The notes below the pieces were generated by a model. The model worked only from the letters and a program-made list of their open reading frames with translations, searched no databases and had not been told where the DNA came from. A DNA stretch of 64,000 nt from a virus. The stretch lies in the IMG/VR virus record IMGVR_UViG_3300008113_011148, positions 1-64,000 of that record. One strand, 5' to 3'. Numbering within the stretch: the stretch's first letter is position 1; each line of letters begins with the position of its first letter. A program made the position numbers and the translations under genes. This document shows, one piece after another, positions 1 to 64,000 of this stretch.

Positions 1-14
1 AATTATTAATAATT

Positions 15-233
15 ATGAATAAATTAGATCTACACGGAATAAGACATATCGATGTGCAGAAAACATTAGATAGTTTTTTTTGGGAAAATATGCAAAGAAA
101 ATCACAATCTGTTGAGATTGTCACTGGTATAAGTCACAGAATGAAAGAGATTGTTTATGAAACATGTAAAGATTATGGATTTAAAGTTATAGAGATAGAG
201 TTTAACCCTGGAATTCTGATAGTCAATTTATAA
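15..233 (+). CDS. Smr-domain protein
   Basis: A 72-residue protein that is almost only a Smr (small MutS-related) domain. The LDLHG motif is at residues 4-8, followed by a helix, a central VEIVTG strand and turn, and the closing FNPGILIVNL segment. Smr domains bind or nick branched DNA or RNA, or act in rescue of collided ribosomes; which applies here cannot be told. The usual HGxGxG loop is changed to TGISH, so nuclease activity is uncertain. The frame is open to the window edge, so an N-terminal extension cannot be excluded, but this ATG begins just before the domain. Its 3' end overlaps the convergent next gene by 6 nt. Confidence 0.75.
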   Translation: MNKLDLHGIRHIDVQKTLDSFFWENMQRKSQSVEIVTGISHRMKEIVYETCKDYGFKVIEIEFNPGILIVNL

Positions 234-503
234 ATATTTTGACTGACTTCTAAATGTTTTTATAAAACCATTGTAATTTCCATTTTTAGTCAACTCTAAT
301 TCATGTAATAAATTTTTCGCATACTCTTGAGGTGGAACTCCATCAGACATAGCTTGATTAATTTCATCAGACTTTTTGTCTAAAACTTTAATTAAATTAA
401 GCTGTGTGATATCATAATCAGATATAATATTTATCAGCGAACTTGTGTATTCATCTGTAGTGTAGATTGACTCAAATAATAGAAAGTTTTTTATATACTT
501 CAC
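228..503 (-). CDS. Small protein with capsid-targeting-like N-terminus
   Basis: A 91-residue protein of unknown function that starts with GTG. Its first residues, MKYIKNFLLFES, fit the recurrent N-terminus seen in about 14 proteins here (Met-Lys, aromatic/basic stretch, then hydrophobic-x-Glu). This resembles the T4 capsid-targeting peptide that the prohead protease cuts after [LI]-x-E. The remainder is helical and polar with no recognised domain. An ATAATATATA box lies 4 nt before the GTG, as in other members. Packaging into the virion is inferred only. Confidence 0.6.
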   Translation of the reverse strand: MKYIKNFLLFESIYTTDEYTSSLINIISDYDITQLNLIKVLDKKSDEINQAMSDGVPPQEYAKNLLHELELTKNGNYNGFIKTFRSQSKYL

Positions 504-507
504 TTAG

Positions 508-517
508 TATATATTAT
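508..517 (-). promoter_or_regulatory. Late-promoter-like box ATAATATATA
   Basis: A one-base variant of the TTAATATATA box found just upstream of several start codons in this window. It ends 4 nt before the GTG of the 228-503 gene. The role as a phage promoter is inferred. Confidence 0.45.
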
Positions 518-723
518 TTATCAATAAAGAATTTACTACCAACACATTTATTACTATTGTTGATATCTGATTTATAACCCCACACATCATTTGATATCAT
601 ATGGCATTTGTGATTAGTTATTTTACCAATGGATTTCATTTTTTCAACATAGTTTCTGAATTTAAGACTATGTTGATTTTTATTTCTCCAAGGACACTCT
701 TTACAAGGCTGACGACATTCCAT
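514..723 (-). CDS. Cysteine-rich small protein, CxxCPW type (DUF6283-like)
   Basis: A 69-residue protein with Cys pairs CRQPCKECPW near the N-terminus, then CHM in the middle and CVG near the end. This spacing recalls the small phage and bacterial cysteine-rich family DUF6283 (CxxCPW ... CH ... CxG). It probably binds a metal through these cysteines and the histidine. It lies 1 nt from the gene upstream on the same strand, so the two are probably co-transcribed. Function unknown. Confidence 0.5.
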   Translation of the reverse strand: MECRQPCKECPWRNKNQHSLKFRNYVEKMKSIGKITNHKCHMISNDVWGYKSDINNSNKCVGSKFFIDK

Positions 724-724
724 T

Positions 725-1081
725 TTAGTATCTTTTAATTACATTACCATACCGATCTCTGAGTTGTGTTTCAGATTTAGTCCTAACCACTATATTAGTA
801 TCTTGAAATTTTGCCTCAATAGCACCCTCACATATTTTTCTTATTCTATTTCCATAGATATCTCTAGTCTCAACAACACCATTTAAATAAGTTACAATAA
901 ATATTTTTTCTTTTTCAGAAAAATTAGCATAATTAACTGAATCACATATTTTCCTGGAAGTGTTCCCATTACTATCACATGTGTAAAGCGTATCTAATTT
1001 TATCTTAAAATTCATAGGTTTTTTATTGATATTACAAATATAAGAATTAATATTTGATTTTCCTAATGAAATATATACCAC
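725..1081 (-). CDS. Repeat protein with xRDxYGNxIRKI units
   Basis: A 118-residue protein that starts with GTG. It holds about three imperfect copies of a 30-35 residue unit whose clearest core is [TL]RD-x-YGN-x-I-[RK]-[RK]; the copies begin near residues 35, 73 and 108. Short Asp-x-Tyr-Gly-Asn turns of this type occur in beta-hairpin or partial beta-propeller repeats. No signal peptide is seen. It is divergent from the histidine kinase gene with only 3 nt between the two start codons, so each promoter must lie inside the other gene. Function unknown. Confidence 0.5.
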   Translation of the reverse strand: MVYISLGKSNINSYICNINKKPMNFKIKLDTLYTCDSNGNTSRKICDSVNYANFSEKEKIFIVTYLNGVVETRDIYGNRIRKICEGAIEAKFQDTNIVVRTKSETQLRDRYGNVIKRY

Positions 1082-1084
1082 AAT

Positions 1085-3220
1085 ATGACTAGGCTTACAA
1101 AATTATCTATTTTATTGTCATCAATTTTGTTGTTAATTTTTATAACGACTCAATCTTTAGTAGTTTTTCATTTCATTGACTATGTTGATGGCATTGGATA
1201 TATTGGAATGTCTTTATTTTTAGCTTTGATTCCATTTTTTGGCGTTTTTATATTTGAAACAATTAGAAGAAATAAGAAAACCAGAGAGGAGGTAGAATAT
1301 CAAAGAAAACTAAAAAACGTAATTATTTCTCAAAGTAGAAATTCTTTGTTCTACGAAGGCAGAGTGAACGATGGTGCCAGGACATTAACAAGAGAAGTAA
1401 CTAATACTATTAACACAGATAGATGTTCAGTATGGTTATATAACGAAGACAAAACATCTATTATTTGTAAACAACTTTATATAAAGAGTGAGGATCATTG
1501 GTATACTGATATTGAACTATTCAGAAAAGATTTTGAGAACTATTTTATGTATTTAGAAATCGATCCAATTATTATAGCAAATGATGCTGAGAAACACTCC
1601 GCGACCTCTTGTTTTACAGAAGTTTATCTTAAACCATTAGGGGTAAAATCAATGCTAGATGTCCCGATAACTTATAAAGGAGAAACAATTGGAGTTATTT
1701 GTATTGAAAGTCTTACTTTAAGAGAATGGAAAGAAGCTGAAGTTAATTTTGCACAGATGTTATCAACGCTTTATTCATTTGCTTATTCAATTAAAGAAGG
1801 TAATAATCAAAAGAAACAAATTGAAGAAATTGAAAAATTTATTGAAGAGTCAGCACTTGTCTCTAAAACAGATGAATGTGGTAAAATAACTTATGCAAAT
1901 AAGAAATTTACAGAAGTCTCAGGTTGGAATTTAGATGAATTATTAGGTAAAGATCACAATATTGTAAATTCAGGAATACATCCATCAGACTTATGGAAAG
2001 AAATGTATAAAGAAACCGTAAAAAATAGAAAAGTATGGAACTTTATTGTTACAAATAGGGCTAAAGGTGGGCATCTTTATTATGTTGATACTTATATTAA
2101 AGCTGAGTTTGATCCAGAAACAGACGAGTTAATTGGATTTATGTCAATAAGACAAGACGTATCCGATCTAAAGAAAAAAGAACTAGATATTAGAGATAGA
2201 ATGAATGCTATCAATCAATCTAACTTAGTTATAGAATTTGATACATTAGGTTATGTAAAATATGCTAATAATAATTTTTGCCATAGTATGGGTTATAAAA
2301 TGAAGGATATTATAGGAAAGCATCACAGTATTTTTGTTGAAAAAGAATTCTCTGAATCAAAAGAATATAGTAAATTTTGGAATAAATTAAAAAAAGGTGA
2401 TTTCGAAGCTTCGGAATTTAAAAGAATTAAAAAAGATGGTAGTGAAGTTTGGTTACAAGCAACATATAATCCAATTTTTGATAGCGAAGGAAATGTTATA
2501 AGGATAATGAAAATTGCAACTGATATCACTGATAAAGTTTTACAATCAATAGAAATAGAAAAGAAGAATACTTATCTAGAACATGCTGCTAAAATATTAA
2601 GACATGACATGCACTCTGGTATTAATACTTATATGCCTAGAGGAGTTAATTCACTTGAGAGAAGATTATCAGAAGAAGATATAAAAAATCTTAAAATAGA
2701 AGCTCCTCTTAAAATGATAAAAGAAGGACTAAAACACGCACAAAAAGTTTATAAAGGAGTATATGAATTTACCAACTTAGTAAAAAAAGATGTGGTTTTA
2801 AATAAAGAAGAGTGTAATATAAAAGAAATTTTATCAGATTATCTTTCATCAACCTCTTACAAATCACAAGTTATTTTAGATGATAATCTACCATCATTAG
2901 AAGTCAATGAAGCTCTTTTTTGCACATCTATCGATAATCTAATTAGAAATGGGTTAAAGTATAATGACAGTGATACTAAATGGGTTAAAGTTTATTTAGA
3001 AGATAAATTTATTTGTGTAGAGGATAATGGTAGAGGTATAAGTCAAAAAGATTTTGACGAACTATCAAAACCCTATGTTAGAAAAAAAGACCAAAAAGAA
3101 TCAGGAACAGGACTTGGTCTTAACATTTGTATTGCAATACTTAAAGAGCATAAATTTACAATTACCTGCCACAAAATTAAAAATGGTGGGACAAAATTAA
3201 AAATTAAAATATATGATTGA
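1085..3220 (+). CDS. Membrane PAS/GAF sensor histidine kinase
   Basis: A 711-residue sensor kinase. Two transmembrane segments (about 7-29 and 38-58) are followed by a GAF domain (about 85-240), two PAS domains (about 255-370 and 375-490), a dimerisation/phosphoacceptor helix with RHDMHSG (candidate phospho-His H507) and a C-terminal GHKL ATPase with the N box (DNLIRNGLKYND), G1 (DNGRGI) and G2 (GTGLGL). All motifs needed for autophosphorylation are present. It overlaps the receiver gene by 8 nt and is probably translationally coupled to it. The short extracytoplasmic loop suggests that the signal is sensed by GAF/PAS in the cytoplasm. A complete two-component pair is unusual on a phage. Confidence 0.9.
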   Translation: MTRLTKLSILLSSILLLIFITTQSLVVFHFIDYVDGIGYIGMSLFLALIPFFGVFIFETIRRNKKTREEVEYQRKLKNVIISQSRNSLFYEGRVNDGARTLTREVTNTINTDRCSVWLYNEDKTSIICKQLYIKSEDHWYTDIELFRKDFENYFMYLEIDPIIIANDAEKHSATSCFTEVYLKPLGVKSMLDVPITYKGETIGVICIESLTLREWKEAEVNFAQMLSTLYSFAYSIKEGNNQKKQIEEIEKFIEESALVSKTDECGKITYANKKFTEVSGWNLDELLGKDHNIVNSGIHPSDLWKEMYKETVKNRKVWNFIVTNRAKGGHLYYVDTYIKAEFDPETDELIGFMSIRQDVSDLKKKELDIRDRMNAINQSNLVIEFDTLGYVKYANNNFCHSMGYKMKDIIGKHHSIFVEKEFSESKEYSKFWNKLKKGDFEASEFKRIKKDGSEVWLQATYNPIFDSEGNVIRIMKIATDITDKVLQSIEIEKKNTYLEHAAKILRHDMHSGINTYMPRGVNSLERRLSEEDIKNLKIEAPLKMIKEGLKHAQKVYKGVYEFTNLVKKDVVLNKEECNIKEILSDYLSSTSYKSQVILDDNLPSLEVNEALFCTSIDNLIRNGLKYNDSDTKWVKVYLEDKFICVEDNGRGISQKDFDELSKPYVRKKDQKESGTGLGLNICIAILKEHKFTITCHKIKNGGTKLKIKIYD

Positions 3221-3647
3221 TTCAATTTTATTAGTAGACGATGAAGATCTTTTTCATCTTGTATTTGAAGACGCTTGTAGTCTTTTAGACATTACACTTT
3301 CATTAGAGAGTTTAACTTCAGCAGACGAGGCTGCAAAACTATTCAAAGGTTGGTTTGATGGAACCGGTGGAAAAAGACCTGAGTGTGTTTTTGTAGACTT
3401 AAATATTATTGGCTCTTCTTTTGATGGTATAGAGCTTATTAGAAAAATAAATTTTGAATATGGTGACGGGTTTGTTATTGGAATAATCTCATCATCAAAT
3501 GAACCAGATGAACAAGCTAAAGCTTTAAAAGCAGGAGCTCAATTTTGGATTATTAAGTCAGATGATATAGAACCTAGACTTGAAGAATTTAGAAAAGATT
3601 ACGACGGATTTAAAAATAGAACACTACCATTCAAAATTTATAAATAA
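3213..3647 (+). CDS. Single-domain response regulator (receiver)
   Basis: A 144-residue receiver-only protein. The acidic pocket is D9/D10, the phospho-acceptor is D62 (VFVDLNI), the switch serines are at 93-95 (ISSS), and the conserved lysine is K115 (IIKSDD). There is no output domain, so it must act by protein contact, as do CheY-type regulators or phosphorelay intermediates. The gene overlaps the kinase gene, so H507 is the obvious phosphate donor. The downstream membrane coiled-coil protein, 7 nt away, is a plausible partner. Confidence 0.88.
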   Translation: MIDSILLVDDEDLFHLVFEDACSLLDITLSLESLTSADEAAKLFKGWFDGTGGKRPECVFVDLNIIGSSFDGIELIRKINFEYGDGFVIGIISSSNEPDEQAKALKAGAQFWIIKSDDIEPRLEEFRKDYDGFKNRTLPFKIYK

Positions 3648-3654
3648 AAACTAT

Positions 3655-4317
3655 ATGAAGTTAAATAAGGAGACAAAGAAACAATTGCTTGATCTATGGC
3701 ATGAAAGAAGAATTGCCTTAGAGGGTAATATATTGAAAGTAATTGATTCTGAAGGAGATGATGAATTTCAAAAATATATTGATGAAGCTTTAAATAAAGA
3801 CAAAGAAAGTAGAAGAAAAAGATTAGAAATCACAAGACAAGTTCAATCTCAAAATAATGAACTCATCAAATGGAAAGAGGGAAATGAAAAGATTCAAGAA
3901 GAGCTGAAACTTTCATTAGAAAAAACTGAAAAATCTATGTTCGAGGCTCAACAAGCTACTGTAGAGGCTGAATCGGCTAAGGAAGAAGCTGAAAGTGCTA
4001 GAATAGAAGCGGAAAAAGCTAAAATTGAGGCTGAAAATGCTAAATTAGCCGCTGAGAATGATTTAGACCTAATACAGAAGAAGACTCAGTTTGAACTGAT
4101 AGGGACTATAATAAGAGTTGCACTATGGGTTATTTTAGGAGTTGGTATTGTTACCACTGCTGTTTATCTAATTGCTCTTTTTACAGGAGTTGACACTGCC
4201 GTTATAGGATCTACTTGGTCAAATATAATAGGTATTTTACTAACAAACTCATTTAGTATTGTTGGAACAATAATGGGTGTCAAATACGCATCTGAATCAA
4301 AAGAAAAAGCCAACTAA
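3655..4317 (+). CDS. Coiled-coil protein with two C-terminal membrane helices
   Basis: A 220-residue protein starting at the ATG 7 nt after the receiver stop; an in-frame start at 3580 would overlap the receiver by 68 nt and is less likely. The N-terminal third is helical. Residues about 85-140 form an Ala/Glu-rich coiled coil of repeated EAExAK heptads. Two hydrophobic segments (about 148-171 and 182-205) follow, ending in a short cytoplasmic tail. No catalytic motif is seen. As the last gene of the kinase-receiver operon before a terminator it may be the membrane effector or scaffold of that system; this is inference from context. Confidence 0.75.
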   Translation: MKLNKETKKQLLDLWHERRIALEGNILKVIDSEGDDEFQKYIDEALNKDKESRRKRLEITRQVQSQNNELIKWKEGNEKIQEELKLSLEKTEKSMFEAQQATVEAESAKEEAESARIEAEKAKIEAENAKLAAENDLDLIQKKTQFELIGTIIRVALWVILGVGIVTTAVYLIALFTGVDTAVIGSTWSNIIGILLTNSFSIVGTIMGVKYASESKEKAN

Positions 4318-4338
4318 ATTAGTTGGCTTTCTTTTTTT
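4309..4338. terminator. Rho-independent terminator
   Basis: The stem GCCAACTA / TTAGTTGGC is followed by a T-rich run on the plus strand. It overlaps the end of the coiled-coil membrane gene and closes the two-component operon. The converging minus gene ends in the same place. Confidence 0.85.
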
Positions 4339-4612
4339 AATAATCGTTGTCGTCGTCATAGTCATAATACATATCATCATCTTCATCATCACTCTCATCT
4401 TCTCTTTCTAAGTAAGGGAACACATCATTTTCATCAAATGATTCTATAAGTTCATCAACCTCTTCTTCTTCTAAATCTATATCTACAATTTTGAAAACAT
4501 CACCATCTAGATCAAATTCGATTTTTCCTTCCTTCTTTAATTCTTTTAATTTCTTTACAATGCCTTTTTTGTCTGTGCATTCATCTAAGCTGTAATAATT
4601 GAATAGTGCCAT
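4337..4612 (-). CDS. Small protein with very acidic C-terminal tail
   Basis: A 91-residue protein. The N-terminal half is a compact basic/hydrophobic region (YYSLDE, then KKLKELKKEGKIEF and FKIVDIDL). The C-terminal 25 residues are nearly all Asp, Glu and Tyr. Such tails are typical of DNA-mimic or chaperone-like proteins, but no family is recognised. It lies 8 nt downstream of the 2H phosphoesterase gene and is probably co-transcribed with it. Confidence 0.6.
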   Translation of the reverse strand: MALFNYYSLDECTDKKGIVKKLKELKKEGKIEFDLDGDVFKIVDIDLEEEEVDELIESFDENDVFPYLEREDESDDEDDDMYYDYDDDNDY

Positions 4613-4620
4613 AAGTTTAC

Positions 4621-5364
4621 TTATTTTTTGTTTAAAATTTTTGCTATCTCTGTTTCTGAAAGTCTTGGTAAGTCTTCTACTACCGGATATTTTGATACTA
4701 CTCTAAATTTCTCACCATCCTCTAAATAAGAAATATCAAGATAGTAAGACTCACACCTAACCTTCATTATTGAATTTGTTATCTTAATCGGTATAATTTC
4801 TGAATCTTTACTTAAGTCATAATTATCTAAATTTTTGATAAAATTCCAATTGTCATTGTTATAAAAATGATTTCTTAAAAGTTTTATAAATTTACTTTCT
4901 TTTTCAAAAATTTCATTTTTTCTTACACCATGAACATCTTTAAATTTAAAACCAATTGTAATGTGAAAGTCAAAATCAGGTAGACCATATCTCTTTCTCA
5001 CGGCATTTAATTTGTCACTTTGACAAACAATAAAGAAGGACCTATTACCACTCCTTTCAGCAGTGCCTATACCTTTCATTTTTAAATCATCTATCTCATA
5101 ACTAAAAATGTAATCTAAAGAATTTACAAACTTATCAATTCCTATTTCTTTAGATAAACGATTATACTCACCTACATTAATTACAGTTAGATGATACTTA
5201 CCTAAATCTCTTGATTTTTGTAAATCCGTAAATTGTTTAAAATCATCTTCTCCAATTGAATCTTGAAGTTCGTTCAGAAAGGGTTGAACTATTTCATTTT
5301 GAATTTTAAGACCTAAGTAATTATTACCCAATACATCTTTTAAATATTCTACATAGTAAATCAT
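4621..5364 (-). CDS. Probable 2H phosphoesterase
   Basis: A 247-residue protein with two H-x-T motifs: HLT at 58-60, with hydrophobic residues around it, and HIT at 134-136 (DFHITIGF). This pair is the hallmark of 2H phosphoesterases, which hydrolyse 2',3'- or 2',5'-cyclic or linear phosphodiesters in RNA repair, or cyclic oligonucleotides (anti-CBASS Acb1 of T4 has this fold). A C-terminal domain of about 100 residues has no recognised match. A TTAATATATA box lies 6 nt before the ATG. The substrate is unknown; the fold assignment rests on the two motifs and their spacing. Confidence 0.6.
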   Translation of the reverse strand: MIYYVEYLKDVLGNNYLGLKIQNEIVQPFLNELQDSIGEDDFKQFTDLQKSRDLGKYHLTVINVGEYNRLSKEIGIDKFVNSLDYIFSYEIDDLKMKGIGTAERSGNRSFFIVCQSDKLNAVRKRYGLPDFDFHITIGFKFKDVHGVRKNEIFEKESKFIKLLRNHFYNNDNWNFIKNLDNYDLSKDSEIIPIKITNSIMKVRCESYYLDISYLEDGEKFRVVSKYPVVEDLPRLSETEIAKILNKK

Positions 5365-5370
5365 AATGAT

Positions 5371-5380
5371 TATATATTAA
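5371..5380 (-). promoter_or_regulatory. Late-promoter-like box TTAATATATA
   Basis: A perfect copy of the recurrent box, 6 nt before the ATG of the 2H phosphoesterase gene. Promoter function is inferred. Confidence 0.5.
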
Positions 5381-5394
5381 AAAGAAAATAAAGA

Positions 5395-7584
5395 TTATCT
5401 TAATAGATTGACATGTCCGTTTATAAGATTGAATCCATCATTATCTTCGTTTCCAAATCTTATTTTCCAAGTATATATACCACTTTGACAAGGTTTTCCA
5501 CCATATGTACCATCCCACTTAGCATTGTGATCGAAAGACTCCCAAACAATTTCTCCCCATCTATTCCAAATTTCTAAATGAAACTCAGCTGGTGAAAACC
5601 CAGATGTAAAGACTACCTCAAAAACTTGATTATGCTCATCATCATCTGGTGTAAAAGAATTAGGTATGTAATAAATTACCTCAGGACAAACTGATATATT
5701 AACGGTTGTTGTCTCAATTTCAGAAAAACAACCATTAGATTCTACATAAACAGATATGTTACTGATGCCTTCTGAAAAATTAGCTAATAGATTTTGAGAT
5801 TGTATTGTATCACCATTTAAAATCCAAAAATGATTTGAAGGTTCTTGACTTGATGTTACCGAAAGACTAACACTCGCTGAGTCTTCATCACATATTTGAA
5901 TAAATGCGTTATCTGGATTGATTTCGACTATTTCAGGTTTTGGCGTAACCACAATATCTGAAGTTGTTTGAAATTGACAACCTGATAAAGTATAGGAATA
6001 AATTACCTGATTGATAGGCAAATTAGTTTGACTCGGACAGAATAAACTGCCGTTTACACCTAATCCAGAAAATTGACCTCCAGTTGGTATTGCTGACAAT
6101 TGCTGACAACTCTCATAGATACAAAAAGGACCTATCTGAGTAATTAATGGATTGATATCTAGTATAGTTGAAACTATCTGTACAGGCAATCCTAAACAAC
6201 CATTTTCTACAGGAGTTACTTCAGTAATTACTTGTCCGCTATTTTGTGAAAAGTCAATAACAATCTGATTAGAACCTTGACCAGATATTATATTACCTGT
6301 TGATTGCCAAATATATTGAAAATTAGGATTAACCGAAACAAAAAAAACTTCAGAGTTTGAACCAACACAAATAGTATCTGGACCTGTAATATTTGAGGTT
6401 GTTGGTATAGGTGAATCTATAAGTACAATAGGATTTGTAACTACACTACAGCCTTGAGCATCCAAAACATTCGCAGTATAGCTTCCTGCACAAAGACCAC
6501 CAATAGTAGCCCCAATAGTACCAGTAGACCAAGTAATAGTAAATGGTGGAGTGCCATTTTGTGGTGTTAATGTAGCAGCACCATCACAATCACCATTACA
6601 AGATGGATTAGTAATTTGTACTAAAGGTTGTGATAGATTAACAGGACCGGGCTGAACAAATATAGTGTCAGGTGGCAGCCCTGTCTGTGAATTACAACTT
6701 GACCAACCAGCAAAACAAGCTGGGTATTCTAATTTACAAGTGTAATAAGCACCTGCTTGAGGCGGTGTAACATTAATTGTTAGTCCTGTTCCGATTGCAA
6801 CTGGATTTCCTACTTGATACCAGGTTGGTGTTGGTGTGATAACAGCACCAGACGGTACCCATCTTCTCCCATCATTTTGAGCAGTCCATTGTGTTGAGTT
6901 TCTTCCAGGAGTTACCACGGCCTGAGTACCATTTGAATTTTGAACACACTGAGTGGCCGTTCCATTTGCCCAAGCACAGAACTGTTTATTTTGTGTATGA
7001 ACCTCTATTACATTTGTAGACTCATATAAAACTATATGAAATGTACCAGTAATTGATGTACAAGAATACATCGGAACATTAATCCAACTTACAACTAATT
7101 TACGACAAGGCGCAGTGCCTTGAACTTGATACCTAATTTGACCACCTAATGCTGGATTCCAATCCTGCCAAACACCCATAACTGAGTTAACAGGAGTAGC
7201 ATTTGAAGGAACATTAGCGGAAGTATATGTTGTTGGTTGATTTGGTGAAAATGATATCCATCCATTACTGCCTATATAAAATTGTGTATAGGAATTGCCA
7301 TAAAAACAAAAGGTAAATCCAATTTGAAAAGGACCCTGTTGTGAGTCATCTGTCATTTGAATTGATGTACCAGTATTTGTTTGATTGACAAAATTAATTT
7401 GTGAATTTTGATAAGTTGTGGTTGAATTTGGATTTAATCCAGCACCACATTGACTAAGGTCCGCAGTAAGAGTTGTTGAATTTTGTCCACAAGGTAAAAA
7501 AATATCAGGACCTATAAATGGGCAATTCTGAGAAAAAAGTGTAGTGGAAAGTATTAAAAATAGAATTGAAATAAAATTTCTCAT
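5395..7584 (-). CDS. Secreted multidomain protein: SprB repeat, PKD-like, CHU_C tail
   Basis: A 729-residue exported protein. Residues 1-19 form a signal peptide ending FSQN. A beta-rich N-terminal domain of about 300 residues is followed by a SprB-type repeat (about 325-390; CNGDCDG ... GGLCAGSY ... DAQGC), PKD-like modules (about 395-550 and 555-630) and a C-terminal gliding-motility-associated CHU_C domain (from YYIPNSFTPDDD to the end). CHU_C is a type B signal for the Bacteroidota type IX secretion system, so the protein should reach the cell surface or outside. It could be a surface adhesin made in infected cells or a virion fibre. The last three modules match, in order, three separate genes at 60116-62776. 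Confidence 0.85.
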   Translation of the reverse strand: MRNFISILFLILSTTLFSQNCPFIGPDIFLPCGQNSTTLTADLSQCGAGLNPNSTTTYQNSQINFVNQTNTGTSIQMTDDSQQGPFQIGFTFCFYGNSYTQFYIGSNGWISFSPNQPTTYTSANVPSNATPVNSVMGVWQDWNPALGGQIRYQVQGTAPCRKLVVSWINVPMYSCTSITGTFHIVLYESTNVIEVHTQNKQFCAWANGTATQCVQNSNGTQAVVTPGRNSTQWTAQNDGRRWVPSGAVITPTPTWYQVGNPVAIGTGLTINVTPPQAGAYYTCKLEYPACFAGWSSCNSQTGLPPDTIFVQPGPVNLSQPLVQITNPSCNGDCDGAATLTPQNGTPPFTITWSTGTIGATIGGLCAGSYTANVLDAQGCSVVTNPIVLIDSPIPTTSNITGPDTICVGSNSEVFFVSVNPNFQYIWQSTGNIISGQGSNQIVIDFSQNSGQVITEVTPVENGCLGLPVQIVSTILDINPLITQIGPFCIYESCQQLSAIPTGGQFSGLGVNGSLFCPSQTNLPINQVIYSYTLSGCQFQTTSDIVVTPKPEIVEINPDNAFIQICDEDSASVSLSVTSSQEPSNHFWILNGDTIQSQNLLANFSEGISNISVYVESNGCFSEIETTTVNISVCPEVIYYIPNSFTPDDDEHNQVFEVVFTSGFSPAEFHLEIWNRWGEIVWESFDHNAKWDGTYGGKPCQSGIYTWKIRFGNEDNDGFNLINGHVNLLR

Positions 7585-7694
7585 AAATTATATATGTAAT
7601 TTTTTTTTTTAGTTTTTACGATTTTTTTATAATAGTGATATATAAAATACCAATACTTTAGCATATACGTAAAAAAAATTAACATTGATTGTGT

Positions 7695-8870
7695 TTAGTT
7701 GAGCATTTGTTTGAAATTTTCAATTTCAATTCTTTTTATTTCATCACCTAAGGCTTTTCCTTTGAAACCTTGTGACATCAATTCCTGAGCAGATGTTGTT
7801 GGTTTGTATTCTACAAACTTTATTTTTACTGGATCATTTATACCTAACGCTCTAAACCATTCTAAAATAGTTTTATCTTCTATATGACATTGTAATTTTG
7901 ATTTATGTAAATCAAATGCAGTATCTGCTGTTAATTCTAAAAGTCTAATTAAAAAGACAACTTTAGAAGCTATCTGAGAATCTATTCTATATTCTTGCAC
8001 TAATCTTTTTTCTAAACCATCTGTATTCTCATTTTTAAAAAGGTTGGCAATCACAACAACAAAGTCTTTACTATCAACTAATTCAGTATTGATGTTAGAT
8101 CCTGGAAATACTTCAGACCACATATCAAATTTAGTAAAGAAGTTAAGATAATTTCTATAGTCTTTTGCTTGTTTCCAAGACTTGCACATTTCTTCCCAAA
8201 TTCTTTCTTGAGAAATTCTTTTCATTTCACCACTTTCAGGATCAATGTTTTCTAATTGTTTTCTTTTTTCAATTGCCTTCTCGGTATCTTTATGTAGTGG
8301 GTGTCCATATCTTGAAGCAAAACGGAAAGCTCTTAAAATTCTTAAAGAATCTTCATCAAATCTTTCAATCGGATCACCAACCATTTGAGTGACACCTTGC
8401 TCTAAATGTTCACGACCACCAGTCAAATCAACTATTTCTTTTTTATCTAAATCGTAAAAAAGCGCATTATATGTTAAGTCTCTTCGTTTAACATCATCTT
8501 CAATAGTAACTCCTAATTTTACTTCAGGGTTTCTACCTTTTGAAACATCTTCTCTGAATGTAGCAATTTCCATACCCATTGGTTGATCGTTGGTAAATAC
8601 AACAACAACTCCGAATGCCTTACCCTGTAAATTGGTTTTGTATTTATTTCCTAATATTTCTAATACTTCATCTGGAAGTGCATCAGTCGCTAAGTCAAAG
8701 TCTTTAGGAGTATCTCCAGTTAAGAAGTCTCTAACGGCTCCTCCAACAACATATAGTTTCTTGCCTTTTGATTTGAAAAGTAATTGTAAATCTTTTACAG
8801 ACTCTGGAATAATATCCCACATATTGTCTGATTTTGATTCTAAAAATTGTTTATATTTTTTTATTTTCAT
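7695..8870 (-). CDS. CCA-adding tRNA nucleotidyltransferase with capsid-targeting-like N-terminus
   Basis: A 391-residue class II tRNA nucleotidyltransferase or poly(A) polymerase relative. It shows GGAVRD (43-48), the metal-binding DFDLATD (57-63), VKRRDLTYNAL near 130 and the ERFDEDSLRILRAFRFASR helix, followed by an all-helical C-terminal half. These enzymes add or repair the 3' CCA of tRNA. The first residues, MKIKKYKQFLES, precede the catalytic domain and match the recurrent peptide of this window (hydrophobic-x-Glu at 9-11), so the enzyme may be packaged and injected; that is inference. A TGAATATATA box lies 5 nt before the ATG. CCA-adding and poly(A)-adding activity cannot be distinguished by eye. 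Confidence 0.85.
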   Translation of the reverse strand: MKIKKYKQFLESKSDNMWDIIPESVKDLQLLFKSKGKKLYVVGGAVRDFLTGDTPKDFDLATDALPDEVLEILGNKYKTNLQGKAFGVVVVFTNDQPMGMEIATFREDVSKGRNPEVKLGVTIEDDVKRRDLTYNALFYDLDKKEIVDLTGGREHLEQGVTQMVGDPIERFDEDSLRILRAFRFASRYGHPLHKDTEKAIEKRKQLENIDPESGEMKRISQERIWEEMCKSWKQAKDYRNYLNFFTKFDMWSEVFPGSNINTELVDSKDFVVVIANLFKNENTDGLEKRLVQEYRIDSQIASKVVFLIRLLELTADTAFDLHKSKLQCHIEDKTILEWFRALGINDPVKIKFVEYKPTTSAQELMSQGFKGKALGDEIKRIEIENFKQMLN

Positions 8871-8875
8871 ATAGC

Positions 8876-8885
8876 TATATATTCA
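8876..8885 (-). promoter_or_regulatory. Late-promoter-like box TGAATATATA
   Basis: A one-base variant of the recurrent box, 5 nt before the ATG of the CCA-adding enzyme gene. Confidence 0.4.
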
Positions 8886-8904
8886 GTAAAAGATAATAAA
8901 AAGT

Positions 8905-9402
8905 TTAGTATATGACTATACCGAACTCTATAAAATTAGAAGGTGAAACCTCTCTGAAACTTTTGTTGAGATTGTCTATATTATATTCTAAAATAGAAAA
9001 TCTTGAATCACCACCACAAGTCCAAAAAAACAATTTTAAAGACTCTTCTCCTAAATAAAACTCAAGATGTTTGAGTGTGTTATAAAACCAACTGGTGTTA
9101 TATTTTCTTGGTTTTAAGAAATCATTTTTTATAAAATTTTTATCAAATTCAAAATTTATATAAATTTTAGGTTCGATAGATTTTTTTACCATTGTTGGTA
9201 ATTTTTTCAATGGAGTTTTAACCAAATTATTAAAATTTAGATCATCGTATGTGAATATATCAAACTCCATATCATTTTCTTGAAATTCAATTAGAATATC
9301 TTTAATGACTTTACAAGTCGATGTTAAATCTAATTGATTGTTTTCAAAATTAATTGAAGTGGATTCGTTAAATTTCTTTAAGTATTTCATAATGTATTTC
9401 AT
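8905..9402 (-). CDS. Unknown protein with capsid-targeting-like N-terminus
   Basis: A 165-residue protein. There are two in-frame starts 12 nt apart; the second (9390) gives MKYLKKFNEST, which matches the start of the neighbouring paralogues exactly, and is the more likely one. Possible prohead-protease cut after F-N-E. The rest is mixed alpha/beta without a recognised domain. It is the last gene of a five-gene run (13117 to 8905) of proteins with the same N-terminus, separated by 0-10 nt. Confidence 0.6.
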   Translation of the reverse strand: MKYIMKYLKKFNESTSINFENNQLDLTSTCKVIKDILIEFQENDMEFDIFTYDDLNFNNLVKTPLKKLPTMVKKSIEPKIYINFEFDKNFIKNDFLKPRKYNTSWFYNTLKHLEFYLGEESLKLFFWTCGGDSRFSILEYNIDNLNKSFREVSPSNFIEFGIVIY

Positions 9403-9405
9403 AAT

Positions 9406-10683
9406 TTAATCTCTATATAATGAATTTAATCTTGTTATTCTTAACTTATCTATAAATTCTTCAAACTCTGACAATTCAACTGGTCTTTCATCATGCTCAC
9501 ACCAAGTTTCTAATATATCTTCTTTAAAGTCTTTACCATTAGGTTGTATGTAATCGATGTCACCTTCAAAAAGAGCAACTAATAAGTTTCTGAATTTGAT
9601 TGCTTCCCTTCTATTAGCAAAATAAACTTCACTGAATTCAGACCCCTCAATTGATATTACACCCGATGGAGTAAGTGGTAGTTTCACACGATCTTCATCT
9701 GTATAATTTTGTGTAGTAAGATTGATATAAATATCTTGTAACCAAATTATACCATTCGCTCTATTTGTATAACCTTTAATATCACCACCAGCATACCAAT
9801 CTAAAACTTCTAAATCTTCTTCTGAAACTGGATGAACTCCAAACATAAATTGTGGCCAAAGATTATATCTATCAAAATCCATCCATTCTGGTAACAACTC
9901 ATTTTTGTAATAGTCAGAATTAAAATAAATTTGAATGTAACAGTTTGCAAACCTTATTTCACTTGCTGATCTACCAGTAAATCTTAATTGAAATTGACCT
10001 AACTTTTTTGCTTCTTCTAAAGCCTTTTTGTGTTTAGCTTCTACTTCTCTTTGCTTAATAGTTTCAGCCCAAGCTTTAAGTTGCTCAGGTCTTTTGATAT
10101 GACCTAACTTAGACAGTTTATCAGCAGCACTTATATATGTTTGTGGTTTTAATTCTTCATTAGTTGAAAGATGACCTCTTGTTTTATCTACAACAATTTT
10201 ATCTTTAGTGAAGGAAATCTCAAATGTGAATTTATTAACTCTATCAAAAGTCATTGGATCATAAACTTGTGATTTATTAATTTGAGGTCTTCTTTGGTAT
10301 TCTTTTTCAATAGACTTCACACCAAATGTTTCCGGATCTGTTGTCCAATGATAACCTTTAATTTTCTGGTTAATTGTGAATTCATCTTCTGATTCTTCAA
10401 AGTTTTCATCTTCTACACAAGTAAAGTGTTCTATTTCAAATCCTTCAGATTTTAAATAAGACCAAACTGATTCAATTTGAAGTTTTATATCTCCATAAGT
10501 GAATTCTTTAGCCCTACTTACAACAACTTTGACTCTTTCTTTTTGAGAATGATAATCTATTTCAGATACTTTAGTCTCAAAATCTTCATCTCTTAAATCA
10601 ATAAGCAAGTCTTCAATAGTTGATTTCAATTCTGAATTCAATCTAACACCAACAGCTTCTTCATATCTTTTTAAATACTTCAT
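9406..10683 (-). CDS. Tandem paralogue 4 of the KYLKRFNE family (long form)
   Basis: A 425-residue protein beginning MKYLKRYEEA. It shares two modules with the next three genes: TYISAADKLSKLGH followed by a WA-x(3)-[KE] helix (here about 180-220), and a late RREAIKFRNLL helix (about 360-372). The C-terminus SLYRD is shared with the adjacent paralogue. Uniquely, about 160 extra residues are inserted between the N-terminal peptide and the first module. No enzyme motif is seen. Packaging in the capsid is inferred from the N-terminus. Confidence 0.65.
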   Translation of the reverse strand: MKYLKRYEEAVGVRLNSELKSTIEDLLIDLRDEDFETKVSEIDYHSQKERVKVVVSRAKEFTYGDIKLQIESVWSYLKSEGFEIEHFTCVEDENFEESEDEFTINQKIKGYHWTTDPETFGVKSIEKEYQRRPQINKSQVYDPMTFDRVNKFTFEISFTKDKIVVDKTRGHLSTNEELKPQTYISAADKLSKLGHIKRPEQLKAWAETIKQREVEAKHKKALEEAKKLGQFQLRFTGRSASEIRFANCYIQIYFNSDYYKNELLPEWMDFDRYNLWPQFMFGVHPVSEEDLEVLDWYAGGDIKGYTNRANGIIWLQDIYINLTTQNYTDEDRVKLPLTPSGVISIEGSEFSEVYFANRREAIKFRNLLVALFEGDIDYIQPNGKDFKEDILETWCEHDERPVELSEFEEFIDKLRITRLNSLYRD

Positions 10684-10686
10684 CTC

Positions 10687-11547
10687 TTAATCTCTATATA
10701 AACCATTTACTGACATTCTCTTAACCGCCTCAATAGCTCCTTTATAAGTATCCTCTGTAAAAGGATTTTTTGGCCATGTATCTGGATTATTAATATCATA
10801 TTCATCTTCTCTACCTGGTAAAAACTTATCCATTAGTTTTTCTCTCCAGTCTTCTTCATCTAAAATAATTACCTCTTTTAATTGTTGAGCAATTGTTCTA
10901 CCTTTCCAAGTTCCCCAGTTAGCTTTTCCTTCTAATGTATTAGCTAATAAGTTTCTAAATTTCATAGCTTCTGCTCTTGAATTAAAATGGAATGTAAAAC
11001 TATCTCTATCTTCAAATCCACCAGCACCTGCCCTACAAAGAGGAACTGCACCTTTATCACAGAGTGTAAGCCAAAGTCTATTTGTCCAGTATCTATAATC
11101 ATCTCCCCACATTGAGTTATTTCTAAAATACACTATATCCCCGTCTTCACTTGTTTCTAACATTCTAAGTGTTTCGTCATCTGAAGGTATAATTGCAAAC
11201 TCCATAGCAATTCCCATATGCCAATCCATACCCTCATATATCCAATCCCATAATTGGTCTTTAAACCAATCAGATTCTAAACACATCTGTAGATAAAATT
11301 TACCAGAAAAAACATCTTTCTTATTTGACCCATAACCTCTTGTCATAGTAATATCAAATAGACCATACTCTTTATTTTCATCCTGAGCTTGTCTTAACTT
11401 TTGAGATTTCTCTCTTAATTCAACTTGAGTCGCATAATCTAATAATTCAGCACCTCTTCTTTTATGACCCATCTTAGTGAATTTATCACCAGCTGATCTA
11501 TAAGTAGATGCTTTTAACTCTTCATTAAATCTTTTTAAGTATTTCAT
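10687..11547 (-). CDS. Tandem paralogue 3 of the KYLKRFNE family
   Basis: A 286-residue protein beginning MKYLKRFNEELKASTYRSAG. The TY-x-SA-x-[DR]K-[FL]-x-KMGH module directly follows the N-terminal peptide, and SRAEAMKFRNLLANTLEG is the late helix. It ends GLYRD like its neighbour. The middle is Trp/Tyr-rich beta structure. It overlaps the next upstream gene by 4 nt, so the paralogues form one translation-coupled operon. Function unknown. Confidence 0.65.
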   Translation of the reverse strand: MKYLKRFNEELKASTYRSAGDKFTKMGHKRRGAELLDYATQVELREKSQKLRQAQDENKEYGLFDITMTRGYGSNKKDVFSGKFYLQMCLESDWFKDQLWDWIYEGMDWHMGIAMEFAIIPSDDETLRMLETSEDGDIVYFRNNSMWGDDYRYWTNRLWLTLCDKGAVPLCRAGAGGFEDRDSFTFHFNSRAEAMKFRNLLANTLEGKANWGTWKGRTIAQQLKEVIILDEEDWREKLMDKFLPGREDEYDINNPDTWPKNPFTEDTYKGAIEAVKRMSVNGLYRD

Positions 11548-12290
11548 ATCGTTGAGGAAAGTAAATTTGGAGATATTGTTCTAATGTAGTCAGCTGCATC
11601 TTCTAATTTAAATCCATAATCAGAAGAGAATGAATTCTCAGCTAAAATAGTATTAGTTAATTTTTCATAAAGGTCATCAGCATCAGTATATCCAGATGGA
11701 TAACCTAATTGTGGATTACTAAATATTTGAATTAGTAAGGTTTTAAATTTATTAGCAGAAGCTCTATCAGCAAAAGCCACTTTACCATTCATATCTTCAT
11801 CATAGTCCCAAAGTTCATATTTAGTGAATTTAACTTGATCGTCACTTAAATCATACTTCAATGTAAATATCTTACCCCAGAAGAAACCATTTCCAAAATC
11901 ATAGTCAGGACAAAGATCCATATATTGATAGATTAAATCTTCAGATGATGGAATAAGTCCTAAAAAGAAAGTGATTCCATTTTCAGGTTCATCAGAAAAT
12001 GCAAGTTCATCAAAGTTAATATCTAAGTGAAAGTCACCAGTAAGTGTATCACCCTTTCCTGTCCAACTTCTTTTTTCTGGATTTTTTATAGTCATCTTAA
12101 ATGTTCCAAAAGGAGAATAATCTTGTATGCGGTCTTGCCACTTAATCATTTCTTCTTTTTTCTCAGTTTCTTTGGCCCAATCTTTAAGAGCATTTGCTCT
12201 ATCGTGATGACCTAATTTATCTAATTTTCTAGCAGCAGACATATAAGTCTGTGGTCTTAATTCTTCGTTAAATTTCTTTAAATATTTCAT
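11544..12290 (-). CDS. Tandem paralogue 2 of the KYLKRFNE family
   Basis: A 248-residue protein beginning MKYLKKFNEELRPQTYMSAA, with KLDKLGHHDRANALKDWAKE directly after and the late DRASANKFKTLLIQIF helix. It is the same architecture as its neighbours but lacks the YRD ending. There is no signal peptide or membrane segment. Function unknown; the common frame suggests repeated gene duplication followed by rapid divergence of the middle. Confidence 0.65.
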   Translation of the reverse strand: MKYLKKFNEELRPQTYMSAARKLDKLGHHDRANALKDWAKETEKKEEMIKWQDRIQDYSPFGTFKMTIKNPEKRSWTGKGDTLTGDFHLDINFDELAFSDEPENGITFFLGLIPSSEDLIYQYMDLCPDYDFGNGFFWGKIFTLKYDLSDDQVKFTKYELWDYDEDMNGKVAFADRASANKFKTLLIQIFSNPQLGYPSGYTDADDLYEKLTNTILAENSFSSDYGFKLEDAADYIRTISPNLLSSTI

Positions 12291-12298
12291 ACTATTAA

Positions 12299-13117
12299 TT
12301 ATATTTCTCTAAACCAAGTCGATTGGCTACTTTTATCAATGTCAATTGAAAAAAGATTATTAACACTTATCTTATTTATTCTATCTTCAAAATCTTCTAT
12401 GTCGTCAGCTGAAGCATTTACACAACTAAGTAGTTCCATTACCTTTTCTTTGTGTGGTGATATTAAATCATTTAGTTGTCTTTTGAATTTTAGAGCAGAA
12501 GCTCTATCTGAAAATATTCCAAAATATGGATATTCTTTAGCATAATACTTTTTAACAGGCTTTGACTTCATAATCAAAACTTCATTTGTCCATTTATACA
12601 TACCATTTATATCAACTACCGCATCTCCAGTCATTGGCTCTTCAGTATCATAATCCCAATTATATTGGTCTAATCCTTCTTCCCAATTACTAAACCAAAC
12701 TTGAAATGAAAACATCGGTAAATTAGATGTTTTAATTTCTTGCCAGGAGTCATATTTATCTTTTGTTTCTTCAGCAGGTTGAAAAGTAAAATTAAAAGTC
12801 ACACAAAGTGGTTGATTACCAGCTGCCCAATATTCAACCATCTGTTCTGCTGAGTAATCAAAGGTCTTTAGTTCTGAAGAATTTGGTCTACCAAAATAAC
12901 AATCACATTTTGGATTAGTAAATTTAGCCGATTGAGCAATAACATTTGTGGTATTAGCCCAATGTATATTGTAAAAACCATACTGCTTCTCTAATCCATA
13001 GTCAATAAGAGGAGTTGCCCTTTTTTTACCACCACCTGGTAGCTGTCTTAATCTGTAACCAGCTTGTATATAGGTATTTGGTTTAAGCTCTTCGTTGAAT
13101 CTTTTAATATACTTCAT
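12299..13117 (-). CDS. Tandem paralogue 1 of the KYIKRFNE family
   Basis: A 272-residue protein beginning MKYIKRFNEELKPNTYIQAG, the first gene of the tandem run. The late helix DRASALKFKRQLNDLI is conserved, while the first module is degenerate (YRLRQLPGGGKKRA). The centre is Trp/Asn/Thr-rich. A TTAATATATA box lies 6 nt before the ATG and probably drives the whole run down to 8905. Function unknown. Confidence 0.65.
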   Translation of the reverse strand: MKYIKRFNEELKPNTYIQAGYRLRQLPGGGKKRATPLIDYGLEKQYGFYNIHWANTTNVIAQSAKFTNPKCDCYFGRPNSSELKTFDYSAEQMVEYWAAGNQPLCVTFNFTFQPAEETKDKYDSWQEIKTSNLPMFSFQVWFSNWEEGLDQYNWDYDTEEPMTGDAVVDINGMYKWTNEVLIMKSKPVKKYYAKEYPYFGIFSDRASALKFKRQLNDLISPHKEKVMELLSCVNASADDIEDFEDRINKISVNNLFSIDIDKSSQSTWFREI

Positions 13118-13123
13118 ACTTTT

Positions 13124-13133
13124 TATATATTAA
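13124..13133 (-). promoter_or_regulatory. Late-promoter-like box TTAATATATA (leftward)
   Basis: A perfect copy, 6 nt before the ATG of the first tandem paralogue. It is back to back with a rightward copy at 13138-13147. Confidence 0.5.
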
Positions 13134-13137
13134 GTTT

Positions 13138-13147
13138 TTAATATATA
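13138..13147 (+). promoter_or_regulatory. Late-promoter-like box TTAATATATA (rightward)
   Basis: A perfect copy, 4 nt before the ATG of the putative ADP-ribosyltransferase gene. Together with the leftward copy it makes a divergent pair inside a 34-nt intergenic gap. Confidence 0.5.
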
Positions 13148-13151
13148 ATTT

Positions 13152-13574
13152 ATGAAATGGATTAAATTATTCAATAAAATGAATGAGAATAATAGTGTTT
13201 TCTATAACAAAACCTCTGAGTTTATAATCAAAAGTTTACCTAAAGTCAAAGATGGTTATATCAGATTATGGAGAGGAAATAGACCAAATGAAGTGGGTAT
13301 AAATCCAAGTTATACTTCATCTTTAGAAGGAATAGCTTTACCATTTGTCTATGGATATGATGGAGTTTTGTCTTATATAGATTTACCAATTAGTGACATA
13401 TCAAACTATGAAGTTTCTGGTGGAGTTGATGGTGAAGAATTTATAATACCAAATTCTTTATTAAAAAATGTTGTTGTTGTTGATAAAATTCTATATAAAA
13501 AAAATTTACCAGATACATTATCAGTAGGTAATATATCATCATTTGATGATTTTGCTGATAATTTTCTTAAATAA
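13152..13574 (+). CDS. Putative small mono-ADP-ribosyltransferase with capsid-targeting-like N-terminus
   Basis: A 140-residue protein. After an N-terminus of the recurrent type (MKWIKLFNKMNENN) it shows the order of motifs of R-S-E ADP-ribosyltransferases: IRLWRG with R41, YTSSLEGIALPF with the Ser-Thr-Ser-like turn at 55-57 and the following A-x-x-F helix, and GEEFIIP with candidate catalytic E96. T4 Alt, which is packaged and injected to modify host RNA polymerase, belongs to the same superfamily. The -2 Glu/Gln of the classic [QE]-x-E motif is Gly here, so the assignment is a motif-level inference. A TTAATATATA box lies 4 nt upstream. Confidence 0.5.
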   Translation: MKWIKLFNKMNENNSVFYNKTSEFIIKSLPKVKDGYIRLWRGNRPNEVGINPSYTSSLEGIALPFVYGYDGVLSYIDLPISDISNYEVSGGVDGEEFIIPNSLLKNVVVVDKILYKKNLPDTLSVGNISSFDDFADNFLK

Positions 13575-13585
13575 ATATTTGAAGT

Positions 13586-13840
13586 ATGAGACGAATCAAA
13601 CTATTTGAAGATTTCAAGCAAAATAATGAAGAAGGAACTCTTATCACAATCGATGATATAATCAAATGTATTAAGAAAAGAGGAGTTATTTATTCTACAA
13701 TTGTTAAAGAGTATCCAGATAATGATCCGAAAGATCCAATCACTCCAGTTGATATAGATGAAGATGGTTTAATCACAGTTGATATAGACGGTAGAGAATA
13801 CTATGTTGATTTAGATGATGTTGAGAAAATCGAATACTAA
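13586..13840 (+). CDS. Small acidic protein with capsid-targeting-like N-terminus
   Basis: An 84-residue protein beginning MRRIKLFEDF, a member of the same N-terminal set with L-F-E at 6-8. The rest is acidic and beta-rich (VDIDEDGLITVDIDGREYYVDLDDVEK). It follows the putative ADP-ribosyltransferase by 11 nt and is probably co-expressed. An inhibitor or partner role is possible but nothing in the sequence proves it. Confidence 0.55.
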   Translation: MRRIKLFEDFKQNNEEGTLITIDDIIKCIKKRGVIYSTIVKEYPDNDPKDPITPVDIDEDGLITVDIDGREYYVDLDDVEKIEY

Positions 13841-14334
13841 TCTAAAAGTTTTTTTAATTTCAAATCTCGAAGAATAGATTTTGTTTTTTCATTTATAATT
13901 AATGGTATGTCATTTTCACTTCTGTAATTCATCCCAGTGAGGTCATAAACTAAGTTGTTGTAATTATCGATAATATTTCGCATTATCGATATATGTGGCT
14001 CATTATTTCTCCAAAGATTTTTTTTTGGAAATGGTATCCACATATCTATGTTTTTATTATTACAATATTCAATCAAATCTGTTATTTTGTGTGTGTCTTG
14101 CATATACACATCAGTGTGAAAAAGTATTAAATTTTTTCCATCTAATTTGTCAAATATTATTTTATCTGGATGATTGCATCCGAACTTAGTCCATAAATAT
14201 GTTTCTGCCAATTTATGTCGATATAATATCATACATTTTGGTAAATTATAAAAAATATGGAATGTAGCTCTCGCTGCTACATTCCATGCAAGTTTATAAT
14301 CAATACTCATATCAAATTCTAGTACATAAATCAT
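13837..14334 (-). CDS. Unknown protein of the C-terminal-tail set
   Basis: A protein of 165 residues from the ATG at 14334. A TTG 15 nt upstream lies inside a terminator stem, so it is not chosen. The sequence has W-N-V-A-A-R, IIFDKLDGKNLILFHTDVY and a polar C-terminal half, with no recognised family. It resembles predicted SLOG/TIR-like alpha/beta folds only vaguely. It ends LRDLKLKKLLD, the tail type shared by many neighbours (Arg, then Lys-[IL]-x-x-[IL]-[IL]). Confidence 0.55.
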   Translation of the reverse strand: MIYVLEFDMSIDYKLAWNVAARATFHIFYNLPKCMILYRHKLAETYLWTKFGCNHPDKIIFDKLDGKNLILFHTDVYMQDTHKITDLIEYCNNKNIDMWIPFPKKNLWRNNEPHISIMRNIIDNYNNLVYDLTGMNYRSENDIPLIINEKTKSILRDLKLKKLLD

Positions 14335-14338
14335 AATC

Positions 14339-14364
14339 AAAAAAGTCAACTTTGAAGTTGACTT
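14339..14364 (-). terminator. Rho-independent terminator after vWA gene
   Basis: A 10-bp stem (AAGTCAACTT / AAGTTGACTT, 2-nt loop) is followed by six T on the minus strand. It sits 4 nt after the stop of the vWA metallopeptidase gene and before the next minus-strand start. Confidence 0.8.
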
Positions 14365-14368
14365 ATTT

Positions 14369-15832
14369 TTATTTGTCGGTATTTTCTACCATAATTTGTT
14401 TTACTTTGTTGTTAGTTCTAGATATTGGAACTTTAACACCAATTGAAATCATTAATACTCTACCTCTAATTTTAGAAAGATCTAAGGAGTCACAATAACC
14501 ATCTGTCAAAACTACGGTGTTATATTCATTAAACTTCTCAGAAACTAAATCAATAGCAGGTTGAAGAATGGTACCACCAAGACCTTTGATAACAAGTGTT
14601 TCAAGTTTTTTCTTAGATTTAATGTTCTGAATCCATTTCACTTCTGTGTCAGCCTCAATAAGATTTACTTCAATATCATTTCTGTAGATGTAGGAAAGCA
14701 CTCTCTCAAAAGTTCCACCCATTGAACCAGATGTATCTAATATACAATTGATTTTTGTTTTGACTTTTCGACTACCTTTTAGTCCAGAAATTTGTTTTCT
14801 GTTTGGTTTTACTATTGTTTTTTCCTTCACCGTTCCAAAAATCATATTAGATACCGCTCTTTTGATTTCACGTAAATAATCTTTGCGTTTCTTACGTAGT
14901 TTGTTAAGAGTTTGTTCGACATTACCGGCTGATAATCCACGAGCGGCTAATCTTTCCATTACGTCTTTTACCATGCCTTCTCTCATTTCTTCAGGAACAT
15001 CATCGTTGATGTGCTTATCAAGATACTCACCATTTCCATTTTCCATGTCTTGAAAAATTTGTTCTTTAGACCAAGTATCAAGTGACTCACCATCTTTAGA
15101 TGGATTTTTACCATAAGGACCATAAGATGGTTTACCACTAGAGTCTTTACCACCCTCATTACCCGTTCCTTGGCAATCTGAACAAGACTCTCCTTCACCA
15201 GGATTTTGGCTCTGATCTTGTCCTGGTTGTTGACCTTCACCTTTATCATCTTGTTTCTCACCTTTACCGTCACCTGGTTGTTGACCATCTTGTTTTTTAC
15301 CAGAACCACCACAAGATTGACATTGAGAGTTTTGTTTTTGCTCTTTTTGCCATTTATCTTTTTCTTCTTTTAACCACTCATATAGTTCTTCGAAAATAAG
15401 TTTTCCGGTGTATTCTTTTGGAACAAAGAGTGCCATATTTTTACCATCTGGTGATTTTGGAATTTCAACAAAAGCGTGTGGAATATCCTCCCAGATAACG
15501 TGATTAATGATCATGTCTTGAGCAATGTTAGACAATTTATGATCATATTGACCTGTAATTGTTCTACGTGGATGGTTAAAAAGAAGGTGAAAGTCCTCGT
15601 GAAGAGTAATAAAATTTACTTCTTTCTGAGACATATTTTCTAAAAACTTTGGTGAATAGTAGAAGTTCATTCCTTTAGATGTAACATTAACCGCACAAGT
15701 TCCTATAGAATCTTGTTCGTGAAAATTAACGTGTAGGTTGAACTCACCATAGTAAGGTAAATTAACTTTAGTATCAATTAACATGGTTTGAATACCATTA
15801 AGTAATTTTTCGTGTATGTTCTTAATTATCAT
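14369..15832 (-). CDS. vWA metallopeptidase (DUF2201 type) with DnaJ-like CxxCxGxG motifs
   Basis: A 487-residue protein. The N-terminal part has a zinc-peptidase-like HEDFH (H78, E79, H82). The C-terminal domain is a von Willebrand A fold with the MIDAS motif DTSGSMGG, followed by VVLTDG. This is the architecture of DUF2201 proteins, which usually pair with MoxR-type AAA ATPases; no MoxR gene is adjacent, though PrkA is an AAA protein elsewhere in the window. Between the domains a Gly/Gln/Asp-rich linker carries two CxxCxGxG motifs (171-178, CQSCGGSG; 217-224, CSDCQGTG), the DnaJ zinc-finger signature. A TAnnTTTG promoter box lies 17 nt upstream. Confidence 0.8.
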   Translation of the reverse strand: MIIKNIHEKLLNGIQTMLIDTKVNLPYYGEFNLHVNFHEQDSIGTCAVNVTSKGMNFYYSPKFLENMSQKEVNFITLHEDFHLLFNHPRRTITGQYDHKLSNIAQDMIINHVIWEDIPHAFVEIPKSPDGKNMALFVPKEYTGKLIFEELYEWLKEEKDKWQKEQKQNSQCQSCGGSGKKQDGQQPGDGKGEKQDDKGEGQQPGQDQSQNPGEGESCSDCQGTGNEGGKDSSGKPSYGPYGKNPSKDGESLDTWSKEQIFQDMENGNGEYLDKHINDDVPEEMREGMVKDVMERLAARGLSAGNVEQTLNKLRKKRKDYLREIKRAVSNMIFGTVKEKTIVKPNRKQISGLKGSRKVKTKINCILDTSGSMGGTFERVLSYIYRNDIEVNLIEADTEVKWIQNIKSKKKLETLVIKGLGGTILQPAIDLVSEKFNEYNTVVLTDGYCDSLDLSKIRGRVLMISIGVKVPISRTNNKVKQIMVENTDK

Positions 15833-15849
15833 ATTTTTTAATATTTATA

Positions 15850-15857
15850 CAAATATA
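15850..15857 (-). promoter_or_regulatory. Bacteroidota-type -7 box TATATTTG
   Basis: Matches the TAnnTTTG element of the Bacteroidota housekeeping sigma factor. It lies 17 nt before the ATG of the vWA metallopeptidase gene. Confidence 0.55.
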
Positions 15858-15881
15858 ATATTTATAAATCAATAAACCTAA

Positions 15882-16349
15882 TTATTTTTTTGATTTAGGT
15901 TTAATATCAAAGTTTTTAATTTTTTCTAATGTGCTGTCTAACGAGTGATTTATTTTAGAAAGAACTTCTTTCTTAAATGCATTTCTTCTAATTGACATTT
16001 CACGAATAAATTTATCAAGTAAATAACTTTCTAAGTCAGCTCTAATATGAACATCGTATCCGAATACCGAATTAATTACTTTAACATTCAATGACTCAAG
16101 AAAAACAAAAAGTGTTCTATCCCCAGAGCTTATGTAACATTCTTGAGTTTGTATATCGTAATATAGTTTACTATCCTTATTGTGTAAGATAGTAAGAAAT
16201 ATTTCACAAACCGTATCTTCAGCCTCAGTCAGTCTTTTTGGCTTTGTTAGTTTTTTTTCTTTACCTAAAGTTTTGAATAATCTTAGGTAATAAACCTTAA
16301 TCAATCTTCTGAACCTTGTCAACTTTTTATTAAATTCTTCTTTTGTCAT
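15882..16349 (-). CDS. Unknown basic helical protein
   Basis: A 155-residue protein rich in Lys, Arg and Leu. The start is helical and basic (FNKKLTRFRRLIKVYYLRLF); the middle reads GDRTLFVFLESLNVKVINSVFG and the end is Lys-rich. It lies 7 nt from the upstream gene in a minus-strand run. It lacks the shared C-terminal tail of its neighbours. No family recognised. Confidence 0.55.
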   Translation of the reverse strand: MTKEEFNKKLTRFRRLIKVYYLRLFKTLGKEKKLTKPKRLTEAEDTVCEIFLTILHNKDSKLYYDIQTQECYISSGDRTLFVFLESLNVKVINSVFGYDVHIRADLESYLLDKFIREMSIRRNAFKKEVLSKINHSLDSTLEKIKNFDIKPKSKK

Positions 16350-16356
16350 ATTATAT

Positions 16357-16743
16357 TTATTTTAAAATTTTATTAAGTTTATTTTCTCTTAGAATAGATT
16401 TGACTTGTTTTATTATATTTTCATCATCAGATGGATCACAATCTTGATTTATTTTTATATTATCACTAAAAATTAATTTAGCGGTATAAAGACACGCACA
16501 AACAACATCATCATAAATTTTTAATTGTGTTTTACAAAAGTTAAGACCATTTTTATTTAAAGAAAAGTTAAATGTTTCATGACCATCTTCATCAACACCA
16601 TTAAATCTAACCTGTGTCTCATTCACGGTCACATCTTCTAAAGAAATTTTCATACTATCTATAAGAGTCTGGCAGATAGAAGAGAAGTCTTTAAACTTAT
16701 CACTATCTAATGATTCAAATTCCCAATATCTTGTAAAACCCAT
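16357..16743 (-). CDS. Unknown protein of the C-terminal-tail set
   Basis: A 128-residue protein beginning GFTRYWEFESLDSDKF and containing FNGVDEDGHETFNFS. It ends SILRENKLNKILK, a clear member of the shared tail (Arg, then K-L-x-K-I-L-K). It lies 4 nt after the coiled-coil gene and is probably in the same transcript. No catalytic motif or domain is recognised. Confidence 0.6.
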   Translation of the reverse strand: MGFTRYWEFESLDSDKFKDFSSICQTLIDSMKISLEDVTVNETQVRFNGVDEDGHETFNFSLNKNGLNFCKTQLKIYDDVVCACLYTAKLIFSDNIKINQDCDPSDDENIIKQVKSILRENKLNKILK

Positions 16744-16747
16744 TTAC

Positions 16748-18058
16748 TTAATTACTTGATCCAAATACACCTTTACCGATATCTACAAATCCTTCATCAT
16801 TTCCTAAATCCATTTCAGTTGATTTATCTTCTTCTTTACTTTCATAAGAATTTGAGTTACACAATTTATCAAACTCTTCATCTTGTGCAAATCCAGATTT
16901 AATCATTTTAGAGACAAGTTGATGCCAGTTTAATTTACCACGGTATCGAAACTCACTGTCAGTGAGTGACATCTTACCATCGATATCTAAAGTCATAATC
17001 TTATTATAGATTTCTTTGTCTAATTCAAAGTCTTGATTTGAAATATCATCAACCTTAGCAATTTTGATTTTGTAGTAACCCTCTGTTAGCATCTTAACAA
17101 TCACATCACCTTTTAATTTCATAATATCTGAAATCTTAAGAGCGATTTTTGTTTCTTCTTCACTTAATGACTCCATATCTTTTTGTTCTTCAGACACAAA
17201 GAATACATAACCATTAGGTTCATCACCCGATTTCATGCTTTCTAATCTGGTTTCTAAAACGCCAAGTGCTTCAGACTTTTCTTCTGATTTTGATTCAGCT
17301 TGTTTTGCTTCATTTTTGTATCGAATGATTTCTTTTTTTGTTTCTTCAATTCGATACTCTAATTCTATAATCTTAGCCTCATTCATCTTACGGAATTGCT
17401 CTTCCATATAAGACTCTGCTGCTGTTTTTAATTTCTCATTTGGTGTAGATGGATTTTCTACTTCTTCAACGATAGTTTTAACATCTTCTTCTGAAAGGTC
17501 GTCTAACACACCATTCATAACTTCTGAAAGTGCGTTATCTTCATCCCACTCTTCTTCAACTTCATCATCATCAGATGAACCGAATAAATCATCAAGTAAA
17601 CTCAAACTTTTTTTAGAAACTTCAACTTTATCTTCTTCTTCAAAAAGTGACTTTAATTTATTAATTGGTTTGTCGTGTTCAACTTCTAAATAGCAACGGT
17701 CACCATTAATATCATTAAACTCTAAACCAGCTACTACAAATTTTTGCGCATAACCAGTTACATCTTTATCATCAATATCCGCAATAAGACGTTTAATCAT
17801 AGATTCATCTGTTAAGTTAGAACCTTTTTGTTCTTCAAAATTAATCGTTCCTTCATCACAGATTGTTACTTTAAGAATGACACCTTCTAAGACACCTGAT
17901 AGTTTTTCACCTTTAATAAAGGCAACGTCTCTGATAAAACGAATGCGAGCACCATTTACTGCAGAAACAAAGTTTAAGAATTTTCTTTTTGGTTTGAAGT
18001 TGCCGATTATTGGTTCAGTTCTTACCTCTACATTTTCGTTTTGAATATCTTCTTGCAT
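16748..18058 (-). CDS. Acidic coiled-coil protein
   Basis: A 436-residue protein. Residues about 20-125 form a beta-rich domain (FLNFVSAVNGARIRFIRDV ... GLEFNDINGDRCYLEV). A very acidic stretch follows (about 150-215, many Asp/Glu), then a coiled coil (about 220-275), a mixed domain and an acidic end. No enzyme motif. It may be a structural or scaffold-type protein, but the evidence is only composition. A TAAATTTG promoter box lies 13 nt upstream, and several downstream genes appear to share this transcript. Confidence 0.6.
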   Translation of the reverse strand: MQEDIQNENVEVRTEPIIGNFKPKRKFLNFVSAVNGARIRFIRDVAFIKGEKLSGVLEGVILKVTICDEGTINFEEQKGSNLTDESMIKRLIADIDDKDVTGYAQKFVVAGLEFNDINGDRCYLEVEHDKPINKLKSLFEEEDKVEVSKKSLSLLDDLFGSSDDDEVEEEWDEDNALSEVMNGVLDDLSEEDVKTIVEEVENPSTPNEKLKTAAESYMEEQFRKMNEAKIIELEYRIEETKKEIIRYKNEAKQAESKSEEKSEALGVLETRLESMKSGDEPNGYVFFVSEEQKDMESLSEEETKIALKISDIMKLKGDVIVKMLTEGYYKIKIAKVDDISNQDFELDKEIYNKIMTLDIDGKMSLTDSEFRYRGKLNWHQLVSKMIKSGFAQDEEFDKLCNSNSYESKEEDKSTEMDLGNDEGFVDIGKGVFGSSN

Positions 18059-18071
18059 AATTATTTTTTTA

Positions 18072-18079
18072 CAAATTTA
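18072..18079 (-). promoter_or_regulatory. Bacteroidota-type -7 box TAAATTTG
   Basis: Matches TAnnTTTG, 13 nt before the ATG of the acidic coiled-coil gene. Confidence 0.5.
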
Positions 18080-18085
18080 GGAAAA

Positions 18086-18484
18086 TTATATTAAATTATT
18101 ATCATTAATAATATTAATTTTTGCATCTCTTACTTCTTCTTTAGTCAAAGGGTCAGGTAGTTTTTTACCATAAACATCAACTATATTATCAGTTTCAATG
18201 TATTTATCACCAGATTCTTCAATCAGTATCTGAAGAATTGGATTTAGAGTTTCTTTATCATCTTGAATTTCAAATATCTCCATTACTTCTTCTCTGAAAG
18301 GTTGAAAGTTATAAACAACTGTTGGTTGTTCATCATCATGCTTATCTAAACAGACAGTTAATAATAGATATAACTCTTTCTTAGAAAGTAATTTCATATC
18401 TTCAACTACATTAACGACATTGAAATTTTTAAAAATATCAACAAACTCCTTAGATACTTTTAGTTGTTTTGTTTCTTCGCTCAT
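18086..18484 (-). CDS. Unknown acidic protein
   Basis: A 132-residue acidic, mostly helical protein (VEDMKLLSKKELYLLLTVCL, then DDEQPTVVYNFQPFREEVMEIF). No recognised domain. It lies 2 nt from the upstream gene, probably in one operon with it. It ends INIINDNNLI, which is only a weak match to the tail shared by its neighbours. Confidence 0.55.
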   Translation of the reverse strand: MSEETKQLKVSKEFVDIFKNFNVVNVVEDMKLLSKKELYLLLTVCLDKHDDEQPTVVYNFQPFREEVMEIFEIQDDKETLNPILQILIEESGDKYIETDNIVDVYGKKLPDPLTKEEVRDAKINIINDNNLI

Positions 18485-18486
18485 AT

Positions 18487-18780
18487 TTATTTTAGTATTT
18501 CGTTTATTTTACCTTCTCTTAATTTATCAATGTTCATTTCAAAGATAGCGTTCATGTGTGCTTTTGAAATTTCTTCTTTTTCACCTTTTTCATTTATGAC
18601 CCAGTATCTACGCCAACCACCATTTAATTTATAAAGTTGATCAGACCAAGTCTCATATTCACCATCATACCACTTTCCCTCAATAAATCTATCCTCCCAT
18701 TGAATATTAGACAAAGATAATCCTTTAGGTGAGCTTTGGTGACTACTTCTCTTACAAAGAAATTTAGTTTTAACTATCAT
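18487..18780 (-). CDS. Unknown small protein of the C-terminal-tail set
   Basis: A 97-residue Trp-rich protein (IQWEDRFIEGKWYDGEYETW ... GGWRRYWVINEKGEKEEI). It ends MNIDKLREGKINEILK, the clearest example of the shared tail. The GKWYDGEYETW and WVINEKGE parts suggest a small SH3-like beta barrel, similar in layout to the 20699-20941 protein. It overlaps the next upstream gene by one base. Confidence 0.6.
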   Translation of the reverse strand: MIVKTKFLCKRSSHQSSPKGLSLSNIQWEDRFIEGKWYDGEYETWSDQLYKLNGGWRRYWVINEKGEKEEISKAHMNAIFEMNIDKLREGKINEILK

Positions 18781-19292
18781 TAGATTCCTAATTTTTCTAA
18801 TTTATACTCACGGTATTCCAATTTAGAAACAGACCCCAATTCATAAGCTCTATGAAAGAAAACCTCAAAGATTTCTTCATAACCCATTTCTTTAGCGCTC
18901 ATAGCTCGATTTATTGCCTTCCATTCATCGGTGATTCGATTTGCTTGTGTTTTTGCGAGTATTATTGCTTTATCTACATCACCGCCAGATTTAGTCCAAA
19001 TATCACTAACTCTAACTTTATTCTTTTCAAACTCAGCTTTGGTTTGACCGTTGTATTTTCCTTCTTTTAGACCTCTCATATAATTTTCTGTTAATTTATG
19101 AAGACAATTATAAAATCCATATTTTAATCTTTGACCATTCCACTCAAAGGTTGCTGTAAGATTTTGCTCGTAGATTTCTCCAGTATCTCTATTCTTTTTT
19201 CTTGTAATTTTTCCTTTATACCAGAACCAATAACAATTCGTTCTTTCTACTTCGAGATAATCTCGAAATTGTAAATTAGTCCATTTATCCAT
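18780..19292 (-). CDS. Unknown protein of the C-terminal-tail set
   Basis: A 170-residue protein from ATG 19292 (MDKWTNLQF), which begins 1 nt after the stop of the small membrane gene; a start at 19316 would overlap that gene by 23 nt. It contains NCYWFWYKGKITRKKNRDTG and FEWNGQRLKYGFYNCLH, and a helical second half. It ends YREYKLEKLGI, a variant of the shared tail. No domain recognised; the basic beta hairpin near the start could bind nucleic acid. Confidence 0.6.
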   Translation of the reverse strand: MDKWTNLQFRDYLEVERTNCYWFWYKGKITRKKNRDTGEIYEQNLTATFEWNGQRLKYGFYNCLHKLTENYMRGLKEGKYNGQTKAEFEKNKVRVSDIWTKSGGDVDKAIILAKTQANRITDEWKAINRAMSAKEMGYEEIFEVFFHRAYELGSVSKLEYREYKLEKLGI

Positions 19293-19293
19293 A

Positions 19294-19419
19294 TTAAATT
19301 GTACAAAGTAAAGCAAAAACTAACCAACCCCAACCATTAACTCCTGCGAAAGCAAGAATAGTAATACCAGCAATTAAACCTAATTGTAATAATGTTTTAT
19401 TTGTTATCTTTTCATTCAT
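19294..19419 (-). CDS. Small membrane protein (41 residues)
   Basis: A 41-residue open frame, ATG 19419 to TAA 19294, with sequence MNEKITNKTLLQLGLIAGIT and then ILAFAGVNGWGWLVFALLC. Most of it is one long or two short hydrophobic segments around a Gly-Trp-Gly turn. Support: the ATG is 4 nt from a TATATTTG promoter box and the stop is 1 nt from the next start, an exact operon fit. It could be a holin-like or regulatory membrane peptide; function unknown. Confidence 0.65.
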   Translation of the reverse strand: MNEKITNKTLLQLGLIAGITILAFAGVNGWGWLVFALLCTI

Positions 19420-19423
19420 CCTA

Positions 19424-19431
19424 CAAATATA
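19424..19431 (-). promoter_or_regulatory. Bacteroidota-type -7 box TATATTTG
   Basis: TAnnTTTG match, 4 nt before the ATG of the 41-residue membrane protein, implying a leaderless or near-leaderless transcript. Confidence 0.55.
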
Positions 19432-19457
19432 AGAATAAATTTAAAATAAACAAAAGA

Positions 19458-20213
19458 TTAATTCAAAATATCATCAATGCGATTATTGCGAGACCATGTT
19501 ATATCAGATTCTCTTACAATTTCTGACTGACTATATTGTATTATTTGACCTTTAGTGATCATCTTACAAATCTCATAATTCAGTGAAAAGTCTTTTCCAT
19601 TTTTTTGAGGAATAAAATCCAAAATAAGATAATCCTCTGATTGATCACCAACTTTTGTAACAATATCACCAATTGAGAATCTAGTTAAAGTGTGTTCACC
19701 TCCATCTTCATCATATCCCCAGATTTTAGAAAATATTTCAATTGTATCTTCCAAAAACATAACATAAGCCATTATTGATGATAAGTGACCTTCAAATTCA
19801 TAAGTTAATTTAGTGTACTCTTTTTCTTTTACTTTGTGGTCAATTTGTTTCTTTGATTTAATAATAGAGTCTGATACTTCAATATCACCTATTTTCTCTC
19901 GATTACTATTATCAACAAAAAGTGTTTTTGTCTCTATTTTATTTGTGAACCATTTATTAAAAATATGAAAGAAATTATCTACTCTATTTTTAGCAACCGA
20001 AAAAGAAAATTGAAATTTCATATGTGGATCCAATGTCACTACCTCTGATTCTGGATCAGAACCAAAAGAGCCAAGTCCATATTTAAGCCTTTGCTTAAAA
20101 ACAATAGCAGGAAAGGAATTATGTGTGCTATATTTTGGAAAAACATGATAAGGTGTATTTTCCAGTCTATCATTCCAATTTAAAATTTCACTATCTGATA
20201 AGTATTTTTTCAT
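19458..20213 (-). CDS. Unknown protein of the C-terminal-tail set
   Basis: A 251-residue protein. It starts MKKYLSDSEILNWNDRLENT and contains FKQRLKYGLGSFG and a central helical hairpin (about 120-170) before a beta-rich part (FSIGDIVTKVGDQSEDYLIL). It ends WSRNNRIDDILN, the shared tail. It lies 4 nt after the 2OG-oxygenase gene. Function unknown. Confidence 0.6.
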   Translation of the reverse strand: MKKYLSDSEILNWNDRLENTPYHVFPKYSTHNSFPAIVFKQRLKYGLGSFGSDPESEVVTLDPHMKFQFSFSVAKNRVDNFFHIFNKWFTNKIETKTLFVDNSNREKIGDIEVSDSIIKSKKQIDHKVKEKEYTKLTYEFEGHLSSIMAYVMFLEDTIEIFSKIWGYDEDGGEHTLTRFSIGDIVTKVGDQSEDYLILDFIPQKNGKDFSLNYEICKMITKGQIIQYSQSEIVRESDITWSRNNRIDDILN

Positions 20214-20217
20214 ATTT

Positions 20218-20709
20218 TTATTTTTTTATCCAAATTACCGCAATGTACTTTGTACCAAACTCAACTGGTAAACCAGCGTGTATACTATCTTTATTTACTT
20301 TACCATCACTATCTAAATTTTCCCAAATGATAAGTTTGCCAGTTTCTGGTTTTATTTTATTATTAACCTTCGGAAAAAAAGTTTCACCACCTACAAAACT
20401 ATTATTTAAGTATATCAGTGCGGTCTTTGATCTTGAAGCCCCATCATGATGTTCTTTGTACTCACCATTTGGCTCATATTTAACAAAATGAAAATCTTCT
20501 TGATTTTTTTGAGGTAGATTTGCAAGTTCTGATACTTCTAATTTTATCCTATCTACAAGTGGGTGGTCATTGAACCACCTAACTTTAGCCTTTCTATAAC
20601 CAAGTCGATTTCCTGTGGTAGTGCCGGCTCTGAGTTGACCAGATTCACCTAAACTTATTAGTGTTTCGCACTCTTGTTGTGTAAGAAAATTTTTATATTC
20701 AGTTATCAT
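20218..20709 (-). CDS. 2-oxoglutarate/Fe(II) oxygenase, prolyl-4-hydroxylase type
   Basis: A 163-residue single-domain dioxygenase. The iron ligands are H87 and D89 in the HxD motif (EHHDGA) and H144 (SIHAGLPV); K154 in GTKYIAVIW is placed to bind the 2-oxoglutarate carboxylate, as in prolyl 4-hydroxylases. GGETFFP is the typical strand of this family. Such enzymes hydroxylate proline or other residues, and some act on nucleic acids; the substrate is unknown. It overlaps the preceding gene by 11 nt. Related small P4H proteins are common in T4-like marine phages. Confidence 0.88.
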   Translation of the reverse strand: MITEYKNFLTQQECETLISLGESGQLRAGTTTGNRLGYRKAKVRWFNDHPLVDRIKLEVSELANLPQKNQEDFHFVKYEPNGEYKEHHDGASRSKTALIYLNNSFVGGETFFPKVNNKIKPETGKLIIWENLDSDGKVNKDSIHAGLPVEFGTKYIAVIWIKK

Positions 20710-20941
20710 CTAATATCTCGTTAATTTTTGAATTTCTCATTTCATCGATGGTTGTAAAATATTTATCAAAAATATTCATAGTTAAAGGTATTTTTTCACC
20801 ACTTTCAGATTGTGACCATAATATAAGGCCGCTTTTATACTCAAACTCAGATGGAGGTGTCGTCTGGTATATTTTTCCTTTAGCACATATAACCCTTTTT
20901 TCATCTGGATCGAACATCGTTCTTTTGCAGTAAATGAACAC
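20699..20941 (-). CDS. Small protein of the C-terminal-tail set
   Basis: An 80-residue protein with CKRTMFDPDEKRVICAKGKI and EFEYKSGLILWSQSESGEKI, suggesting a small beta barrel, and the tail MRNSKINEILDDN. Its layout (short beta domain, helix, KINEIL end) is like that of the 18487-18780 protein, so the two are probably distant paralogues. It overlaps the oxygenase gene downstream. Confidence 0.6.
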   Translation of the reverse strand: MFIYCKRTMFDPDEKRVICAKGKIYQTTPPSEFEYKSGLILWSQSESGEKIPLTMNIFDKYFTTIDEMRNSKINEILDDN

Positions 20942-20946
20942 TCATA

Positions 20947-21249
20947 TTATTTAGTTTTTGTATCAAAATCAACATTAACATTTGTGATTTGATTAAGTTT
21001 TATTTCTCTCATTAATTGAATAAAATATCTTTCTAAATCCGCCACAGAATTAAATTCAACGCCTATATAACTACTCTTACTATCAAAACACAAAAAGTTG
21101 CCAGAAGAATAGATATGTTGATATTGGGTTACTCCTGGGATGATAATAATACTATCTATATCATTACCATTGTAACCGGGATCAACCTCATCTTTAGTAT
21201 ACCATTTGATACTAACAACTTTTGGTGTTTCTTTAGTTATTCTCAACAT
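20947..21249 (-). CDS. Small protein of the C-terminal-tail set
   Basis: A 100-residue protein from ATG 21249; the upstream in-frame ATG (21273) would deepen the overlap with the methyltransferase gene from 17 to 41 nt. It has SIKWYTKDEV, IIIIPGVTQY and FCFDSKSSYIGVEF, then a helix with LMREIKLNQITN. This matches the shared tail, here followed by about 10 extra residues. Function unknown. Confidence 0.55.
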   Translation of the reverse strand: MLRITKETPKVVSIKWYTKDEVDPGYNGNDIDSIIIIPGVTQYQHIYSSGNFLCFDSKSSYIGVEFNSVADLERYFIQLMREIKLNQITNVNVDFDTKTK

Positions 21250-22051
21250 AATCTTTAATTCTTTTGTTAGCAACCTCTATGTATTCTATTTGTTTCTCAA
21301 ATCCAATAAAATTTCTACCAAGTTTTTTTGAAGAAACGGCTGTTGTTCCAGTTCCCATAAAAGGATCTAAAACCAAATCACCTTCATCAGTTGAGCCTTT
21401 TATAAAATAATCAACTAACTCAACTGGATAAACAGCAACGTGATTATCTGCTATTCTTTTAGCCTCAGATGATATATTAATTAGTGTTGTAGGAAGTGCG
21501 CCTTTTGGATTTGGTTCCCAATTCTTATATTGTTTATTAGTTTGATTTTGTTCGTCTCTAGCAAATCTCTTAATGAGAGGATTTTTCATTCTTTGAATAG
21601 ACTTCTCAGCATATGGCGTTCTCATTTCATCGATATTAAATTTGAATCCTTTTTCTTTTGCGAACCAAAAAAGATATTCAACTCTATCACCAAATCTACT
21701 TTTATTGGGAAGACTTTTTAATTTATTCCAAAAAAGCCTTTCAAATAGTTTTAAATCTGTTCTTTTATGAATTTCAGAAATCAGTTCAAAAACATAGGGA
21801 TGTCTAAACCCGCCTTCTACTTTGTCATTGATATTTAAAATAAAAGAACCTGTCGGTTTAATAACACGACAGATTTCATTACAATAAGGTAAAAACCATT
21901 CAACATAATTATCAGCTAGTATTCCTGGATTATCGATATAAACTTTCAAGTCAGCATAGGGTGGTGAAGTAATAACTAAATCAACTGAGTTATCATCTAA
22001 TTCTTTCAAAAGTGATAAGGATTCTCCGTGAAATATTTTATTTAATTCCAT
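21233..22051 (-). CDS. DNA (N4-cytosine or N6-adenine) methyltransferase
   Basis: A 272-residue beta-class amino-methyltransferase. The catalytic motif IV is TSPPY (28-32) near the N-terminus, and the AdoMet motif I is DPFMGTGTT near 227-235 (DLVLDPFMGTGTT), the order of the beta class. The middle (about 100-200) should hold the target recognition region. The SPPY form is common in N4-cytosine enzymes but also occurs in N6-adenine ones, so the base cannot be fixed. No restriction endonuclease gene is beside it, which fits a solitary phage methylase guarding its DNA from host restriction. Confidence 0.88.
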   Translation of the reverse strand: MELNKIFHGESLSLLKELDDNSVDLVITSPPYADLKVYIDNPGILADNYVEWFLPYCNEICRVIKPTGSFILNINDKVEGGFRHPYVFELISEIHKRTDLKLFERLFWNKLKSLPNKSRFGDRVEYLFWFAKEKGFKFNIDEMRTPYAEKSIQRMKNPLIKRFARDEQNQTNKQYKNWEPNPKGALPTTLINISSEAKRIADNHVAVYPVELVDYFIKGSTDEGDLVLDPFMGTGTTAVSSKKLGRNFIGFEKQIEYIEVANKRIKDYVENN

Positions 22052-22054
22052 TGA

Positions 22055-22630
22055 TTACATTTCTTTACTTTTCTTATCAAGAAATTCTTTTTCTTCTATA
22101 GTCAAAGAATTCATTCCATTGTTAGCTATTTTGTCAAGTATATCATCAATATCAAGAGATACATTGTAATCACTTTTGACTAAGTCTTTAATCATTTCGA
22201 AAGAAACTACTGATTTATCAACATCTGGAATAGAATTTTTCACACTTTGATTATTATGGTACTCAAATTCAACAAGCATTTTGACTTTTGTGATTTCACT
22301 TACAATATCTTTGATAATTTGAGGCAAAAAATCTTTAATTCTATTAGATAGTACAAATTGTCCTACTTTAAGAGTTAATTCGACTCTTACTTTCGACAAT
22401 TCAAATTCGACTCTTTGATTGTATTCCATTTTAGAACACTTTTCAAATAATTCTGTATAGTATTTTTCTTTATCTTCTACTTTCGGATGAAAAAACCCAT
22501 AAGAGTATAAAAATTCAACTTTATCAACATTTATATCCTTACCCGTTAGTTTCTCAGCTATTTCTATCCATTCTGTAACTTGTGGATAATCGTGAAAAAC
22601 TTCTTCTTTTGTAGCTAAAATTGTAAACAT
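22055..22630 (-). CDS. Unknown protein ending in a rhomboid-tail-like motif
   Basis: A 191-residue, mostly helical protein. The C-terminal 35 residues, from LDIDDILDKIANNGMNSLTI to EEKEFLD, match the end of the 28746-29372 protein and resemble the short C-terminal module found after rhomboid domains in Bacteroidota (DUF6576-like). The rest is not recognised. It lies 3 nt upstream of the methyltransferase gene on the same strand. Confidence 0.6.
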   Translation of the reverse strand: MFTILATKEEVFHDYPQVTEWIEIAEKLTGKDINVDKVEFLYSYGFFHPKVEDKEKYYTELFEKCSKMEYNQRVEFELSKVRVELTLKVGQFVLSNRIKDFLPQIIKDIVSEITKVKMLVEFEYHNNQSVKNSIPDVDKSVVSFEMIKDLVKSDYNVSLDIDDILDKIANNGMNSLTIEEKEFLDKKSKEM

Positions 22631-22676
22631 AATTTATTGGTTTTATTTATTTTTATATAAAATTTTTTTACTTAGT

Positions 22677-23111
22677 TTATTTGTCTCCCAATAGGTTAGA
22701 CAATCTACCAGATCGAAACTCAGATAGACTTATTCCCTTAGCTATTTCTAAAAGTGTATCTTCTACATCTGAAATCGACGGTGACATATCTTTACAGAAG
22801 TTTGTTAAGATTGAATTTCTTAACTTTAGTGTCTCACCATCACTTCTGAATGAACTGACTAACATCATGGTATCTGGTAGCTTATTGTTTCTAATCCAAA
22901 GAGAAGCTTCATCGTCAATTACCCAGTTATCATTTTTGAGAAGATATTTAATCTCTATCTCATACTTAGTCCCATCTTCACCTTCTGAGAACATCTTTCT
23001 TTTGAATGATCTGTTTGGGTGATTCGGATCTTCTTCCTTCCAAATCATTATATTTTTATCGGTATATAAAGTAAGACTTTTAACTATTTCTATTATTCTA
23101 TCTTTCAACAT
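22677..23111 (-). CDS. Unknown protein of the C-terminal-tail set
   Basis: A 144-residue protein with NIMIWKEEDPNHPNRSFKRK, YEIEIKYLLKNDNWVIDDEA and a conserved-looking helix GETLKLRNSILTNF. It ends FRSGRLSNLLGDK, a variant of the shared tail. The start overlaps the upstream gene by 14 nt. No domain recognised. Confidence 0.55.
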   Translation of the reverse strand: MLKDRIIEIVKSLTLYTDKNIMIWKEEDPNHPNRSFKRKMFSEGEDGTKYEIEIKYLLKNDNWVIDDEASLWIRNNKLPDTMMLVSSFRSDGETLKLRNSILTNFCKDMSPSISDVEDTLLEIAKGISLSEFRSGRLSNLLGDK

Positions 23112-23310
23112 AACTAAAATTTTTATTTATATAATCTATAGGAAAATTGTTATATTCATTTCCATATAGATTATGGTTAAGAGTGACCATTATTTTCAAT
23201 GATTCATTATCAATGTAAAGAACCTCATATTCTTTACCTTTTTCAAAGAGGGGCATCCCAAAGATATTATTCACCGTCTCTTTGCAAATAAGTTTGTCTC
23301 CCTTTCTCAT
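23098..23310 (-). CDS. Small beta-barrel-like protein
   Basis: A 70-residue protein: MRKGDKLICKETVNNIFGMP, then LFEKGKEYEVLYIDNESLKI. The GDK...C and KGKEYEVL pattern is that of small SH3-like phage proteins. It overlaps the next gene by 14 nt and follows the lipoprotein gene by 2 nt, so it is part of the same transcript. Function unknown. Confidence 0.6.
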   Translation of the reverse strand: MRKGDKLICKETVNNIFGMPLFEKGKEYEVLYIDNESLKIMVTLNHNLYGNEYNNFPIDYINKNFSYVER

Positions 23311-23312
23311 AA

Positions 23313-23795
23313 TTATTTACTTCTATCAATCACAACATAAATGGTGTCAATAACTTTTCCACCGGTTTTACAATCACAATCAGAGTTTTTAGATTTCTTA
23401 GAATCATCACCGAAAAGATTACCAATTGGGTTTTTATCTAATACTTCTACTTCTTTAACAAAGTAATTAGTTTCTCCTCGATTAGATAACCAGTTTTTAC
23501 CAAATGTTTCGTGATATTTAATTTTTACTTTCCAACCATTTGTTGCAGCTGAGTCTAATGTCTTAATGACTTTTTCATCATTGACATCATTATCTACAGA
23601 GAAGTGAAAAGGTTCTGCGGAGTTCATACCTGTTTGAGTTGTGTTAAGTGTTCCTTCCCAGGAATTCCAAACAAGTCCTTTTTGTGAGAATTTTGTAATC
23701 ATACCAATACGTTCACCATTAGAGTAGTTCTCAGTACAAGAAGTCATTGTGATTGCGGCTACTAAAGCCAAAAAGATAAATTTAATTGTTTTCAT
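23313..23795 (-). CDS. Lipoprotein (NYSNGERIG family)
   Basis: A 160-residue lipoprotein. The signal peptide ends at the lipobox MTSC (Cys 20), so the mature protein starts with an acylated Cys and should sit in the cell envelope. The body NYSNGERIGMITKFSQKGLV, WEGTL, NGWKVKIKYHETFG belongs to a small conserved Bacteroidota family that is often misannotated as a dehydrogenase; no dehydrogenase motif is present. The Cys-rich end (DCDCKTGG) is unusual. A possible role is envelope modification or superinfection exclusion, by inference only. Confidence 0.75.
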   Translation of the reverse strand: MKTIKFIFLALVAAITMTSCTENYSNGERIGMITKFSQKGLVWNSWEGTLNTTQTGMNSAEPFHFSVDNDVNDEKVIKTLDSAATNGWKVKIKYHETFGKNWLSNRGETNYFVKEVEVLDKNPIGNLFGDDSKKSKNSDCDCKTGGKVIDTIYVVIDRSK

Positions 23796-23823
23796 TTTTT
23801 ATTTTGTTTTTAATTGTTACTTA

Positions 23824-24195
23824 TTATATTCCTAATACTTTGAGTTTATCCTCTCTTAATGAGATTTTATTTGGTTTAAAAGTTGTCTTGATATAATCAA
23901 ACCACTCAGACCAATTATCAAATACTGGTTCTGAATACCATCTATCTAAATCTTTAGATGAAACAGCATCTTCTTGTAGAGAATAAAGTGACATAATTTT
24001 TTCTCTATCTGACTCTTTGAGATTGTTCCACCAATACTTATCAATTTTTGTAATCAAAAACTTTTGATAAAATAAAGTTAATCGTTGTTGTTTTTCTCTA
24101 CGAATCTGTCTTTCTGACCTCTGTGACCAAAATCCGACTTCACCGTCTCTTTGTTTTTCTTGGTATTTTGCAAATCTTTTATCTTGATATTTCAT
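23824..24195 (-). CDS. Unknown basic protein of the C-terminal-tail set
   Basis: A 123-residue protein. The first 45 residues are very basic and Arg/Gln-rich (KYQDKRFAKYQEKQRDGEVG then RSERQIRREKQQR), followed by a Trp-rich helical part (KYWWNNLKESDREKIMSLYS, WSEWFDYI). It ends SLREDKLKVLGI, the shared tail. It overlaps the upstream gene by 4 nt (ATGA). It may bind nucleic acid; not proven. Confidence 0.6.
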   Translation of the reverse strand: MKYQDKRFAKYQEKQRDGEVGFWSQRSERQIRREKQQRLTLFYQKFLITKIDKYWWNNLKESDREKIMSLYSLQEDAVSSKDLDRWYSEPVFDNWSEWFDYIKTTFKPNKISLREDKLKVLGI

Positions 24196-24683
24196 ACTAT
24201 TATATTATCAATTTTCATATTTCTTAAAACAACTTTGATGTTGTTTTTATTTCCATCTAAGATTTCATCAACAAATTTATTTGTTCTATGGTGTAATCCC
24301 GGTTTATCTGGATCATCTGATATCATGCTCATTGAACCAATGTATTCCTCAAACTTCTCAGACATTAATACTATACTCAAATTTTGAGTTGAGTAAAGAT
24401 ACATCAAAATATTTTTTAATTTAAGATTTATATCTTTTGTGTTTGGTCCATTATTGTACTTTCTCCACATTTTCCAATATTTATTGAAAAAGTCGGTCAT
24501 ATCATCTGGTGTGTATAACTTACTTTCAACCGTTGGTTCAAATCCAATCCAGTGATTATATTTCTCAAGAATATAGTCTGGACTTTGTTTTAAAAGGTCA
24601 CAACTATCCACATACTTACTGAAATTAACATTGAATTTAGTAAGATTAACAATTTTATTATATTCTTTATCTAAAGATATCAT
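24192..24683 (-). CDS. Unknown protein of the C-terminal-tail set
   Basis: A 163-residue helical protein (YDLLKQSPDYILEKYNHW-like region, WKMWRKYNNGPNTKDINLKL). It ends VVLRNMKIDNIIV, fitting the shared tail. It is the first gene of this minus-strand run and has a TATATTTG promoter box 4 nt before its ATG. Function unknown. Confidence 0.6.
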   Translation of the reverse strand: MISLDKEYNKIVNLTKFNVNFSKYVDSCDLLKQSPDYILEKYNHWIGFEPTVESKLYTPDDMTDFFNKYWKMWRKYNNGPNTKDINLKLKNILMYLYSTQNLSIVLMSEKFEEYIGSMSMISDDPDKPGLHHRTNKFVDEILDGNKNNIKVVLRNMKIDNIIV

Positions 24684-24687
24684 TTTA

Positions 24688-24695
24688 CAAATATA
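24688..24695 (-). promoter_or_regulatory. Bacteroidota-type -7 box TATATTTG
   Basis: TAnnTTTG match, 4 nt before the ATG at 24683. Confidence 0.55.
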
Positions 24696-24743
24696 AACAA
24701 AAAAACTGGTTCTTTATATATAACTTAAAATATATTTTTTAAA

Positions 24744-25688
24744 ATGAAGATTAAACATAAAGTAGTCAAAGAATTCCAGTATCTAAGTCCAGATAAAAAA
24801 ATCTTTATACTTAAAGTTGGAACTTTACTTCAAGAGTATAACTACACAGTAAAATCCGAAATTATTCCAATTGATAAAGATATCATCGATAATAATCCGG
24901 AATTTTTTGAAGTCGTAGACTGGAAGAGTGAATTATTAACACATATGCGGGCTAATAAGTTTCCAACACCTACTCAGTTTCATAAAAAATTAGTTCCTTT
25001 TATTGAAGAAATGGTCCTTTCATCTATTCAACAAAACTCAGGACCAGTTTCAACTATCGATGAATCTAAAGTAAGAGAAGTTGAATGGAAAGAAATTGAC
25101 CTTAATAATAGAGAAAAGAGAATCAAAGATAAAGAAGAAGAAATTGATATTCGTTTAAAAAGAGTTGAGAAAAGAGAAGAGGATCATAAATCAGAGCTGA
25201 AATCTTTAGATAAAAAGGAGGATGAGTTAAGGTCAAGATCAAGAGAGCTTACTGAGAAGCAATTAGGTTTAGAAGATAAACTACAAGACTTAAATGAAAA
25301 AGAAAGAAACTTTGATAGGAGTGTTTTAGAATCTGCTAAGGATTTAGATGTTAAGTATGCCGACTTACAAAATAAAATTGATGACGACTTAAAGAAAGTT
25401 ACTGATAAAGAAAAAGAATTAGAAAATTTATCTAAGGAATTAAGAAGAAAAGAGGAAGACCTTCTTCAAAAAGAATCAGATTTGATAGAGTTAGAAAAAT
25501 TAATTCAAATCAAAATAGAGGAAATTAATTTAGAGGAAGATTCATTAATGAAGCTAAGTCAAGAAATAAAAGATTGGGAATCACTACATTGGAAGTTTCA
25601 AAGAAACACAAAACCACCTTCGGCTATTCCTGATTCTATTTCACAAAGTTTATTAAGTAAATACCCAGGGCTTATAAATATTAAATAA
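24744..25688 (+). CDS. Long coiled-coil protein
   Basis: A 314-residue protein. Residues 1-95 form a small globular part (VVKEFQYLSPDKKIFILKVG ... FPTPTQFHKKLVPFIEEM). Residues about 105-275 are an uninterrupted charged coiled coil (EKEL, KEEELRSR, EKERNFDR type heptads). A Pro-rich end follows. No motor or nuclease motif. It might be a tail or scaffold component, but composition alone supports that. A rho-independent terminator follows directly. Confidence 0.7.
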   Translation: MKIKHKVVKEFQYLSPDKKIFILKVGTLLQEYNYTVKSEIIPIDKDIIDNNPEFFEVVDWKSELLTHMRANKFPTPTQFHKKLVPFIEEMVLSSIQQNSGPVSTIDESKVREVEWKEIDLNNREKRIKDKEEEIDIRLKRVEKREEDHKSELKSLDKKEDELRSRSRELTEKQLGLEDKLQDLNEKERNFDRSVLESAKDLDVKYADLQNKIDDDLKKVTDKEKELENLSKELRRKEEDLLQKESDLIELEKLIQIKIEEINLEEDSLMKLSQEIKDWESLHWKFQRNTKPPSAIPDSISQSLLSKYPGLINIK

Positions 25689-25712
25689 AGAGGACTTAAA
25701 GTCCTCTTTTTT
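25687..25712. terminator. Bidirectional rho-independent terminator
   Basis: GAGGACTT / AAGTCCTC stem flanked by A and T runs. It serves the coiled-coil gene on the plus strand and the converging UVR gene on the minus strand. Confidence 0.85.
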
Positions 25713-26058
25713 ATGATTTTAATTTTTTGATTTGGTCACGCAATTGAGCTGCTTTTTCAAACTCTTCTTTTTCAATTGCTTCTTTTAAAGCCGATTCAAG
25801 CACTTTAACATCAACTTTTGGTTTTTGATTTTTACTTTCAGAATAAGTTCTGGTGAATTTATATCTACCATCTGTACTAACCCAAGTTTCTTTTTTAATA
25901 ATGTGGGTATCAGATTCTGTTTCTTCAATAGTTTTGTTGTAGCGACTATCATTATCTTTTGGAAAGTATTCATCGTCGCTTTTAGAAAAGTCACTAAACA
26001 TATTTTTAGATGTTAGTGAAAATAGATCTGATAGGTCAAATAAATAAATTTTTCTCAT
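25711..26058 (-). CDS. UVR-motif protein (UvrB/UvrC motif)
   Basis: A 115-residue protein. The C-terminal 36 residues (LESALKEAIEKEEFEKAAQL then RDQIKKL) are a classic UVR motif, a helical hairpin that mediates contacts between UvrB and UvrC and also occurs in Clp-associated proteins such as McsA and ClpC. The N-terminal half is Ser/Asp/Lys-rich and low in structure. No nuclease domain is present. Its upstream region carries the same long regulatory element as dnaK, which points to a protein quality control or stress role more than to excision repair; that is inference. Confidence 0.8.
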   Translation of the reverse strand: MRKIYLFDLSDLFSLTSKNMFSDFSKSDDEYFPKDNDSRYNKTIEETESDTHIIKKETWVSTDGRYKFTRTYSESKNQKPKVDVKVLESALKEAIEKEEFEKAAQLRDQIKKLKS

Positions 26059-26080
26059 AGTTTTAGTTTTTTTTCTTACA

Positions 26081-26127
26081 TATTGTCAAATTATAGACCA
26101 AAATATAATTTATGTCATATTGTCATA
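26081..26127 (-). promoter_or_regulatory. Composite element shared with dnaK: TGACA repeats plus -24/-12-like pair
   Basis: Read on the minus strand: TATGACAATATGACATA, 10 nt, TGGTCT, 5 nt, TTGACAATA. The dnaK upstream region (55843-55890) has the same parts with the same 10-nt and 5-nt spacings. The TGG-N8-TTG pair resembles a sigma-54 -24/-12 promoter and the direct repeats resemble activator sites. Confidence 0.6.
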
Positions 26128-26159
26128 TTTACTTACAATTAAAATAAATAGATAAAAAG

Positions 26160-26169
26160 TTAATATATA
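26160..26169 (+). promoter_or_regulatory. Late-promoter-like box TTAATATATA
   Basis: A perfect copy, 4 nt before the ATG of the flavin reductase gene; the next bases GATT are the same as in the copy at 34528-34537. Confidence 0.5.
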
Positions 26170-26173
26170 GATT

Positions 26174-26920
26174 ATGACCGAATTAAAAAGACTTTATAAC
26201 TATTTAAAAAAGAATCCTAAAAAGAAGATTCTTTTCTTAACCACATCGAATAGATGGTCTGGTGATAAAGAGCTTCCAAAGTCTTCTATCATTGCTGAAG
26301 AAATTATGAAAAAATTGGGAGATGATAGATGTCAAATTATGAATGTCGCAAAACTTAAAATATTTGCTTGTGAAGGTAATGTTTCAACTAAAAGAGGAAA
26401 TACTTGTGGATTAAAAGATGCTATACTTAAAGATAAAGAAAAAAATCCAACAGGACATATAAGATGTTGGGCATCGCTTAATAACAAGTCTGATGAAATG
26501 TATAAAGTAGCAAATGCTATTTTTGAATCAGACATAGTAATTTTCTTTGGATCAATCAGATGGGGTAAGATGAATGCTATTTACACATCACTTATTGAGA
26601 GATTAACTTGGCTTGAAAACAGACACACAACACTTGGTGAGAGCAACTTACTTAAGAATAAAGAAGCTGGAGTAATTGCAGTTGGGCACAACTGGAATGG
26701 TTCAGAAGCCGTCAAGTTAGAAAAAGAAGTATTAAGTTTCTTTGGATTTAAAACACCACAACAACTATCATTTAATTGGCAATTCCTTAAAAACGCAAAT
26801 GACGAATCTAAAGAGGGTTACGTTGAAGAATTCGGGAAGTTTTTAACAGATTTTAATTTCGTAGAAAACTTACAAGAAGCAATACTCAGATTCAAAGATT
26901 GGTATAAAAGCCAAAATTAA
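26174..26920 (+). CDS. NADPH-dependent FMN reductase / flavodoxin-fold protein
   Basis: A 248-residue flavodoxin-fold protein. KKILFLTTSNR at 18-28 starts the fold with an FMN phosphate loop, the middle holds IFFGSIRWGKMNAIYTSLIE, which is the typical second flavin loop (SIRWG, then a helix), and VIAVGHNWNGSEAV follows. Two cysteines near the start of the variable loop (FACEGN, NTCGLK) recall iron-sulfur flavoproteins, though the full Cys motif is not present. Possible roles are flavin or quinone reduction for redox balance. Phage copies are uncommon. Confidence 0.75.
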   Translation: MTELKRLYNYLKKNPKKKILFLTTSNRWSGDKELPKSSIIAEEIMKKLGDDRCQIMNVAKLKIFACEGNVSTKRGNTCGLKDAILKDKEKNPTGHIRCWASLNNKSDEMYKVANAIFESDIVIFFGSIRWGKMNAIYTSLIERLTWLENRHTTLGESNLLKNKEAGVIAVGHNWNGSEAVKLEKEVLSFFGFKTPQQLSFNWQFLKNANDESKEGYVEEFGKFLTDFNFVENLQEAILRFKDWYKSQN

Positions 26921-26943
26921 TATATTAAGGATATCATGATGTT

Positions 26944-27294
26944 TCATGATTGTTGATTCTGACTGGTTTTTTTTAATTTCTCTTTAAACAACAATAATGA
27001 AAAAATTTTGTTTTCCTTAATTAAATCACTTGTTCTTTCTTTACACCATTCTAAATCCTTCACTCTTTTTTTTGCGTAAATTACATAATAAGTAGTGTAT
27101 TTTTTTTTGAAATTTATAACATCCCAGTTTTTTATTAAATAAGATAAAGAAACATTAATGTAACTATCACGCGCTGAAAACTTGTTTATATTTTCATATA
27201 AATAATTTATTGTTGATTCTATACTATTTGAAGAGTCTGAAAACTTTTCTAAAATTTTTTTATCAATAAATGATTCTATTTTTTCAGGTGCCAT
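26944..27294 (-). CDS. Unknown protein, paralogue of next gene
   Basis: A 116-residue protein. Its second half, YYVIYAKKRVKDLEWCKERT and later LLLFKEKLKK, aligns with YFIIVAKEKIEDLFWMKDNS and LIEFKKKLK of the 27294-27665 protein. The shared core is Y-x-[IV]-I-x-AK-[KE]-[RK]-[VI]-x-DL-x-W-x-K. It directly abuts that gene (shared base at 27294), which fits a tandem duplication. Function unknown. Confidence 0.6.
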   Translation of the reverse strand: MAPEKIESFIDKKILEKFSDSSNSIESTINYLYENINKFSARDSYINVSLSYLIKNWDVINFKKKYTTYYVIYAKKRVKDLEWCKERTSDLIKENKIFSLLLFKEKLKKTSQNQQS

Positions 27295-27665
27295 TACGAT
27301 GATTTAGATTTAGTTTTTAATTTTTTTTTAAATTCAATTAAATTATGTAGCTCAATTAGCGTTTTGTTTTGGAATTTATGACTATTGTCTTTCATCCAAA
27401 ATAAATCTTCAATTTTTTCTTTAGCAACAATGATGAAATACAGAGCGTAAAGTCCTCTATGTGTAATATCAAGTTCTTCTAAACAAATATATTTAAAAGG
27501 AATATTTGCTAAATAAGTCAAGTCTGTCTTTTCTTTGCTAAGTAATTTTGAAATATTTAATTTTCTAACTTGTAAATCGACCATAATCTTTTCAAGTGAG
27601 TCGCCATTAGTAAGTCCTATTTTTACTATATTATTTATATTATTAGAGACCAAGTCGATATTCAT
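27294..27665 (-). CDS. Unknown protein, paralogue of previous gene
   Basis: A 123-residue protein whose C-terminal half is homologous to the 26944-27294 protein. The N-terminal half differs (NIDLVSNNINNIVKIGLTNG), so only the AK-x-[RK]-[VI]-x-DL-x-W helix region is retained. A TATCTTTG promoter box lies 4 nt before the ATG and probably drives both genes. Function unknown. Confidence 0.6.
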   Translation of the reverse strand: MNIDLVSNNINNIVKIGLTNGDSLEKIMVDLQVRKLNISKLLSKEKTDLTYLANIPFKYICLEELDITHRGLYALYFIIVAKEKIEDLFWMKDNSHKFQNKTLIELHNLIEFKKKLKTKSKSS

Positions 27666-27669
27666 TTTA

Positions 27670-27677
27670 CAAAGATA
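27670..27677 (-). promoter_or_regulatory. Bacteroidota-type -7 box TATCTTTG
   Basis: TAnnTTTG match, 4 nt before the ATG at 27665. Confidence 0.55.
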
Positions 27678-27706
27678 GTAAAAAGTTTATGATATAGTTT
27701 GTTTTA

Positions 27707-28285
27707 TTATGAATTTTTTTTGAATAAATCATAATGATTTATTAATAGATAAATTATAGCAAAAATAGAACCGAATATATGAGCCCAATGACCAATATTG
27801 TCATTGGTTCCTACAATAACATAATAAAACTCAAGTATTATTAGTGAGATAGAAATTATATTTATAAGTTTTAATGATACTAATTTTTTGTATCTTTCAC
27901 TTCTTAATGAAATAAAAATTGAAGCTGACATTACAGCGAAAACAGCACCAGATGAACCTATGATGGCACCATCAACACCTAAGCAGTATAATCCAGAACT
28001 AAATATACCTGAAAATAAATAAAATGATAGAAATTTTTTTCCTAAAAATTTCTCTACTTCAGTACCAAAAACTAAAAGGAAAAACATATTAAAAAAAAGA
28101 TGATCTATGTTTTCGTGAATAAAAAGATGAGATATTAATTGGTATGGTGAAAAGTAATTAGAGGTAACTGGATAAAGAGCCAATATATTATCAAAGTATA
28201 AACCATAGATAGATAAAAAATTTAAAATGCCAAATGCAACAATGTTTATAATCAATATTTTACTAACATAACTCATCTTTGTCAC
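27707..28285 (-). CDS. Rhomboid intramembrane serine protease
   Basis: A 192-residue polytopic membrane protein with six hydrophobic segments. The catalytic serine is in GSSGAVFAV (S112) and the catalytic histidine in GHWAHIFG (H169). The HENIDHLFFNMFFLLVFG segment is the conserved second helix (His/Asn oxyanion side). All residues for activity are present. It would cut membrane proteins within the bilayer; the phage or host target is unknown. Its start overlaps the upstream zinc microprotein gene by 23 nt, so expression is coupled. Unlike many Bacteroidota rhomboids it lacks the C-terminal EILDKI...SLT module, but two other proteins here carry that module. Confidence 0.88.
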   Translation of the reverse strand: MTKMSYVSKILIINIVAFGILNFLSIYGLYFDNILALYPVTSNYFSPYQLISHLFIHENIDHLFFNMFFLLVFGTEVEKFLGKKFLSFYLFSGIFSSGLYCLGVDGAIIGSSGAVFAVMSASIFISLRSERYKKLVSLKLINIISISLIILEFYYVIVGTNDNIGHWAHIFGSIFAIIYLLINHYDLFKKNS

Positions 28286-28436
28286 GATTATCCATTACTA
28301 TTCTTTTACAACCAAGACATACAATGACAGGACCATTTTGTGTCATAATAATTCTTCTCTCACACTTCATTTGACAATCTTTTTCACCAACTGGTGCAAA
28401 ATCATCCTCTATTTTGCGAAGCTTTTTATTTTTCAT
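28263..28436 (-). CDS. Zinc-ribbon-like microprotein (57 residues)
   Basis: A 57-residue open frame from ATG 28436 to TAG 28263. It contains CQMKC near residue 21 and CLGC near residue 40, a pair of Cys knuckles able to bind one zinc. The start is basic (MKNKKLRK), the end acidic. It overlaps both neighbours by a few bases (4 nt with the upstream gene, 23 nt with the rhomboid gene), as expected for a real gene in this operon. It may bind nucleic acid or a protein partner; function unknown. Confidence 0.65.
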   Translation of the reverse strand: MKNKKLRKIEDDFAPVGEKDCQMKCERRIIMTQNGPVIVCLGCKRIVMDNRDKDELC

Positions 28437-28762
28437 ATAATACCTTTTATAATAAGTTCTCTTCTTAATGATTTCAATAAACTCAATTCATCTTCAAATT
28501 GATTAAAATCATTTGTTAATTTTTTTATTTGTTCATTCAATAGTGACAAAGATAAGGATTTTTTATTATATTTTATCCAATCCTCTTTGATATAAATAGG
28601 CATTTGAGATATATCGAATATTTTTTGTTCCTCTTCTACCAAAAAAGAATATTCACCATCTTTTTCTATCAAAATGGTCAAATAATTATCTAAACTGTAA
28701 TAATTGATTTTAGATGTGGTAGTGATGTGATTCCACGGACTTACATTAATTTCTCTTTTCAT
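28433..28762 (-). CDS. Unknown protein of the C-terminal-tail set
   Basis: A 109-residue protein. A beta-rich N-terminal part (INYYSLDNYLTILIEKDGEY) leads to a coiled coil (about 70-100) and the end SLRRELIIKGII, a looser version of the shared tail. It overlaps the membrane protein gene upstream by 17 nt. Function unknown. Confidence 0.55.
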   Translation of the reverse strand: MKREINVSPWNHITTTSKINYYSLDNYLTILIEKDGEYSFLVEEEQKIFDISQMPIYIKEDWIKYNKKSLSLSLLNEQIKKLTNDFNQFEDELSLLKSLRRELIIKGII

Positions 28763-29372
28763 TTGAGTAATTATCTAAAAATAATCTTTCTTCAATAGTT
28801 AAAGAAGATATTCCGTATTCGGAAATTTTATCTAAGATTTCATCAATATCAAATCTAACAGAATTTTCCGAAACAATATTATCAATTTCTGATAAGTTTA
28901 AGTTTTCTTTGACCCTTTGTAAATCATCGTATTTCATGTTGAAATTCTTTTCAAATTCTGATTTTGACAATACTAAACCTAGTACATTTACAACATCATT
29001 TATTTCTTTGATGAAAGCAGATTCAATAAATTCTGAAATTTTGAATAAAGTTTCTTTTTCAACTAACTCAGATGTGTGTATACATACACCATTCTGAAAT
29101 ATCGCAACTTCTTTTTTATCTAAAAAATAAGCCACCTCTACAATACCTTTATCATCGATTTCAGATAAAAGATGGCAGATTTGATTCACTCTACTTTTGA
29201 ACTTAACTTTACCATTCAGAAAAGAATTTAATAGTTTTTTATAAACATTATTAATATCATTAAGGACTTTTTCCTGAGCTGACTTTTGACTTTTCTCAAA
29301 CAAGAAATTTGAAACCTTCAAACCAATATAAAGACCAAGTATAAAAAAAAATGAGGATGCTAGTATTATCAT
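28746..29372 (-). CDS. Membrane-anchored protein ending in a rhomboid-tail-like motif
   Basis: A 208-residue protein with one N-terminal transmembrane segment (about 2-24) followed by a charged helical body. The C-terminus from DIDEILDKISEYGISSLTI to EERLFLD is the same module as in the 22055-22630 protein and resembles the DUF6576-like tail of Bacteroidota rhomboids. The rhomboid gene lies two genes downstream in the same operon, so this protein might be its substrate or regulatory partner; this is inference. An ATAATATATA box lies 5 nt upstream. Confidence 0.6.
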   Translation of the reverse strand: MIILASSFFFILGLYIGLKVSNFLFEKSQKSAQEKVLNDINNVYKKLLNSFLNGKVKFKSRVNQICHLLSEIDDKGIVEVAYFLDKKEVAIFQNGVCIHTSELVEKETLFKISEFIESAFIKEINDVVNVLGLVLSKSEFEKNFNMKYDDLQRVKENLNLSEIDNIVSENSVRFDIDEILDKISEYGISSLTIEERLFLDNYSNEKRN

Positions 29373-29376
29373 AAAA

Positions 29377-30471
29377 TTATATATTATAAAAATTCTTTCT
29401 TATTTTTAGTAAAAGAGTAGTAATAAAGTTGTCTTCAATTTTATCCGGAATTGAAGAATTTTCAAAAATTTTATCAACTTCTTTAATTTCCTCTTCAACT
29501 TGGTCAATTAGAGTCTGTAAATCAACCTCACCTTTACGGATAGCAATAAGTTCTGAAGCATTTGGACGTCTTACAATAATACCTTTACCCTGACCTATTT
29601 CTTTAGCCATTTCCATTAAACGTTTGCAGTGCATCATATTTTTTCCGTCAATTTTTTGACCGTGTGAAGTGACATCTATCCAACGAGCTTCATTTCTATT
29701 TTTTAGCCATTCTTGATAAGAAAGATAGTCTTTACAATGTTGTGAATATCCATCTTTGTTATAAGAAACATAACCCATAAATGAGCCCTCAAATTCTTTA
29801 TCTATTGAACTTAATCTAACTTCATTAGAATCCTCAAAGGCTATTCCTTTAAATTTAGCACTACTTCCAATGCTTCTATCATAGTAAAGAGCGTATAAAT
29901 CTTTACAATGTGGAATCTTTGATAGACCACAGAGTTCCTGTCTCATTCCTCTAAAATTTAACCATTCAACTAACGGAATTGATTTGTTCTTATCATAGAT
30001 ATAACAAAAATCTAAAGGTGTTTTACGAGTTACTTTATCTTTTTCCCAGTTTTGTTTTTTATCTTGACCTTTTGCTTTTTGAATCTGAGCATGTGCGTAA
30101 CCAGCAAATGAGTTTTTACATTTTTTTGTTAAAAATTTACTTTTGTTATCCAGTATCAAATCAAAAATTGGATTTTTATAAACAACACAATCTTCTGGCA
30201 TATTAAGTAGTTCCAATAAATTTGGATTAGCAGATGATATCAGACTAAGAAATCTACCTATTTCATATCCAACTACATCATTCGTATCGTCATTTACCTG
30301 TTCAACTATATTACCAGATAAAATATAACTTATTGGTAGTATATAAACATATCTCCTATCCTCATCAGAAGTTGGTAGATTTGTTCCATAGGCAATTGAT
30401 CCAGATATGACCTCATAGAGTATCAGATTCCTTTCCTTTAACCATTTATAGTCTATTTTTTGATTTTCCAT
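29377..30471 (-). CDS. RlaP-type nucleotidyltransferase (RNA-repair pol beta family)
   Basis: A 364-residue protein from ATG 30471 (an in-frame ATG at 30486 adds five residues). The N-terminus carries GSIAYGTNLPTSDEDRRYVY, the GS-x(n)-G-x-SD-x-D signature of pol beta-type nucleotidyltransferases of the RlaP family (DUF2201-unrelated; Pfam group described as RNA-repair nucleotidyltransferase). A large helical C-terminal part follows. Family members occur in RNA-repair gene sets and in several T4-like phages; they are thought to add a nucleotide to RNA ends. It could act with the CCA-adding enzyme and the 2H phosphoesterase of this window. Confidence 0.75.
   Translation of the reverse strand: MENQKIDYKWLKERNLILYEVISGSIAYGTNLPTSDEDRRYVYILPISYILSGNIVEQVNDDTNDVVGYEIGRFLSLISSANPNLLELLNMPEDCVVYKNPIFDLILDNKSKFLTKKCKNSFAGYAHAQIQKAKGQDKKQNWEKDKVTRKTPLDFCYIYDKNKSIPLVEWLNFRGMRQELCGLSKIPHCKDLYALYYDRSIGSSAKFKGIAFEDSNEVRLSSIDKEFEGSFMGYVSYNKDGYSQHCKDYLSYQEWLKNRNEARWIDVTSHGQKIDGKNMMHCKRLMEMAKEIGQGKGIIVRRPNASELIAIRKGEVDLQTLIDQVEEEIKEVDKIFENSSIPDKIEDNFITTLLLKIRKNFYNI
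29378..29387 (-). promoter_or_regulatory. Late-promoter-like box ATAATATATA
   Basis: A one-base variant of the recurrent box, 5 nt before the ATG at 29372. Confidence 0.4.
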
Positions 30472-30496
30472 AAATAAAAACACCATAATAAGGATA

Positions 30497-30504
30497 CAAA
30501 TATA
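30497..30504 (-). promoter_or_regulatory. Bacteroidota-type -7 box TATATTTG
   Basis: TAnnTTTG match, 10 nt before the ATG at 30486 and 25 nt before the ATG at 30471. Confidence 0.45.
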
Positions 30505-30596
30505 TGGAAAATATAAATAATAAAAAAGAAGAAATAGTAAAATTACAAAAATATGTATCGGAAGTAATTTATTTAATTATTAAAACTAATATATAA
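30504..30596 (+). CDS. Possible 30-residue microprotein
   Basis: A short open frame, MENINNKKEEIVKLQKYVSE then VIYLIIKTNI, in an otherwise empty 110-nt gap. AAGGA lies about 10 nt before the ATG. The peptide would be an amphipathic helix. It ends inside the promoter-like box of the lipoprotein gene. Weak evidence; it may be chance. Confidence 0.25.
   Translation: MENINNKKEEIVKLQKYVSEVIYLIIKTNI
30586..30595 (+). promoter_or_regulatory. Late-promoter-like box CTAATATATA
   Basis: A one-base variant of the recurrent box, 4 nt before the ATG of the lipoprotein gene at 30600. Confidence 0.45.
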
Positions 30597-30599
30597 CTA

Positions 30600-31307
30600 A
30601 TGAAATTAAAAAATATATTATTCGCAGTAATAACTTTACTTTTGGTAAGTTGTAAAGTTACAAGTCAAACAAATAGAGAACTTTATGAGAAATCTATGAT
30701 TAATTCTATCAGACCTAATAGTTCTAAAATCTCTTATGATTTAGTACAAATTAATGATTCTAATACTAATCTTATTAGAAAGACTATTAATGGAGAAGAA
30801 TATATTTTAGTATGTACTTGGAAACAAAATGTGAGTTTTTATCAAAAAGATACTATTTTTAACACAGGTTCTTATAACATTTGGGTAACAACGGCACCTG
30901 AGTTAAAAGAAAGAATTAAATTAGAATCTCCTAAAGATACTAACTTAAGATTAATTCAGTTATTGGGATTGCCACCTACTTCTAAGTATTCCTACTTTGT
31001 TGAGTTTTGGGTTAGACCGGTAGACCTTTTCAGACCTTGTCCTGATAAAGAAATTTGGGATGGTAATTGTGATTTGTGTTTTCCAGAAGGAACTTCTAAA
31101 GAACACATTGATTGGATAAATGAAAATCGTATTTCAAGATACTATCAGTGTGACCTTTACAATCAGTATCCGTGGGGTCAATTAGGTTATACTTATGATT
31201 GGAATCCTAAGAATAAGACACATATAGGTTTAAGTGAGTTTATTATTGATAAGAATAAAACTATTTATGTAAATAGAATAGTTACTACTTCTGAGTATTT
31301 CAAATAA
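30600..31307 (+). CDS. Predicted lipoprotein
   Basis: A 235-residue protein with a lipoprotein signal peptide ending LLLVSC (lipobox Cys 18). The mature part has no recognised domain; it contains a cluster of cysteines (PCPDKEIWDGNCDLCFPEG) and aromatic-rich segments (RYYQCDLYNQYPWGQLGYTY). It should be anchored in the envelope of the infected cell. Envelope lipoproteins on phages are often exclusion factors; here that is only a possibility. Second lipoprotein of the window after 23313-23795. Confidence 0.7.
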   Translation: MKLKNILFAVITLLLVSCKVTSQTNRELYEKSMINSIRPNSSKISYDLVQINDSNTNLIRKTINGEEYILVCTWKQNVSFYQKDTIFNTGSYNIWVTTAPELKERIKLESPKDTNLRLIQLLGLPPTSKYSYFVEFWVRPVDLFRPCPDKEIWDGNCDLCFPEGTSKEHIDWINENRISRYYQCDLYNQYPWGQLGYTYDWNPKNKTHIGLSEFIIDKNKTIYVNRIVTTSEYFK

Positions 31308-31361
31308 GTCAAAATTTTTTTTTAAACTAGTTTAAAGACCTAACTCATTTATTTTATCTAA

Positions 31362-32705
31362 TTATTTAAATTTCTTTTTTAATTCGTTTAAATCTTGAAT
31401 ATACATATCCTTTGGATCTGTTTCTTCCATCTTTTGAATCTCTGTTTTCTTTTCAACAAAGTCAGCTTTCAATTTATCAAAAACTTCTTTTGTAAGTGAG
31501 TAGATTGGCATTCTGAGTAGATAGTCATAAGAGTCATCAATTTTATCGAGTGACATTTCTTCTATACCTTTTATAATTTCAGCTTTAGGAACATTATTGA
31601 CTTTTAGTTTTTCATCTAAAATTGCTTTAATAAATTTACCTCTATTTGAAAGAATTTTTAAATCTCTATTCATTCTTTCAAGTAGATAAGCTTTTCTTTT
31701 ATGATAATATTCTAATCTAAAATTAACAAAGTATTTAATTATCTCTTGAGTGCATTCAAATATTTTTAACTTACCAAATTCATCTAATGTTGAAAATATT
31801 TCAGTAGATGATTCTTCTAATTTTAAGAGTTTAACCAATTTTTCATCATCCATTTTTTCTAAATCAGCTCTTGTAAATTTAATAGTATAATCAATATTAT
31901 CTTTACAATTGTCATCATAAGAAACAATTAGTTTATCATCAACTAACTTATCTAAAATATCTTCATACTTTTCATACGTCATCGATGGTGGAAGTTCCGT
32001 TATTTTGACAGTAGATGTATTTGCTCTTACAAACTTTCCTCTAATTATCCATCTTTTTAAATTCTCAGTATCTTGAATGTAATCACCAGTGAATCCATTT
32101 AAGGATGGTTTAATCTCACCTGGTTCTTTTCCACTAAGAACTCTAAGACAGGCATCGATAATAGTTTTAATGTCTCTATTTAATATGTTAGAAGCAAAAC
32201 CTACTGCTATTCCAGATGATCCATTTAATAAAACTGTTGGAACAATAGGAAGAAAATAATGTGGCTCAATTACCTCACCTTCTTCTTCTTTAAAATCTAA
32301 TAGTTCAAAGTCTTTATAAATAAGTCTGAAATTCTCGGATAGTTTAGTTCCGATATAACGAGGAGCACCTGGTTGTGGTGACCTCAAAGAACCAAATTGT
32401 CCTTCTTCTTCTAAAAGAGGAGCATTATTCTTAAATCTTTGAGCCATTGTAATAATGGCATTCGAAAGTGAAGCATCTCCGTGATGGTAAAAACAATCAG
32501 ATGCAACTTTACCACTTAATTGAAATACTTTAAGTGTTTTTTCATTTCCGGTTCTCCAGATTTGGTTAGCAATATGTATAATCTTTCTTTGAGTTGGTTT
32601 GAATCCATCTATTACAGAAGGAATTGCACGACCTTCAATAACATACATTGCAAACTCTTTATACTCATCGGATAAGAATTGTGATATACTTTTTTCTGTC
32701 ATCAT
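31362..32705 (-). CDS. Phage type II DNA topoisomerase, A (cleavage) subunit
   Basis: A 447-residue protein, close to the size of T4 gp52. It starts with the winged-helix part (IPSVIDGFKPTQRKIIHIAN), has YHHGDASL, and the active-site region PGAPRYIGTKLSENFRL, whose Tyr makes the DNA link. The GFASNILNRDIK segment and the C-terminal coiled coil are as in T4-type A subunits; the GyrA beta-pinwheel is absent. The B subunit is at 35837-37681. A 13-nt sequence TTTTACTATATAC occurs before both genes. There are two adjacent ATG codons; the second may be the true start. Confidence 0.9.
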   Translation of the reverse strand: MMTEKSISQFLSDEYKEFAMYVIEGRAIPSVIDGFKPTQRKIIHIANQIWRTGNEKTLKVFQLSGKVASDCFYHHGDASLSNAIITMAQRFKNNAPLLEEEGQFGSLRSPQPGAPRYIGTKLSENFRLIYKDFELLDFKEEEGEVIEPHYFLPIVPTVLLNGSSGIAVGFASNILNRDIKTIIDACLRVLSGKEPGEIKPSLNGFTGDYIQDTENLKRWIIRGKFVRANTSTVKITELPPSMTYEKYEDILDKLVDDKLIVSYDDNCKDNIDYTIKFTRADLEKMDDEKLVKLLKLEESSTEIFSTLDEFGKLKIFECTQEIIKYFVNFRLEYYHKRKAYLLERMNRDLKILSNRGKFIKAILDEKLKVNNVPKAEIIKGIEEMSLDKIDDSYDYLLRMPIYSLTKEVFDKLKADFVEKKTEIQKMEETDPKDMYIQDLNELKKKFK

Positions 32706-32710
32706 AACTC

Positions 32711-32723
32711 GTATATAGTAAAA
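32711..32723 (-). promoter_or_regulatory. TTTTACTATATAC element before topoisomerase A
   Basis: This 13-mer lies 5 nt before the start codon and is repeated exactly before the topoisomerase B gene at 35802-35814. Possible middle-type promoter shared by the two subunits. Confidence 0.4.
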
Positions 32724-32741
32724 ACTTATTTTTGTTTTTAT

Positions 32742-33476
32742 CTAATCTAATATAACAAGTTTGATATCACCACTTAAATCCTCATATAAAAATGAGCAAC
32801 TCTCACAGAAATCACCTGTATTATAGTATGTTTTTTCACCTATTTTTTCAATTGCTGGTGTGTGAATATGACCTATCATAATTGAATCACAATTTACTTC
32901 TTCAACTTTTTTTATTGATAGAATCTTAAAATCATTAATAAATGAAATAGCATTTTTAACTTTCGATTTAAGATATTGTGAAAGTGACCAATATTCCATT
33001 CCAAATACTTTTCTAAGTTTATTATAACATTTATTAATTTTAAAACTCATCTCGTAAGCCCAGTCACCTAAAACATATAAGAAAGGATGTAGTCTAATAA
33101 AGCCATCAAATTGGTCACCATGACAAATATAAATCTTTTCTCCTTTAGATGTCTGATAAAAATACTCATCACAAATAAGAATATCTCCTAAGTTTATATT
33201 ATCTTCTTTTATCAGACCTCTCAAGAAGTAATCGTGGTTTCCTAAAATATAAGTAACTTTAGTTTCTTTTCTGGATGCTCTTAGAATCTTTTGTATTACA
33301 GTAGAATGGTCAGGTTTCCAATAAAACTTTCTTTTGAGTGATGTTAAATCTATAAAATCACCAACTATAACCAACTCTTTAAATTCATAGTCTTTTAGAA
33401 CTTGAAGTAGTTTATCTGCTTGACATTTCGATGTTCCTAAATGAACATCAGATATAAATAATGTTCTAACCTTCAT
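32742..33476 (-). CDS. LpxH-like metallophosphoesterase
   Basis: A 244-residue calcineurin-fold phosphoesterase. Metal-binding motifs: ISDVHLG (D9, H11), VGDFID, LGNHD, CHGDQFDG and IGHIHTP, in the order seen in UDP-2,3-diacylglucosamine hydrolases (LpxH and the Bacteroidota LpxH2-like group). The likely role is hydrolysis of a lipid A precursor or related envelope phosphodiester. Its start overlaps the stop of the upstream glycosyltransferase gene by 11 nt. Host genomes often carry the same two functions side by side, so the pair was probably acquired together. Confidence 0.8.
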   Translation of the reverse strand: MKVRTLFISDVHLGTSKCQADKLLQVLKDYEFKELVIVGDFIDLTSLKRKFYWKPDHSTVIQKILRASRKETKVTYILGNHDYFLRGLIKEDNINLGDILICDEYFYQTSKGEKIYICHGDQFDGFIRLHPFLYVLGDWAYEMSFKINKCYNKLRKVFGMEYWSLSQYLKSKVKNAISFINDFKILSIKKVEEVNCDSIMIGHIHTPAIEKIGEKTYYNTGDFCESCSFLYEDLSGDIKLVILD

Positions 33477-34431
33477 ATATGTTTTTAATTTTTAATAGAA
33501 TATCCTCTATTGGATTTTCCCATTTGTAATCAACTTTTTTGTAATTTACTAGCCAATTTTTTAAGTTAACACTATCAAACTTGTCCGTAAAAACACCCAT
33601 ATGTTTTAATAGTAAAGAATTAGATAATTGTTCATACTGACTTTGAATAGGAATTGACCACAACTTTTTGTTTAATATTAAAGCCTCTGATGTTGTTGAA
33701 AATCCAGATGCTGTTATTACACCACTACAATTAGTTAAATCTTTTTGAAATTTCTCTTTATTTAGTTTTATAACTTTTATATTTTTCGATTCATTTGAGT
33801 GTCCTTCATTAGAATAAACTCTAAATTTATGTTTTTTAAATTCTGATAATTGGTTAAGTATATAATCTAAATTATAAGATGGTAAATAAATTAAAAAGAA
33901 ATTCTTATCATTAATTTCACTATTTAAAAAGTAGTCAGATATAAACGGTTGATAAATAAAATCGTCAAATTTTTCATAGCTAAGTGCAATATACTCATCA
34001 CAAGGTGCAAAATTTCTTATGAATTGCAGTGAGAATATACCTTTAATTTTAGGTGTTTTATTTGATATCAATGAATACTGATTAGCAATTCCTAAAGATT
34101 TCACACCACATCTTTTTGCAGACCAGGCAGATATAGGTTCGAAATCAGATATAACTAAATCATATTCAGTTACATCTTGCATTGAATCCTTTATTAGTTT
34201 TATAATGTTAGCTTGTTTTATTGTTTTTCTCCAGTCAATTGAACCAGATTTATTTGAAAATATTGACAAACCATCAAAGTGTTTATGTTTAAATGGAAGT
34301 TCTAAATTAGAGTTACTACCTGAAGAAAAAATATCAACATCATATCCAACTGACTTTAGTTTATTGATTAGTTCAATTGATCTTGTTATGTGGCCATTGC
34401 CATTAAGTTGAATTCCATATAGAATTTTCAT
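33466..34431 (-). CDS. Glycosyltransferase (MJ1255/VC2487-like, GT-B)
   Basis: A 321-residue GT-B-type protein. The N-terminus LYGIQLNGNGHITRSIEL is the donor-side glycine-rich loop typical of MurG-like and MJ1255-like transferases; DLVISDFEPISAWSAKRCGV follows. The C-terminal half has GVITASGFSTTSEALILNKK, the usual nucleotide-sugar binding region (S-G-x-S-T-x-x-E). It probably transfers a sugar to a lipid or envelope glycan. It is coupled to the LpxH-like gene, which suggests modification of host lipid A or surface sugars, perhaps to block re-infection. Confidence 0.78.
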   Translation of the reverse strand: MKILYGIQLNGNGHITRSIELINKLKSVGYDVDIFSSGSNSNLELPFKHKHFDGLSIFSNKSGSIDWRKTIKQANIIKLIKDSMQDVTEYDLVISDFEPISAWSAKRCGVKSLGIANQYSLISNKTPKIKGIFSLQFIRNFAPCDEYIALSYEKFDDFIYQPFISDYFLNSEINDKNFFLIYLPSYNLDYILNQLSEFKKHKFRVYSNEGHSNESKNIKVIKLNKEKFQKDLTNCSGVITASGFSTTSEALILNKKLWSIPIQSQYEQLSNSLLLKHMGVFTDKFDSVNLKNWLVNYKKVDYKWENPIEDILLKIKNIYEG

Positions 34432-34527
34432 AACTTATTTATTCTGTAAAAAAGTATCTTAGTTTATGGAATCGACTAAAAAATAAAATTATAAAGGATT
34501 TTAAAATGTTAAATTAATATTAAATAA

Positions 34528-34537
34528 TTAATATATA
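34528..34537 (+). promoter_or_regulatory. Late-promoter-like box TTAATATATA
   Basis: A perfect copy, 4 nt before the ATG of the 34542-35237 gene; the whole 17-mer through the ATG equals that at 26160-26176. Confidence 0.5.
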
Positions 34538-34541
34538 GATT

Positions 34542-35237
34542 ATGAAAAGACTTAATAAGTATGACCAGTTTCTTATTTTAGAGAAGTTTGACGATAATTT
34601 CAAAGCTGAATTACAGAGACTTGGTATAACAGATGAAGATGAAATCAATCGTCATCTTTATTTTGCACATAGAGGACACTTATCTGACTATTTACGAACA
34701 CAGGGTAAAGAAATTAAGTTTGGTATGATAAGAGCTCTTTTCTTAGATGCTCAAGTCGCTAAAAAAAGAACAGATTTAAAAGTAGGAATTGTTAAAGCTA
34801 TACATAGAATACTTCCTATGGCACTTGCTCCTTTCTTTCCTATAGCGGCAATATTTGGAATGATATTTGGATCCACCAGAGCATTTAACAAAATATTAGC
34901 TCCGATATTACAAGACTCATCACATTCTTACGAAGGATTTCTAAAAAGTTTTATTGATAGCTCAATGAAAGTGGCTGAAGGTGAGATTCCAGTTAAAGAC
35001 CGTTTTACAAGAGCATTCGTTGTTTCTGATAGATTAGTAGCAGCAATAAGACCAGAAGTCTTACAACAATTCTCTTTTGATTTATCGAATAGAATGTCTA
35101 AGGAAGATCCAGACATGGTTGTTCCAGATAATTATATTGAAAATGAATTAAAAGAATTCTTAAATAGAAATTTCGATGTAAACCCACCAATACCATTAAA
35201 AGGTGATACCAATTGGGATGATATTGAATCGATGTAA
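34542..35237 (+). CDS. Unknown protein with capsid-targeting-like N-terminus and hydrophobic segment
   Basis: A 231-residue protein beginning MKRLNKYDQFLILEKFDD, a member of the N-terminal set (I-L-E at 12-14). A hydrophobic stretch near 88-108 (LPMALAPFFPIAAIFGMIFG) could insert in a membrane, for example at DNA entry or as a core component. The rest is helical and polar. It converges on the next minus gene with 1 nt between them. Function unknown. Confidence 0.6.
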   Translation: MKRLNKYDQFLILEKFDDNFKAELQRLGITDEDEINRHLYFAHRGHLSDYLRTQGKEIKFGMIRALFLDAQVAKKRTDLKVGIVKAIHRILPMALAPFFPIAAIFGMIFGSTRAFNKILAPILQDSSHSYEGFLKSFIDSSMKVAEGEIPVKDRFTRAFVVSDRLVAAIRPEVLQQFSFDLSNRMSKEDPDMVVPDNYIENELKEFLNRNFDVNPPIPLKGDTNWDDIESM

Positions 35238-35238
35238 A

Positions 35239-35739
35239 TTAACAAACAGGTAATTTCCAACCAGGACAATTACCATTTACTAAACCCTCTGATTCTACTA
35301 ACAAATTTTCATCGATTATATAAGCTAGTAAATTACCATTTAAATCGGTAGCTGGTTGCTGACCAAGTGAATCATAGTATAAATTACAATCAACGGCATC
35401 ATAGTATAATTTACCATCTAAATCAGTTGATTGGTTTTGTAAATAATAATCACATAAATTGGTCGGTGAATTAAAAACTTTATAATTTAACTCTCTGGCT
35501 ACTATTCTTGAGAAATTATTAATACCAGCATTAGTATCTTCGACTGTGCAATTTATAACCAATGGTCTTACGGTAACGTTACCAGGAATTAAGACAATTT
35601 TATTTCCATCAAAATTTATAGAAAGAATACTACCCGATGAAATTGAAAAATTATTCGATTCTGAGGATGAATTTATATTCTTTTCGAACAATAAAGTAAT
35701 CTCACCATCTGCTTCGTAACATTTAACTAAACTATTCAT
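35239..35739 (-). CDS. Unknown beta-rich protein with YYDxxDCNLYYDS repeats
   Basis: A 166-residue protein. The first half is beta-rich (ITLLFEKNINSSSESNNFSI, VLIPGNVTVRPLVINC). The second half repeats a short [TD]DL-[DN]-G-[KN]-L-x-Y unit (about 110-118 and 132-140) between Tyr/Asp-rich turns and ends with CPGWKLPVC. No signal peptide. It may be a virion surface or tail-associated protein, by composition only. An ATAATATATA-like run lies about 20 nt upstream. Confidence 0.5.
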   Translation of the reverse strand: MNSLVKCYEADGEITLLFEKNINSSSESNNFSISSGSILSINFDGNKIVLIPGNVTVRPLVINCTVEDTNAGINNFSRIVARELNYKVFNSPTNLCDYYLQNQSTDLDGKLYYDAVDCNLYYDSLGQQPATDLNGNLLAYIIDENLLVESEGLVNGNCPGWKLPVC

Positions 35740-35801
35740 AATTACTATTTTTTTGTTATATATATTATAGTCAATTTATTTCGTATAAAACAATTTTTGA
35801 C

Positions 35802-35814
35802 TTTTACTATATAC
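35802..35814 (+). promoter_or_regulatory. TTTTACTATATAC element before topoisomerase B
   Basis: The same 13-mer as before the topoisomerase A gene (32711-32723), here 22 nt before the ATG. Confidence 0.4.
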
Positions 35815-35836
35815 ATTCTAAAAATTAAAAAAAAAT

Positions 35837-37681
35837 ATGTCACTTGATAAGAAGTTTCAGAAACTTGACGATATTGAACATGTAATTTTAAGACCTGGTA
35901 TGTATATCGGTTCAATCAAACCACATACTTCTAACAAATGGTTAATTTCAGAAGAAGGTGTTCAACTAAAAGAAGTAACTTATAATCCTGGCTTTTTAAA
36001 GATATTTGATGAGATTATCACTAACTCGGTTGATGAGTCTAAAAGAAAAGGAAGTAAATTAAATTCAATTAAAGTAACTATAGATAGAAGTACAAATACA
36101 ATTACCATTTGGGATAATGGTGGAATTCCTGTTGTCAAACACACTGAACACAAAGAATGGATTCCAGAAATGATATTTTCGAATCTAAAAGCTGGTTCTA
36201 ACTTTGATGATTCAGAAGCCAGAAGTTGGGCAGGAACTAATGGTGTTGGTTCTACTTTGACAAATATCTATTCAAAAAGATTTACTATTTCAACTTGTGA
36301 TGGTAAAAATAATTTCACTCAAACTTTCTCAAATAATATGAGAGAAAGAACAGAGCCAATAATTAGTGCTTCTAAAAAAGGATACACAGAGATTTCATTT
36401 ATGACTGATTTTGAAAAGTTTGCACTAACAGGAATAGATGATGACCATTTTAAAATGTTAGAGAAAAGAGTTTATGATTTAGCAGCTTGTAATACACATC
36501 TTAAAATACACTTCAATGGAAAACTGCTCTCATTTAATTCATTTGAAGATTACATAAAATTATATGTCAAAGATTATTTCTTTGAATCATCTAAAGATAA
36601 AAATTGGTCTTTTGGAATTGCTCTTTCCGATAATGGATTTCAACAAGTAAGTTTTGCCAACTCAACAGAGACATATGATGGTGGAACTCATGTTGATTAT
36701 ATTATGAATCAAATAGTTGTATCTCTAAGAGAATTCTTTATGAAAAAACATAAAGTAGATGTAAAGCCATCCGAATTAAAGCAACATATGTTTCTTTTCT
36801 TAGACTCAACTATAATTAATCCATCATTTTCTTCTCAAACAAAAGAGAAACTAATTACAGAAGTTAAAGACTTTGGTTCAACTTATGAGGTTCCAAATAA
36901 ATTAATCCAATCTATTCTTAAATCTGAGATTGTCAATTCTATTTTAGACTGGATTCAACAAAAGAAAAGTGCTGAAGACTCAAAACTTCAAAGAGAATTA
37001 AATAAAAAGTTATCTAAAATCAAAGTTGAAAAACTAATTGATGCTAAAGGAAAAGATCGTTGGAAATGTTCCATTGGATTATTCGAGGGAGACTCCGCTA
37101 TTTCAGCTTTTAGAAAATACAGGACTCCGGAGACGATGGGTGCTTTTGCACTTAAAGGAAAGTTTGTTAATGTATCTGAGATGACTAATCAAAAACTGGT
37201 TGGAAATGATGAAGTGGTTAATTTGATGGCGGCAATTGGACTAAAGTTAGGTCAAGAGATAGATTTAAAATCTCTGAGATATGGTCGAATTCTTTTTTAT
37301 GTGGATGCTGATGTCGATGGTAATTCAATTGCTGGACTTTTGATTAACTTCTTTCATAAATACTGGCCAGATATGTTTGAAAGAAAAATGATTTGGAAAG
37401 TAGAAACTCCTATTGTTGTAGCAATACCGAAACAAAAAGGTAAAAAGAAAATTCTTTTTTACTCACAGACTGAATACAATGAATGGGAAAGTAAGAATGA
37501 TCCAAAACAATATGAGATTAAGTATAAAAAAGGTTTGGCAGCTCTTGTCGATGATGAATATCAAGATATCATTAATTCACCAAGAATGACAATGATTACA
37601 AAAGATGAGGCTTCTAAATCATCACTTGATGTTTGGTTCGGAAAGAATTCAGACTTAAGAAAAGTAGAATTATTGAAATGA
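35837..37681 (+). CDS. Phage type II DNA topoisomerase, B (ATPase/Toprim) subunit
   Basis: A 614-residue subunit that joins in one chain what T4 splits into gp39 and gp60. GHKL ATPase motifs: DEIITNSVDES, IWDNGGIPV and GTNGVGSTLTN (about 55-150); transducer domain; Toprim domain with LFEGDSAISAF (catalytic Glu) and FYVDADVDGNSIAG (metal-binding Asp pair). It partners with the 447-residue A subunit. Its stop overlaps the ATG of the next gene (ATGA), so it leads the long plus-strand operon that ends at the terminator at 43691. Confidence 0.92.
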   Translation: MSLDKKFQKLDDIEHVILRPGMYIGSIKPHTSNKWLISEEGVQLKEVTYNPGFLKIFDEIITNSVDESKRKGSKLNSIKVTIDRSTNTITIWDNGGIPVVKHTEHKEWIPEMIFSNLKAGSNFDDSEARSWAGTNGVGSTLTNIYSKRFTISTCDGKNNFTQTFSNNMRERTEPIISASKKGYTEISFMTDFEKFALTGIDDDHFKMLEKRVYDLAACNTHLKIHFNGKLLSFNSFEDYIKLYVKDYFFESSKDKNWSFGIALSDNGFQQVSFANSTETYDGGTHVDYIMNQIVVSLREFFMKKHKVDVKPSELKQHMFLFLDSTIINPSFSSQTKEKLITEVKDFGSTYEVPNKLIQSILKSEIVNSILDWIQQKKSAEDSKLQRELNKKLSKIKVEKLIDAKGKDRWKCSIGLFEGDSAISAFRKYRTPETMGAFALKGKFVNVSEMTNQKLVGNDEVVNLMAAIGLKLGQEIDLKSLRYGRILFYVDADVDGNSIAGLLINFFHKYWPDMFERKMIWKVETPIVVAIPKQKGKKKILFYSQTEYNEWESKNDPKQYEIKYKKGLAALVDDEYQDIINSPRMTMITKDEASKSSLDVWFGKNSDLRKVELLK

Positions 37682-37964
37682 AAATTACAATAAAAAAAAT
37701 CGGTTTAGAATCAAAAGACCAACTTATTCGTTTCGACAAATCTTTTGAAATTATAGACGATTTAAATCACCGATACGATTGGAGTTTTGAAGATGGAACT
37801 TGCTTATTGTATAAAGCACCAAAGAACTTATTGACAATAAATACTTGGGTCGAGAATACTGGGCTAAGTTTATAAGTAGGTCAAGAATAGATGGTGGTCC
37901 AATTTTCATTATAGATACTTTACAAGTAGAAAGAGATGAGAAGATTTCGGAAATTCTAAAATAA
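37679..37964 (+). pseudogene. Frameshifted gene of the C-terminal-tail set
   Basis: The frame from ATG 37679 (ITIKKIGLESKDQLIRFDK) stops at 37875. A second frame open from 37815 continues as DNKYLGREYWAKFISRSRID and ends ERDEKISEILK at 37964, the shared C-terminal tail. Joining the two near AAAG at 37821-37824 by one added A gives a natural reading (KAPKELIDNKYLG). So this is one gene of about 95 residues with a -1 change: a real mutation, a sequencing error in a short A run, or programmed frameshifting. No classical slippery heptamer is seen. Confidence 0.7.
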
Positions 37965-37968
37965 ATCT

Positions 37969-37976
37969 TATATTTG
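37969..37976 (+). promoter_or_regulatory. Bacteroidota-type -7 box TATATTTG
   Basis: TAnnTTTG match, 5 nt before the ATG at 37982; it gives the rest of the operon a possible internal promoter. Confidence 0.5.
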
Positions 37977-37981
37977 CGATT

Positions 37982-38308
37982 ATGAGAGGTCGTGCCTGGC
38001 GGAGACATATCGAGGAAAAAGTAATTGTAAGTCGTCTAAAAAGACATACACAAGGTTATAGATATTGGTATTCAGAGGATGCTAACAAGAATTATTTTAA
38101 AAAAGTTATTATAGTTGATTTTTTAGAAAAGAAGGATTACTTTGATTCTAAGACAATTACTACACCTATGTGGGATTCAAAAAATAAAGTAAAGTATTCA
38201 CCAAATAGAAATAAACCTTACTATAGGGATGGTAAAAAAAGATTTGATACAAGAGAATATAATAAGACTTTTTTTCACAAAATATTAAAAGAAAATGGAC
38301 TTAAATAA
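37982..38308 (+). CDS. Unknown basic protein (RGRAWRR type)
   Basis: A 108-residue basic protein starting MRGRAWRRHIEEKVIVSRLK, followed by Tyr/Lys/Asp-rich segments (YRYWYSEDANKNYFKK). The RGRAWRRH start recalls a small conserved group in Bacteroidota genomes and mobile elements, of unknown function. The charge suggests nucleic-acid binding. It overlaps the next gene by 14 nt. Confidence 0.55.
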   Translation: MRGRAWRRHIEEKVIVSRLKRHTQGYRYWYSEDANKNYFKKVIIVDFLEKKDYFDSKTITTPMWDSKNKVKYSPNRNKPYYRDGKKRFDTREYNKTFFHKILKENGLK

Positions 38309-38816
38309 GATAATGCCTAATGGTGATAGTTGGTCTTTTTCGAAAGGTATCATCTATTTTAAAAAAATACAAAAAATTCCAATTTGTATTTTAATAGATG
38401 ACGTTCCACATATTATTTTAGAGAATAAAATTCCCAAAAGAGTATTAGAATTAACTAAAAACTTTATGAAAAGTGGCCAGGAGTTTTACTTTACTACGCC
38501 ACTTGCGACTAATCCCTCTGGAGTGATTGATTTTAAAAATGAAGTAATAAGAAGTTATTTATACTCTTATGCTAATACTAAATTTTTTGTTGGTTTCAAA
38601 AAAATTAACTTTGACCTAATAAAGAATCTAATAGATTGGTCTGAAAAAAATGATGCTTGGTATCTTGTGAAATCGAAATATGATGAGATAAATAAAAAAA
38701 TACAGAAATCTTACTACGATTATTATCAACAAAAGGATCTTTATGATTATGATTATGAAATCAGAGAAGAATTCAGAACTCTTTGGAGAGAAATTCAAAT
38801 AAATAAAATTATATAA
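38295..38816 (+). CDS. Unknown protein of the C-terminal-tail set
   Basis: A 173-residue protein (MPNGDSWSFSKGIIYFKKIQ, then PICILIDDVPHIIL). The second half is helical with many Tyr, Asp and Lys residues. It ends LWREIQINKII, a member of the shared tail. No domain recognised. Confidence 0.55.
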   Translation: MDLNKIMPNGDSWSFSKGIIYFKKIQKIPICILIDDVPHIILENKIPKRVLELTKNFMKSGQEFYFTTPLATNPSGVIDFKNEVIRSYLYSYANTKFFVGFKKINFDLIKNLIDWSEKNDAWYLVKSKYDEINKKIQKSYYDYYQQKDLYDYDYEIREEFRTLWREIQINKII

Positions 38817-38845
38817 ACTTTCCAATCATTGTTTATAAAATGCTT

Positions 38846-39208
38846 ATGGCTAAAAAACAAACATCATTAAATATCCCTTCTGGGGTATTAGGAATTACTG
38901 GATCATCGTCAAATACATCGGCCACAATTTCTGGAACAAGTTTAGTTTATAATGGATCATCATTTACAATAGGAGTTTCAAAAACGACTTATTATATTTT
39001 AGGAGAAGATGTTGAAATTTCAAATAGTGGTCCTTATAGAGATTCGAATTTAATAACTAATATTGCTATACTAAATGTTTTAGGAAAACCTTTTCTGGAT
39101 GAATTACATAAAAATAATACCTTCTTTCCATCTGAAATTGAAGATTATTTAGAAAAGAAATTTAAGTGGTTAGAAAGAGATAAGAAAATAGATGACATCA
39201 TAAACTAA
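38846..39208 (+). CDS. Unknown protein of the C-terminal-tail set, Ser/Thr-rich start
   Basis: A 120-residue protein from ATG 38846 (an in-frame ATG at 38840 adds two residues). The first 50 residues are Ser/Thr/Gly-rich (SGVLGITGSSSNTSATISGT), the middle has KTTYYILGEDVEIS, and the end LERDKKIDDIIN fits the shared tail. Function unknown. Confidence 0.55.
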   Translation: MAKKQTSLNIPSGVLGITGSSSNTSATISGTSLVYNGSSFTIGVSKTTYYILGEDVEISNSGPYRDSNLITNIAILNVLGKPFLDELHKNNTFFPSEIEDYLEKKFKWLERDKKIDDIIN

Positions 39209-39248
39209 AAATAAATAAATCCATATAATTAAAAAATAATAAATTTTA

Positions 39249-40226
39249 ATGTTATGTGATTTAATAATTGATGGAAACTATATTTTAAGTAGACTAGTTT
39301 TCACACTACACAAAAACAATTTACTTTTTGGCGCACTACATAAATCGTTAGATAACACCATAGGTAATTACAGAAAATGGTATCCGTTTTCTAACATTTA
39401 TTTAGTATCAGATTCTAAAGAGAAATCTTGGAGAAAACAATTAACAGGTAACTATAAATCTAACAGAAAAAAGGACTCTGATATAGATTGGAATTTTGTT
39501 TATACCGCTTATTCAGAGTTTAAAGAATCATTAGTGGGTGTGAAAGTACTTGAAGCACCTCATGTCGAGGGTGATGATTGGATTTCGTTCCTTTGCCATA
39601 AAGCTAATTTAGAAAGTCGTTCTACTATAATAGTTTCAAATGATTATGATATTAAACAAATTGTTAAATTTAACCTGGAACCTCTTTGGATAAATATTAT
39701 GACAAATGAGATGTATAATAAAGAAAAATTATTTTTGCCAAAAAATTATCAAATTTTTCTAAATTCAGTATCTAGATTGAACAATCATGATATATTCAAT
39801 CTCAATGATAATACCGACTTTTTAAAGCTTATGGATAGATTTACTAATAAATATGAAATCAATGAGATAGATTCTACTGAATCGCTTTTAATAAAACTTA
39901 TATCTGGTGATAAAAGTGACAACATAAATTCAGTTTGGTCACAAGTAAAGAATGGTAAAAAAAGAGGAATCGGAGAAAAAGGTGCCAAGACCATTTATGA
40001 TGACTATTTGATTGAGTTTGGTGAAATTAATTTGAAAGATCCTGATTTGTATGAAAATATAGCTGATTTAATTTGTGAAAAAAAGAAAATTAGTAAAACT
40101 CAAATTGAAAGTATCGTAGAAAATTTACTTGAGAATGTAAAGCTTATAGATTTAAGAATTGAAAATATTCCAGATGAAATTATTGATAAAATGGAGGAAA
40201 AGTATATTAATACCATAAGGTCTTAA
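39249..40226 (+). CDS. T4 RNase H-like 5'-3' flap nuclease
   Basis: A 325-residue FEN/PIN-fold nuclease, near the size of T4 RNase H (305). Acidic metal-binding residues sit in LIIDGNYILS (D8), LVSDSKEKSWRK, HVEGDDWISF and VSNDYDIKQ; the helix-hairpin-helix region follows LISGDKSDNINSVW (GDKSDN is the classic motif). It would remove RNA primers and 5' flaps on the lagging strand during phage replication. It lies in the plus-strand operon behind the topoisomerase B gene. Confidence 0.85.
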   Translation: MLCDLIIDGNYILSRLVFTLHKNNLLFGALHKSLDNTIGNYRKWYPFSNIYLVSDSKEKSWRKQLTGNYKSNRKKDSDIDWNFVYTAYSEFKESLVGVKVLEAPHVEGDDWISFLCHKANLESRSTIIVSNDYDIKQIVKFNLEPLWINIMTNEMYNKEKLFLPKNYQIFLNSVSRLNNHDIFNLNDNTDFLKLMDRFTNKYEINEIDSTESLLIKLISGDKSDNINSVWSQVKNGKKRGIGEKGAKTIYDDYLIEFGEINLKDPDLYENIADLICEKKKISKTQIESIVENLLENVKLIDLRIENIPDEIIDKMEEKYINTIRS

Positions 40227-40242
40227 AAAATAAAAAAAATGA

Positions 40243-40638
40243 ATGGCTAACTTAAAACTTGTTGCTGATGCAATTTTTACAAAAAAAGTTAGTTGGGAGG
40301 AAGTTTCAGATGAAGAAAAAGAAACATGTTTTTTTATATTCAATAGATATTTTTCAAAAAAATATCCTGAAAAGTCTCAACTTTTAAATTTAAAAACAAT
40401 AGATAAGGTAACAGGTATGAACCTGTGGTATCATTTTTTTAAAGGAAAACCTTATCCAAATTGGCTTTGGATTAAAAATGAAACTAAAGAAAAGTCCGAA
40501 ATTTCGGAAAAAGATTATAAATTACTTCTTGAAAAATTGAAAATTAAAGATTTAGATTTAAATTATCTAATTGATAATCATCTTGAATTTGTAAAAGAAG
40601 AACTGAAATATTATAAAAGTTTACAAAAAGAACAATAA
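40243..40638 (+). CDS. Unknown protein next to flap nuclease
   Basis: A 131-residue protein (WEEVSDEEKETCFFIFNRYF, then GMNLWYHFFKGKPYPNWLWI). The last third is helical and charged. Similar small proteins with a Y-P-x-W-x-W turn sit near replication genes in other large phages, and a clamp-loader-related role has crossed my mind, but no motif supports it. It lies 16 nt after the nuclease gene and 9 nt before nusG. Confidence 0.55.
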   Translation: MANLKLVADAIFTKKVSWEEVSDEEKETCFFIFNRYFSKKYPEKSQLLNLKTIDKVTGMNLWYHFFKGKPYPNWLWIKNETKEKSEISEKDYKLLLEKLKIKDLDLNYLIDNHLEFVKEELKYYKSLQKEQ

Positions 40639-40647
40639 ATAAAAATT

Positions 40648-41193
40648 ATGAGTGTATTAGAAAGAACAACCACAATGAGATGGTACATCGTTAGAGCTCA
40701 ATCTAACAAAGAAAGAAATGTCGCTGAAAGAATTACTTCTCAATCTGAGAAAGGTGACCTTATAGGTAAAGTTGGAAGAGTTTTAGTTCCAACTGAAAAT
40801 ACTTTTTATATGAAAAATAATAAAAAAGTAAAAAGAGAAAAAGTACTTTACCCTGGTTATATTTTTGTGGAGACTAATGCAATTGGTGAATTGAAATACT
40901 GGTTAAAAGGTCTTAACGGCGCATCTGGATTTTTGACTAATAGAGCTGGTGAAATATTACCACTTAGTGACTCAGAAGTAAATAGAATGATAGGCCAACA
41001 AGAAGAACAAAAGGTTGAAGTTGAAACTCCATTTGTTGTCGGAGAAGAAGTGAAAATAATCGATGGTCCTTTCTCGAGTATGTTCGGTAAAATCGAATCA
41101 GTCACCGACCAAAAAGTTAAATTAAATGTTAGTATTTTCGGAAGAATTACTCCTCTTGAATTAAATGTATTACAAATCGATAAAAAATCTTAG
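40648..41193 (+). CDS. NusG-like transcription elongation factor
   Basis: A 181-residue protein with both NusG domains: NGN (about 10-115; MRWYIVRAQSNKERNVAERI, LYPGYIFVE, GFL) and C-terminal KOW (about 128-178; VVGEEVKIIDGPFSSMFGKI). The core residues for RNA polymerase clamp binding and the KOW loop look intact. A second ATG at 40678 would remove ten residues before the NGN strand. A phage copy could bind host RNA polymerase to favour elongation or antitermination on phage genes. Confidence 0.88.
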   Translation: MSVLERTTTMRWYIVRAQSNKERNVAERITSQSEKGDLIGKVGRVLVPTENTFYMKNNKKVKREKVLYPGYIFVETNAIGELKYWLKGLNGASGFLTNRAGEILPLSDSEVNRMIGQQEEQKVEVETPFVVGEEVKIIDGPFSSMFGKIESVTDQKVKLNVSIFGRITPLELNVLQIDKKS

Positions 41194-41195
41194 TC

Positions 41196-41750
41196 ATGAA
41201 AAAGTATAATATTACTCTTTCCGGTTACGGAGCTGAAGTCACAATTGGTAGATTAAATGAAGAACAATGTGAAATTCTTAAAAAAGCAAAATCAGAAGAA
41301 AAATCATTCAACGAAGTGGTTTGGGATGAAGAGCTTGGTTCGTCTTGGTATGAGTTAGATGATTTTTATCATAATTATAATGTAGGTGATACTTTCACTA
41401 TTACTATAGAAGATGAAGAAGGTAATGAGTTACATTCTTTTACAGAAGATATACTTTATTCAGATGTTGATTTTTTAGACTATCAAGATAAATTTACAGA
41501 TACTGATGAGTCACTTATAATGTGTGTTAGTGGTGAGAAAGGTGTATTCTTTGAAGCAACATTAGAATTAGAAGAAGAATTCGATCTTTCAAAGTTTAAG
41601 ATAATGGTCGATGAAGAAGTTGGAATTCCAGGTACTTACTTTGGTGATATGTTATCTAAAGTTTATTATGATGGTGAAGAACTTGATAATTGGGGAGGTT
41701 CAACCGATGGTAAATATTTTGATGTTTACACAAATCTTAAATTTGAGTAA
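41196..41750 (+). CDS. Unknown acidic protein
   Basis: A 184-residue acidic, beta-rich protein (YNITLSGYGAEVTIGRLNEE, then WYELDDFYHNYNVGDTFTIT). A predicted double beta-sandwich-like pattern of alternating strands, no catalytic motif. It begins 2 nt after the nusG stop. Function unknown. Confidence 0.55.
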   Translation: MKKYNITLSGYGAEVTIGRLNEEQCEILKKAKSEEKSFNEVVWDEELGSSWYELDDFYHNYNVGDTFTITIEDEEGNELHSFTEDILYSDVDFLDYQDKFTDTDESLIMCVSGEKGVFFEATLELEEEFDLSKFKIMVDEEVGIPGTYFGDMLSKVYYDGEELDNWGGSTDGKYFDVYTNLKFE

Positions 41751-41916
41751 TAAAAAATTGGTTGATAAATTACTACAAGCCTCTGCGTTGATAAATAATA
41801 AATCATCCAGAGGTTATGGTAATTACATAGTAGTAAACTCAACTATAGCATCAGTGTTATCTAAATTAAGACCAAAATCAATAAAAGACAAAATCAAAAG
41901 GTTATTCAATGAATAG
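41722..41916 (+). CDS. Unknown small basic protein
   Basis: A 64-residue protein from ATG 41722; a TTG at 41740 overlapping the upstream stop is another possible start, and the longer frame from 41611 lies inside the upstream gene and is unlikely. Sequence LVDKLLQASALINNKSSRGY then GNYIVVNSTIASVLSKLRPK ends in a basic helix. The GYGNYIVVN-x-x-[IV]-A phrase also occurs in phage structural proteins, but the match is short. It overlaps the dCMP deaminase gene by 8 nt. Confidence 0.5.
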   Translation: MFTQILNLSNKKLVDKLLQASALINNKSSRGYGNYIVVNSTIASVLSKLRPKSIKDKIKRLFNE

Positions 41917-42529
41917 ATATTTAGAAGGAGTCACAAAAGATATTGTAGAATCACAGGGTTATCTTTACGATGAGATGAGTCCTATGATTATAGATATGAA
42001 AGTAGTTGAAAAATCTGAAAAGGATTCTATGAGAATGATAATTAAAGAAAAGTCTGGTAAAGAAAAGAATATAGACGGATTGGATAATATCACAACATTT
42101 ATTGATGAACTTAAATTCAGATATAAACAACAAAGATATGATAAGACTTATCTAAAAATGGCTAAAGAATGGTCTAATCTCTCCTACTGCACAAGATTAA
42201 AAGTAGGAGCACTTATTGTAAAAGATGATATGATCATTTCTGATGGTTATAATGGCTCACCAACCGGATTTGATAATCAATGTGAGCTAAATCCTGATGA
42301 GACACATTGGTATGTACTTCATGGTGAAGCAAACGCTATATTGAAGTGTGCTCGTAGAGGTCAATCTTGTGATGGCGCGACTCTTTATTTAACCCATTCT
42401 CCTTGTAAAGAATGCTCAAAACTTATTCTTCAGGCTGGTATTAAAAGGCTTGTGTATTCCGATGAATACCGAGATAATAAAGGTGTGGATTTTTTAAAGC
42501 AAACCGGTGTTGAAGTTTTAAAATATTAG
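41909..42529 (+). CDS. dCMP deaminase
   Basis: A 206-residue deoxycytidylate deaminase. The zinc-binding and catalytic motif is HGEANAI (His ligand, Glu proton shuttle) and the second zinc motif is PCKEC; YNGSPTGF is the substrate loop. The family core starts near residue 75; about 75 extra N-terminal residues have no recognised fold. It makes dUMP for thymidylate synthesis and, in T4, is allosterically controlled by dCTP/dTTP. It fits the nucleotide-metabolism role of this operon. Confidence 0.9.
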   Translation: MNRYLEGVTKDIVESQGYLYDEMSPMIIDMKVVEKSEKDSMRMIIKEKSGKEKNIDGLDNITTFIDELKFRYKQQRYDKTYLKMAKEWSNLSYCTRLKVGALIVKDDMIISDGYNGSPTGFDNQCELNPDETHWYVLHGEANAILKCARRGQSCDGATLYLTHSPCKECSKLILQAGIKRLVYSDEYRDNKGVDFLKQTGVEVLKY

Positions 42530-42532
42530 GTT

Positions 42533-43240
42533 ATGAATGAATTTTTAAACTCGATTAAAATAGAAGAAATTTATTCTTTTAAGTTGATCTCTCTTAAAGA
42601 GATATGTGACTTTTTAGAAATTTGGAACGATTTATCAGATGATGAAAAAAATTTATATGAAGAAATAGATAACATACCGTCTATAATCAAAAATTCTACA
42701 ATTGATAGAACTGCCGAAGATGAATTTTGGGAAAAATTCGAAGACTATTATGTTTATGGTGAGATAAAAAAAGAAGGTGTTCAAAATCTATCTGAGTGTT
42801 TAAAAGAATTCAGTGGTAATTTTTACGATATAGGTTCTGGTAATGGTAAATTGTTATTACATCTATCTCTTATTTCTAATTTTGATAGCTATACCGGAAT
42901 AGAAATCTCTAAACCAAGACACTTATATGCCAAAGCAATTCAATCATCAATATCTATATCAAATGATACAATAACCAATGACTATTTAAATTTAGAACAA
43001 AAAGTTAAATTTATTTGTGACGATGTGATGAATTTTGACCTATCCAATGCAGATGTTGTTTTTTATAATGATGTTACATTTCCTGATAATTTTAGAAATG
43101 TTTTAAGTGAAAAAATGCCATCTGGATGTTACTATATCAGTGCTCATTTAAACGAGGAAGAATACTTAGAAACAATTTATTTATCAGTAACTTGGTTTGA
43201 TTATGAAAAAAATCCTTTTTACTTATATAAAAAAAAATAA
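42533..43240 (+). CDS. DOT1-like SAM-dependent methyltransferase
   Basis: A 235-residue class I methyltransferase. The AdoMet loop is FYDIGSGNGKLLLHLSL (about 95-112), followed by the acidic GIEISKPRH strand, a CDDVMNFDL motif and VVFYNDVTFPDN in place of the catalytic loop. The F-x-D-x-GSG-x-G ... GIE ... N-[DN]-x-x-F order is that of DOT1-type lysine methyltransferases and their bacterial relatives. The target may be a protein or a small molecule; no DNA-methylase motif (xPPY) is present. Confidence 0.7.
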   Translation: MNEFLNSIKIEEIYSFKLISLKEICDFLEIWNDLSDDEKNLYEEIDNIPSIIKNSTIDRTAEDEFWEKFEDYYVYGEIKKEGVQNLSECLKEFSGNFYDIGSGNGKLLLHLSLISNFDSYTGIEISKPRHLYAKAIQSSISISNDTITNDYLNLEQKVKFICDDVMNFDLSNADVVFYNDVTFPDNFRNVLSEKMPSGCYYISAHLNEEEYLETIYLSVTWFDYEKNPFYLYKKK

Positions 43241-43243
43241 TAC

Positions 43244-43705
43244 ATGGAACTAATAACAACAAAAATTTGTATGGCACTCGATATTGGAGTGCATGGTAAT
43301 CTATTCGGAGGAAATATGATGTGTTTTATTGATGAGGCAGCGGCGGCTTATGCGTGTCAAATATGTGATACACCAAGAATGGTTACTAAAAAAATGGAAG
43401 AAGTCGTTTTTGATAATCCAGTTAAAGTTGGAAACATAATCAAAATATATGGAGAAGTTGAGAAAATCGGAAATACATCAATAACTCTTAAAATGGAAGC
43501 CAGAAAACATAGCGTTTATACCGGTGATGAAAAAATTGTTTGTTCAACTAAAGTAGTTTTCGTTAGAATCGATGATGAAGGACAACCAGTTCCTATTTCT
43601 GAAAGAGTTAAAGTAAGATATGATGAGCGAGTAAAACTTTATGGAAGAGGTTTACTAACTCCTGAGGAATTAGCAGTTATTAAGAAAAAGAAAAAAGAGA
43701 GTTAG
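43244..43705 (+). CDS. Acyl-CoA thioesterase (hotdog, YciA-like)
   Basis: A 153-residue hotdog-fold thioesterase of the YciA/ACOT type. Motifs: GNLFGGNMMCFIDEAAAAYA (catalytic-region Asn/Gly and Asp), VTKKMEEVVFDNPVKVG and GNTSITLKMEA. It would hydrolyse acyl-CoA, affecting fatty-acid pools or CoA supply. Rare on phages. It is the last gene of the plus-strand operon and overlaps a perfect bidirectional terminator. Confidence 0.85.
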   Translation: MELITTKICMALDIGVHGNLFGGNMMCFIDEAAAAYACQICDTPRMVTKKMEEVVFDNPVKVGNIIKIYGEVEKIGNTSITLKMEARKHSVYTGDEKIVCSTKVVFVRIDDEGQPVPISERVKVRYDERVKLYGRGLLTPEELAVIKKKKKES

Positions 43706-43724
43706 TTAACTAACTCTCTTTTTT
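43691..43724. terminator. Bidirectional terminator, perfect 34-nt palindrome
   Basis: A6-GAGAGTTAGTT and its exact reverse complement with T6: strong stem flanked by A and T runs. It ends the long plus-strand operon and the converging UV endonuclease operon. Confidence 0.9.
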
Positions 43725-44655
43725 ATTTAAGTAGTTGTTTTAACTTAAATTGTGATCTATATCTTAATAGAGCCAAGTCCTTCATTTTACATTCCAATTC
43801 CGTATCAAAGTCGAGACCGAATGTTTTAATTTCTTCATAAATATAATCCGCATGTGCTGTTTGTCTACCAGTAAAATCCTCAATAGTTTTTGGAGAACTC
43901 ATATGTGTAAGTGGTCTTATATCACCCCAAGTCGAGCAAGCTAATCTAAGAGCTTCCTCCATAGTTTGGTCTTGAGGACCATAGTTGAAGTGGTGTTGGT
44001 CAAAAACAATTGGAATTCCGATTTCTTTATGAATCCAATCATACAACATCTTTACTGAAAACTGATTTGGTGAATCATCATTTTCAATTGTAAGTCTTTT
44101 TTTACAGGAATCTGATAGCAATTGAAAACTTTCACAGAATTTCTTAGCTGCATCAAAAGTTGTAGGCTTTGTAGTTCCAACGTGAATATTTATTGGATAA
44201 TAGTTAGACTGGTCCAAACCCATCAAATCCATAAGATAAGCATGTTGGTCTAATTCAGAAATTGCTTTATAAATAACATCCTGTCTTTCGGATGCTAAAA
44301 TATTGAATGGACCGGGGTGATACGAAAGTCTCATACCATTTTCTTTTGCTTTATCACCTATTCTTTTCAGTAAGTTTTTGATTGTATGGAAATCAGGCAA
44401 GTCGTCAAAGATGTATTCTGACATCCAGGGAAAAGAGTCACTAGACATACGATATACATAAATATCGTTTTCTAAGTTCCAATCTAAGACTTTAATAGTA
44501 TCAATTAAATTAAGTATGATTAGTTCAGAGACATATGAAAGACCTTTTGCATCAAAGGTTTTTCTGACCATACTTCTATTGACTAAGATTTGTTCTTTCT
44601 TTTTTTTACCTTCGTTGCATCCGAGTGAAATGCAGCAGTATCCTAAATTTTTCAT
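43723..44655 (-). CDS. UV damage endonuclease (UVDE)
   Basis: A 310-residue UVDE TIM-barrel nuclease. It begins with LGYCCISLG, has YRMSSDSFPW, LSYHPGPF, INIHVGT, the metal-binding TIENDD and FDQHH, and the late HMSS. Family length and metal ligands match. It nicks 5' to UV photoproducts to start repair. It follows the SpoVR gene by 20 nt but also has its own TATATTTG promoter box 5 nt before the ATG, so it may be expressed alone early. Confidence 0.9.
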   Translation of the reverse strand: MKNLGYCCISLGCNEGKKKKEQILVNRSMVRKTFDAKGLSYVSELIILNLIDTIKVLDWNLENDIYVYRMSSDSFPWMSEYIFDDLPDFHTIKNLLKRIGDKAKENGMRLSYHPGPFNILASERQDVIYKAISELDQHAYLMDLMGLDQSNYYPINIHVGTTKPTTFDAAKKFCESFQLLSDSCKKRLTIENDDSPNQFSVKMLYDWIHKEIGIPIVFDQHHFNYGPQDQTMEEALRLACSTWGDIRPLTHMSSPKTIEDFTGRQTAHADYIYEEIKTFGLDFDTELECKMKDLALLRYRSQFKLKQLLK

Positions 44656-44660
44656 ATTTA

Positions 44661-44668
44661 CAAATATA
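44661..44668 (-). promoter_or_regulatory. Bacteroidota-type -7 box TATATTTG
   Basis: TAnnTTTG match, 5 nt before the ATG of the UV endonuclease gene, between it and SpoVR. Confidence 0.55.
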
Positions 44669-44675
44669 TGAAAAA

Positions 44676-46172
44676 TTATTCTAAGGAAGAAATAACTGTC
44701 AATTTTTCTTGACCTCTTTGAACCATTTTAACGGGAAATCCCCAAAGATATTTAATATGTGGAAGAACTTTATCAACCTCATTTATATCTAATTCTCGTC
44801 CGTTTAATGGTGTGTATTCTAAAGTAAGACTACGGTTACCATAAACATCAACATTATAAACTTGTATATCTGGAATATATCTACTTCTGTTATAAAATTC
44901 AGAAAGTGATTGTCTCACCTTTTTATAACCTTTTTCATTATGAATTGAACTAACTTTATAAAAATTAGAATCTTGTTCATCAGAAATCTCAAATAATCTC
45001 ATATCACGCATCACTTTTGGTGAAAGATATTGAAGAACAAATGTCTCATCTTTAAAATTTTCAACAATCCATCTAAAGTTTTCAGCCCAATTTCCTTTAC
45101 CAGCAATTTCTGGAAACCATTGTAAATCCTCTGGTGTTGGATCCAATGACATTCTTTTTAAGTCAGAAAATATATTAAATCCTAAAGTATATGGATTAAG
45201 ACCTGAATAAAACTTAGAATCGAATCCTGGTTGAAATATAACATTTGAGTGATGATGCATAAATTCTAACATAAAACCATCATCTAGATATCCTTCTTCA
45301 AACATCTTATTTACAATCTCGTAGTGACAAAATGTGGCACAGCCTTCATTGATGACCTTAGTTTGTCCTTGTGGATAAAAATATTGAGATATTTTTCTAA
45401 CAATTCTAACAATTTCTCTTTGCCATCCTTTTAACTTTGGTGAATTCTTTTCAATAAAGTAAAGAATATTTTCTTCTGGTTGAGCCGGGAATCTTTCTTT
45501 CCTTTTTCTTTTTTGTTCTTCTTTTGGAAGAGTTCTCCAAATATCATCTAATAAGATTCTATCGTCTTCTATTTTCTTTATCAATCTTTCGTGTTCTTCT
45601 TTTGGTGTCAATTTAGCTGGTTTTTTATACTTATCAACTCCATAGTTCATTAGGGCATGACAAGAATCTAAAACCATCTCTACTTCTTCATATCCATACT
45701 TCTCTTCACATTTAGCAATAAAGTTTTTAGCAAATAACATATAATCAATAATTGAATCTGCTTGTGTCCACTGCTTGAAAAGATAGTTGTTTTTAAAGAA
45801 GTGGTTATGGCCCTGAACATGCGCATAAACTAATAACATAAGACAAGTGTCATTGTCCTCTAAGTTATAAGAGATACACGGATTTGAGTTAATTACCATT
45901 TCGTAAGATAACCCCATTCTTCCTTTTTTATAATTATTTGAATTTACCACATAATCTTTTCCGAATTTCCAATGGTTATAGGAAAGAGGAAGACCTATAA
46001 GTGAATAAGCATCTAAAAGTTGTTCGGAAGACACAATCTCAAATTGGTTTGGATAAACATCAAGTCCAAGTAAGTCTATAGACATTTTATCAATTATTTC
46101 AGAAAAAACTTGAATAGTTTCTTCATTCCAATCTGATTTTGAGAATAAGTTTTTAATATCTTTTTTCTTCAT
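44676..46172 (-). CDS. SpoVR family protein
   Basis: A 498-residue SpoVR/YcgB family protein of normal length. Recognisable segments: LPLSYNHWKFGK, GLSYEMVINSNPCISYNLED, the long His-rich middle (HVQGHNHFF, EGCATFCHYEIVNKM, FMHHHSNV) and GLNPYTLGFNIFSDLKRM. Biochemical function is not known; in bacteria it is needed for spore cortex (Bacillus) or is induced with PrkA in stationary phase. Here it abuts the DUF444 gene with no gap, in the same order as in host genomes. Confidence 0.9.
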   Translation of the reverse strand: MKKKDIKNLFSKSDWNEETIQVFSEIIDKMSIDLLGLDVYPNQFEIVSSEQLLDAYSLIGLPLSYNHWKFGKDYVVNSNNYKKGRMGLSYEMVINSNPCISYNLEDNDTCLMLLVYAHVQGHNHFFKNNYLFKQWTQADSIIDYMLFAKNFIAKCEEKYGYEEVEMVLDSCHALMNYGVDKYKKPAKLTPKEEHERLIKKIEDDRILLDDIWRTLPKEEQKRKRKERFPAQPEENILYFIEKNSPKLKGWQREIVRIVRKISQYFYPQGQTKVINEGCATFCHYEIVNKMFEEGYLDDGFMLEFMHHHSNVIFQPGFDSKFYSGLNPYTLGFNIFSDLKRMSLDPTPEDLQWFPEIAGKGNWAENFRWIVENFKDETFVLQYLSPKVMRDMRLFEISDEQDSNFYKVSSIHNEKGYKKVRQSLSEFYNRSRYIPDIQVYNVDVYGNRSLTLEYTPLNGRELDINEVDKVLPHIKYLWGFPVKMVQRGQEKLTVISSLE

Positions 46173-47438
46173 TTAGGCCGTTTTCTTTTTAAAGAAGTCT
46201 TGAAATACTGTCCATATTTCTGAAACTTCGTGAATTTTTCCAATCTCAAAATTCTTTCTTTTTTCAGAAAGTAATTTATAGTTACTCCAAAGATCACCAT
46301 CATTTTCTCTACAAACTTCAATATAAATCATGTATTGAATTTTATTAAGTATATCAGAATCTAATATTTTATAGCAGTCATCAGCATCTGAACGGTTCCA
46401 AACATCACCATCTGAGGCTTGAGCGGCATAAATATTCCAATTTTGAGAATATCTCTCTTTGATAATCTTATTCATCAATTCAAGTGCTGGAGTTACAACA
46501 GTGCCACCCGTTTCTCTCGAATTAAAGAATTCTTCTTCAGTAACTTCTTTTGCTTCTGTGTGGTGTCTAATAAAAACAATTTCAATTTTTTCATATTGTT
46601 TTGTTAAAAACATATAAAGTAACATAAAGAATCTTTTAGAAATATCTTTTTCTTTTTCACCCATTGAACCAGAAATATCCATAATACAGAACATCACAGC
46701 ACAAGTTGTAGGAACAGCAACCTTTTCAAAATTATTATATTGAAGGTCTACTTCTTCCATAAAAGAAACAGACAATTTCATTTTTTTAAGTTTGTCTAGT
46801 TCTAGCTCGAGTTCTAATCTCTTTTCATCAGTTAAATTAGAGTCTTTTAATAACTCTTCAACATCTTTGATTTTCTTATCAAAGAAGAAACCTAAAGCCA
46901 TTCTACGAGCCATTGAGTTCTTAAATGATTTAACAACATTTAATCTACTTGGATTTCCATAATTTGAAAAACCAGCACGTTTTTGTTTCCAGTCAACTAT
47001 TGTATTAAGATGTTTTTTAACCATATCTGGAAGTTCTAAATCAGCAAAAAAGTAATCTAAAAATTCATCTCTACTAATTGTAACTGAAAATTCATCTTCT
47101 CCTGTTTCTGGACTATTCGAACCTTGTCTTCCGTTTCCTTTACCAGATCCACCTTGTGGTTTTTTTATTTTATCACCAGGCACATATTCTTTATTTCCTG
47201 GATGAACATATTTTTTATCACCAGAATCTTTATCATACGTAAATTGTGGCTCAGATATTCCTTTTACCGGAACTTTTACTTTATCTTTTGAACTAGTGAT
47301 ATCTTTGATACCGGTTCCTTTAACAATGTCTGGTAAGGCCTTTTTTATTTGACCTTCAATCCTTTTGAGAAACCTCTGACGATTTTCAGAGGATTTCCCT
47401 TTTGGATTTTTTCTTCTATCTACGATGTTTATTGACAT
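46173..47438 (-). CDS. DUF444 / YeaH-type vWA protein
   Basis: A 421-residue DUF444 protein. A Lys/Gly-rich N-terminal linker is followed by VDWKQKRAGFSNYGNPSRLN and the vWA fold with MIDAS DISGSMGE and TVVTPAL. Family members work with the PrkA kinase and SpoVR in stress and nitrogen responses, possibly as a substrate adaptor. It is separated from prkA by 88 nt that include a small ACTATC/GATAGT hairpin. Confidence 0.88.
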   Translation of the reverse strand: MSINIVDRRKNPKGKSSENRQRFLKRIEGQIKKALPDIVKGTGIKDITSSKDKVKVPVKGISEPQFTYDKDSGDKKYVHPGNKEYVPGDKIKKPQGGSGKGNGRQGSNSPETGEDEFSVTISRDEFLDYFFADLELPDMVKKHLNTIVDWKQKRAGFSNYGNPSRLNVVKSFKNSMARRMALGFFFDKKIKDVEELLKDSNLTDEKRLELELELDKLKKMKLSVSFMEEVDLQYNNFEKVAVPTTCAVMFCIMDISGSMGEKEKDISKRFFMLLYMFLTKQYEKIEIVFIRHHTEAKEVTEEEFFNSRETGGTVVTPALELMNKIIKERYSQNWNIYAAQASDGDVWNRSDADDCYKILDSDILNKIQYMIYIEVCRENDGDLWSNYKLLSEKRKNFEIGKIHEVSEIWTVFQDFFKKKTA

Positions 47439-47526
47439 TGAATATTCTTTCTATTTTAAGCTTTCGCATAACTATCTTTTTAATACGATAGTATTCTTTT
47501 GTAAATAAGTCCTTTACGGGTCTCAT

Positions 47527-49449
47527 TTACGAAGATTTCCTAACTCTGAGGTACCAGTCTGTTAACAATTTGATTTGTTTATTGGTATATCCTCTTTCTT
47601 TCATTCTATTAACAAATTCAGAGTGTTTCTTTTCTTCATCTTTAGAAGTTTTACCAGTAAATGAAATCACTGGAATAAGGTCTTCAGTTTTAGAGAATAT
47701 TCTTTTTTCAATCACATTCTTAATTTTCTCATAAGAATCCCAAGAAGGCGATTTACTATTTTTTGCCTTATGTCTTAGATAGAATTGAACAACATCATTT
47801 CTAAAATCTTTTGGATTAGCAATACCAGCTGGTTTTTCAATTTTTTCTAATTCTTCATTAAGTGCACCTCTATCAAATTGTTGACCAGTTTCAGGATCTC
47901 TATAATCATTATCTTGACACCAGTGATCAGCATAAGTGATGTATCTCTCAAATAAATTTTGTCCGTATTCTTGATAAGAATCAACATAAGCTTTTTGAAT
48001 TTCATCACCAATAAATTCGGCATATTTAGAAGTCATAGTGGACTTTAGAAGATTAAGATAATATTCTTCAGTGTCTTTATTCATCTGAGCCTTAACAATC
48101 TCTTGCTCCAAAACATAGAAAAGATGAACCGGATTAGCGGCAACCTCTTCTGAGTCATGATTAAATACTTTTGAAAGTACCTTAAAAGCAAAACGAGTAG
48201 AAATTCCATTCATTCCTTCGGTAATTCCGGCATCATCTTTATATTCTTGTAAGGATTTTGCTTTTGGGTCAGATTCTTTTAGGTTTTCACCATTATAAAC
48301 TCTCATTTTTGAATACATAAGTGAGTTTTCTGGTCTTTTCATTCTTGTCATTACACAAAATTGAGCTAACATTTCTAATGTCTTAGGCGCACAAGGTGCT
48401 TCAGATAGAGAAGAATGTTTAAGTAATTTTTTGTAGATTTCAACCTCTTCATCAATACGAAGACAATAAGGAACTCTTACGATATAAACTCTATCTAAAA
48501 AAGCTTCGTTCTTTTTATCATTTGAGAAAGTTTCCCATTCGGACTCATTTGAGTGAGCTAAAAGAATTCCTTGAAAAGGAATTGCTGGAAGATTTTCAGT
48601 TCCATTGAAATTACCTTCTTGTGTTGCGGTAAGTAGTGGATGTAAAAGTTTAATTGGTGCTTTAAACATCTCAACAAACTCCATAAGTCCTTGATTGGAT
48701 TTACAAAGTGAACCTGAGTAAGAATAAGCATCAGCATCATTTTGAGGAAACTCAGCCAATTTTCTAATATCAACTTTTCCAACAAGTGCTGAAATATCTT
48801 GATTGTTTTCGTCTCCTGGTTCTACTTTAGAGATACCAATTTGTGAAGAGATAGAACATTTTAATTTTCTAACTTTAAATTTTGAAATATCACCTTCAAA
48901 CTCAGCTAATCTTTTAGTAGCCCACGGTGAAGGACAAGAAGGAACATATCTTCTGTGAATACCATATTCTTCTTCTAATTCTGTTCTGTAGTTAGAAAAA
49001 AGACCAAGTGGATTTTCCCAAACAGGTGAAACCTCACCATCAGCCACAAGGACATAAATATGACTTTTTTCCATTAATTGTTTTAATCTCTCAGCCAAAG
49101 AAGATTTACCACCACCAACTGGTCCGAGTAAGTAAAGAATTTGTTTCTTTTCTTCAAGTCCTTGTGCGGCATGTTTGAAAAAAGAAACAATTTGTTCGAT
49201 TGTGTCTTCCATTCCATAAAATTCAGAAAATGCTGGATATCTTTTAATAACTCTATTAGAGTAGATACGACTTAGTCGCTCATCGAGTTTTGTGTCAATT
49301 ATTTCCGGATCACCTATAGCTTTAAGCATTCTTTCGGCTGGTGATGAATAAGTAGACTTATCATTCTTACAAATCTCTAAAAACTCTTTGATAGTTAAAT
49401 CTTTTTCAGTTTGAATAAACTCTTTTTTAATCGTGTTTAATAGGCTCAT
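47527..49449 (-). CDS. PrkA-type serine protein kinase (AAA)
   Basis: A 640-residue PrkA/YeaG homologue. The AAA domain has Walker A GPVGGGKSS (109-117) and the following LAERLK helix, then ILLAHSNESEW in the Walker B/sensor region; the C-terminal PrkA domain (from about 400) is complete. E. coli YeaG is of the same length. Reported activities are serine kinase and, in Bacillus, AAA protease. It is the first gene of the PrkA-DUF444-SpoVR operon. A complete set on a phage suggests that it replaces or overrides the host stress-adaptation module. Confidence 0.9.
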   Translation of the reverse strand: MSLLNTIKKEFIQTEKDLTIKEFLEICKNDKSTYSSPAERMLKAIGDPEIIDTKLDERLSRIYSNRVIKRYPAFSEFYGMEDTIEQIVSFFKHAAQGLEEKKQILYLLGPVGGGKSSLAERLKQLMEKSHIYVLVADGEVSPVWENPLGLFSNYRTELEEEYGIHRRYVPSCPSPWATKRLAEFEGDISKFKVRKLKCSISSQIGISKVEPGDENNQDISALVGKVDIRKLAEFPQNDADAYSYSGSLCKSNQGLMEFVEMFKAPIKLLHPLLTATQEGNFNGTENLPAIPFQGILLAHSNESEWETFSNDKKNEAFLDRVYIVRVPYCLRIDEEVEIYKKLLKHSSLSEAPCAPKTLEMLAQFCVMTRMKRPENSLMYSKMRVYNGENLKESDPKAKSLQEYKDDAGITEGMNGISTRFAFKVLSKVFNHDSEEVAANPVHLFYVLEQEIVKAQMNKDTEEYYLNLLKSTMTSKYAEFIGDEIQKAYVDSYQEYGQNLFERYITYADHWCQDNDYRDPETGQQFDRGALNEELEKIEKPAGIANPKDFRNDVVQFYLRHKAKNSKSPSWDSYEKIKNVIEKRIFSKTEDLIPVISFTGKTSKDEEKKHSEFVNRMKERGYTNKQIKLLTDWYLRVRKSS

Positions 49450-49551
49450 GATTTTTTTTCATTTTTTATTTATACGTCTTGTAACGAAATAAGTTTATAC
49501 CTTATATATCAACAACATCTCTCTTTACTTACCAAAAAAGCCAATATATTT

Positions 49552-49561
49552 TTAATATATA
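49552..49561 (+). promoter_or_regulatory. Late-promoter-like box TTAATATATA
   Basis: A perfect copy, 4 nt before the ATG at 49566. Confidence 0.5.
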
Positions 49562-49565
49562 CTTT

Positions 49566-50123
49566 ATGAAAATCGTAAAATACCAAGAATTTATAAAAGA
49601 GGAATTACAAGATACTCCTGAGACTTATGTTGCTACCGCTTTAAACAATTTGAAGCGAAAGATTGATAAAATGTTTGAATTTCAATCTGATGACGAAAAT
49701 GATAAAGAAGAGAATAAAGAGCAAGATATAAAAAGTGTAAAGAAAAAAAGTAAAGAGAAAATGAGTTTCGAAGACTTGGGTGTTAGACTTGAAAGTTCTG
49801 AAATTTCTAAATATTCAAAACTATTTGATTCATTGACTGTCAAATTTTCAGACGATCAGAATACTTATACTCTTATATTTATGATAGATTTAAAAGATGC
49901 TATGCCGAAAGATCCTGCAAAAGATTTTGACATAGACCAAATAGAAAAGTGTTATATTAAATTTAAAAAATATGACTTAGACACATTTGAGGTAATTGGT
50001 CAATTAAGTAAAAATGTAGAAATGAAAAAAATTGATGAGGACTTCATTATAGAGTTAAAATTAGAACTCGATGAGAAATTTGGAGACTCAGATGAGGAAA
50101 AATTTGAGATAGAAACAGAATAA
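49566..50123 (+). CDS. Unknown protein with capsid-targeting-like N-terminus
   Basis: A 185-residue protein beginning MKIVKYQEFIKEELQDTPE, the copy closest to the T4 internal-protein type (KYQEFI-x-E, I-K-E at 10-12). An acidic/basic low-complexity linker (about 40-65) is followed by a beta-rich domain (LTVKFSDDQNTYTLIFMIDL) and an acidic end. The small compact domain after a linker fits a packaged protein; no enzyme motif is visible. Confidence 0.65.
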   Translation: MKIVKYQEFIKEELQDTPETYVATALNNLKRKIDKMFEFQSDDENDKEENKEQDIKSVKKKSKEKMSFEDLGVRLESSEISKYSKLFDSLTVKFSDDQNTYTLIFMIDLKDAMPKDPAKDFDIDQIEKCYIKFKKYDLDTFEVIGQLSKNVEMKKIDEDFIIELKLELDEKFGDSDEEKFEIETE

Positions 50124-50152
50124 GAGAGACCCTAAAATTTAATAAATAATTT

Positions 50153-50665
50153 ATGGGTTTAAATATAGTTTCAAGTCAGTTTGTTTCTAATTGTTTCAAA
50201 AAATCAAGATTTTTTAGAAAAAATTTAGGATTAGTCTCTACCATAGATAAGAATGGTAAAAGAATTGCTAATGATAAAGATAAATTTAGCTCTCACTATA
50301 ATGGAATATATCGAACTACAATTTTTGCACAAGGTAATGTTGGTGATATAAAGTTTTACATAGACCATTACATTCGTGATAATACATTTGCTGTTTATAG
50401 TGGTGATACTTTTGAAGAATTTATTTTCACATTTGATGTGTCATTTTTTACAGAAAAAGGCGCCGATAATTATTTAGGCTTTATATTAAAAAGTGTAGAT
50501 GATATGTATGAAGAAAGAGTGAAAAATAATGAGCTTAAGAAGTTAGAACCAAAACCTGTAGGTAATGCTGATATGATTACTAAAAATCCAGGAAATGTAT
50601 CATATGCCGACCTAAAAGCTTATTTAGAAAAGAAAAGAGCTGAAAGATATAAAAAATTTGATTAA
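50153..50665 (+). CDS. Unknown protein upstream of endolysin
   Basis: A 170-residue protein (FVSNCFKKSRFFRKNLGLVS, then YRTTIFAQGNVGDIKFYIDH). The C-terminal third is charged and helical (DLKAYLEKKRAERYKKFD). No signal peptide or membrane segment, so not a holin by sequence. It lies 3 nt before the endolysin gene. Function unknown. Confidence 0.55.
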   Translation: MGLNIVSSQFVSNCFKKSRFFRKNLGLVSTIDKNGKRIANDKDKFSSHYNGIYRTTIFAQGNVGDIKFYIDHYIRDNTFAVYSGDTFEEFIFTFDVSFFTEKGADNYLGFILKSVDDMYEERVKNNELKKLEPKPVGNADMITKNPGNVSYADLKAYLEKKRAERYKKFD

Positions 50666-50668
50666 ACA

Positions 50669-51664
50669 ATGAAACTTAAAAGAGTAATTCAACTTAAAAT
50701 GACTGGTGATGATGTAAAATACATTCAAACACTTCTTAAAGAATATGGTTTTTTTAAAGATAGAGTTGATGGTTATTTCGGACAAAATACACTTGTAGCG
50801 GTTTCAAATTTTCAAAGAGCTGTTTCTACAAAAGCGGATGGTATTGTTGGACCTTTGACTTGGAATAAATTACAACTATATGGAACAGATATGCCAGTAT
50901 TTCAGAAAAAAAATGACAAAGAAATTCCCTATAAGGTTTCATTCGTATCTGAAAGTGGACTTGAGATTTATGATAATTTTTTATCTGAAGATGAGTATTA
51001 TAAAAAGGAAACAAATAAAAATACAATCTGGTTACACCATACCGCCGGTGGTTCTAGGCCTGATTGGACAATAGGTGGTTGGGAAAAAGATTTTCAAAAA
51101 GACGAAGAGGGCAATCCTAAATTAGATTCAGATGGTAATGCTTTACCTTTGAGAGTGGGTACACACTTTGTCATCGGAAGAAAATCATCATCAACTGATT
51201 TTCCACTCTGGGATGGTAAAGTTTTAAGAGCATTCGATGAAAGATATTGGGCATATCACCTTGGAATATCTACTAAGAACAGTGAACAACTAAATTCACG
51301 TTCAATAGGAATAGAAATATGTAATTATGGACCTTTGACTTTAGGAAAAGATGAGAAATTTTATAACTATGTTAATAAACCAGTTAATAAAATTGATGTT
51401 GTTGAATTATCTAAACCATTCAGGGGTTATAAATTTTGGGAAAAATATACTGACGCTCAACTTGAAAGTACAAGAAAATTAATTATCCACCTTAGTAAAA
51501 TATGGAATATGGAAATTGAATCTGGTATCTATGATGAAAATTGGTTTAATTATGACCAGAAATGGTTTAGTTTAGGTGGTTTGAGAACTCATACACAAGT
51601 AAGAAAAGATAAGTTTGACCTTTTTCCTCAACCAGAATTGATTCAAATGTTAAATAGTCTTTAA
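50669..51664 (+). CDS. Endolysin: PG-binding domain plus N-acetylmuramoyl-L-alanine amidase
   Basis: A 331-residue lysin. Residues 5-70 are a PG_binding_1 domain (VKYIQTLLKEYGF, DGYFGQNTLVAVSNFQ, DGIVGPLTWNKLQ). The amidase_2 domain (about 115-310) has IWLHHTAGG with the first zinc His, a central HFVIGR strand, AYHLGIS and GIEICNYG. No signal peptide, so a holin or other release route is required. Classic late lysis enzyme. Confidence 0.9.
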   Translation: MKLKRVIQLKMTGDDVKYIQTLLKEYGFFKDRVDGYFGQNTLVAVSNFQRAVSTKADGIVGPLTWNKLQLYGTDMPVFQKKNDKEIPYKVSFVSESGLEIYDNFLSEDEYYKKETNKNTIWLHHTAGGSRPDWTIGGWEKDFQKDEEGNPKLDSDGNALPLRVGTHFVIGRKSSSTDFPLWDGKVLRAFDERYWAYHLGISTKNSEQLNSRSIGIEICNYGPLTLGKDEKFYNYVNKPVNKIDVVELSKPFRGYKFWEKYTDAQLESTRKLIIHLSKIWNMEIESGIYDENWFNYDQKWFSLGGLRTHTQVRKDKFDLFPQPELIQMLNSL

Positions 51665-51901
51665 TGATTGATAGATTGTAATTTTATCCCACTCATCTAA
51701 ATCCTCAAAATCAAAACTAATATCGAAGTCATCATAAAAACAATGTATTAGTATTCTATTTTCATTTTTTATATATTCAATAGATTCTACTTTACCGAAA
51801 CTGACCTCTATTTCGATAACAATTTCAGAAATACCTTTACCTAACCTATTGATGATATCAATGGTTTTCTTTTTGAGTACATTATCTAAAATTTTTTTCA
51901 T
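51650..51901 (-). CDS. Unknown small acidic protein
   Basis: An 83-residue protein (IVIEIEVSFGKVESIEYIKN, FDISFDFEDLDEWDKITIY) that converges on and overlaps the endolysin by 15 nt. Alternating charged strands, no motif. It has no clear promoter box. Function unknown. Confidence 0.45.
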   Translation of the reverse strand: MKKILDNVLKKKTIDIINRLGKGISEIVIEIEVSFGKVESIEYIKNENRILIHCFYDDFDISFDFEDLDEWDKITIYQSLKTI

Positions 51902-51959
51902 AACATATATATTTTTGTTTTTTTATGATTAAAAAAAATAACATTTGAATTTTTAAAAA

Positions 51960-51969
51960 TTAATATATA
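51960..51969 (+). promoter_or_regulatory. Late-promoter-like box TTAATATATA
   Basis: A perfect copy, 5 nt before the ATG at 51975. Confidence 0.5.
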
Positions 51970-51974
51970 TCCAT

Positions 51975-53216
51975 ATGAAAGTTTTTAAATATTCAGAGTT
52001 TTTAACTGAAAGTAAGATTGAAGAATTACTTTTAGAATCTAAAGTTGTTTTTTCAAAGAAGTTTTTAAATCTTCTTAATAGAATGAGAACAAATAAAATC
52101 GCTAGTGATTTATTAAATATTTATTCGAAAGATTACAATGTTCAACATAATTATATTGATATTACGGATAATAAAGAAGAGGTATCATTTACACCTGATA
52201 GAAAGGTTCAAGAATTGATTGCAGGGAAACCAGAAGTATATAAAGTTGGAACTCGTCGTCAATTAACACATAGTGATTCAAATAACAAATTATTTGAAGC
52301 TTTGGGATATGATAAAAATCAAGAATATTGGACGCCAAATGATGGACAAAGAGGTTTAATTAAATCAGAGGTTGTTAGTCCAACTTCTGGTAAAGTATTT
52401 GTCCTTTTTGAAGAATTAACTGATGAAGTTGAAAAAAGATATGCTGTTTTAAATAAAGATTGCTTAAGCTTAGCAGATTTTGATGATTCAAACATATGGA
52501 AAACTTCTCGTAATCCGATTAGAATTGGAAGACTTATAAGACCACTTCTAAGATCTGTTGGTGTTACTGTTACTGATAGAGAAGTCGAGGAGTTTACAAA
52601 TATGTGGAAAGCAACATACGATTTTGCAGCAGATGTTTTAAAACAATTTGATATTGTTAAAGGTAATACTATTGCTTATTGGTATGACTATGGAAAATAT
52701 GTTGATGGTGGTGGAACACTTAACAACTCTTGTATGGCTGAAGTTGATTCGGATTACTTTGAGATTTATACTTCAAATTCACAAGTTCAATTAGTTATCC
52801 TTTATGATGATAACGGACAAGTTCAAGATGGTAAATACACATCAACTAAAATTAAAGGTAGAGCAATTCTTTGGGATGCTGAACTAAATGGTCAAAAAGA
52901 AATGTTTATGGATAGAATCTATACTACTTATGATTCAGATGTAGACCTTTTCAAACAATTCGCTCAAAAGAATGGTTGGTTTTATAAAGACTCTCAAAGT
53001 ATGACACCAAGAGAATATATTACAAACGGAACATCTAAATCAAGACCAGAGATAATTGTTAAAGTAGATAACGCAGATTGTGAATACTATCCATATGTTG
53101 ATACTATGTGTTTTTGTTATACTGGTTCTAATGAGTTAAGAAATACACAAGACGATGATGATTCTTCTATGAGAGTTCTTCGCTCAACTGAAGGTGAATG
53201 GTATAGTGATTATTAA
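51975..53216 (+). CDS. Large protein with capsid-targeting-like N-terminus
   Basis: A 413-residue protein beginning MKVFKYSEFLTESKIEELLL (L-T-E at 10-12, the canonical prohead-protease type). The body has TIAYWYDYGKYVDGGGTLNN, SCMAEVDSDYFEIYTSNSQV, VLIKGRAILWD-like and FMDRIYTTYDSDVDLFKQFA segments that recur in hypothetical proteins of other large phages; no catalytic function is known for them. It is the strongest candidate here for a major packaged protein. It lies 2 nt upstream of another member. Confidence 0.65.
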   Translation: MKVFKYSEFLTESKIEELLLESKVVFSKKFLNLLNRMRTNKIASDLLNIYSKDYNVQHNYIDITDNKEEVSFTPDRKVQELIAGKPEVYKVGTRRQLTHSDSNNKLFEALGYDKNQEYWTPNDGQRGLIKSEVVSPTSGKVFVLFEELTDEVEKRYAVLNKDCLSLADFDDSNIWKTSRNPIRIGRLIRPLLRSVGVTVTDREVEEFTNMWKATYDFAADVLKQFDIVKGNTIAYWYDYGKYVDGGGTLNNSCMAEVDSDYFEIYTSNSQVQLVILYDDNGQVQDGKYTSTKIKGRAILWDAELNGQKEMFMDRIYTTYDSDVDLFKQFAQKNGWFYKDSQSMTPREYITNGTSKSRPEIIVKVDNADCEYYPYVDTMCFCYTGSNELRNTQDDDDSSMRVLRSTEGEWYSDY

Positions 53217-53218
53217 TT

Positions 53219-53818
53219 ATGAAGATAAAGAAGACATATAAAGAATTCATAAAAGAAAGTAATGAATATATTGATGAAAAAACAATCAATGATATTTTTA
53301 TTGATTTAATTGATATGGATTTCACACTTACGTTTATTGATGGATACCGAGCTAGTAAAGATAAAGGCGCTAAGTATTTTATTGATTTAAAGAAAACCGC
53401 TAATAGTAAATATGACTATATTGAAAATGATTATGCTTATGGTGTCTCTAATTTAGAACCTATGAAAGTAGATATAAGTAAGGTTTTAGATGCCTTACAA
53501 TCGGCTAAAGAAACTTTGAATAGTATGGAATACACAGTTGGTTATGAAATTGAATTCAACTTTAATGATCAAAGTCAATTTCAGATTTCTTGTCATATTC
53601 AACATAATGATACTATTGGTCAAATAATAGAATCAAAGAAAGAAATAAAATCAGAATTAAAAGGGAATGACTACCAAATGGTTTCTGGTATTATAGATAT
53701 ACTTAAAAAAGTAAAAGATAAAGAAAATAGAATGGAAATAGCAAAAGATATGATTTCTCAATTTAAAAGAGAAGATATAAAATTTGACTATGATAAATTT
53801 TTAGATTCAATAAAATAA
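53219..53818 (+). CDS. Unknown protein with capsid-targeting-like N-terminus
   Basis: A 199-residue protein beginning MKIKKTYKEFIKESNEYIDE (I-K-E at 11-13). It has an alpha/beta middle (DMDFTLTFIDGYRASKDKGA, YTVGYEIEFNFNDQSQFQIS) and a helical Lys-rich end. It is coupled to the previous gene and ends at a strong terminator. Function unknown. Confidence 0.6.
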   Translation: MKIKKTYKEFIKESNEYIDEKTINDIFIDLIDMDFTLTFIDGYRASKDKGAKYFIDLKKTANSKYDYIENDYAYGVSNLEPMKVDISKVLDALQSAKETLNSMEYTVGYEIEFNFNDQSQFQISCHIQHNDTIGQIIESKKEIKSELKGNDYQMVSGIIDILKKVKDKENRMEIAKDMISQFKREDIKFDYDKFLDSIK

Positions 53819-53846
53819 AAAACCCAGTCTAAGACTGGGTTTTTTG
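53817..53846. terminator. Bidirectional rho-independent terminator
   Basis: AACCCAGTCT / AGACTGGGTT stem with flanking A6 and T6 runs; ends the capsid-targeting-like operon. Confidence 0.9.
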
Positions 53847-53960
53847 TTTTTCATATCCTTAACTTGAACGGGGTCAAAACATCAGGCTATTTTTCACTAT
53901 ATGCAACTTAATCATACTCGTCTCCGTTCCTTTTCCTGACTTACGACCTAAAAGTAGATA
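53847..53960. other. Structured intergenic region after dnaK
   Basis: About 114 nt between the terminator and the dnaK stop with no open frame. It is less A+T-rich than its surroundings and holds an 8-bp inverted repeat GAACGGGG (53866-53873) / CTCCGTTC (53922-53929, one G-U pair) and a second short pair TCAGG / CCTGA (53882-53886 and 53935-53939). It could be a small RNA or mRNA 3' structure; no known family recognised. Confidence 0.35.
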
Positions 53961-55820
53961 TTACTTAACTTCTTCAAAATCAGCATCTTGTACTTCATCA
54001 GCACCACCATTATTTGATGGTTCTGTTTGAGTTTGTTCAGTTTGTTGATAAAGTTTTGTTGAAATTTCAGACCAAGTTGTGTTCAATTTAAGTGAAGCTT
54101 CATCCATTTTTTGAACATCTTTTTCTGAGTGAGCTTTTCTTAGTTCATCTAAGTCAGCATTTAGCTTAGATTTATCCTCATCTGATAATTTTTCTCCAAA
54201 CTCTTTGATTTGTTTTTCAGTTTGGAAGATAAGTGAATCGGCCATATTCATTTTATCTACCTTTTCTCTTTCGAGTCTATCAGATTCAGCATTTGCTTCA
54301 GCTTCAGCTTTCATTCTTTCAACTTCTTCTTTAGATAATTGTGTATTACCCTCGATTCGGATTTTATTTTCCTTACCGGTTGCTTTATCTTTTGCAGAAA
54401 CAGAAAGGATACCATTAGCATCTACGTCAATTGTTACTTCAATTTGAGGCACACCTCTTGGCGCTGGCATAATTCCATCTAGGTGAAATCTACCTAAAGA
54501 TTTATTATCTTTTGCCATAGGTCTCTCTCCTTGAATAACATGAATTTCTACTGAAGGTTGATTATCAGATGCTGTTGAAAAAGTTTCTGATTTTTTAGTT
54601 GGAATGGTTGTATTACCATCAATCAACTTTGTCATTACAGAACCCATAGTTTCAATACCAATTGATAAAGGAAGTACGTCCAAAAGTAACACGTCTGTTA
54701 CATTACCGGTAAGAACTCCTCCCTGTACTGTAGCACCTGTAGAAACACAAGTATCTGGATTTAAAGATTTTGATGGTTTTTTTCCAAAAAGTTTTTCAAG
54801 TTTTTCCTGAACTAAAGGAATTCTTGAAGAACCACCAACAAGTAGAACATCATTGATGTCAGATGTTTTCAGTCCTGATTTACTCAAAGCTGATTTTGAT
54901 TTTTCTATAGTTCTCTCAATGATATAGTCAATCAATTGTTCAAATTTTGATTTACTAAGTTGTTGAACCAAGTGTTTAGGAATACCATCTACTGAAGTAA
55001 TATAAGGTAGATTGATATCAGCAGTTGATGAGCCAGATAATTCAATTTTAGCTTTTTCAGCCGCTTCAAAGAGTCTTTGATGAGCCATAGGATCTTTTCT
55101 CAGGTCCATACCCTGCTCTTTATTGAATTCATCAGCTAACCAATTAACAATCTCCTCATCAATCAGAGAACCTCCTAAATCAAGGTCACCATCAGTTGAG
55201 AGAATCTCAAATACACCATCAGCAACATCAACAATAGATAAATCCATCGTACAACCACCAAAATCAAAAACAGCATATTTATTTTCAGATTTTGAGTCAA
55301 CATTTAAGATAGCAGCTGTAGGCTCAGCAATAACTCTTTCTACTTTGAGTCCCGCAATTTCACCTGCAAGTTTTGTTGCTTGTCTCTCTTCAGAGTTAAA
55401 GTGAGCAGGAACGGTAATAATTGCTCTACTAACTTCATGACCAAGAAAATCTTCTGCAGTTTTTTTCATTTTTTGAATTACCATTGCTGAAATTTCTTCA
55501 GGTGAATAAATTCTATCATCGATTTTAATTCCAGGTCGACCATTAGAATTAACTATTTTATATGGTCTCTTAAGGTGTTTTACTTGGTCGTAAGTTTTAC
55601 CCATTAATCTTTTAATATTAAAGATAGTTTTTTCAGGGTTAATCGTTGCCTGTCTTTTTGCTGGGTCACCAACTTTGATACCATCTTTAGTAAACGCTAC
55701 ATAAGACGGTGTAGTTAAAGCACCTTCAGAATTTGGAATAATTTTTACTTCTGTTCCCTCATAAACCGAAACAGCGGAGTTGTAACTCCCAAGGTCAATA
55801 CCAATAATTTTTTCACTCAT
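53961..55820 (-). CDS. dnaK: DnaK (Hsp70 chaperone)
   Basis: A 619-residue full-length Hsp70. It starts [17 protein letters not shown] (phosphate-1 loop), has INEPTAAI-like [10 protein letters not shown], the [11 protein letters not shown] phosphate-2 loop, [12 protein letters not shown] adenosine motif, the [13 protein letters not shown] linker/start of the substrate domain, and a helical lid ending in [12 protein letters not shown]. Two changes are notable: Tyr-Asn for the usual Thr-Thr in GTTNS, and Cys-Met in place of Gly-Thr in DLGGGTFD. No dnaJ or grpE is in the window, so it would need host or other phage cochaperones. A composite promoter element shared with the UVR gene lies upstream. 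Confidence 0.93.
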
Positions 55821-55842
55821 AATTTTTAATGTTTTTTAAATG

Positions 55843-55890
55843 TTATTGTCAATTAATGTGCCATTTAGAATAATATGTCATTTTGTCATA
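55843..55890 (-). promoter_or_regulatory. Composite element shared with UVR gene: TGACA repeats plus TGGCAC-N5-TTGAC
   Basis: Read on the minus strand: TATGACAAAATGACATA, 10 nt, TGGCAC, 5 nt, TTGACAATAA. TGGCAC-N5-TTG is close to the sigma-54 consensus (TGGCAC-N5-TTGC). The same parts with the same spacing occur at 26081-26127. It lies 22 nt before the dnaK ATG. Confidence 0.62.
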
Positions 55891-55950
55891 CTACGTCAGT
55901 AAACACTTTATTTTATAGAGTAAGAATATAAAAAGTTTAAATTTTTTTTC

Positions 55951-55983
55951 AAAAAAAAGACTCCTGTTTTTACAGGAGTCTAA
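55951..55983 (-). terminator. Rho-independent terminator (minus strand)
   Basis: GACTCCTGT / ACAGGAGTC stem with a 4-nt loop, followed on the minus strand by eight T. It ends the subtilase and membrane-microprotein transcript. Confidence 0.85.
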
Positions 55984-56013
55984 AAAATGCTTTAAGGGGT
56001 GTAATCATTTTTA

Positions 56014-56121
56014 TTACCAAGGTCTCACCATAGTATAACCACTAATAGCTATAACGAATGATGTAAGTATTATCAATAGCAATGTTATGATTTCTGATTT
56101 GTCAATTTTTATTGATTTCAT
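56014..56121 (-). CDS. Single-span membrane microprotein (35 residues)
   Basis: An open frame from ATG 56121 to TAA 56014: MKSIKIDKSEIITLLLIILT then SFVIAISGYTMVRPW. A basic start, one transmembrane helix and a short end. It lies 17 nt after the subtilase stop and just before a terminator, consistent with an operon. Function unknown; too short for homology by eye. Confidence 0.5.
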   Translation of the reverse strand: MKSIKIDKSEIITLLLIILTSFVIAISGYTMVRPW

Positions 56122-56138
56122 ATTTTTTTTATTTTTTA

Positions 56139-57698
56139 TTATTGAATAACTATTTTTTTAGTTTCATTTTGAGTTATTAAGTAATAGATACCGGACATCT
56201 CTATTTGAATTGTGGTAAAATCTGTAGGGTTTAATTTCATAACTAATCTACCTGAATTGTCAAGTAAACTTGAATTCTCTACTAAACCAGTCACTATAAA
56301 TATACCAGTGCTTGGATTAGGGTAGATTGATAAATTATTATCTGAAAGTGTTTGAAAGTGATTACCGTTATTACCCTGTCCATTACCATTATTTGAATTA
56401 TTATTGATTACTCCGTTTTGACTTCCTAATTGTGAGTTATCGTATCCAGGATTAGATGGATCAAATCCGTCGCTATTTCCGTGTCCATTATTATTGTCAT
56501 TATCTATAACTAAAGTCATTTCGTATGCAATTCTTACTGCTTCTGCTGAGTTTAATCTACCAGAACCCAACTTTCCTACATATTGTGGATTTATTGAATA
56601 AATATCTACAGCTGTTAGTCTTAATATAGAATCGATTTGATTATTAGTTAAATTAGGATTTACTGATAACATTAAACCAACTGTTCCTGATACAAAAGGA
56701 GCAGCAAAAGATGTTCCATTAGAATATAAATACCAACCCGGGGCAGCACTTAGAGGGACGTTGTATCCTGGTGCACAGATGTCTACTGTTGAGTTGTGTT
56801 GGTGTGTTGAACCGTTTTGAGAAATATGGCTATCGTTTGAGCCAACACTTGTAACTGAAAAAACGTGATTGTAAGCAGAAGGATAAACTAAGTTATCAGC
56901 ACCACCACAAGTTGATCCGTTACCAGCGGATGCTACTATAAATGTTCCGTTATTCCATACTTCGTCTATTGCTAATTGAGCGTAATAGTTATATGTGCAA
57001 CCAGAAGTCCAACTCAGATTTATTACTTTATAACCATTATAAGATGCTTTTAACATATCATTATAATTCATTCTAAAAAGACCAAGTGAAGAATTATATC
57101 CAATTGAACTTATTCCTGTTGAGTTATTAGTATTTCCAGCAGCTGTAATTGCAACAGCTGTTCCGTGTGTTTTTGTAGATGTATTTGTAGCATCATAGTA
57201 TTTTACTTTTCCTACTAATTCTTCGTGATTTTGATAGAAGTTTTGGTCTGAAATAGCTATTCTAACAGATGTGTCACCAGTAGTATAAGACCAAGCACCT
57301 TCTGCATTTATTAAACTAAGTGCCCAGTTATTAGAGAAAGAAGATGTGTAATCGTTAGGAAGTTCTAAAGTCTCAAAACTAGGTGTTATCTCAACTCGAG
57401 AAACAACATTTGATTTGTTTGTAAGATTTTGTAATAATTCTACTTCATTACAGTTACAATCTATTTGATAAACATTTTGTAGAATTTTATTTTTAGAATC
57501 TGGAAAAACTCTCTCGACATTTGTTATTTCATAACTTTCTAAAATAGAATTTAGTTGTTGATTATTAGAGATAAATTTATTCTCTCTTTTTACAGGAACA
57601 TTTTGTCCTTCTTCGATGGTTAACCATACCGAGTTTTGTGAGAAAAGATTAACACTTAGTGTTAATACTGATGCGATTGTTAATAAGATTTTTTTCAT
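56139..57698 (-). CDS. Secreted subtilisin-like protease (S8) with T9SS type A tail
   Basis: A 519-residue protease from ATG 57698, where a signal peptide begins (MKKILLTIASVLTLSVNLFS, then QN); the longer frame would hide it. Catalytic triad: Asp in RIAISDQNF, His in THGTAVA, Ser in GTSFAAPFVSG, with oxyanion Asn in SAGNGS. A prodomain-like region (about 25-110) precedes. A Asn/Gly-rich linker leads to the C-terminal T9SS sorting domain (LSIYPNPSTGIFIVTG ... KKIVIQ). It should be secreted or surface-bound by host T9SS. Unusual on a phage; it may open host surface layers or cut competitors' receptors. Confidence 0.88.
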   Translation of the reverse strand: MKKILLTIASVLTLSVNLFSQNSVWLTIEEGQNVPVKRENKFISNNQQLNSILESYEITNVERVFPDSKNKILQNVYQIDCNCNEVELLQNLTNKSNVVSRVEITPSFETLELPNDYTSSFSNNWALSLINAEGAWSYTTGDTSVRIAISDQNFYQNHEELVGKVKYYDATNTSTKTHGTAVAITAAGNTNNSTGISSIGYNSSLGLFRMNYNDMLKASYNGYKVINLSWTSGCTYNYYAQLAIDEVWNNGTFIVASAGNGSTCGGADNLVYPSAYNHVFSVTSVGSNDSHISQNGSTHQHNSTVDICAPGYNVPLSAAPGWYLYSNGTSFAAPFVSGTVGLMLSVNPNLTNNQIDSILRLTAVDIYSINPQYVGKLGSGRLNSAEAVRIAYEMTLVIDNDNNNGHGNSDGFDPSNPGYDNSQLGSQNGVINNNSNNGNGQGNNGNHFQTLSDNNLSIYPNPSTGIFIVTGLVENSSLLDNSGRLVMKLNPTDFTTIQIEMSGIYYLITQNETKKIVIQ

Positions 57699-57972
57699 AA
57701 GTTTAATTTTTAATTTTGAATTATAACTTATATAGTTCAGACTTAAGGCAAAAGACACTGATTTTAGACATGTAGTTACTAATTTACACAATCAACTCTA
57801 TTAATTGATGGATGATACCACTTAAGATGGTAAGTAATTATACTTAAATAACAATTTAATTAAATTTGCTAAATAGATATCAGTAAATGCTCATTCTATG
57901 GGTATATTACAAAATCTTTGTGTATTTAAAAATATATATATAGATAAGGGGATAAAATTTATTTTTTTTAAT

Positions 57973-60114
57973 ATGAAGAATTTTTTAATTTTTTGTTTTG
58001 TTTTACTTACTCATTTGGTTGTTAATTCACAATGTAACAATTACCAAATTTACGAAAGTTTTACGAGTACATTAACAACACAAGGAGGTACATGGGGTGT
58101 AAATTCCATACTTGCATCAACTTCACCAGTAAGAACCGGTAATTATGCCGCAGGATTTAATGGTACCGGAGATTGGATTAGAACACCACAAATTGCAAAT
58201 CCTGGGGTTCTTTCTTTTTGGTATAGAAGAAGTAGTAACTCAACTGCTTGGACTTTAAATGTTCAAACATCTTCTGACGGAACAACTTGGACAACAAGGG
58301 GTACTGTAACATCACCAACAACAACCTATCAACAATATACTTTAAATATTGGCGCTTTAGGTCTTACAAATGTTTTTATAAGACTTTTAGATGGTAGAAC
58401 ATCAGGTGCACACGAAAGATATGTCGATGATTTAGGTATTACATCAACTGTAACAAATCAAAATACACTAATACCATTTTTAGGAAATTGTAGTCAAACA
58501 TTAACATCCACACTTACTTATACAATAACTGATGCCGGAGGACCTACTGACACATACAATAATAATTTAGATCAAACAGTAACTTTAACACCATCTGACA
58601 ATACAAAAAAATTACAATTAGATTTTTCATCATTCAACGTAGAGGCGGTTTATGATTTCTTATATGTTTATGATGGACCAAATACAAGTTCTCCTTTACT
58701 TGCAACATTAAATGGAACATCATTACCCGCAACTATTACTGCTGAAAATGCTTCAGGACAACTAACTTTAAGGTTCACATCAGATATTAGTGGTATTAGG
58801 GTCGGTTTCCAAGCAACAGTAACATCAGTTACGGTATGTACAACACCAACAAATGGAGGAACATTAAGTACTAATAAAAGTTTAACAACAGTTAATGATG
58901 GTGTTTCTTTAACGACTACCGGAAATGGTGGGTCAATAACAAAAATTGAGTGGTCATTTGATAACTTTACGACAGTAGACGGTACCGTTACAAATCCAGC
59001 AAATCCATACAATATTCAATTAAATGTGCAAGAAGCAAACGTGTATTTTAGAACAACATCAAAAGATGGTACTTGTCCATCTGGTGTTTCTAATATTGTA
59101 AATATAATACTTAAAAGTGCACCACCTTATTCATCAGGTATTGTAGACGGAGATCACATAACAAATGTCACTTTTAGTGATATTAATAATACAACAACAA
59201 ATGATGGTGATGCTTATTCAGATTACACATCAATAATTGCAAATGTTACAAAAGGTGAACCTTATAATTTATCTGTAACCGCTGCAAACACATTAAATCC
59301 TGGACAAGGGTATGCCGCTTGGATTGACTGGAATGGTGATGGTGTTTTACAAACAACAGAAAATGTTTTGTTAAAACCAACCGCAAATTCAACATCACAA
59401 TTAATTACAATACCATCAGATGCCGTCACTGGTGATGTTTTAATGAGAGTTTTATCAGTATGGAATGCAACACCAAACATTGACGCTTATTATTCAATAG
59501 GTTATGGATATGGGGAAATAGAAGAATATACAATAAGAATTTCAAACCCAATTTCATTACCTGTAGAGCTTATTAGCTTTAATGCTGTTTGTTCTGATGA
59601 GGGAGTATTGGTGAGTTGGAAAACAGCTTCTGAACATAATAGTTCTCACTTTACACTTGAGAAGTCAAGAGATGGTGAAGATTGGACTCAAATTTATACC
59701 GAACAAGCAGCTGGTAATAGTAATCAACTAATAACTTATAACTTTACAGATATTAAGTCAATTAATGGTTTAAATTATTACAGACTTCAACAATATGATT
59801 TAGATGGTGTGTATGAAACATTTGGTCCAATATCTGTAGATTGTTTAACGGAAAATTCTGGATATTTTTCAGTTTTTCCAAATCCAAGTTCGACTTTGTT
59901 TAGTGTAATGTTGAATAATGATTTATTAATCGGAGATGCTACCTTATTAATAAAAAATAAATTGGACAAAGAAGTATATGTCAAATCTATAAAAGTAGAG
60001 CCAGGTATTAATTTATATAGTATAGATAAATTAGATCTCTCTGCTGGTGTTTATTATATTTCAATAGTTAATAATAATTATACTTCAGGTGTATTGAAGC
60101 AAATTATAAGATAA
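57973..60114 (+). CDS. Secreted protein: CUB and GEVED domains, T9SS type A tail
   Basis: A 713-residue protein from ATG 57973, where a signal peptide starts (MKNFLIFCFVLLTHLVVNSQ). An N-terminal jelly-roll-like region (to about 155) is followed by a CUB domain (about 160-285; DFLYVYDGPNTSSPLLATL), an Ig-like part, a GEVED domain (about 385-520; YAAWIDWNGDGVLQTTENVL, GYGEIEEYTIRI) and the T9SS C-terminal tail (VFPNPSSTLFSVML ... VLKQIIR). This is a typical Bacteroidota surface adhesin or exoprotein layout. An upstream in-frame ATG at 57898 is less likely because it would bury the signal peptide. Confidence 0.85.
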   Translation: MKNFLIFCFVLLTHLVVNSQCNNYQIYESFTSTLTTQGGTWGVNSILASTSPVRTGNYAAGFNGTGDWIRTPQIANPGVLSFWYRRSSNSTAWTLNVQTSSDGTTWTTRGTVTSPTTTYQQYTLNIGALGLTNVFIRLLDGRTSGAHERYVDDLGITSTVTNQNTLIPFLGNCSQTLTSTLTYTITDAGGPTDTYNNNLDQTVTLTPSDNTKKLQLDFSSFNVEAVYDFLYVYDGPNTSSPLLATLNGTSLPATITAENASGQLTLRFTSDISGIRVGFQATVTSVTVCTTPTNGGTLSTNKSLTTVNDGVSLTTTGNGGSITKIEWSFDNFTTVDGTVTNPANPYNIQLNVQEANVYFRTTSKDGTCPSGVSNIVNIILKSAPPYSSGIVDGDHITNVTFSDINNTTTNDGDAYSDYTSIIANVTKGEPYNLSVTAANTLNPGQGYAAWIDWNGDGVLQTTENVLLKPTANSTSQLITIPSDAVTGDVLMRVLSVWNATPNIDAYYSIGYGYGEIEEYTIRISNPISLPVELISFNAVCSDEGVLVSWKTASEHNSSHFTLEKSRDGEDWTQIYTEQAAGNSNQLITYNFTDIKSINGLNYYRLQQYDLDGVYETFGPISVDCLTENSGYFSVFPNPSSTLFSVMLNNDLLIGDATLLIKNKLDKEVYVKSIKVEPGINLYSIDKLDLSAGVYYISIVNNNYTSGVLKQIIR

Positions 60115-60115
60115 G

Positions 60116-61588
60116 ATGTTTAAATTTATATTATTCTTTTTTAGTTTATTTATATTTAATTCTATTTCATCTCAAATAGTTCCAATTGGTAATTCAGGTG
60201 TTCGACCAACATCATATACCAATGGATCTACTAACAATTCTATTTTTATTTGGTGTGGATCAGGAAATAATGGTTCTTTATCTTACACACCGAGTAACGG
60301 AACATCACCTTATACATTTAACTGGTTTCAATATTCATCAACAACATTTTCTTGGAACACACTTACTACTCAAACTGGAAACTCATCAACTTTAAGTAAT
60401 CTATCTAATGGTGGATATAGAGTTGAAGTTTACTCATCTAATGGTGTATTAGTTGCGTGTGATATTGCTTGGGTTTGGAATGTCAATAATATAGTAACTG
60501 TAAATAATACACAACTAACTTGTAATAGTGTTAATTTAAGTGGAACAAATAATATAAGTCCTAATACTTTTACATATTATAACCCTCCGCCTCCACAATC
60601 TTTAATAAACGCTAATACTAAAGTAACGGTTTGTTTTACCGGCACACACACTTGGGTGTCTGATTTAGGGTTTTACCTAATTGGTCCAGTATCTTGTGGT
60701 AGTCCAGTTATAACACTTTCTCCTAATCCAGGATCTAATGGTCAAAATATTATATGTAATAGTGGTAACAATTTTAATAATCTATGTTTTACAAATAATA
60801 CAGCCCCTAATTTTAATCCTTGTGCCGCAGCCACTCCTTTGACCGGAACATACGATTCTTATGGTTCTGGTGGTGGCACGCTAATAAATTGGTCTCCTTT
60901 AATTGGATGTAACGCTGCTCAGGGTGGATGGAGAGTGCAAGTTTTTGATTGTGTTTCACTTGATTTTGGAACATTATCAAGTGCTGCTATTTCTTTTACA
61001 AATTTAACATCTATTTGTGGATCACCCACAAGTATAACATATAGCTCCGGAACTATAAATTCACCTATAAATGATAATTCTTGTTCTCAAGCTACTGGTT
61101 CCGTTTATCAAGTTCCACCACTTGCAAATTTAACAACGCCTATTACTATAACTGGCACATCATCTACACAATGGACTAGCTCACCAAATGTTTCTATAAC
61201 AAATAACAATCTAATAAATACTACAGCAACTGGTATAAGCCAACAAACAACATTTACATTAACTTCTACTTTTAGTATAGGTGGTACTTCAATTTGTGTT
61301 TCAACTGCTCAAACAACATTTACACCTTATCAATTAAATGCAAATGTTACACCAACAAACCCAGTTTGTGATAATGCTTGTAATGGAACAGCAACTGCTA
61401 CACCTTTAACCGGATCAGCTCCTTTTACTTATGTTTGGACACCATCCGGTTCTACACAAACCATCACAAATTTATGTGAAGGAATATATAATGTAATTAT
61501 CACTGACTCTTTTGGCTGTCAAACAACAGGAAGTGTTACCTTAACAGACCCGGTTGCACCAGTGTTGAATCCAATAAGTCATGACTAA
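60116..61588 (+). CDS. Secreted protein: P-domain-like and SprB-type repeat
   Basis: A 490-residue protein starting 1 nt after the previous stop. Signal peptide to about residue 19 (SISSQ). A central domain (about 140-300; VTVCFTGTHTWVSDLGFYLI, GGWRVQVFDCVSLDFGTLSS) resembles the proprotein convertase P-domain. The C-terminal SprB-type repeat (about 415-485; NPVCDNACNGTATATPLTG, GIYNVIITDSFGC) aligns with residues 325-390 of the 5395-7584 protein. There is no T9SS tail; it ends PVLNPISHD, like the next protein. It may be exported and assembled with its neighbours. Confidence 0.75.
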   Translation: MFKFILFFFSLFIFNSISSQIVPIGNSGVRPTSYTNGSTNNSIFIWCGSGNNGSLSYTPSNGTSPYTFNWFQYSSTTFSWNTLTTQTGNSSTLSNLSNGGYRVEVYSSNGVLVACDIAWVWNVNNIVTVNNTQLTCNSVNLSGTNNISPNTFTYYNPPPPQSLINANTKVTVCFTGTHTWVSDLGFYLIGPVSCGSPVITLSPNPGSNGQNIICNSGNNFNNLCFTNNTAPNFNPCAAATPLTGTYDSYGSGGGTLINWSPLIGCNAAQGGWRVQVFDCVSLDFGTLSSAAISFTNLTSICGSPTSITYSSGTINSPINDNSCSQATGSVYQVPPLANLTTPITITGTSSTQWTSSPNVSITNNNLINTTATGISQQTTFTLTSTFSIGGTSICVSTAQTTFTPYQLNANVTPTNPVCDNACNGTATATPLTGSAPFTYVWTPSGSTQTITNLCEGIYNVIITDSFGCQTTGSVTLTDPVAPVLNPISHD

Positions 61589-61609
61589 AATAAAAATAAA
61601 AAAAGAAAA

Positions 61610-62191
61610 ATGAAAAAATTATTAGCTTCTTTAGTTGTTTTATTTACAAGTTTTGTGAGTTTTTCACAGACATTTACAACAACTCAACCAGACACGGTTT
61701 GTTTTGGTTCAACAACACCTTCAACCTATCAGGTACCTTCGGTTGGAACTGGAACCTACACTTGGACAATTCCAGCTTGTGCGACTCTTGTATCGGGCCA
61801 AGGTACAAACCAAATTCAAGTAAATTGGTCCAACTGTCCTGCTGGTTTAATCACAAATGCTATTTCAGTAACATTTACATCTGCTGCTGGATGTCCTTCT
61901 CTTCCTGTTGATATGGATGTTTTAATCTATCAAATAACACCAACAATTGCAGCACTTGGTCCATTCTGTGAATCTGATCCTTGTGTTAATTTAGTTGGAA
62001 CTCCTACTGGTGGTGTTTGGTCTGGAACAGGTGTAGTTGGTAACCAATTTTGTCCTGATAACGTAGCAAATGGAACTAACGCGACATCAACTGTAACTTA
62101 CACTTATACAAATGGTGGTTGTACTTTTACAACTTCTGTAGTGGTGCCTGTATTTGGAACACCCACATTATCACCTATACAACACGATTAA
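61610..62191 (+). CDS. Secreted PKD-like protein
   Basis: A 193-residue protein with a signal peptide (MKKLLASLVVLFTSFVSFSQ). The mature part (QPDTVCFGS ... TYTWTIP ... LVSGQGTNQIQVNW; then IAALGPFCESDP, GGVWSGTGVVGNQFCPDN) aligns over its length with the PKD-like middle of the 5395-7584 protein (GPDTICVGS ... QIGPFCIYES ... GQFSGLGVNGSLFCPS). It ends PTLSPIQHD, close to the PVLNPISHD of the preceding protein. No T9SS tail is present. Confidence 0.75.
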   Translation: MKKLLASLVVLFTSFVSFSQTFTTTQPDTVCFGSTTPSTYQVPSVGTGTYTWTIPACATLVSGQGTNQIQVNWSNCPAGLITNAISVTFTSAAGCPSLPVDMDVLIYQITPTIAALGPFCESDPCVNLVGTPTGGVWSGTGVVGNQFCPDNVANGTNATSTVTYTYTNGGCTFTTSVVVPVFGTPTLSPIQHD

Positions 62192-62209
62192 AAAATAACT
62201 TACTTAAAA

Positions 62210-62776
62210 GTGTATAAATTATTAAGTTTCATATTCTCAATAATAAGTTTCATTTCACTTTCACAACAAACTGTTGAAGTTTGCAAAGGTGAGAGTGAAG
62301 TGGTTACTTATTGGGTTGAAACTAATTCACCTGGTGACATTGTTTGGTCGGTAAATGGCATAAGTTATAATATTGACCAACTAGTAATGTATTGGAATGA
62401 ACCAGGTACATATAATATTTCAGTTACTCAGAAAAATGGTATATGCGAGGATGTAGAGTATTTTACAGTACAAGTGAATTATTGTGATGAGTTAGTTTAT
62501 TATGTACCTAATTCATTTACGCCAGATGATGATAACTACAATAATATTTTTCAGCCAATTTTCACATCTGGCTTTGACCCATTTGATTTCCATTTAACAA
62601 TTTTTAATAGATGGGGTGAAATAATATTTGAATCCTTTGATGCTGCAAAAGGTTGGAATGGTTATTATGGTGATATTAGATGTCAGGATGGTGTTTATAC
62701 TTGGAAAATTGAATTCGGAAGACCAGGTATTGATGACAAAGAATTAATCACAGGACATGTTGTGTTGATTAGATAA
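62210..62776 (+). CDS. Secreted CHU_C (gliding-motility C-terminal) protein
   Basis: A 188-residue protein starting with GTG 62210. A signal peptide (to about 19, SLSQ), a short Ig/PKD-like part and a CHU_C domain (YYVPNSFTPDDDNYNNIFQP ... ITGHVVLIR) that is nearly the same as the end of the 5395-7584 protein. CHU_C is a type B T9SS signal. It is the third gene of the run 60116-62776, whose modules together equal the single-chain protein at 5395-7584. Confidence 0.8.
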   Translation: MYKLLSFIFSIISFISLSQQTVEVCKGESEVVTYWVETNSPGDIVWSVNGISYNIDQLVMYWNEPGTYNISVTQKNGICEDVEYFTVQVNYCDELVYYVPNSFTPDDDNYNNIFQPIFTSGFDPFDFHLTIFNRWGEIIFESFDAAKGWNGYYGDIRCQDGVYTWKIEFGRPGIDDKELITGHVVLIR

Positions 62777-62805
62777 ACTTTATTTATTTACAAATTATAA
62801 TATTA

Positions 62806-63003
62806 ATGAAGTTTAAAAATAAAGTTCTGTCTCAAGATTTAAAAAGAATATTAGAAAATAAACTAGTTTTCGAAAGGGGCAATGTTAGTGGTTTTTCAAT
62901 TGAAATATTCGAACCAGAAACTGAATCTTATTCATCTTACATTTACTATGATGATGAATATAATAGAGATAAAGATTATAAATTACTTTGTGATTTAAAA
63001 TAA
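62806..63003 (+). CDS. Unknown small protein
   Basis: A 65-residue protein (KVLSQDLKRILENKLVFERG, SFIYYDDEYN-like Tyr/Asp-rich end). It follows the CHU_C gene by 29 nt. No motif; a real gene is likely because spacing to both neighbours is short. Confidence 0.45.
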   Translation: MKFKNKVLSQDLKRILENKLVFERGNVSGFSIEIFEPETESYSSYIYYDDEYNRDKDYKLLCDLK

Positions 63004-63009
63004 TTTAAT

Positions 63010-63017
63010 TATCTTTG
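63010..63017 (+). promoter_or_regulatory. Bacteroidota-type -7 box TATCTTTG
   Basis: TAnnTTTG match, 4 nt before the ATG at 63022. Confidence 0.5.
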
Positions 63018-63021
63018 TTTT

Positions 63022-63243
63022 ATGAAAATAAACAAAGGAAATCTCTGGTCAGTTTTAGAAAAATACGATTCAAAAGAATTTAGTGGTCTTTGTAATGGAC
63101 TTTCTAATATCATACAAAACAAATCAAATTCAGGTGATTTACTTGATGTTTTTACATTCATGGAAAAAATCGAAAAATCAGACAGAGATATTCTCGAAAA
63201 AGAAATCGGAAACGATATAACTACCGTTTTATTTATGATTTAA
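63022..63243 (+). CDS. Unknown small protein
   Basis: A 73-residue helical protein (WSVLEKYDSKEFSGLCNGLS ... IEKSDRDILEKEI). It has a TATCTTTG box 4 nt upstream. No family recognised. Confidence 0.5.
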   Translation: MKINKGNLWSVLEKYDSKEFSGLCNGLSNIIQNKSNSGDLLDVFTFMEKIEKSDRDILEKEIGNDITTVLFMI

Positions 63244-63246
63244 GTA

Positions 63247-63256
63247 TTAATATATA
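63247..63256 (+). promoter_or_regulatory. Late-promoter-like box TTAATATATA
   Basis: A perfect copy, 4 nt before the ATG at 63261. Confidence 0.5.
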
Positions 63257-63260
63257 CTTA

Positions 63261-63545
63261 ATGAAATATATTAAAGATTTCTGTAATTACAATCCCGTTT
63301 TAAATTTGAAGGTTTCTGAATTTATTGAAAGGAATAAAACTGGCTTACTCCATTTATGGAATAAAGACAAATCTGAAGAAGAGAATATTGAGTTCTTAAC
63401 TAATTATTTTACTGAGTATCCTGAGTTAATGGATGATAAAATTGACTTGAAAAGAATCACAACAATTCAATCAAAATCCAGTATTAAAAACTCAGCACCT
63501 ATTTTACAAAATATAGGAGGTGTTAAAGATTTTAGAAGTTTCTAA
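63261..63545 (+). CDS. Unknown protein with degenerate capsid-targeting-like N-terminus
   Basis: A 94-residue helical protein beginning MKYIKDFCNYNPV. The start matches the recurrent peptide (MKYIK-x-F) but lacks the Glu of the predicted cleavage motif. A TTAATATATA box 4 nt upstream supports membership. It overlaps the converging partial gene by 4 nt. Confidence 0.5.
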   Translation: MKYIKDFCNYNPVLNLKVSEFIERNKTGLLHLWNKDKSEEENIEFLTNYFTEYPELMDDKIDLKRITTIQSKSSIKNSAPILQNIGGVKDFRSF

Positions 63546-64000
63546 ACCAAATGTGATTTAATTAAAAGACATGGACCTTCTGTCCATATTTGTTTTCCAG
63601 TTTCTGTCTTAAAATTTTGGTCATAGTTTAATAATTGAAAACCTCTTGATTTAGGATTGAATAAACTATTGTTTATAAAATTGTAACAATCTTCACCGGT
63701 AATTTCATTTGGTCTTTTCCAACTAAACTCAGCATGTCTCATTAAAAAATTATCTACTGCTTCTTGATCTTTATTAGGCATTTCGGAAATTTTACTTCCG
63801 TAGAAACTATTACCCAACGATTTCAATTTAGTCTCAATCGTTCCACCACCAATTTGTTCCCAACTTGTATCTAAACCAATTGAATCTAAAAACCATTCAA
63901 CTAAGTAAATATCACCACCAAATTCATTATCATCATTACCTAATGATTCCCAGATAGTTGATTTCGGACAAACTACTATTTTAATATCATCGAATGGTAT
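63542..64000 (-). CDS. Partial gene, cut by window end
   Basis: The reading frame is open on the minus strand from the window edge to a stop at 63542 (at least 152 residues). The start lies outside the window; an internal TTG (63826) is not the true start because the upstream frame continues without a stop (IVVCPKSTIWESLGNDDNEF, GGDIYLVEWFLDSIGLDTSW). The sequence is alpha/beta with LLNYDQNFKTETGKQIWTEG near the end. No family recognised. Confidence 0.6.
   Translation of the reverse strand: MPFDDIKIVVCPKSTIWESLGNDDNEFGGDIYLVEWFLDSIGLDTSWEQIGGGTIETKLKSLGNSFYGSKISEMPNKDQEAVDNFLMRHAEFSWKRPNEITGEDCYNFINNSLFNPKSRGFQLLNYDQNFKTETGKQIWTEGPCLLIKSHLV

Follow-up and report, generated by a model that had tools for sequence, protein, structure and literature searches.

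The 64,000-nucleotide window, which makes up most of a 67,754-bp virus record, carries a series of genes whose products begin with the same short pattern (Table 1). The first-pass annotation had named fourteen such N-termini, and all fourteen were read in the sequence at the positions given. The core of this tag appears to be aromatic-x-x-aromatic-aliphatic-x-Glu, or a shorter [FIL]-x-Glu. Among the 90 proteins of at least 60 residues in the full record, 17 fit the regular expression M[KR]x[LIVMFK]x1-3[FY]x0-7E, against 3.1 when residues 3-18 were permuted (mean of 200 shuffles) and 0.8 for starts at internal methionines, so the shared N-terminus goes beyond chance. The carriers had been described as otherwise unrelated, which holds only in part, as the products of genes 9406, 10687, 11544 and 12299 are paralogues. 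The tag of gene 63261 is degenerate, as had been said, with no Glu in place, and look-alikes of the form MKF[IL]KE[FW]S.WNP occur at three loci (likeness judged by eye). The real start of gene 8905 is most likely its second Met, near 9390, giving MKYLKKFNES.

Table 1. Tagged genes and copies of the promoter-like element in the window. A slash marks the predicted cut; all elements were read in the sequence.
Feature	Position	Strand	Remarks
Tagged protein, 91 aa, MKYIKNFLLFE/S	228..503	-	W01 and W02 relatives also tagged
TAATATATA	508..516	-	4 nt ahead of gene 228 start
Tagged CCA-adding enzyme / tRNA nucleotidyltransferase, MKIKKYKQFLE/S	7695..8870	-	Enzyme match from about residue 36
Tagged protein, MKYLKKFNE/S	8905..9402	-	Tag read from second Met
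Tagged two-part protein, MKYLKRYEE	9406..10683	-	Separate N-terminal domain, then NEELKPQTY family body
Tagged NEEL.P.TY family member, MKYLKRFNE/E	10687..11547	-	
Tagged NEEL.P.TY family member, MKYLKKFNE/E	11544..12290	-	
Tagged NEEL.P.TY family member, MKYIKRFNE/E	12299..13117	-	
TAATATATA	13124..13132	-	Ahead of gene 12299
TAATATATA	13139..13147	+	4 nt ahead of gene 13152
Tagged protein, MKWIKLFNKMNE/N	13152..13574	+	No family match
Tagged protein, 84 aa, MRRIKLFEDFK	13586..13840	+	Tag in 4/4 cluster records (G000, G001, W01, W02)
TAATATATA	34529..34537	+	4 nt ahead of gene 34542
Tagged protein, 231 aa, MKRLNKYDQFLILE/K	34542..35237	+	Relatives in G001, W01, W02, W04
TAATATATA	49553..49561	+	4 nt ahead of gene 49566
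Tagged protein, MKIVKYQEFIKE/E	49566..50123	+	Long tag form, kept in 3/3 relatives found: W01, W02, G001 (inner Met)
TAATATATA	51961..51969	+	5 nt ahead of gene 51975
Tagged protein, 413 aa, MKVFKYSEFLTE/S	51975..53216	+	Compare scaffold repeat YSEYLAES; in a 91-member single-linkage cluster
Tagged protein, MKIKKTYKEFIKE/S	53219..53818	+	
TAATATATA	63248..63256	+	4 nt ahead of gene 63261
Degenerate tag, MKYIKDFCNYNP	63261..63545	+	No cleavage Glu
Tagged protein, MKWLKTYKIFE/N	63542..64000	-	Gene extends to 64339 of the record; new here

Four complete uncultured phage genomes of 634-735 kb, which we call W01 to W04, are relatives of the window, itself a fragment. Because our first regular expression missed the T4 internal proteins and most of the W04 form of the tag, and wrongly took a Sir2 start (W01_306524) via an alternative Met, it was replaced by profile HMMs calibrated on decoys, namely internal-Met starts. 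The HMM built from W01 and W02 alone called all 14 of the original genes and 19 of the 90 record proteins (decoys 2/277); that built from W04 alone called 8 of the 14 and 12 of the 90 (decoys 0/277). The original list was incomplete, and the search for further tagged genes that had been proposed found them in both the record and its relatives. In the record they are the minus-strand gene at 63542-64339 and four calls between 64001 and 67754, at 64326, 65263, 65752 and 66162. False or doubtful HMM calls remain, including gp46 of W03 and the call at 64326, which is from a doubtful start.

In the complete relatives the HMM called the tag on 99-199 of 896-980 proteins per genome, at a decoy rate of 0.5%; in six other phages the call rate was 0.6-4.3% of proteins. 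The group had been proposed to be unusually large; fourteen falls well short of the roughly 100-200 tagged proteins per complete genome. A predicted [FILMVYW]xE site was present in 567 of 674 called N-termini, with none within the searched span in the other 107. Between W01 and W02, 48 orthologue pairs are tagged in both genomes, 24 are discordant and 327 are tagged in neither. Replication and tail genes of T4 type are nearly all untagged: among 84 pairs of T4 gene and genome, four were called tagged, two of these being RNA ligase.

A promoter-like element, TAATATATA, is common to tagged genes and to head and tail genes. Counting copies that end within 10 nt of a start codon, we found it at 40/169 tagged and 31/748 untagged genes in W01, 65/199 and 36/744 in W02, 16/99 and 13/797 in W03, 19/150 and 15/830 in W04, 9/38 and 3/151 in G001, and 8/19 and 4/71 in G000. 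With a promoter matrix, head and tail genes outscored replication genes (p = 2e-4); as this matrix derives from the tagged genes themselves, the comparison of tagged with other genes is partly circular. The common element suggests that tagged genes would be expressed late, alongside the head genes.

The Gp23 capsid protein and the T4-type portal (Portal_T4) were found above the cut-off in all four complete relatives, in one gene region with matches to the S77 prohead protease, which score 20-25 bits in all four and so lie below the Pfam cut-off of 27. The 67,754-bp record, being a fragment, contains no prohead protease or head module; the gp21-type protease sought at the suggestion of the first-pass annotation is found, below cut-off, in the four complete genomes and not in the record, and the link to the window goes by way of the relatives. 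The condition that would have refuted the reading, a full genome lacking any such protease, therefore did not arise among these relatives. Contig G007 carries both a CCA enzyme 67% identical to the window's copy and a scaffold-protease 74% identical to that of W02 across its first 522 residues. All six proteins aligned (T4, W02, W03, W04, PTm1 and PAU) keep the catalytic His 85 and Ser 140 of T4 gp21, and the W01 protease has the same His and Ser as judged by eye.

The protease is fused to a scaffold whose 14-residue repeat contains the core of the tag. Core-motif copies in the four scaffold-proteases number 11, 11, 11 and 14, the maximum among the called proteins of each genome, and the motif is seldom repeated inside any other protein. 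An HMM built from the scaffold repeats alone favoured N-termini 3.5-fold at 0.1% decoys; this enrichment is modest, and we dropped it as sole proof, so that the argument rests on the motif count and on two mini-proteins made of scaffold repeats, which open with a tag-like unit (in one case from an inner Met). Three small tagged proteins have the capsid protein's own N-arm, GMGxV...GSGD, after the tag, and the capsid propeptides of the relatives, judged by analogy with T4, end in [IM][NH]E/N. Applied to T4, the tag HMM gave five matches in 217 ORFs, including all three internal proteins IPI-IPIII and two homing endonucleases. The HMM from W01 and W02 gave four matches with all three internal proteins, and that from W04 four matches with two of the three. 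Other substrates of the T4 protease (Alt, gp67, gp68, gp22 and gp24) were absent from the five matches.

The T4 internal proteins, the head module and the scaffold repeat all support the reading given to the N-terminus at the outset, and it is very likely a T4-type capsid-targeting propeptide employed on a far larger scale. Some of the largest known phages appear to share one short address label on about 100-200 proteins, which probably serves for loading into the virus head and injection with the DNA. The tag would mimic one unit of the scaffold repeat and so bind into the prohead core, the sequence match being clear for the long tag form only. To judge from the catalytic residues and the aligned sites, the S77 protease would cut after Glu in the scaffold repeats, the capsid propeptide and the tags. 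This cut would leave the mature cargo inside the head to be packed with the DNA and, by analogy with T4, injected. We found no virion proteomics in the literature for these uncultured phages.

The tag may lead into the prohead core and yet mark mostly core or scaffold partners that are lost at maturation, with far fewer proteins injected. T4 gp67 and gp68 are largely degraded or lost at that stage. A few proteins are made up almost wholly of repeats resembling the tag or the scaffold, and the N-termini without a clear cut site would also fit such a role. We nevertheless consider it unlikely, since the tagged proteins average 202-248 residues, several are enzymes for which no role in building the head is known, and the core motif is so seldom repeated outside the scaffold. 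A coincidental likeness to the capsid system, with the tag in fact directing proteins to an infection compartment, a chaperone or some other destination outside the virion, is quite improbable. The mini-scaffold genes lie downstream of dnaJ, directly in G001 and with one 68-aa ORF intervening in W01, which makes a chaperone link possible; against this stand the core held in common with the scaffold repeat, the capsid N-arm behind the tag, the recovery of the T4 internal proteins and the late-type element. It is hardly credible that the pattern is a by-product of A+T-rich coding or of a nucleic-acid signal (DNA or RNA) at the start codons of leaderless late messages: many tagged starts do lie 4-6 nt behind TAATATATA, and codons lean to TTA/CTA at Leu 4 and to AAA at Lys 2, but in W01 and W02 the 222 tagged genes that lack an element within 60 nt have the same mean tag score (15.8 vs 15.5) and site frequency (0.85 vs 0.86), the codons at tag Glu, Asn and Ser (both Ser families included) are near the genome's, and the AT-rich phages PTm1 and Lak-B8 have no comparable excess. 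Codon use at the tag positions, broadly that of the genome, suggests constraint at the protein level.

Under the capsid-targeting reading, the cargo includes the RNA-repair enzymes RNA ligase and CCA-adding enzyme, Nudix and 2H-phosphoesterase/exonuclease proteins, a lysozyme and many families of unknown function. RNA ligase (RNA ligase 1) carries the tag in W01 and W02 and, read from an inner Met, in G001, and lacks it in W03 and W04, a pattern that may be a sign of tag modularity. The cargo is diverse and fast-changing, which suggests early counter-defence and take-over functions. We had considered a T4 Alt-like ADP-ribosyltransferase for gene 13152 and the 63542 family from likeness seen by eye; neither has Pfam or PDB sequence support for a transferase, and structure prediction gave none. 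In the PDB the 63542 family is matched best by a glutathione transferase (E 0.028), and its AlphaFold model is too poor to use (pLDDT 38), as is that of 9406 (pLDDT 54.7). Ribosomal protein S21 of huge phages is reported to have basic/aromatic N-terminal extensions (PMC7162821); it was rejected as a carrier, the S21 of the four relatives having no tag.

We somewhat favour a broader proposal, in which the largest phages spend 12-20% of their coded residues on a modular injection system. An N-terminal copy of the scaffold repeat would turn any protein into cargo, and some 100-200 protein species per virion, among them tRNA-repair and nucleotide-hydrolysing enzymes, would be active before phage gene expression. 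If so, genome gigantism may in part result from selection for a ready-made proteome serving counter-defence and take-over, and part of the purpose of these genomes would be explained. A sequence rule alone would then be enough to list the proteins that the largest phages probably inject, most of them of unknown function, and hundreds of unannotated genes would become candidates for counter-defence or take-over that can be tested. Capsid targeting signals may, on the same proposal, originate as copies of a scaffold repeat, and the tag system would offer a means of bringing proteins into very large heads.

Several known systems are comparable. The Tenacibaculum phage PTm1 likewise has, according to its record annotation, a scaffold-protease fusion between the portal and capsid genes; it differs in that the tandem YSEY[IL]AE repeat was not seen in its scaffold-protease, and its tag excess is small (7/297 proteins vs decoys 3/905). 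In phiKZ-like giants such as SPN3US (PMC5694885), many head proteins are likewise cut after Glu by a gp21-like protease and the propeptides are thought to target; those described are mostly longer than 100 residues, whereas the tag here has about 8-15, and a gp22-type scaffold is unconfirmed there, whereas here the scaffold is identifiable. In T4 the internal proteins IPI-IPIII (PMC9026906, PMC3012670) have a capsid targeting sequence cut by gp21, namely a 10-19-residue N-terminal propeptide ending hydrophobic-x-Glu. There too an S77 protease acts on varied bodies behind a common tag, the internal proteins bind the scaffold core, and IPI counters host defence. Unlike in T4, the protease is here fused to a scaffold of tag-like repeats and the packaged cargo is predicted from gene sequences; and whereas T4 has three internal proteins and Alt as carriers, these phages have about 100-200 per genome, several enzymes included.

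All 14 window genes that the first-pass annotation listed as sharing an N-terminus (a basic or aromatic stretch, then a hydrophobic residue, any residue and Glu; here, the tag) read as claimed, and the observation is larger than reported. The regular expression for the tag fits 17 of the 90 proteins of at least 60 residues in the full 67,754-base record, an IMG/VR virus fragment whose first 64,000 bases are the window, against an average of 3.1 over 200 shuffles of residues 3-18 and an expectation of 0.8 for internal Met positions. With gene 51975 as query, the nearest IMG/VR contigs found were G001 (175,894 bp, 92% identical over the protein) and G002 (78%). The window's topoisomerase has 78-80% identity to LR745206.1 (W01, 634,780 bp) and LR756502.1 (W02, 642,428 bp), and 38-43% to LR756504.1 (W03, 636,363 bp) and LR756501.1 (W04, 735,411 bp). 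We identify these with the four largest complete genomes in Al-Shayeb et al., which the available portions of that paper place in the Mahaphage clade, with Bacteroidetes hosts predicted (PMC7162821).

The same expression fits 101 of 917 ORFs in W01 (shuffled 21.6; internal-Met expectation 9.5), 129 of 943 in W02 (25.8; 7.0), 55 of 896 in W03 (20.4; 5.1) and 22 of 980 in W04 (14.9; 6.9), the last no more than shuffling can give. In W04 the tag takes a form of its own, with INE in 41 N-termini (9.3 expected) and NEA in 20 (2.7 expected). ORFs throughout were the longest open frames after a simple overlap filter, and some starts are wrong. Unless the regular expression is named, "tagged" means called by an iterated profile HMM of the first 22 residues, with a threshold that passes 0.5% of 11,917 decoys (internal-Met positions scored as false starts). 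The final calls were 169/917 in W01, 199/943 in W02, 99/896 in W03, 150/980 in W04, 38/189 in G001 and 19/90 in the record, and 12.5-19.9% of coded residues lie in tagged proteins. The first-pass annotation, which called the set unusually large and proposed a search for further members, understated its scale, which is 99-199 genes in each of the four complete genomes. A first-round model trained on W01, W02 and the related contigs G000 and G001 already called 103 in W04 and 80 in W03; one trained on W04 only called 90 in W01, 113 in W02 and 48 in W03. In the record, training on W01 and W02 only recovered 14 of the 14 listed genes and 19 of 90 proteins in all (decoys 2/277); with W04 as the sole training genome the figures were 8 of 14 and 12 of 90 (decoys 0/277).

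Among control phages the final model called 7/297 in PTm1, 1/172 in MaF61 (160 kb), 6/289 in PAU, 1/132 in P-SSM2 (100 kb), 4/92 in Lak-B8 (80 kb, TAG read through) and 5/217 in T4 (148.5 kb), with decoy pass rates of 0.1-1.6% in these six; LR756500, whose capsid protein is the next closest, gave 11/215 in 150 kb versus 9/510 decoys. Base composition is not the source of the tag, since PTm1 and Lak-B8, which have about the A+T content of the huge phages, give few calls.

The five T4 hits were the internal proteins IPI, IPII and IPIII and two homing endonucleases; by arithmetic, the chance of all three internal proteins falling within five picks of 217 is about 6e-6. They made up three of the four T4 hits of the model trained on W01 and W02, and IPII and IPIII two of the four from the W04-trained model. 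Other gp21 substrates (Alt, gp22, gp24, gp67, gp68) were absent from the final model's T4 hits, and the first regular expression missed the entire internal-protein set.

A Gp23-type capsid protein and a T4-type portal score above family cut-offs in each of W01-W04. For the gp21-type prohead protease that the first-pass annotation proposed to look for, each has an S77 match that scores 20-25 bits where the family cut-off is 27 bits; the head region is missing from the window's own fragment. The three genes lie within one region per complete genome. The S77 domain is N-terminal in a protein of about 700-800 residues, where it is fused to a repeat-built scaffold (the scaffold-protease). His85 and Ser140 of T4 gp21 are invariant in an alignment of T4 gp21, W02, W03, W04, PTm1 and PAU, and the same His and Ser were read by eye in W01. 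Contig G007 has a CCA enzyme 67% identical to the window's and a scaffold-protease 74% identical to that of W02 over residues 1-522.

By analogy with T4 gp23, the capsid-protein propeptides of W01-W04 would be cut at SINE|N, QINE|N, QIHE|N and QMNE|N. A cut-type site occurs in 567 of 674 tagged N-termini; around the tag Glu, Asn (5.2-fold) and Phe (5.6-fold) are enriched at P2 and Ser (4.4-fold) and Ala (2.6-fold) at P1', with 17,784 internal sites as the reference. In three small proteins (W01_93266, W02_80294, W04_730457) the tag is followed by the capsid protein's N-arm, GMGxV...GSGD, with the tag Glu at the position of the propeptide's Glu. A capsid-like GMGxV arm also stands behind a different N-terminus in W01_554784, W02_542908 and W03_233552, which are possibly minor capsid parts.

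Behind its protease domain the scaffold-protease has about ten 14-residue repeats, D-K-N-I-A-Y-S-E-Y-[IL]-A-E-N-L. The core motif [FYW]xx[FYW][ILVM]xE occurs within the first 22 residues of 28/916, 29/942, 24/895 and 61/979 proteins in W01-W04 (expected 4.3, 4.6, 4.4 and 3.5). In each genome the scaffold-protease has more internal copies than any other protein (11, 11, 11 and 14; runner-up 2, 2, 2 and 7). Second in W04 is a 1691-aa protein at 21458, with seven FV[KN]Y[LI][IA]E copies about 58-61 residues apart. A six-frame search of six records (140 kb of G001) for at least two units of a stricter repeat pattern returned the four scaffolds, the three proteins tabulated here and nothing else. 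Counting against the scaffold link, an HMM from the scaffold repeats alone favoured N-termini only 3.5-fold (0.1% decoys), and short-form tags (MKYLKRFNE) have just the [FIL]-x-Glu end in common with the repeat. The G001 and W01 mini-scaffolds end in KIKNLFN; their genes follow dnaJ immediately in G001 and after a 68-aa ORF in W01.

Proteins other than the scaffold-proteases with scaffold repeats
Feature	Record	Coordinates	Strand	Length	Description
Repeat protein	G001	47375-47542	-	55 aa	Starts with tag-like unit MIEYQEYLKE, then scaffold repeats
Repeat protein	W01	460435-460686	-	83 aa	Tag-like MNYEDYIAES from inner Met, then scaffold repeats
Repeat protein	W04	619760-620383		207 aa	At least 2 stricter repeat units

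Tagged genes also share a promoter-like element, TAATATATA, which in W01 ends at most 10 nt from the start of 40/169 tagged versus 31/748 untagged genes, with odds ratios of 7-15 across all six records. A matrix was built from 105 near-start sites of tagged genes, so that its higher scores for tagged than for other genes (p = 1e-38) are partly circular. The 29 T4-type head and tail genes scored with it, including eight capsid and protease genes that were entered manually, had a median of 5.7 versus -0.2 for 54 replication and nucleotide genes (p = 2e-4). An element within 40 nt, or a close same-strand neighbour in front, was found for 150/169 (W01) and 175/199 (W02) tagged genes. In W01-W04 the element mostly stands at one of two distances before the start codon, 4-6 nt or about 17-27 nt, and seldom at intermediate ones; the shorter distance suggests leaderless late messages. 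In W02, at 11122-16151 and 20-36 kb, up to ten tagged genes stand in a row, often abutting, and look like cargo operons. Tag codons for Glu, Asn and Ser are near genome usage, both Ser codon families being used at P1', and Leu4 and Lys2 codons lean somewhat to A+T-rich ones; tag strength is the same in the 222 tagged genes that lack an element within 60 nt. On both counts, what is conserved seems to be the protein and not the DNA.

Few T4-type genes are tagged: among 84 pairs of T4 gene and genome (23 genes, E < 1e-5), the four tagged were RNA ligase 1 (W01, W02), a Nudix protein (W03) and gp46 (W03), the last taken as a false call. The RNA ligase of G001 seems tagged from an inner Met, and those of W03 and W04 start straight at the enzyme. 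Pfam was run on the regex-tagged proteins of W02 (137/145) and W01 (118/119), the remainder crossing stretch borders, and most had no match. RNA_lig_T4_1 was found in both genomes, besides NUDIX, Phage_lysozyme, SET, HNH, PTH2, the 2'-5' RNA ligase superfamily, RNase_T and others, each with one or two members, the tag being checked for part of them. SIR2 was discarded, its tag call being false. Tags were checked by sequence in the RNA ligases, Nudix W01_18783, lysozyme W02_489926, racemase-like G001_61465 and a 2H-phosphoesterase plus RNase_T protein of W01 and G001 (weak Acb1 match below cut-off); W02 has it as two separate proteins that both begin with a tag-like sequence, in one case from an inner Met. 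That some tagged proteins are enzymes, as first proposed, holds by sequence for the window's CCA-adding enzyme, with tag-like starts also in G001, W01, W02 and contigs L230 and L231 and none in W03, and for others in relatives.

Orthologue pairs of W01 and W02 were both tagged in 48 cases, discordant in 24 (several by start choice) and untagged in 327. Reciprocal matches from W01 to W03 exist for 13/169 tagged versus 139/748 untagged genes, which indicates that tagged genes turn over faster. The C-terminal part of window gene 51975-53216 falls in a single-linkage cluster that counts 14-29 members per genome in W01-W04, and it distantly matches proteins of Cellulophaga phages, e.g. phi38:1. An I-x-D-I-L-x-E-L-x-D-D-G-F-like domain recurs by eye among cargo bodies (e.g. 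W02_13051, G001_57699), with no family match seen.

Capsid targeting best explains the tag and is probably the right reading; the tagged proteins would be packaged, cut behind the tag Glu and injected, and would have the functions predicted from their bodies. According to the available parts of PMC9026906, T4 internal-protein propeptides of 10-19 residues address the core, IPIII needing just its first ten; cleavage follows L/I-X-E, internal proteins co-purify with gp22, and many of them, with Alt, are ejected. T-even internal proteins are described, in the text available from PMC3012670, as varied defence proteins with the targeting sequence alone conserved. As far as PMC5694885 was accessible, SPN3US-type giant phages use mostly long propeptides, and a gp22 counterpart was not confirmed in giant phages at that date. 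The accessible text of PMC7824862 points to signal-degrading enzymes, both in jumbo phages and among injected polyvalent proteins; the phrases "capsid target" and "internal protein" are absent from it. Among the open-licence papers that the searches listed, none was seen to describe so large a tag set or tag-scaffold mimicry. TYQEFIAEA of T4 IPIII resembles KYSEFLTES of window gene 51975 and KYQEFIKEE of 49566, and such long-form tags align with the scaffold repeat unit position by position. Judged from sequence, the tagged set would work like the packaging of T4 internal proteins.

Follow-up and report, generated by a model that had tools for sequence, protein, structure and literature searches.

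A CCA-adding enzyme with a capsid-targeting-like leader in a very large virus, and the many other proteins of its relatives that share the leader

We found that a CCA-adding enzyme (tRNA nucleotidyltransferase) of a very large virus begins with a short leader resembling the capsid-targeting sequence of phage T4, and that leaders of this kind recur on many unrelated proteins of its relatives. The enzyme is encoded in the window, by which we mean the whole analysed stretch of 64,000 nucleotides (positions 1 to 64,000 of IMG/VR record IMGVR_UViG_3300008113_011148). The virus is of very large size and its host type is Bacteroidota-type bacteria. Its closest complete relative, LR745206.1 (634,780 bp), has a CCA protein 75% identical to that of the window. 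Huge-phage genomes above 634 kb have been placed among the Mahaphages, a clade whose predicted hosts are Bacteroidetes (PMC7162821). The gene and its leader are located as follows:

7695-8870, minus strand: CCA-adding enzyme (tRNA nucleotidyltransferase) with a capsid-targeting-like N-terminal leader, an intact ORF of 391 aa (Pfam, PHROG, AlphaFold, Foldseek)
8838-8870, minus strand: leader MKIKKYKQFLE (residues 1-11), with a putative cut after E11 (tag profile and homologue alignment)

The original prediction of a complete tRNA nucleotidyltransferase was borne out. The 391-aa ORF matches PF01743, the family of the nucleotidyltransferase head that CCA-adding enzymes share with poly(A) polymerases (E=2.4e-31), and phrog_2244, tRNA nucleotidyltransferase (E=3.1e-57), and its closest solved structures by sequence are CCA-adding enzymes. 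The AlphaFold model has a mean pLDDT of 90.6, with residues 1-20 forming a low-confidence end (block means of 54 and 68). Foldseek matched this model to class II CCA-adding enzymes over the full length (6qy6, E=3.7e-18, and others), an alignment in which the complete head-neck-body-tail fold is present. The motifs GGxVRD, DxD, RRD and EDxxR are invariant columns in the CCA enzyme alignments. By sequence and model, the product is a full-length class II CCA-adding enzyme, for which addition of CCA itself, as against poly(A), CC or A alone, is predicted.

The start of the protein reads MKIKKYKQFLE^S, the caret marking the predicted cut; the leader peptide (MKIKKYKQFLES) is short and poorly ordered. 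F9, L10 and E11, expected from the original prediction of FLE at residues 9-11, are present in the translation. M1, Y6, F9, L10 and E11 are common to six phage homologues from the clade, which are 100-50% identical; a linker variable in length and sequence comes next, and then the conserved enzyme. With a tag profile from whose training the CCA proteins were held out, the window leader scores 12.7 bits, which 0 of 44,750 shuffled N-termini reach. Because no shuffle attains this score, and because Y6, F9, L10 and E11 are invariant, the leader is not a product of chance: it is non-random. The CCA leaders of LR745206.1, LR756502.1 and the relative L004 score 6.2-6.9, slightly under the strict threshold. 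The distant homologues in L005 (39%) and L074 (38%) have other starts, with N-E just ahead of the conserved part (MMRKVDFIKKVFNLNE^SS in L005 and MQLKTFTEFQMVNE^AQ in L074). The L005 homologue (L005:9974-12259) is a 761-aa chain that joins a leader, a CCA enzyme, an HD domain and a C-terminal part that we read as HAD-like from its DFDDT motif; glutamate-ending motifs between the parts (LSE^A, INE^G) could be protease sites.

Jumbo-phage CCA enzymes of the same family (Atu_ph07, GAP32, Brevundimonas and Caulobacter phages) are regarded as RNA-repair tools (PMC7824862, PMC7162821); a 2021 survey lists them as such with packaging not mentioned (PMC7824862). All five annotated enzymes that we checked, from the Atu_ph07, Kabachok, GAP32, Caulobacter C1 and Vibrio KT1024 phages, have no leader and start directly at the enzyme. 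The tag threshold was reached by 0 of 77 bacterial CCA-type ORFs (best score 4.1 vs 7.9), a set without Bacteroidota in which the N-termini vary in length. The proposal that the N-terminus is extra relative to host enzymes may hold as regards the tag itself, within the limits of the varying N-terminal lengths and the make-up of the bacterial set. Scanning genome contigs with the single CCA protein gave no match, and scanning them with the CCA alignment gave 78 loci, 0 of them from Bacteroidota.

The leader was followed across whole genomes with a profile HMM from which the CCA gene was held out, because a regular expression proved too loose (95 observed vs 31 shuffled) and 8-mer PSSMs failed, drifting or over-fitting and missing the CCA tag. 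The profile was trained on 98 N-termini of LR745206.1, its CCA gene excluded, with a threshold of 7.9 bits, and was applied to longest-ATG ORF calls rather than gene-finder output. In LR745206.1, 114 of 895 genes are tagged against 1 expected from composition-preserving shuffles, a count that is partly circular because the training N-termini were chosen by pattern from the same genome; internal methionine contexts, taken as a control, score as tagged in 3 of 2820 cases. LR756502.1, which lies outside the training, has 134 tagged genes among 925 (0.9 expected). When 97 tagged proteins (95 others and two CCA enzymes) were compared without their leaders, they fell into 88 clusters. Of the 422 orthologue pairs compared, both members are tagged in 24 and a single member in 25; for most of these 25 a tag below the threshold can still be recognised in the untagged partner. 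N-terminal extensions have been reported elsewhere for ribosomal protein S21, but its frames in the two huge relatives, 64 and 70 aa long, leave little space for a tag. The CCA leader is one case of a genome-wide system covering ∼13-14% of genes (∼1 in 8) in the largest relatives. A more distant huge phage, LR756511.1 (L010:11752-13278), has a clear S77 (T4-type) protease and a CCA enzyme with a different T4-like leader, MRTTFLEFMGLKEA. It shows 7 T4-like leaders in 257 sampled genes against 0.5 expected, a count that is only a lead because the pattern was written after examples had been seen.

In the window, six consecutive genes on the minus strand (7695-13117) are tagged according to the profile. 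The CCA gene is the last of this run; the others, together with further tagged or tag-like genes, are:

8905-9402, minus strand: tagged protein MKYIMKYLKKFNES, 165 aa, score 16.8
9406-10683, minus strand: tagged protein MKYLKRYEEA, 425 aa, score 11.8, C-terminal part related to the next genes (blastp)
10687-11547, minus strand: tagged protein MKYLKRFNEE, 286 aa, of a paralogue family, score 14.8
11544-12290, minus strand: tagged protein MKYLKKFNEE, 248 aa, of a paralogue family, score 14.9
12299-13117, minus strand: tagged protein MKYIKRFNEE, 272 aa, with which the run begins, score 13.6, with a box at 13124-13131
13152-13574, plus strand: weakly tagged protein MKWIKLFNKMNEN, 140 aa, diverging from the run, score 8.0 (threshold 7.9)
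49566-50123, plus strand: tagged protein MKIVKYQEFIKE, 185 aa, T4 register, score 10.7, box upstream
51975-53216, plus strand: tag-like protein MKVFKYSEFLTES, 413 aa, T4 register, score 7.5, just under the threshold, orthologues tagged
53219-53818, plus strand: tag-like protein MKIKKTYKEFIKES, 199 aa, T4 register, score 7.0, just under the threshold

The paralogue family beside the CCA gene (9406-13117, minus strand; RFNEELxPxTYxxAxxKL) has no Pfam match and is kept in the relatives L001, L008 and L009. Each huge relative also has several paralogues of the gene at 51975-53216, and in LR745206.1 at least four of these are tagged.

The tag resembles the leader of T4 internal proteins. T4 IpII and IpIII both begin with MKTYQEFIAE, annotated as a 10-residue signal peptide that is absent from the mature protein. 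The first ten residues of IPIII suffice for head entry, with targeting mainly through residues 4 and 7 (Y and F) and processing through residues 8 and 10, and the T4 protease cuts after L/I-x-E (PMC9026906). The tags described here occur in two registers, Y-x-x-F-I-x-E^S, which is the T4 register, and a shorter one ending in F-N-E, I-F-E or F-L-E. In the two huge relatives, 22 and 21 genes carry T4-register tags, against 1.3 and 1.1 by shuffling. In the CCA leader Y-x-x-F is retained, with Y6 and F9 spaced as Y4 and F7 of IPIII, and the E comes one residue early; its end, F-L-E, departs from the strict T4 rule, while other tags have I-x-E.

Both huge relatives encode a gp23-type capsid protein (E 6.8e-26 and 4.5e-28). 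In both, the capsid gene immediately follows an ORF of ∼700 residues that begins with a region matching the gp21/S77 protease family weakly, under the curated cut-off. This ORF contains 11 Y-x-x-Y-[L/I]-x-E-[N/S/H] units, mostly 14 residues apart; the next-richest protein in either proteome has 3. The repeats (YSEYLAEN, YSEYIAEN) resemble YQEFIAEA of the T4 leader. In LR745206.1 the ORF occupies 198,546-200,669 (L032:18546 to L033:669), and, with a protease-like domain fused to the scaffold-like repeats, it resembles a protease and a scaffold joined in a single polypeptide. The 67.8-kb record of the window, a fragment, contains no protease or capsid gene. The capsid protein reads FHSINE^NAYANASNVSGMGAVVAAQPASLAGTT at the place expected for the T4-type delta-domain cut, and a tagged 84-residue protein of LR745206.1 reads MRYLKPYKKFIE^NADGSSTSGMGAVSSAQPGGLAGTT, with the same continuation after E and a tag in the CCA register. 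In the same genome, the sequence that follows the predicted cut in the small tagged protein, and that of a further protein, mimics the mature major capsid N-terminus (GMGxVxxAQPxxLAG); the places concerned are 93,266-93,520 and 200,752-202,434 (L027:13266-13520 and L033:752-2434), and one near 555,266 on the minus strand. The original prediction of a capsid-targeting-like peptide before the catalytic domain is supported by the genome-wide tag, the T4-like spacing, a gp21-type protease with matching repeats, the capsid-protein junction, the upstream box and the conservation among orthologues. Several independent lines of sequence evidence therefore support the reading of the tag as a T4-type capsid-targeting sequence.

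Tagged genes also have an upstream box in common with the head genes. Two lie on the tagged run of the window:

8875-8882, minus strand: ATATATAG box, four nt before the CCA ATG, of the same type as before the LR745206.1 capsid and protease genes (enrichment test)
13124-13131, minus strand: AATATATA box preceding the tagged run, upstream of its first gene

Among genes of the two huge relatives with at least 30 nt of upstream space, ATATATA[C/G] is favoured by tagged genes (19/56 vs 45/356, p=2e-4; 20/55 vs 52/367, p=1.7e-4), and it also precedes the protease and capsid genes. In the same comparison, tagged genes avoid TATATTTG (1/56 vs 71/356, p=2e-4; 3/55 vs 69/367, p=0.01), a box that ranks among the most enriched upstream of genes in both huge phages and that we take to be of the TAnnTTTG type found in Bacteroidota promoters. 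The plain T4 late box TATAAATA shows no enrichment. The box of the ATATATA[C/G] type stands directly before the CCA gene in L003 and at the operon head in L001 and L009. A late-type box before the CCA gene had been proposed: a box is there and its motif is enriched before tagged genes, and the word late is our inference from boxes shared with the head genes.

Tagged proteins with a recognised domain include a T4 Rnl1-family RNA ligase, a 2H phosphoesterase-exonuclease, a SMODS-associated NUDIX domain and a DHH domain, as well as an M15 peptidase, a NUDIX hydrolase, a SET domain, HNH nucleases, a methyltransferase and a lysozyme. The Rnl1-family ligase was found in 6 of 6 larger relatives searched; it is tagged in four and untagged in one (G002), in which the protein begins directly with the enzyme. 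The tagged 2H phosphoesterase-exonuclease has a sub-cut-off match to the anti-CBASS protein Acb1, and this Acb1-like protein is tagged in 4/4 clade members where it was found. The window has a different 2H gene near the CCA gene:

4621-5364, minus strand: 2H phosphoesterase (2H-SAK), untagged (PF22547, 9.7e-19)

A 2H gene lies closely downstream of the CCA gene in L001, L004, L008 and L009. The pairing of phosphoesterases with CCA enzymes suggests that damaged 3' ends are healed before CCA is rebuilt.

What can be read in these genomes is the enzyme, its leader and the recurrence of that leader on unrelated proteins, together with the shared box and, in the relatives, the protease-scaffold and capsid junction; from this we infer packaging, cleavage, injection and a repair role of the CCA enzyme. 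Of these steps, packaging appears well supported, if indirectly. We consider it probable that the CCA enzyme is made with the head proteins, targeted to the capsid, cut after E11 and injected, and that it keeps tRNA 3' ends intact. The enzyme would be synthesised late, the T4-type leader would address it to the prohead core, and the gp21-type protease would cut after E11 during head maturation. The trimmed enzyme would then stay in the head with the DNA and enter the next cell with it, being present before any phage gene is translated. Its most likely role would be to rebuild damaged or trimmed CCA ends of tRNAs, of host or phage; it would also complete the phage's own CCA-less tRNAs, and would act alongside the tagged Rnl1-type ligase and 2H phosphoesterase. 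tRNA is a frequent target of bacterial immune systems (PMC12409363), and toxSAS enzymes modify the tRNA CCA end itself (PMC11559606). Restoration of tRNA 3' ends against a tRNA-cutting defence would fit the tagged RNA ligase, the 2H phosphoesterase and the conserved 2H neighbour.

A serious alternative, which we regard as unlikely, is that the CCA enzyme acts only in the producing cell on phage tRNAs, and that the leader packages at most a functionless fraction. LR745206.1 has 59 tRNA genes, 0/59 of which encode CCA, and they offer a substrate without packaging; many jumbo phages, moreover, carry a leaderless CCA enzyme. Ordinary maturation of phage tRNAs nevertheless leaves unexplained why the leader is invariant when the linker after it varies; the box before the CCA gene is of the head-gene type and not the host type, and the CCA neighbours are also tagged. 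This strongest rival is compatible with a repair role.

It is still less likely that the tag is a localisation signal for elsewhere, directing proteins for instance to a compartment for replication or to the membrane of the host. The sequences directly display only a short N-terminal peptide shared by many proteins, and jumbo phages with protein shells must sort their proteins. However, the core replication enzymes checked carry no tag, although they are the ones that would need such a compartment (untagged among the proteins examined: ribonucleotide reductase, an EF-G-like factor, gyrase B, DNA ligase, HSP70, tail sheath and the capsid protein). Tag spacing and E match the T4 sequence and the scaffold-protease repeats, one tag junction is identical to that of the capsid protein, and the tag has no hydrophobic stretch of a Sec signal. 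That the conserved start is a nucleotide-level signal for translation or transcription start is very improbable: within the tags, codon choice departs from that of the genome for Leu and Thr (p=0.0003 and 0.006) but agrees with it for K, E, N, F, S, R and I, pointing to the peptide as the conserved entity, the two registers share residues rather than DNA, and the tag goes with gene class.

The capsid-targeted reading of the tag places these phages beside known systems. As in T4 IPI-IPIII, whose capsid-targeting sequence is processed by gp21, a short N-terminal leader with Y-x-x-F and Glu at the cut, here a predicted one, stands on otherwise unrelated proteins, and the genomes of the huge relatives encode a gp21-type protease and a gp23-type capsid protein. 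T4 internal proteins counter GmrSD restriction enzymes (PMC12373910), and the cargo here would likewise have counter-defence roles. T4 has few tagged genes, whereas the huge relatives have >100 per genome, and they differ further in their enzymatic cargo including RNA repair, in the two leader registers, in the scaffold-like repeats fused to the protease and in the host phylum. In phiKZ-like jumbo phages (SPN3US, phiKZ), many inner-body proteins are cut after Glu by a gp21-type protease and ejected with the DNA (PMC5694885, PMC9026906); their propeptides are of other kinds, in contrast to the short common leader on small unrelated proteins and the gp23-like capsid genes described here. T4 RNA ligase 1 repairs tRNA against anticodon nucleases, and an Rnl1-family ligase is also present in this clade. 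Unlike T4 RNA ligase 1, the ligase of this clade usually bears the leader, so it may arrive together with the DNA instead of being synthesised once infection has begun.

Leader-directed packaging (T4) and large sets of ejected proteins (phiKZ-like phages) are already known; what is new is the scale (∼13-14% of genes), together with a cargo for RNA repair and the group of phages concerned. In the open-licence literature we found no paper on this tag in huge phages or on a packaged CCA-adding enzyme, an absence that is not proof. With about one gene in eight tagged, the largest relatives may inject a whole enzyme toolkit with their DNA. More broadly and more tentatively, at somewhat short of an even chance, the largest known phages of ∼640 kb may load ∼100 different proteins into the head via one T4-type peptide. 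The load would include an RNA-repair kit of CCA enzyme, Rnl1-type ligase and 2H/Acb1-like phosphoesterase-exonuclease; tRNA and nucleotide signals would then be protected from attack as soon as the DNA enters, ahead of all phage gene expression. If this is right, the sequence of the tag is enough to predict which of the many uncharacterised genes in the biggest phages have injected products, and these are likely host-takeover or counter-defence proteins. The T4 internal-protein principle would then be widened from a few small proteins to >100, catalytic RNA repair included, and tRNA repair would be placed at the very start of infection.

Two further features of the window lie beside the CCA gene and near the window start. 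The protein encoded at 5395-7584 (minus strand) contains SprB repeats as well as a type IX secretion signal of the CHU_C kind, which suggests phage use of the host's type IX secretion; its gene is inserted between the CCA and 2H genes here and not in the relatives. At 1085-3647 (plus strand), a sensor-kinase-like protein with GAF, PAS and HATPase domains is followed by a response-regulator-like ORF.

What the first reader, a model, noticed from the sequence alone, without database searches (positions are those of the whole stretch)
13152..13574. Tiny Alt-like ADP-ribosyltransferase candidate with packaging-type N-terminus
RLWRG, YTSSLEGIALPF and GEEFIIP appear in the order and spacing of R-S-E ADP-ribosyltransferases within only 140 residues, after the recurrent N-terminal peptide. 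T4 packages Alt, an enzyme of this superfamily, to modify host RNA polymerase. The following gene (13586-13840) carries the same kind of N-terminus and may be co-delivered.
Basis: partly seen in the sequence, partly recalled or inferred. Interest (0 to 1): 0.72.

Follow-up and report, generated by a model that had tools for sequence, protein, structure and literature searches.

The report
Compact phage ADP-ribosyltransferase-like protein
This small phage gene most likely encodes a very compact relative of the enzymes that use NAD to tag proteins, belonging to a so far unnamed family that viruses of bacteria and some plasmids carry inside proteins they probably deliver into the cells they enter.

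Summary
The ORF at 13152-13574 (+) and its motifs are real. Direct searches found no relative, but degenerate-pattern scans found a family: 18 further distinct copies in unnamed viral contigs. R38, R41, T55 and E96 are invariant in 19 of 19. P0001 and its closest relative, L044, differ under purifying selection (dN 0.26, dS 0.65). With this alignment AlphaFold2 rises from pLDDT 31 to 85. VIA-align's 50 listed structures are, by title and my knowledge, all ADP-ribosyltransferase (ART) superfamily, but Z is only 3.0-4.5 and Foldseek finds nothing significant. No Pfam, PHROG or PDB sequence covers the family. It is not Alt/Mod: profile comparison fails and the E-x-E motif is absent in 18 of 19. 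Most copies lie in large phage proteins, several with polyvalent-protein domains or beside internal-virion-type proteins; E96-less copies sit in Rhizobium plasmid relaxase/LPD7 proteins. In the window P0001 is a recent insertion: its 34-bp leader is identical to that of the neighbour gene p2 in a relative lacking P0001. Best reading: a stand-alone minimal ART-like effector, probably virion-delivered. Activity, target and packaging are unproven.

The parts
13118..13151 (.). 34-bp divergent intergenic region (promoter/leader) in front of P0001; ancestral leader of the next gene p2
   Evidence: 34 of 34 bases identical to the leader of p2 in relative L006, which lacks P0001; the 34 bp now in front of the window's p2 match it at 14 of 34
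13152..13172 (+). First 7 codons of P0001 (MKWIKLF), the recurrent N-terminal peptide
   Evidence: 19 of 21 bases identical to the first 7 codons of p2 in L006; tag recurs in the window
13152..13574 (+). P0001, 140-aa ART-like protein; conserved module about residues 17-140
   Evidence: ORF; 58% identical to L044 protein; 18 other distinct family copies; dN 0.26, dS 0.65 against L044; AF2 pLDDT 85.2, pTM 0.75
13272..13274 (+). Codon of R41 (RLWRG), proposed NAD-binding Arg on the first strand (36-43); R38 is at 13263-13265
   Evidence: Invariant in 19 of 19; strand 36-43 in the model
13314..13316 (+). Codon of T55, proposed equivalent of a hydroxyl residue of the S-T-S motif, just before helix 58-69
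   Evidence: Invariant in 19 of 19; strand 53-55 then helix 58-69
13437..13439 (+). Codon of E96, proposed catalytic Glu at the start of strand 96-98
   Evidence: Invariant in 19 of 19; replaced in the four Rhizobium plasmid homologues read
13586..13840 (+). p2, 84-aa protein of unknown function with its own tag MRRIKLFEDF; older resident whose leader P0001 now occupies
   Evidence: Homologues at 11 of 14 related loci, 40-95% identity
12299..13117 (-). Divergent tagged gene (MKYIKRFNEEL...), first of a block of tagged genes down to 8905; marks the other side of the insertion site
   Evidence: Same gene divergent from p2 in L006 and L007, similar tagged genes in L018 and L011

Best explanation
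P0001 is a minimal stand-alone member of a new family of ART-fold domains (signature R-L-[WY]-R-G-N-R ... [FY]-T-x-x-[LA]-x-G-[IVL]-A-[LI]-P-F ... Y-x-x-x-[LI]-[ST]-[YF]-[VI]-D ... E-[FV]). Mechanism proposed: NAD+ binds between R41 and T55; E96 helps nicotinamide leave; ADP-ribose goes to a host acceptor or to water. The protein is probably carried in the virion through its N-terminal tag and enters with the DNA, as homologous domains would inside giant ejection-type proteins. Shown: the gene, the family, residue conservation, purifying selection, the insertion history, the associations. Predicted: the ART fold. Inferred: NAD use, virion delivery. Unknown: the target. Rough estimates: ART fold 0.85, active enzyme 0.7, virion-delivered 0.6.
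For: Family of 19 distinct copies with invariant G35, R38, L39, R41, G42, N43, R44, T55, G60, A62, P64, F65, Y69, D77, E96. AF2 with this alignment: pLDDT 85.2, pTM 0.75; residues 36-43, 53-55 and 96-98 are strands and 58-69 a helix, the expected order of an ART core with R, S/T and E on successive strands (ART topology recalled). VIA-align: all 50 listed rows are ART-superfamily by title and my knowledge (Tpt1/KptA Z 4.5, TreX 4.2, diphtheria toxin 4.1, ParT 3.7, PARP10, PARP16). BFVD: a Mycobacterium phage protein named ADP-ribosyltransferase at E 0.054, prob 0.87. Delivery: of six large host proteins scanned, four carry LPD domains: LPD38 (1e-40), LPD23 (1e-22), LPD22 (1e-8), weaker LPD39 (8e-5); neighbours of the L043 and L049 copies match 'internal virion protein' phrog_418 (2e-4, 1.6e-14), and the L043 host protein matches phrog_6651 weakly (5e-4). 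Polyvalent proteins are argued to be injected with phage DNA (PMC5512222, passages). Both P0001 and the L044 homologue start with peptides that recur in their own records.
Against: No Foldseek PDB match below E 1.1 and no VIA Z of 5 or more; the tool warns that Z under 8 may be a common arrangement. Catalytic geometry could not be measured (no coordinates). No sequence link to any named ART: Pfam, PHROGs, NCBIfam, PDB, Mod profiles. E-x-E absent in 18 of 19. The single-sequence AF2 model failed (pLDDT 30.7). The tag as a packaging signal is analogy only; a tagged protein at 7695-8870 looks like a nucleotidyltransferase rather than an effector (by eye).
Confidence: 0.5

Rival explanations
1. 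ART-fold enzyme, but made in the infected cell rather than packaged, like T4 ModA/ModB; the N-terminal peptide serves another purpose (translation start context, complex assembly).
For: P0001 took over a complete leader and first codons of p2, which would serve expression whatever the peptide does. Tagged ORFs are many (13 of 38 M-K/R starts) and one looks like a nucleotidyltransferase. No T4-type prohead protease found in the window's record (a fragment).
Against: Homologous domains lie in giant proteins with LPD domains or beside internal-virion-type proteins. L044's copy also carries its own record's recurrent start.
Confidence: 0.25
2. ART-fold NAD+ hydrolase, or an enzyme acting on nucleic acid or a small molecule, not a protein modifier; its gain could relate to NAD-based defence.
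For: E-x-E/Q-x-E, which in the R-S-E clade goes with Arg or Asn/Gln/Cys transfer (recalled), is missing in 18 of 19. Best structural rows include KptA/Tpt1 and ParT, which act on RNA ends and a metabolic enzyme (functions recalled).
Against: No direct evidence; all structural scores are low and tied.
Confidence: 0.3
3. ART-like fold kept for binding, without catalysis.
For: Rhizobium plasmid homologues lack E96, so the fold can persist without it.
Against: E96, R41 and T55 are invariant in all 19 phage copies, across giant proteins and stand-alone forms.
Confidence: 0.1
4. Not an ART at all; another small alpha/beta fold with a coincidental motif (for instance the GEEFIIPN stretch also resembles a segment of an archaeal MscS-like channel).
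For: Foldseek not significant; residues 66-104 are 41% identical to part of a Haladaptatus membrane protein.
Against: The Haladaptatus match lacks the R and T segments; all 50 listed VIA rows are ARTs; three motif residues are invariant in the expected order.
Confidence: 0.1

Closest known systems
ART domains of polyvalent proteins (Iyer et al. 2017, PMC5512222; passages read)
   Same: Enzyme-like domain inside giant phage and conjugation proteins with LPD domains, argued there to be injected with the DNA
   Different: Those described have an H-Y-D active site; this family has R-T-E. [quoted passage not shown]
T4 Alt, ModA and ModB (R-S-E clade)
   Same: Order R, S/T, E; ModA LWRG and EQEVMIP resemble LWRG and GEEFIIP; Alt is virion-borne (PMC9026906, passages)
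   Different: No detectable profile relation; no E-x-E; about 100-residue core against 200-680 aa; target unknown
T4 capsid targeting sequence of internal proteins
   Same: Short N-terminal peptide shared by otherwise unrelated proteins; in T4 the first 10 residues of IPIII suffice for targeting (PMC9026906, passages)
   Different: Not shown to target or to be cleaved here; no T4-type prohead protease found in the window's own record (a fragment)
DUF5872-type protein of Flavobacterium phage immuto (QQO91866)
   Same: Same N- and C-terminal parts as the L044 homologue
   Different: Lacks the ART-like module that lies between them in L044
Rhizobium plasmid LPD7/relaxase proteins
   Same: Homologous domain, A4 HMM E 5.9e-10 to 1.5e-6
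   Different: E96 replaced; domain part of a conjugation protein

Membership tests
ART superfamily | ART fold | tested here: inconclusive
   Model pLDDT 85.2; 50 of 50 listed VIA rows are ARTs by title and my knowledge but Z 3.0-4.5; Foldseek PDB best E 1.1
ART superfamily | Three conserved active-site residues on successive core strands | tested here: met
   R41 (strand 36-43), T55 (53-55), E96 (96-98), invariant in 19 of 19
ART superfamily | NAD+ binding and turnover | not testable with these tools
   Needs an assay
R-S-E clade | S-T-S-type motif after the Arg strand | tested here: inconclusive
   S53-Y-T55 in P0001; T55 invariant, position 53 varies S/T/Q/N
R-S-E clade | E/Q two residues before the catalytic Glu (typical of many members, recalled) | tested here: not met
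   E in 1 of 19 (L104); otherwise G 13, N 2, D 2, S 1 (counted by eye)
T4 Alt/Mod family | Sequence or profile relation | tested here: not met
   HMM of 13 Mod proteins gives P0001 E 220; hhalign probability 1%; no hit to PF03496 for P0001 or for any of 13 family members
T4-type capsid targeting sequence | Short N-terminal peptide shared by many proteins | tested here: met
   13 of 38 against 3 of 52 internal controls
T4-type capsid targeting sequence | Cleavage by a prohead protease and presence in virions | not testable with these tools
   S77 protease: 0 in own record, 1 of 14 relatives and below cut-off (G003, E 1.2e-5), clear in phage immuto; no virion data
Polyvalent proteins | Several domains including LPDs in one large protein | tested here: not met
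   P0001 is a single 140-aa domain with no Pfam hit; some of its homologues are in such proteins
RES and Frg ART families | Match to their Pfam models | tested here: inconclusive
   No Pfam hit for P0001 at E<=5 or for 13 members at E<=10 except Mor at 0.013 for one; distant relation not excluded

The most novel reading that the evidence does not exclude
A previously unnamed family of minimal (about 95-residue core) R-T-E ADP-ribosyltransferase-fold effectors that mobile elements plug into whatever delivery vehicle they own: giant polyvalent and internal-virion-type proteins, a DUF5872-like flavophage-type protein, conjugative relaxase proteins, and, in the window, a tagged-cargo slot taken by inserting the gene behind another cargo gene's promoter and tag. 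Injected R-type ARTs would then not be confined to Alt/VIP2 proteins.
Probability: 0.45. Interest if true: 0.7.

Novelty: new variant of a known kind. Interest (0 to 1): 0.52.

Why it matters
Phage-injected ADP-ribosyltransferases are a known strategy, but the published survey I read in passages says those of polyvalent proteins have an H-Y-D active site and that R-S-E ones of the Alt/VIP2 family are not found there. This family, absent from Pfam, PHROGs and the PDB at the thresholds used, appears to break that rule. P0001 is the smallest stand-alone form and easy to express, so it makes a testable entry to the whole family. The insertion of P0001 behind an existing leader and tag shows one way a phage can add a new candidate cargo protein.

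Tried and rejected
Direct searches with P0001 in Pfam, PHROGs, NCBIfam, PDB, phages, plasmids, viral contigs and genome contigs gave nothing useful beyond the own virus. The Aeromonas and Klebsiella phage hits at E 4-9 are chance (the Aeromonas protein lacks the R segment); the Rhizobium hit at E 6 turned out to be real once a profile existed. The Haladaptatus match is a membrane protein sharing one segment.

Alt and Mod families (phrog_832, PF03496) in the window record and 14 relatives: 0 of 15 each. Mod HMM against P0001: E 220, below many shuffles. Profile A2 in the 14 relatives: 0 of 14. Of the 6 stretches, L042 is the own virus, L043 and L044 are real, L040, L041 and L045 chance.

FRG and RES as closer kin: no Pfam match, not excluded. 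First AF2 run without relatives: useless. Catalytic geometry: not measurable, no coordinates were available. A global DNA alignment of window and L006 misplaced the leader; I used the ungapped counts instead. Three of the four relatives compared there share the P0001 leader poorly (L007 14, L018 11, L011 18 of 34 bases, without gaps); only L006 is identical.

Rows dropped: one search took 19 of the 29 loci, leaving out ten (L081, L082, L085, L093-L096, L098, L103, judged duplicates by equal or near-equal hit statistics, and L106, the own virus); L089 then fell as an exact duplicate; L088 and L090 are near-identical but both stay in A4. A3 used 13. The N-terminal Met of L044 in A3 is a start-codon reading artefact; it is not in A4.

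Full report
1. The observation. The window is part of a 67,754-base IMG/VR record. The ORF 13152-13574 (+) encodes 140 aa (P0001) with the three motifs as described. In the window, 1 of 248 stop-to-stop frames of 50 aa or more carries a loose motif of this order and spacing, against 0.005 per shuffled set; 0 of 772 ORFs of 14 related loci carry it (the motif was drawn after the fact). The N-terminal peptide recurs: 13 of 38 ATG-started ORFs beginning M-K/R, against 3 of 52 internal controls.

2. Finding the family. P0001 is an orphan in Pfam, PHROGs, NCBIfam, PDB sequences, phages and plasmids at the thresholds used. The only close viral contig is the same virus, 100% over 10,420 bp. A degenerate DNA pattern of the S and E segments scanned over the viral contigs gave six stretches. 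Two of them encode true relatives in frame: L044 (270 aa, 58% identical) and L043 (inside a 1,556-aa protein). Further scans with profiles and two more patterns raised this to 29 loci in the last scan, the own virus included. Alignment A4 holds P0001 and 18 distinct copies. Invariant in 19 of 19: G35, R38, L39, R41, G42, N43, R44, T55, G60, A62, P64, F65, Y69, D77, E96. An HMM of A4 scores members at 152 bits or more, the four Rhizobium plasmid records read at 26-37 bits, and everything else among 5,855 frames of the fetched loci at 5.5 bits or less. P0001 and L044 share 79 of 124 aligned residues with dN 0.26 and dS 0.65, so the protein is under purifying selection. P0001 ends exactly where the shared stretch ends (SSFDDFAD..K).

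3. Fold. Alone, P0001 gave pLDDT 30.7. With A4 it gave 85.2 and pTM 0.75. Strand 36-43 carries R38 and R41, strand 53-55 ends with T55 and is followed by helix 58-69, and strand 96-98 begins with E96. That is the order expected of an ART core (topology recalled). VIA-align compared 550 chains: 173 at Z 2 or more, none at 5; the 50 listed are all ART-superfamily by title and my knowledge (Tpt1/KptA, TreX, TreTu, diphtheria toxin, ParT, a pertussis-like subunit, cholix, ExoA, PARPs). Foldseek alone finds no significant PDB match (best E 1.1). In BFVD the best is E 0.011, and a Mycobacterium phage protein named ADP-ribosyltransferase scores 0.054. The fold is therefore likely but not proven.

4. 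Not Alt, not Mod. T4 Alt matches PF03496; ModA and ModB match phrog_832. P0001 matches neither. A Mod HMM ranks P0001 below many shuffles and hhalign of A4 against nine Mod proteins gives probability 1%, E 0.055. Alt has EME and ModA EQE at the catalytic site (read); here position -2 is G in 13, N in 2, D in 2, S in 1 and E in 1 of 19. The arginine-transfer chemistry of Alt is therefore not predicted.

5. Where the domain lives. The host ORFs run from 140 aa (P0001) to 2,972 aa stop-to-stop. Of six host proteins scanned (275 to 2,972 aa), four match LPD domains: LPD38 1e-40, LPD23 1e-22, LPD22 1e-8, LPD39 8e-5 (below its cut-off); two match none. The genes beside the L043 and L049 copies match internal virion protein phrog_418 (2.1e-4 and 1.6e-14), and the L043 host protein matches phrog_6651, an internal virion protein, at 5.3e-4. 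L044's protein has N- and C-terminal parts like a Flavobacterium phage immuto protein that lacks the module; its N-terminal part matches DUF5872 at 4e-5, below the cut-off. L044's gene and two neighbours begin MIKL (for one of these an internal ATG is assumed), so it too carries a recurrent start. Rhizobium plasmid LPD7/relaxase proteins carry the domain with E96 replaced.

6. How P0001 came to the window. In relative L006 the gene p2 starts 34 bp from a divergent tagged gene. In the window P0001 occupies that place: its 34-bp leader is 34 of 34 identical to L006's p2 leader and its first 21 bases 19 of 21, while the 34 bp before the window's p2 match at 14 of 34. The leaders of L007, L018 and L011 match P0001's at 14, 11 and 18 of 34, so the argument rests on L006, the nearest relative by p2 (95%). 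p2 homologues occur at 11 of 14 related loci; P0001 occurs in 0 of 14 records (several are fragments). P0001 is thus most simply a recent insertion that uses p2's leader and near-identical tag codons. Whether the tag codons came from p2 or with the insert cannot be told, since tags are alike (15 of 21 between the window's own two genes).

7. Mechanism. Best supported: an ART-fold enzyme that cleaves NAD+ with R41, T55 and E96 and transfers ADP-ribose to an unknown acceptor, delivered with the virion. Steps shown: gene, family, conservation, context. Predicted: fold. Inferred: catalysis and delivery. In T4 the first 10 residues of IPIII suffice for head targeting, and Alt is ejected into the host (PMC9026906, passages). 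Whether the peptide here does the same is open; the T4-type protease family was found clearly only in phage immuto, weakly in one relative, and not in the window's record, a fragment.

8. Novelty. [quoted passage not shown] the later viral survey (PMC9503650, passages) lists Alt/VIP2 and Mod as the frequent R-S-E families of viruses. No Pfam model (13 members), PHROG (19 members) or PDB sequence covers this family at a meaningful score. Paper searches for 'RLWRG' (0 papers), ADP-ribosyltransferase with internal virion protein (2, by listing not about this), with Flavobacterium and jumbo phage (0), and with large polyvalent protein (1, the survey) found no description; subscription journals are mostly not held.

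Noticed in passing
L051-L054 (Rhizobium plasmids): LPD7/relaxase proteins carry a homologous domain in which the catalytic-type Glu is replaced; possible inactive branch delivered by conjugation.
   Followed up: partly
L044 275-1087 (-) and L050 1477-1947 (+): The ART-like module interrupts a DUF5872-type protein in L044; the Flavobacterium phage immuto version lacks it.
   Followed up: partly
window 8905-13117 (-): Block of five tagged genes with related starts (MKYLKRFNEEL...), some similar further in; functions unknown.
   Followed up: no
window 7695-8870 (-): A protein that looks like a tRNA nucleotidyltransferase/poly(A) polymerase (by eye) also starts with a tag-like peptide, MKIKKYKQFLES.
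   Followed up: no
window 13586-13840 (+): p2, 84 aa, conserved at 11 of 14 related loci at 40-95% identity, weak match to phrog_15170 (7.6e-4) of unknown function.
   Followed up: partly
window 49566-53818 (+): Three genes whose starts (MKIVKYQEFIKEE, MKVFKYSEFLTES, MKIKKTYKEFIKES) look closer to the T4 internal-protein leader (recalled) than P0001's tag does.
   Followed up: no
L020 4314-5129 (+): Haladaptatus membrane protein (MscS-like by eye) shares a GEEFIIPN segment with P0001, a warning that the E segment alone is not diagnostic.
   Followed up: yes
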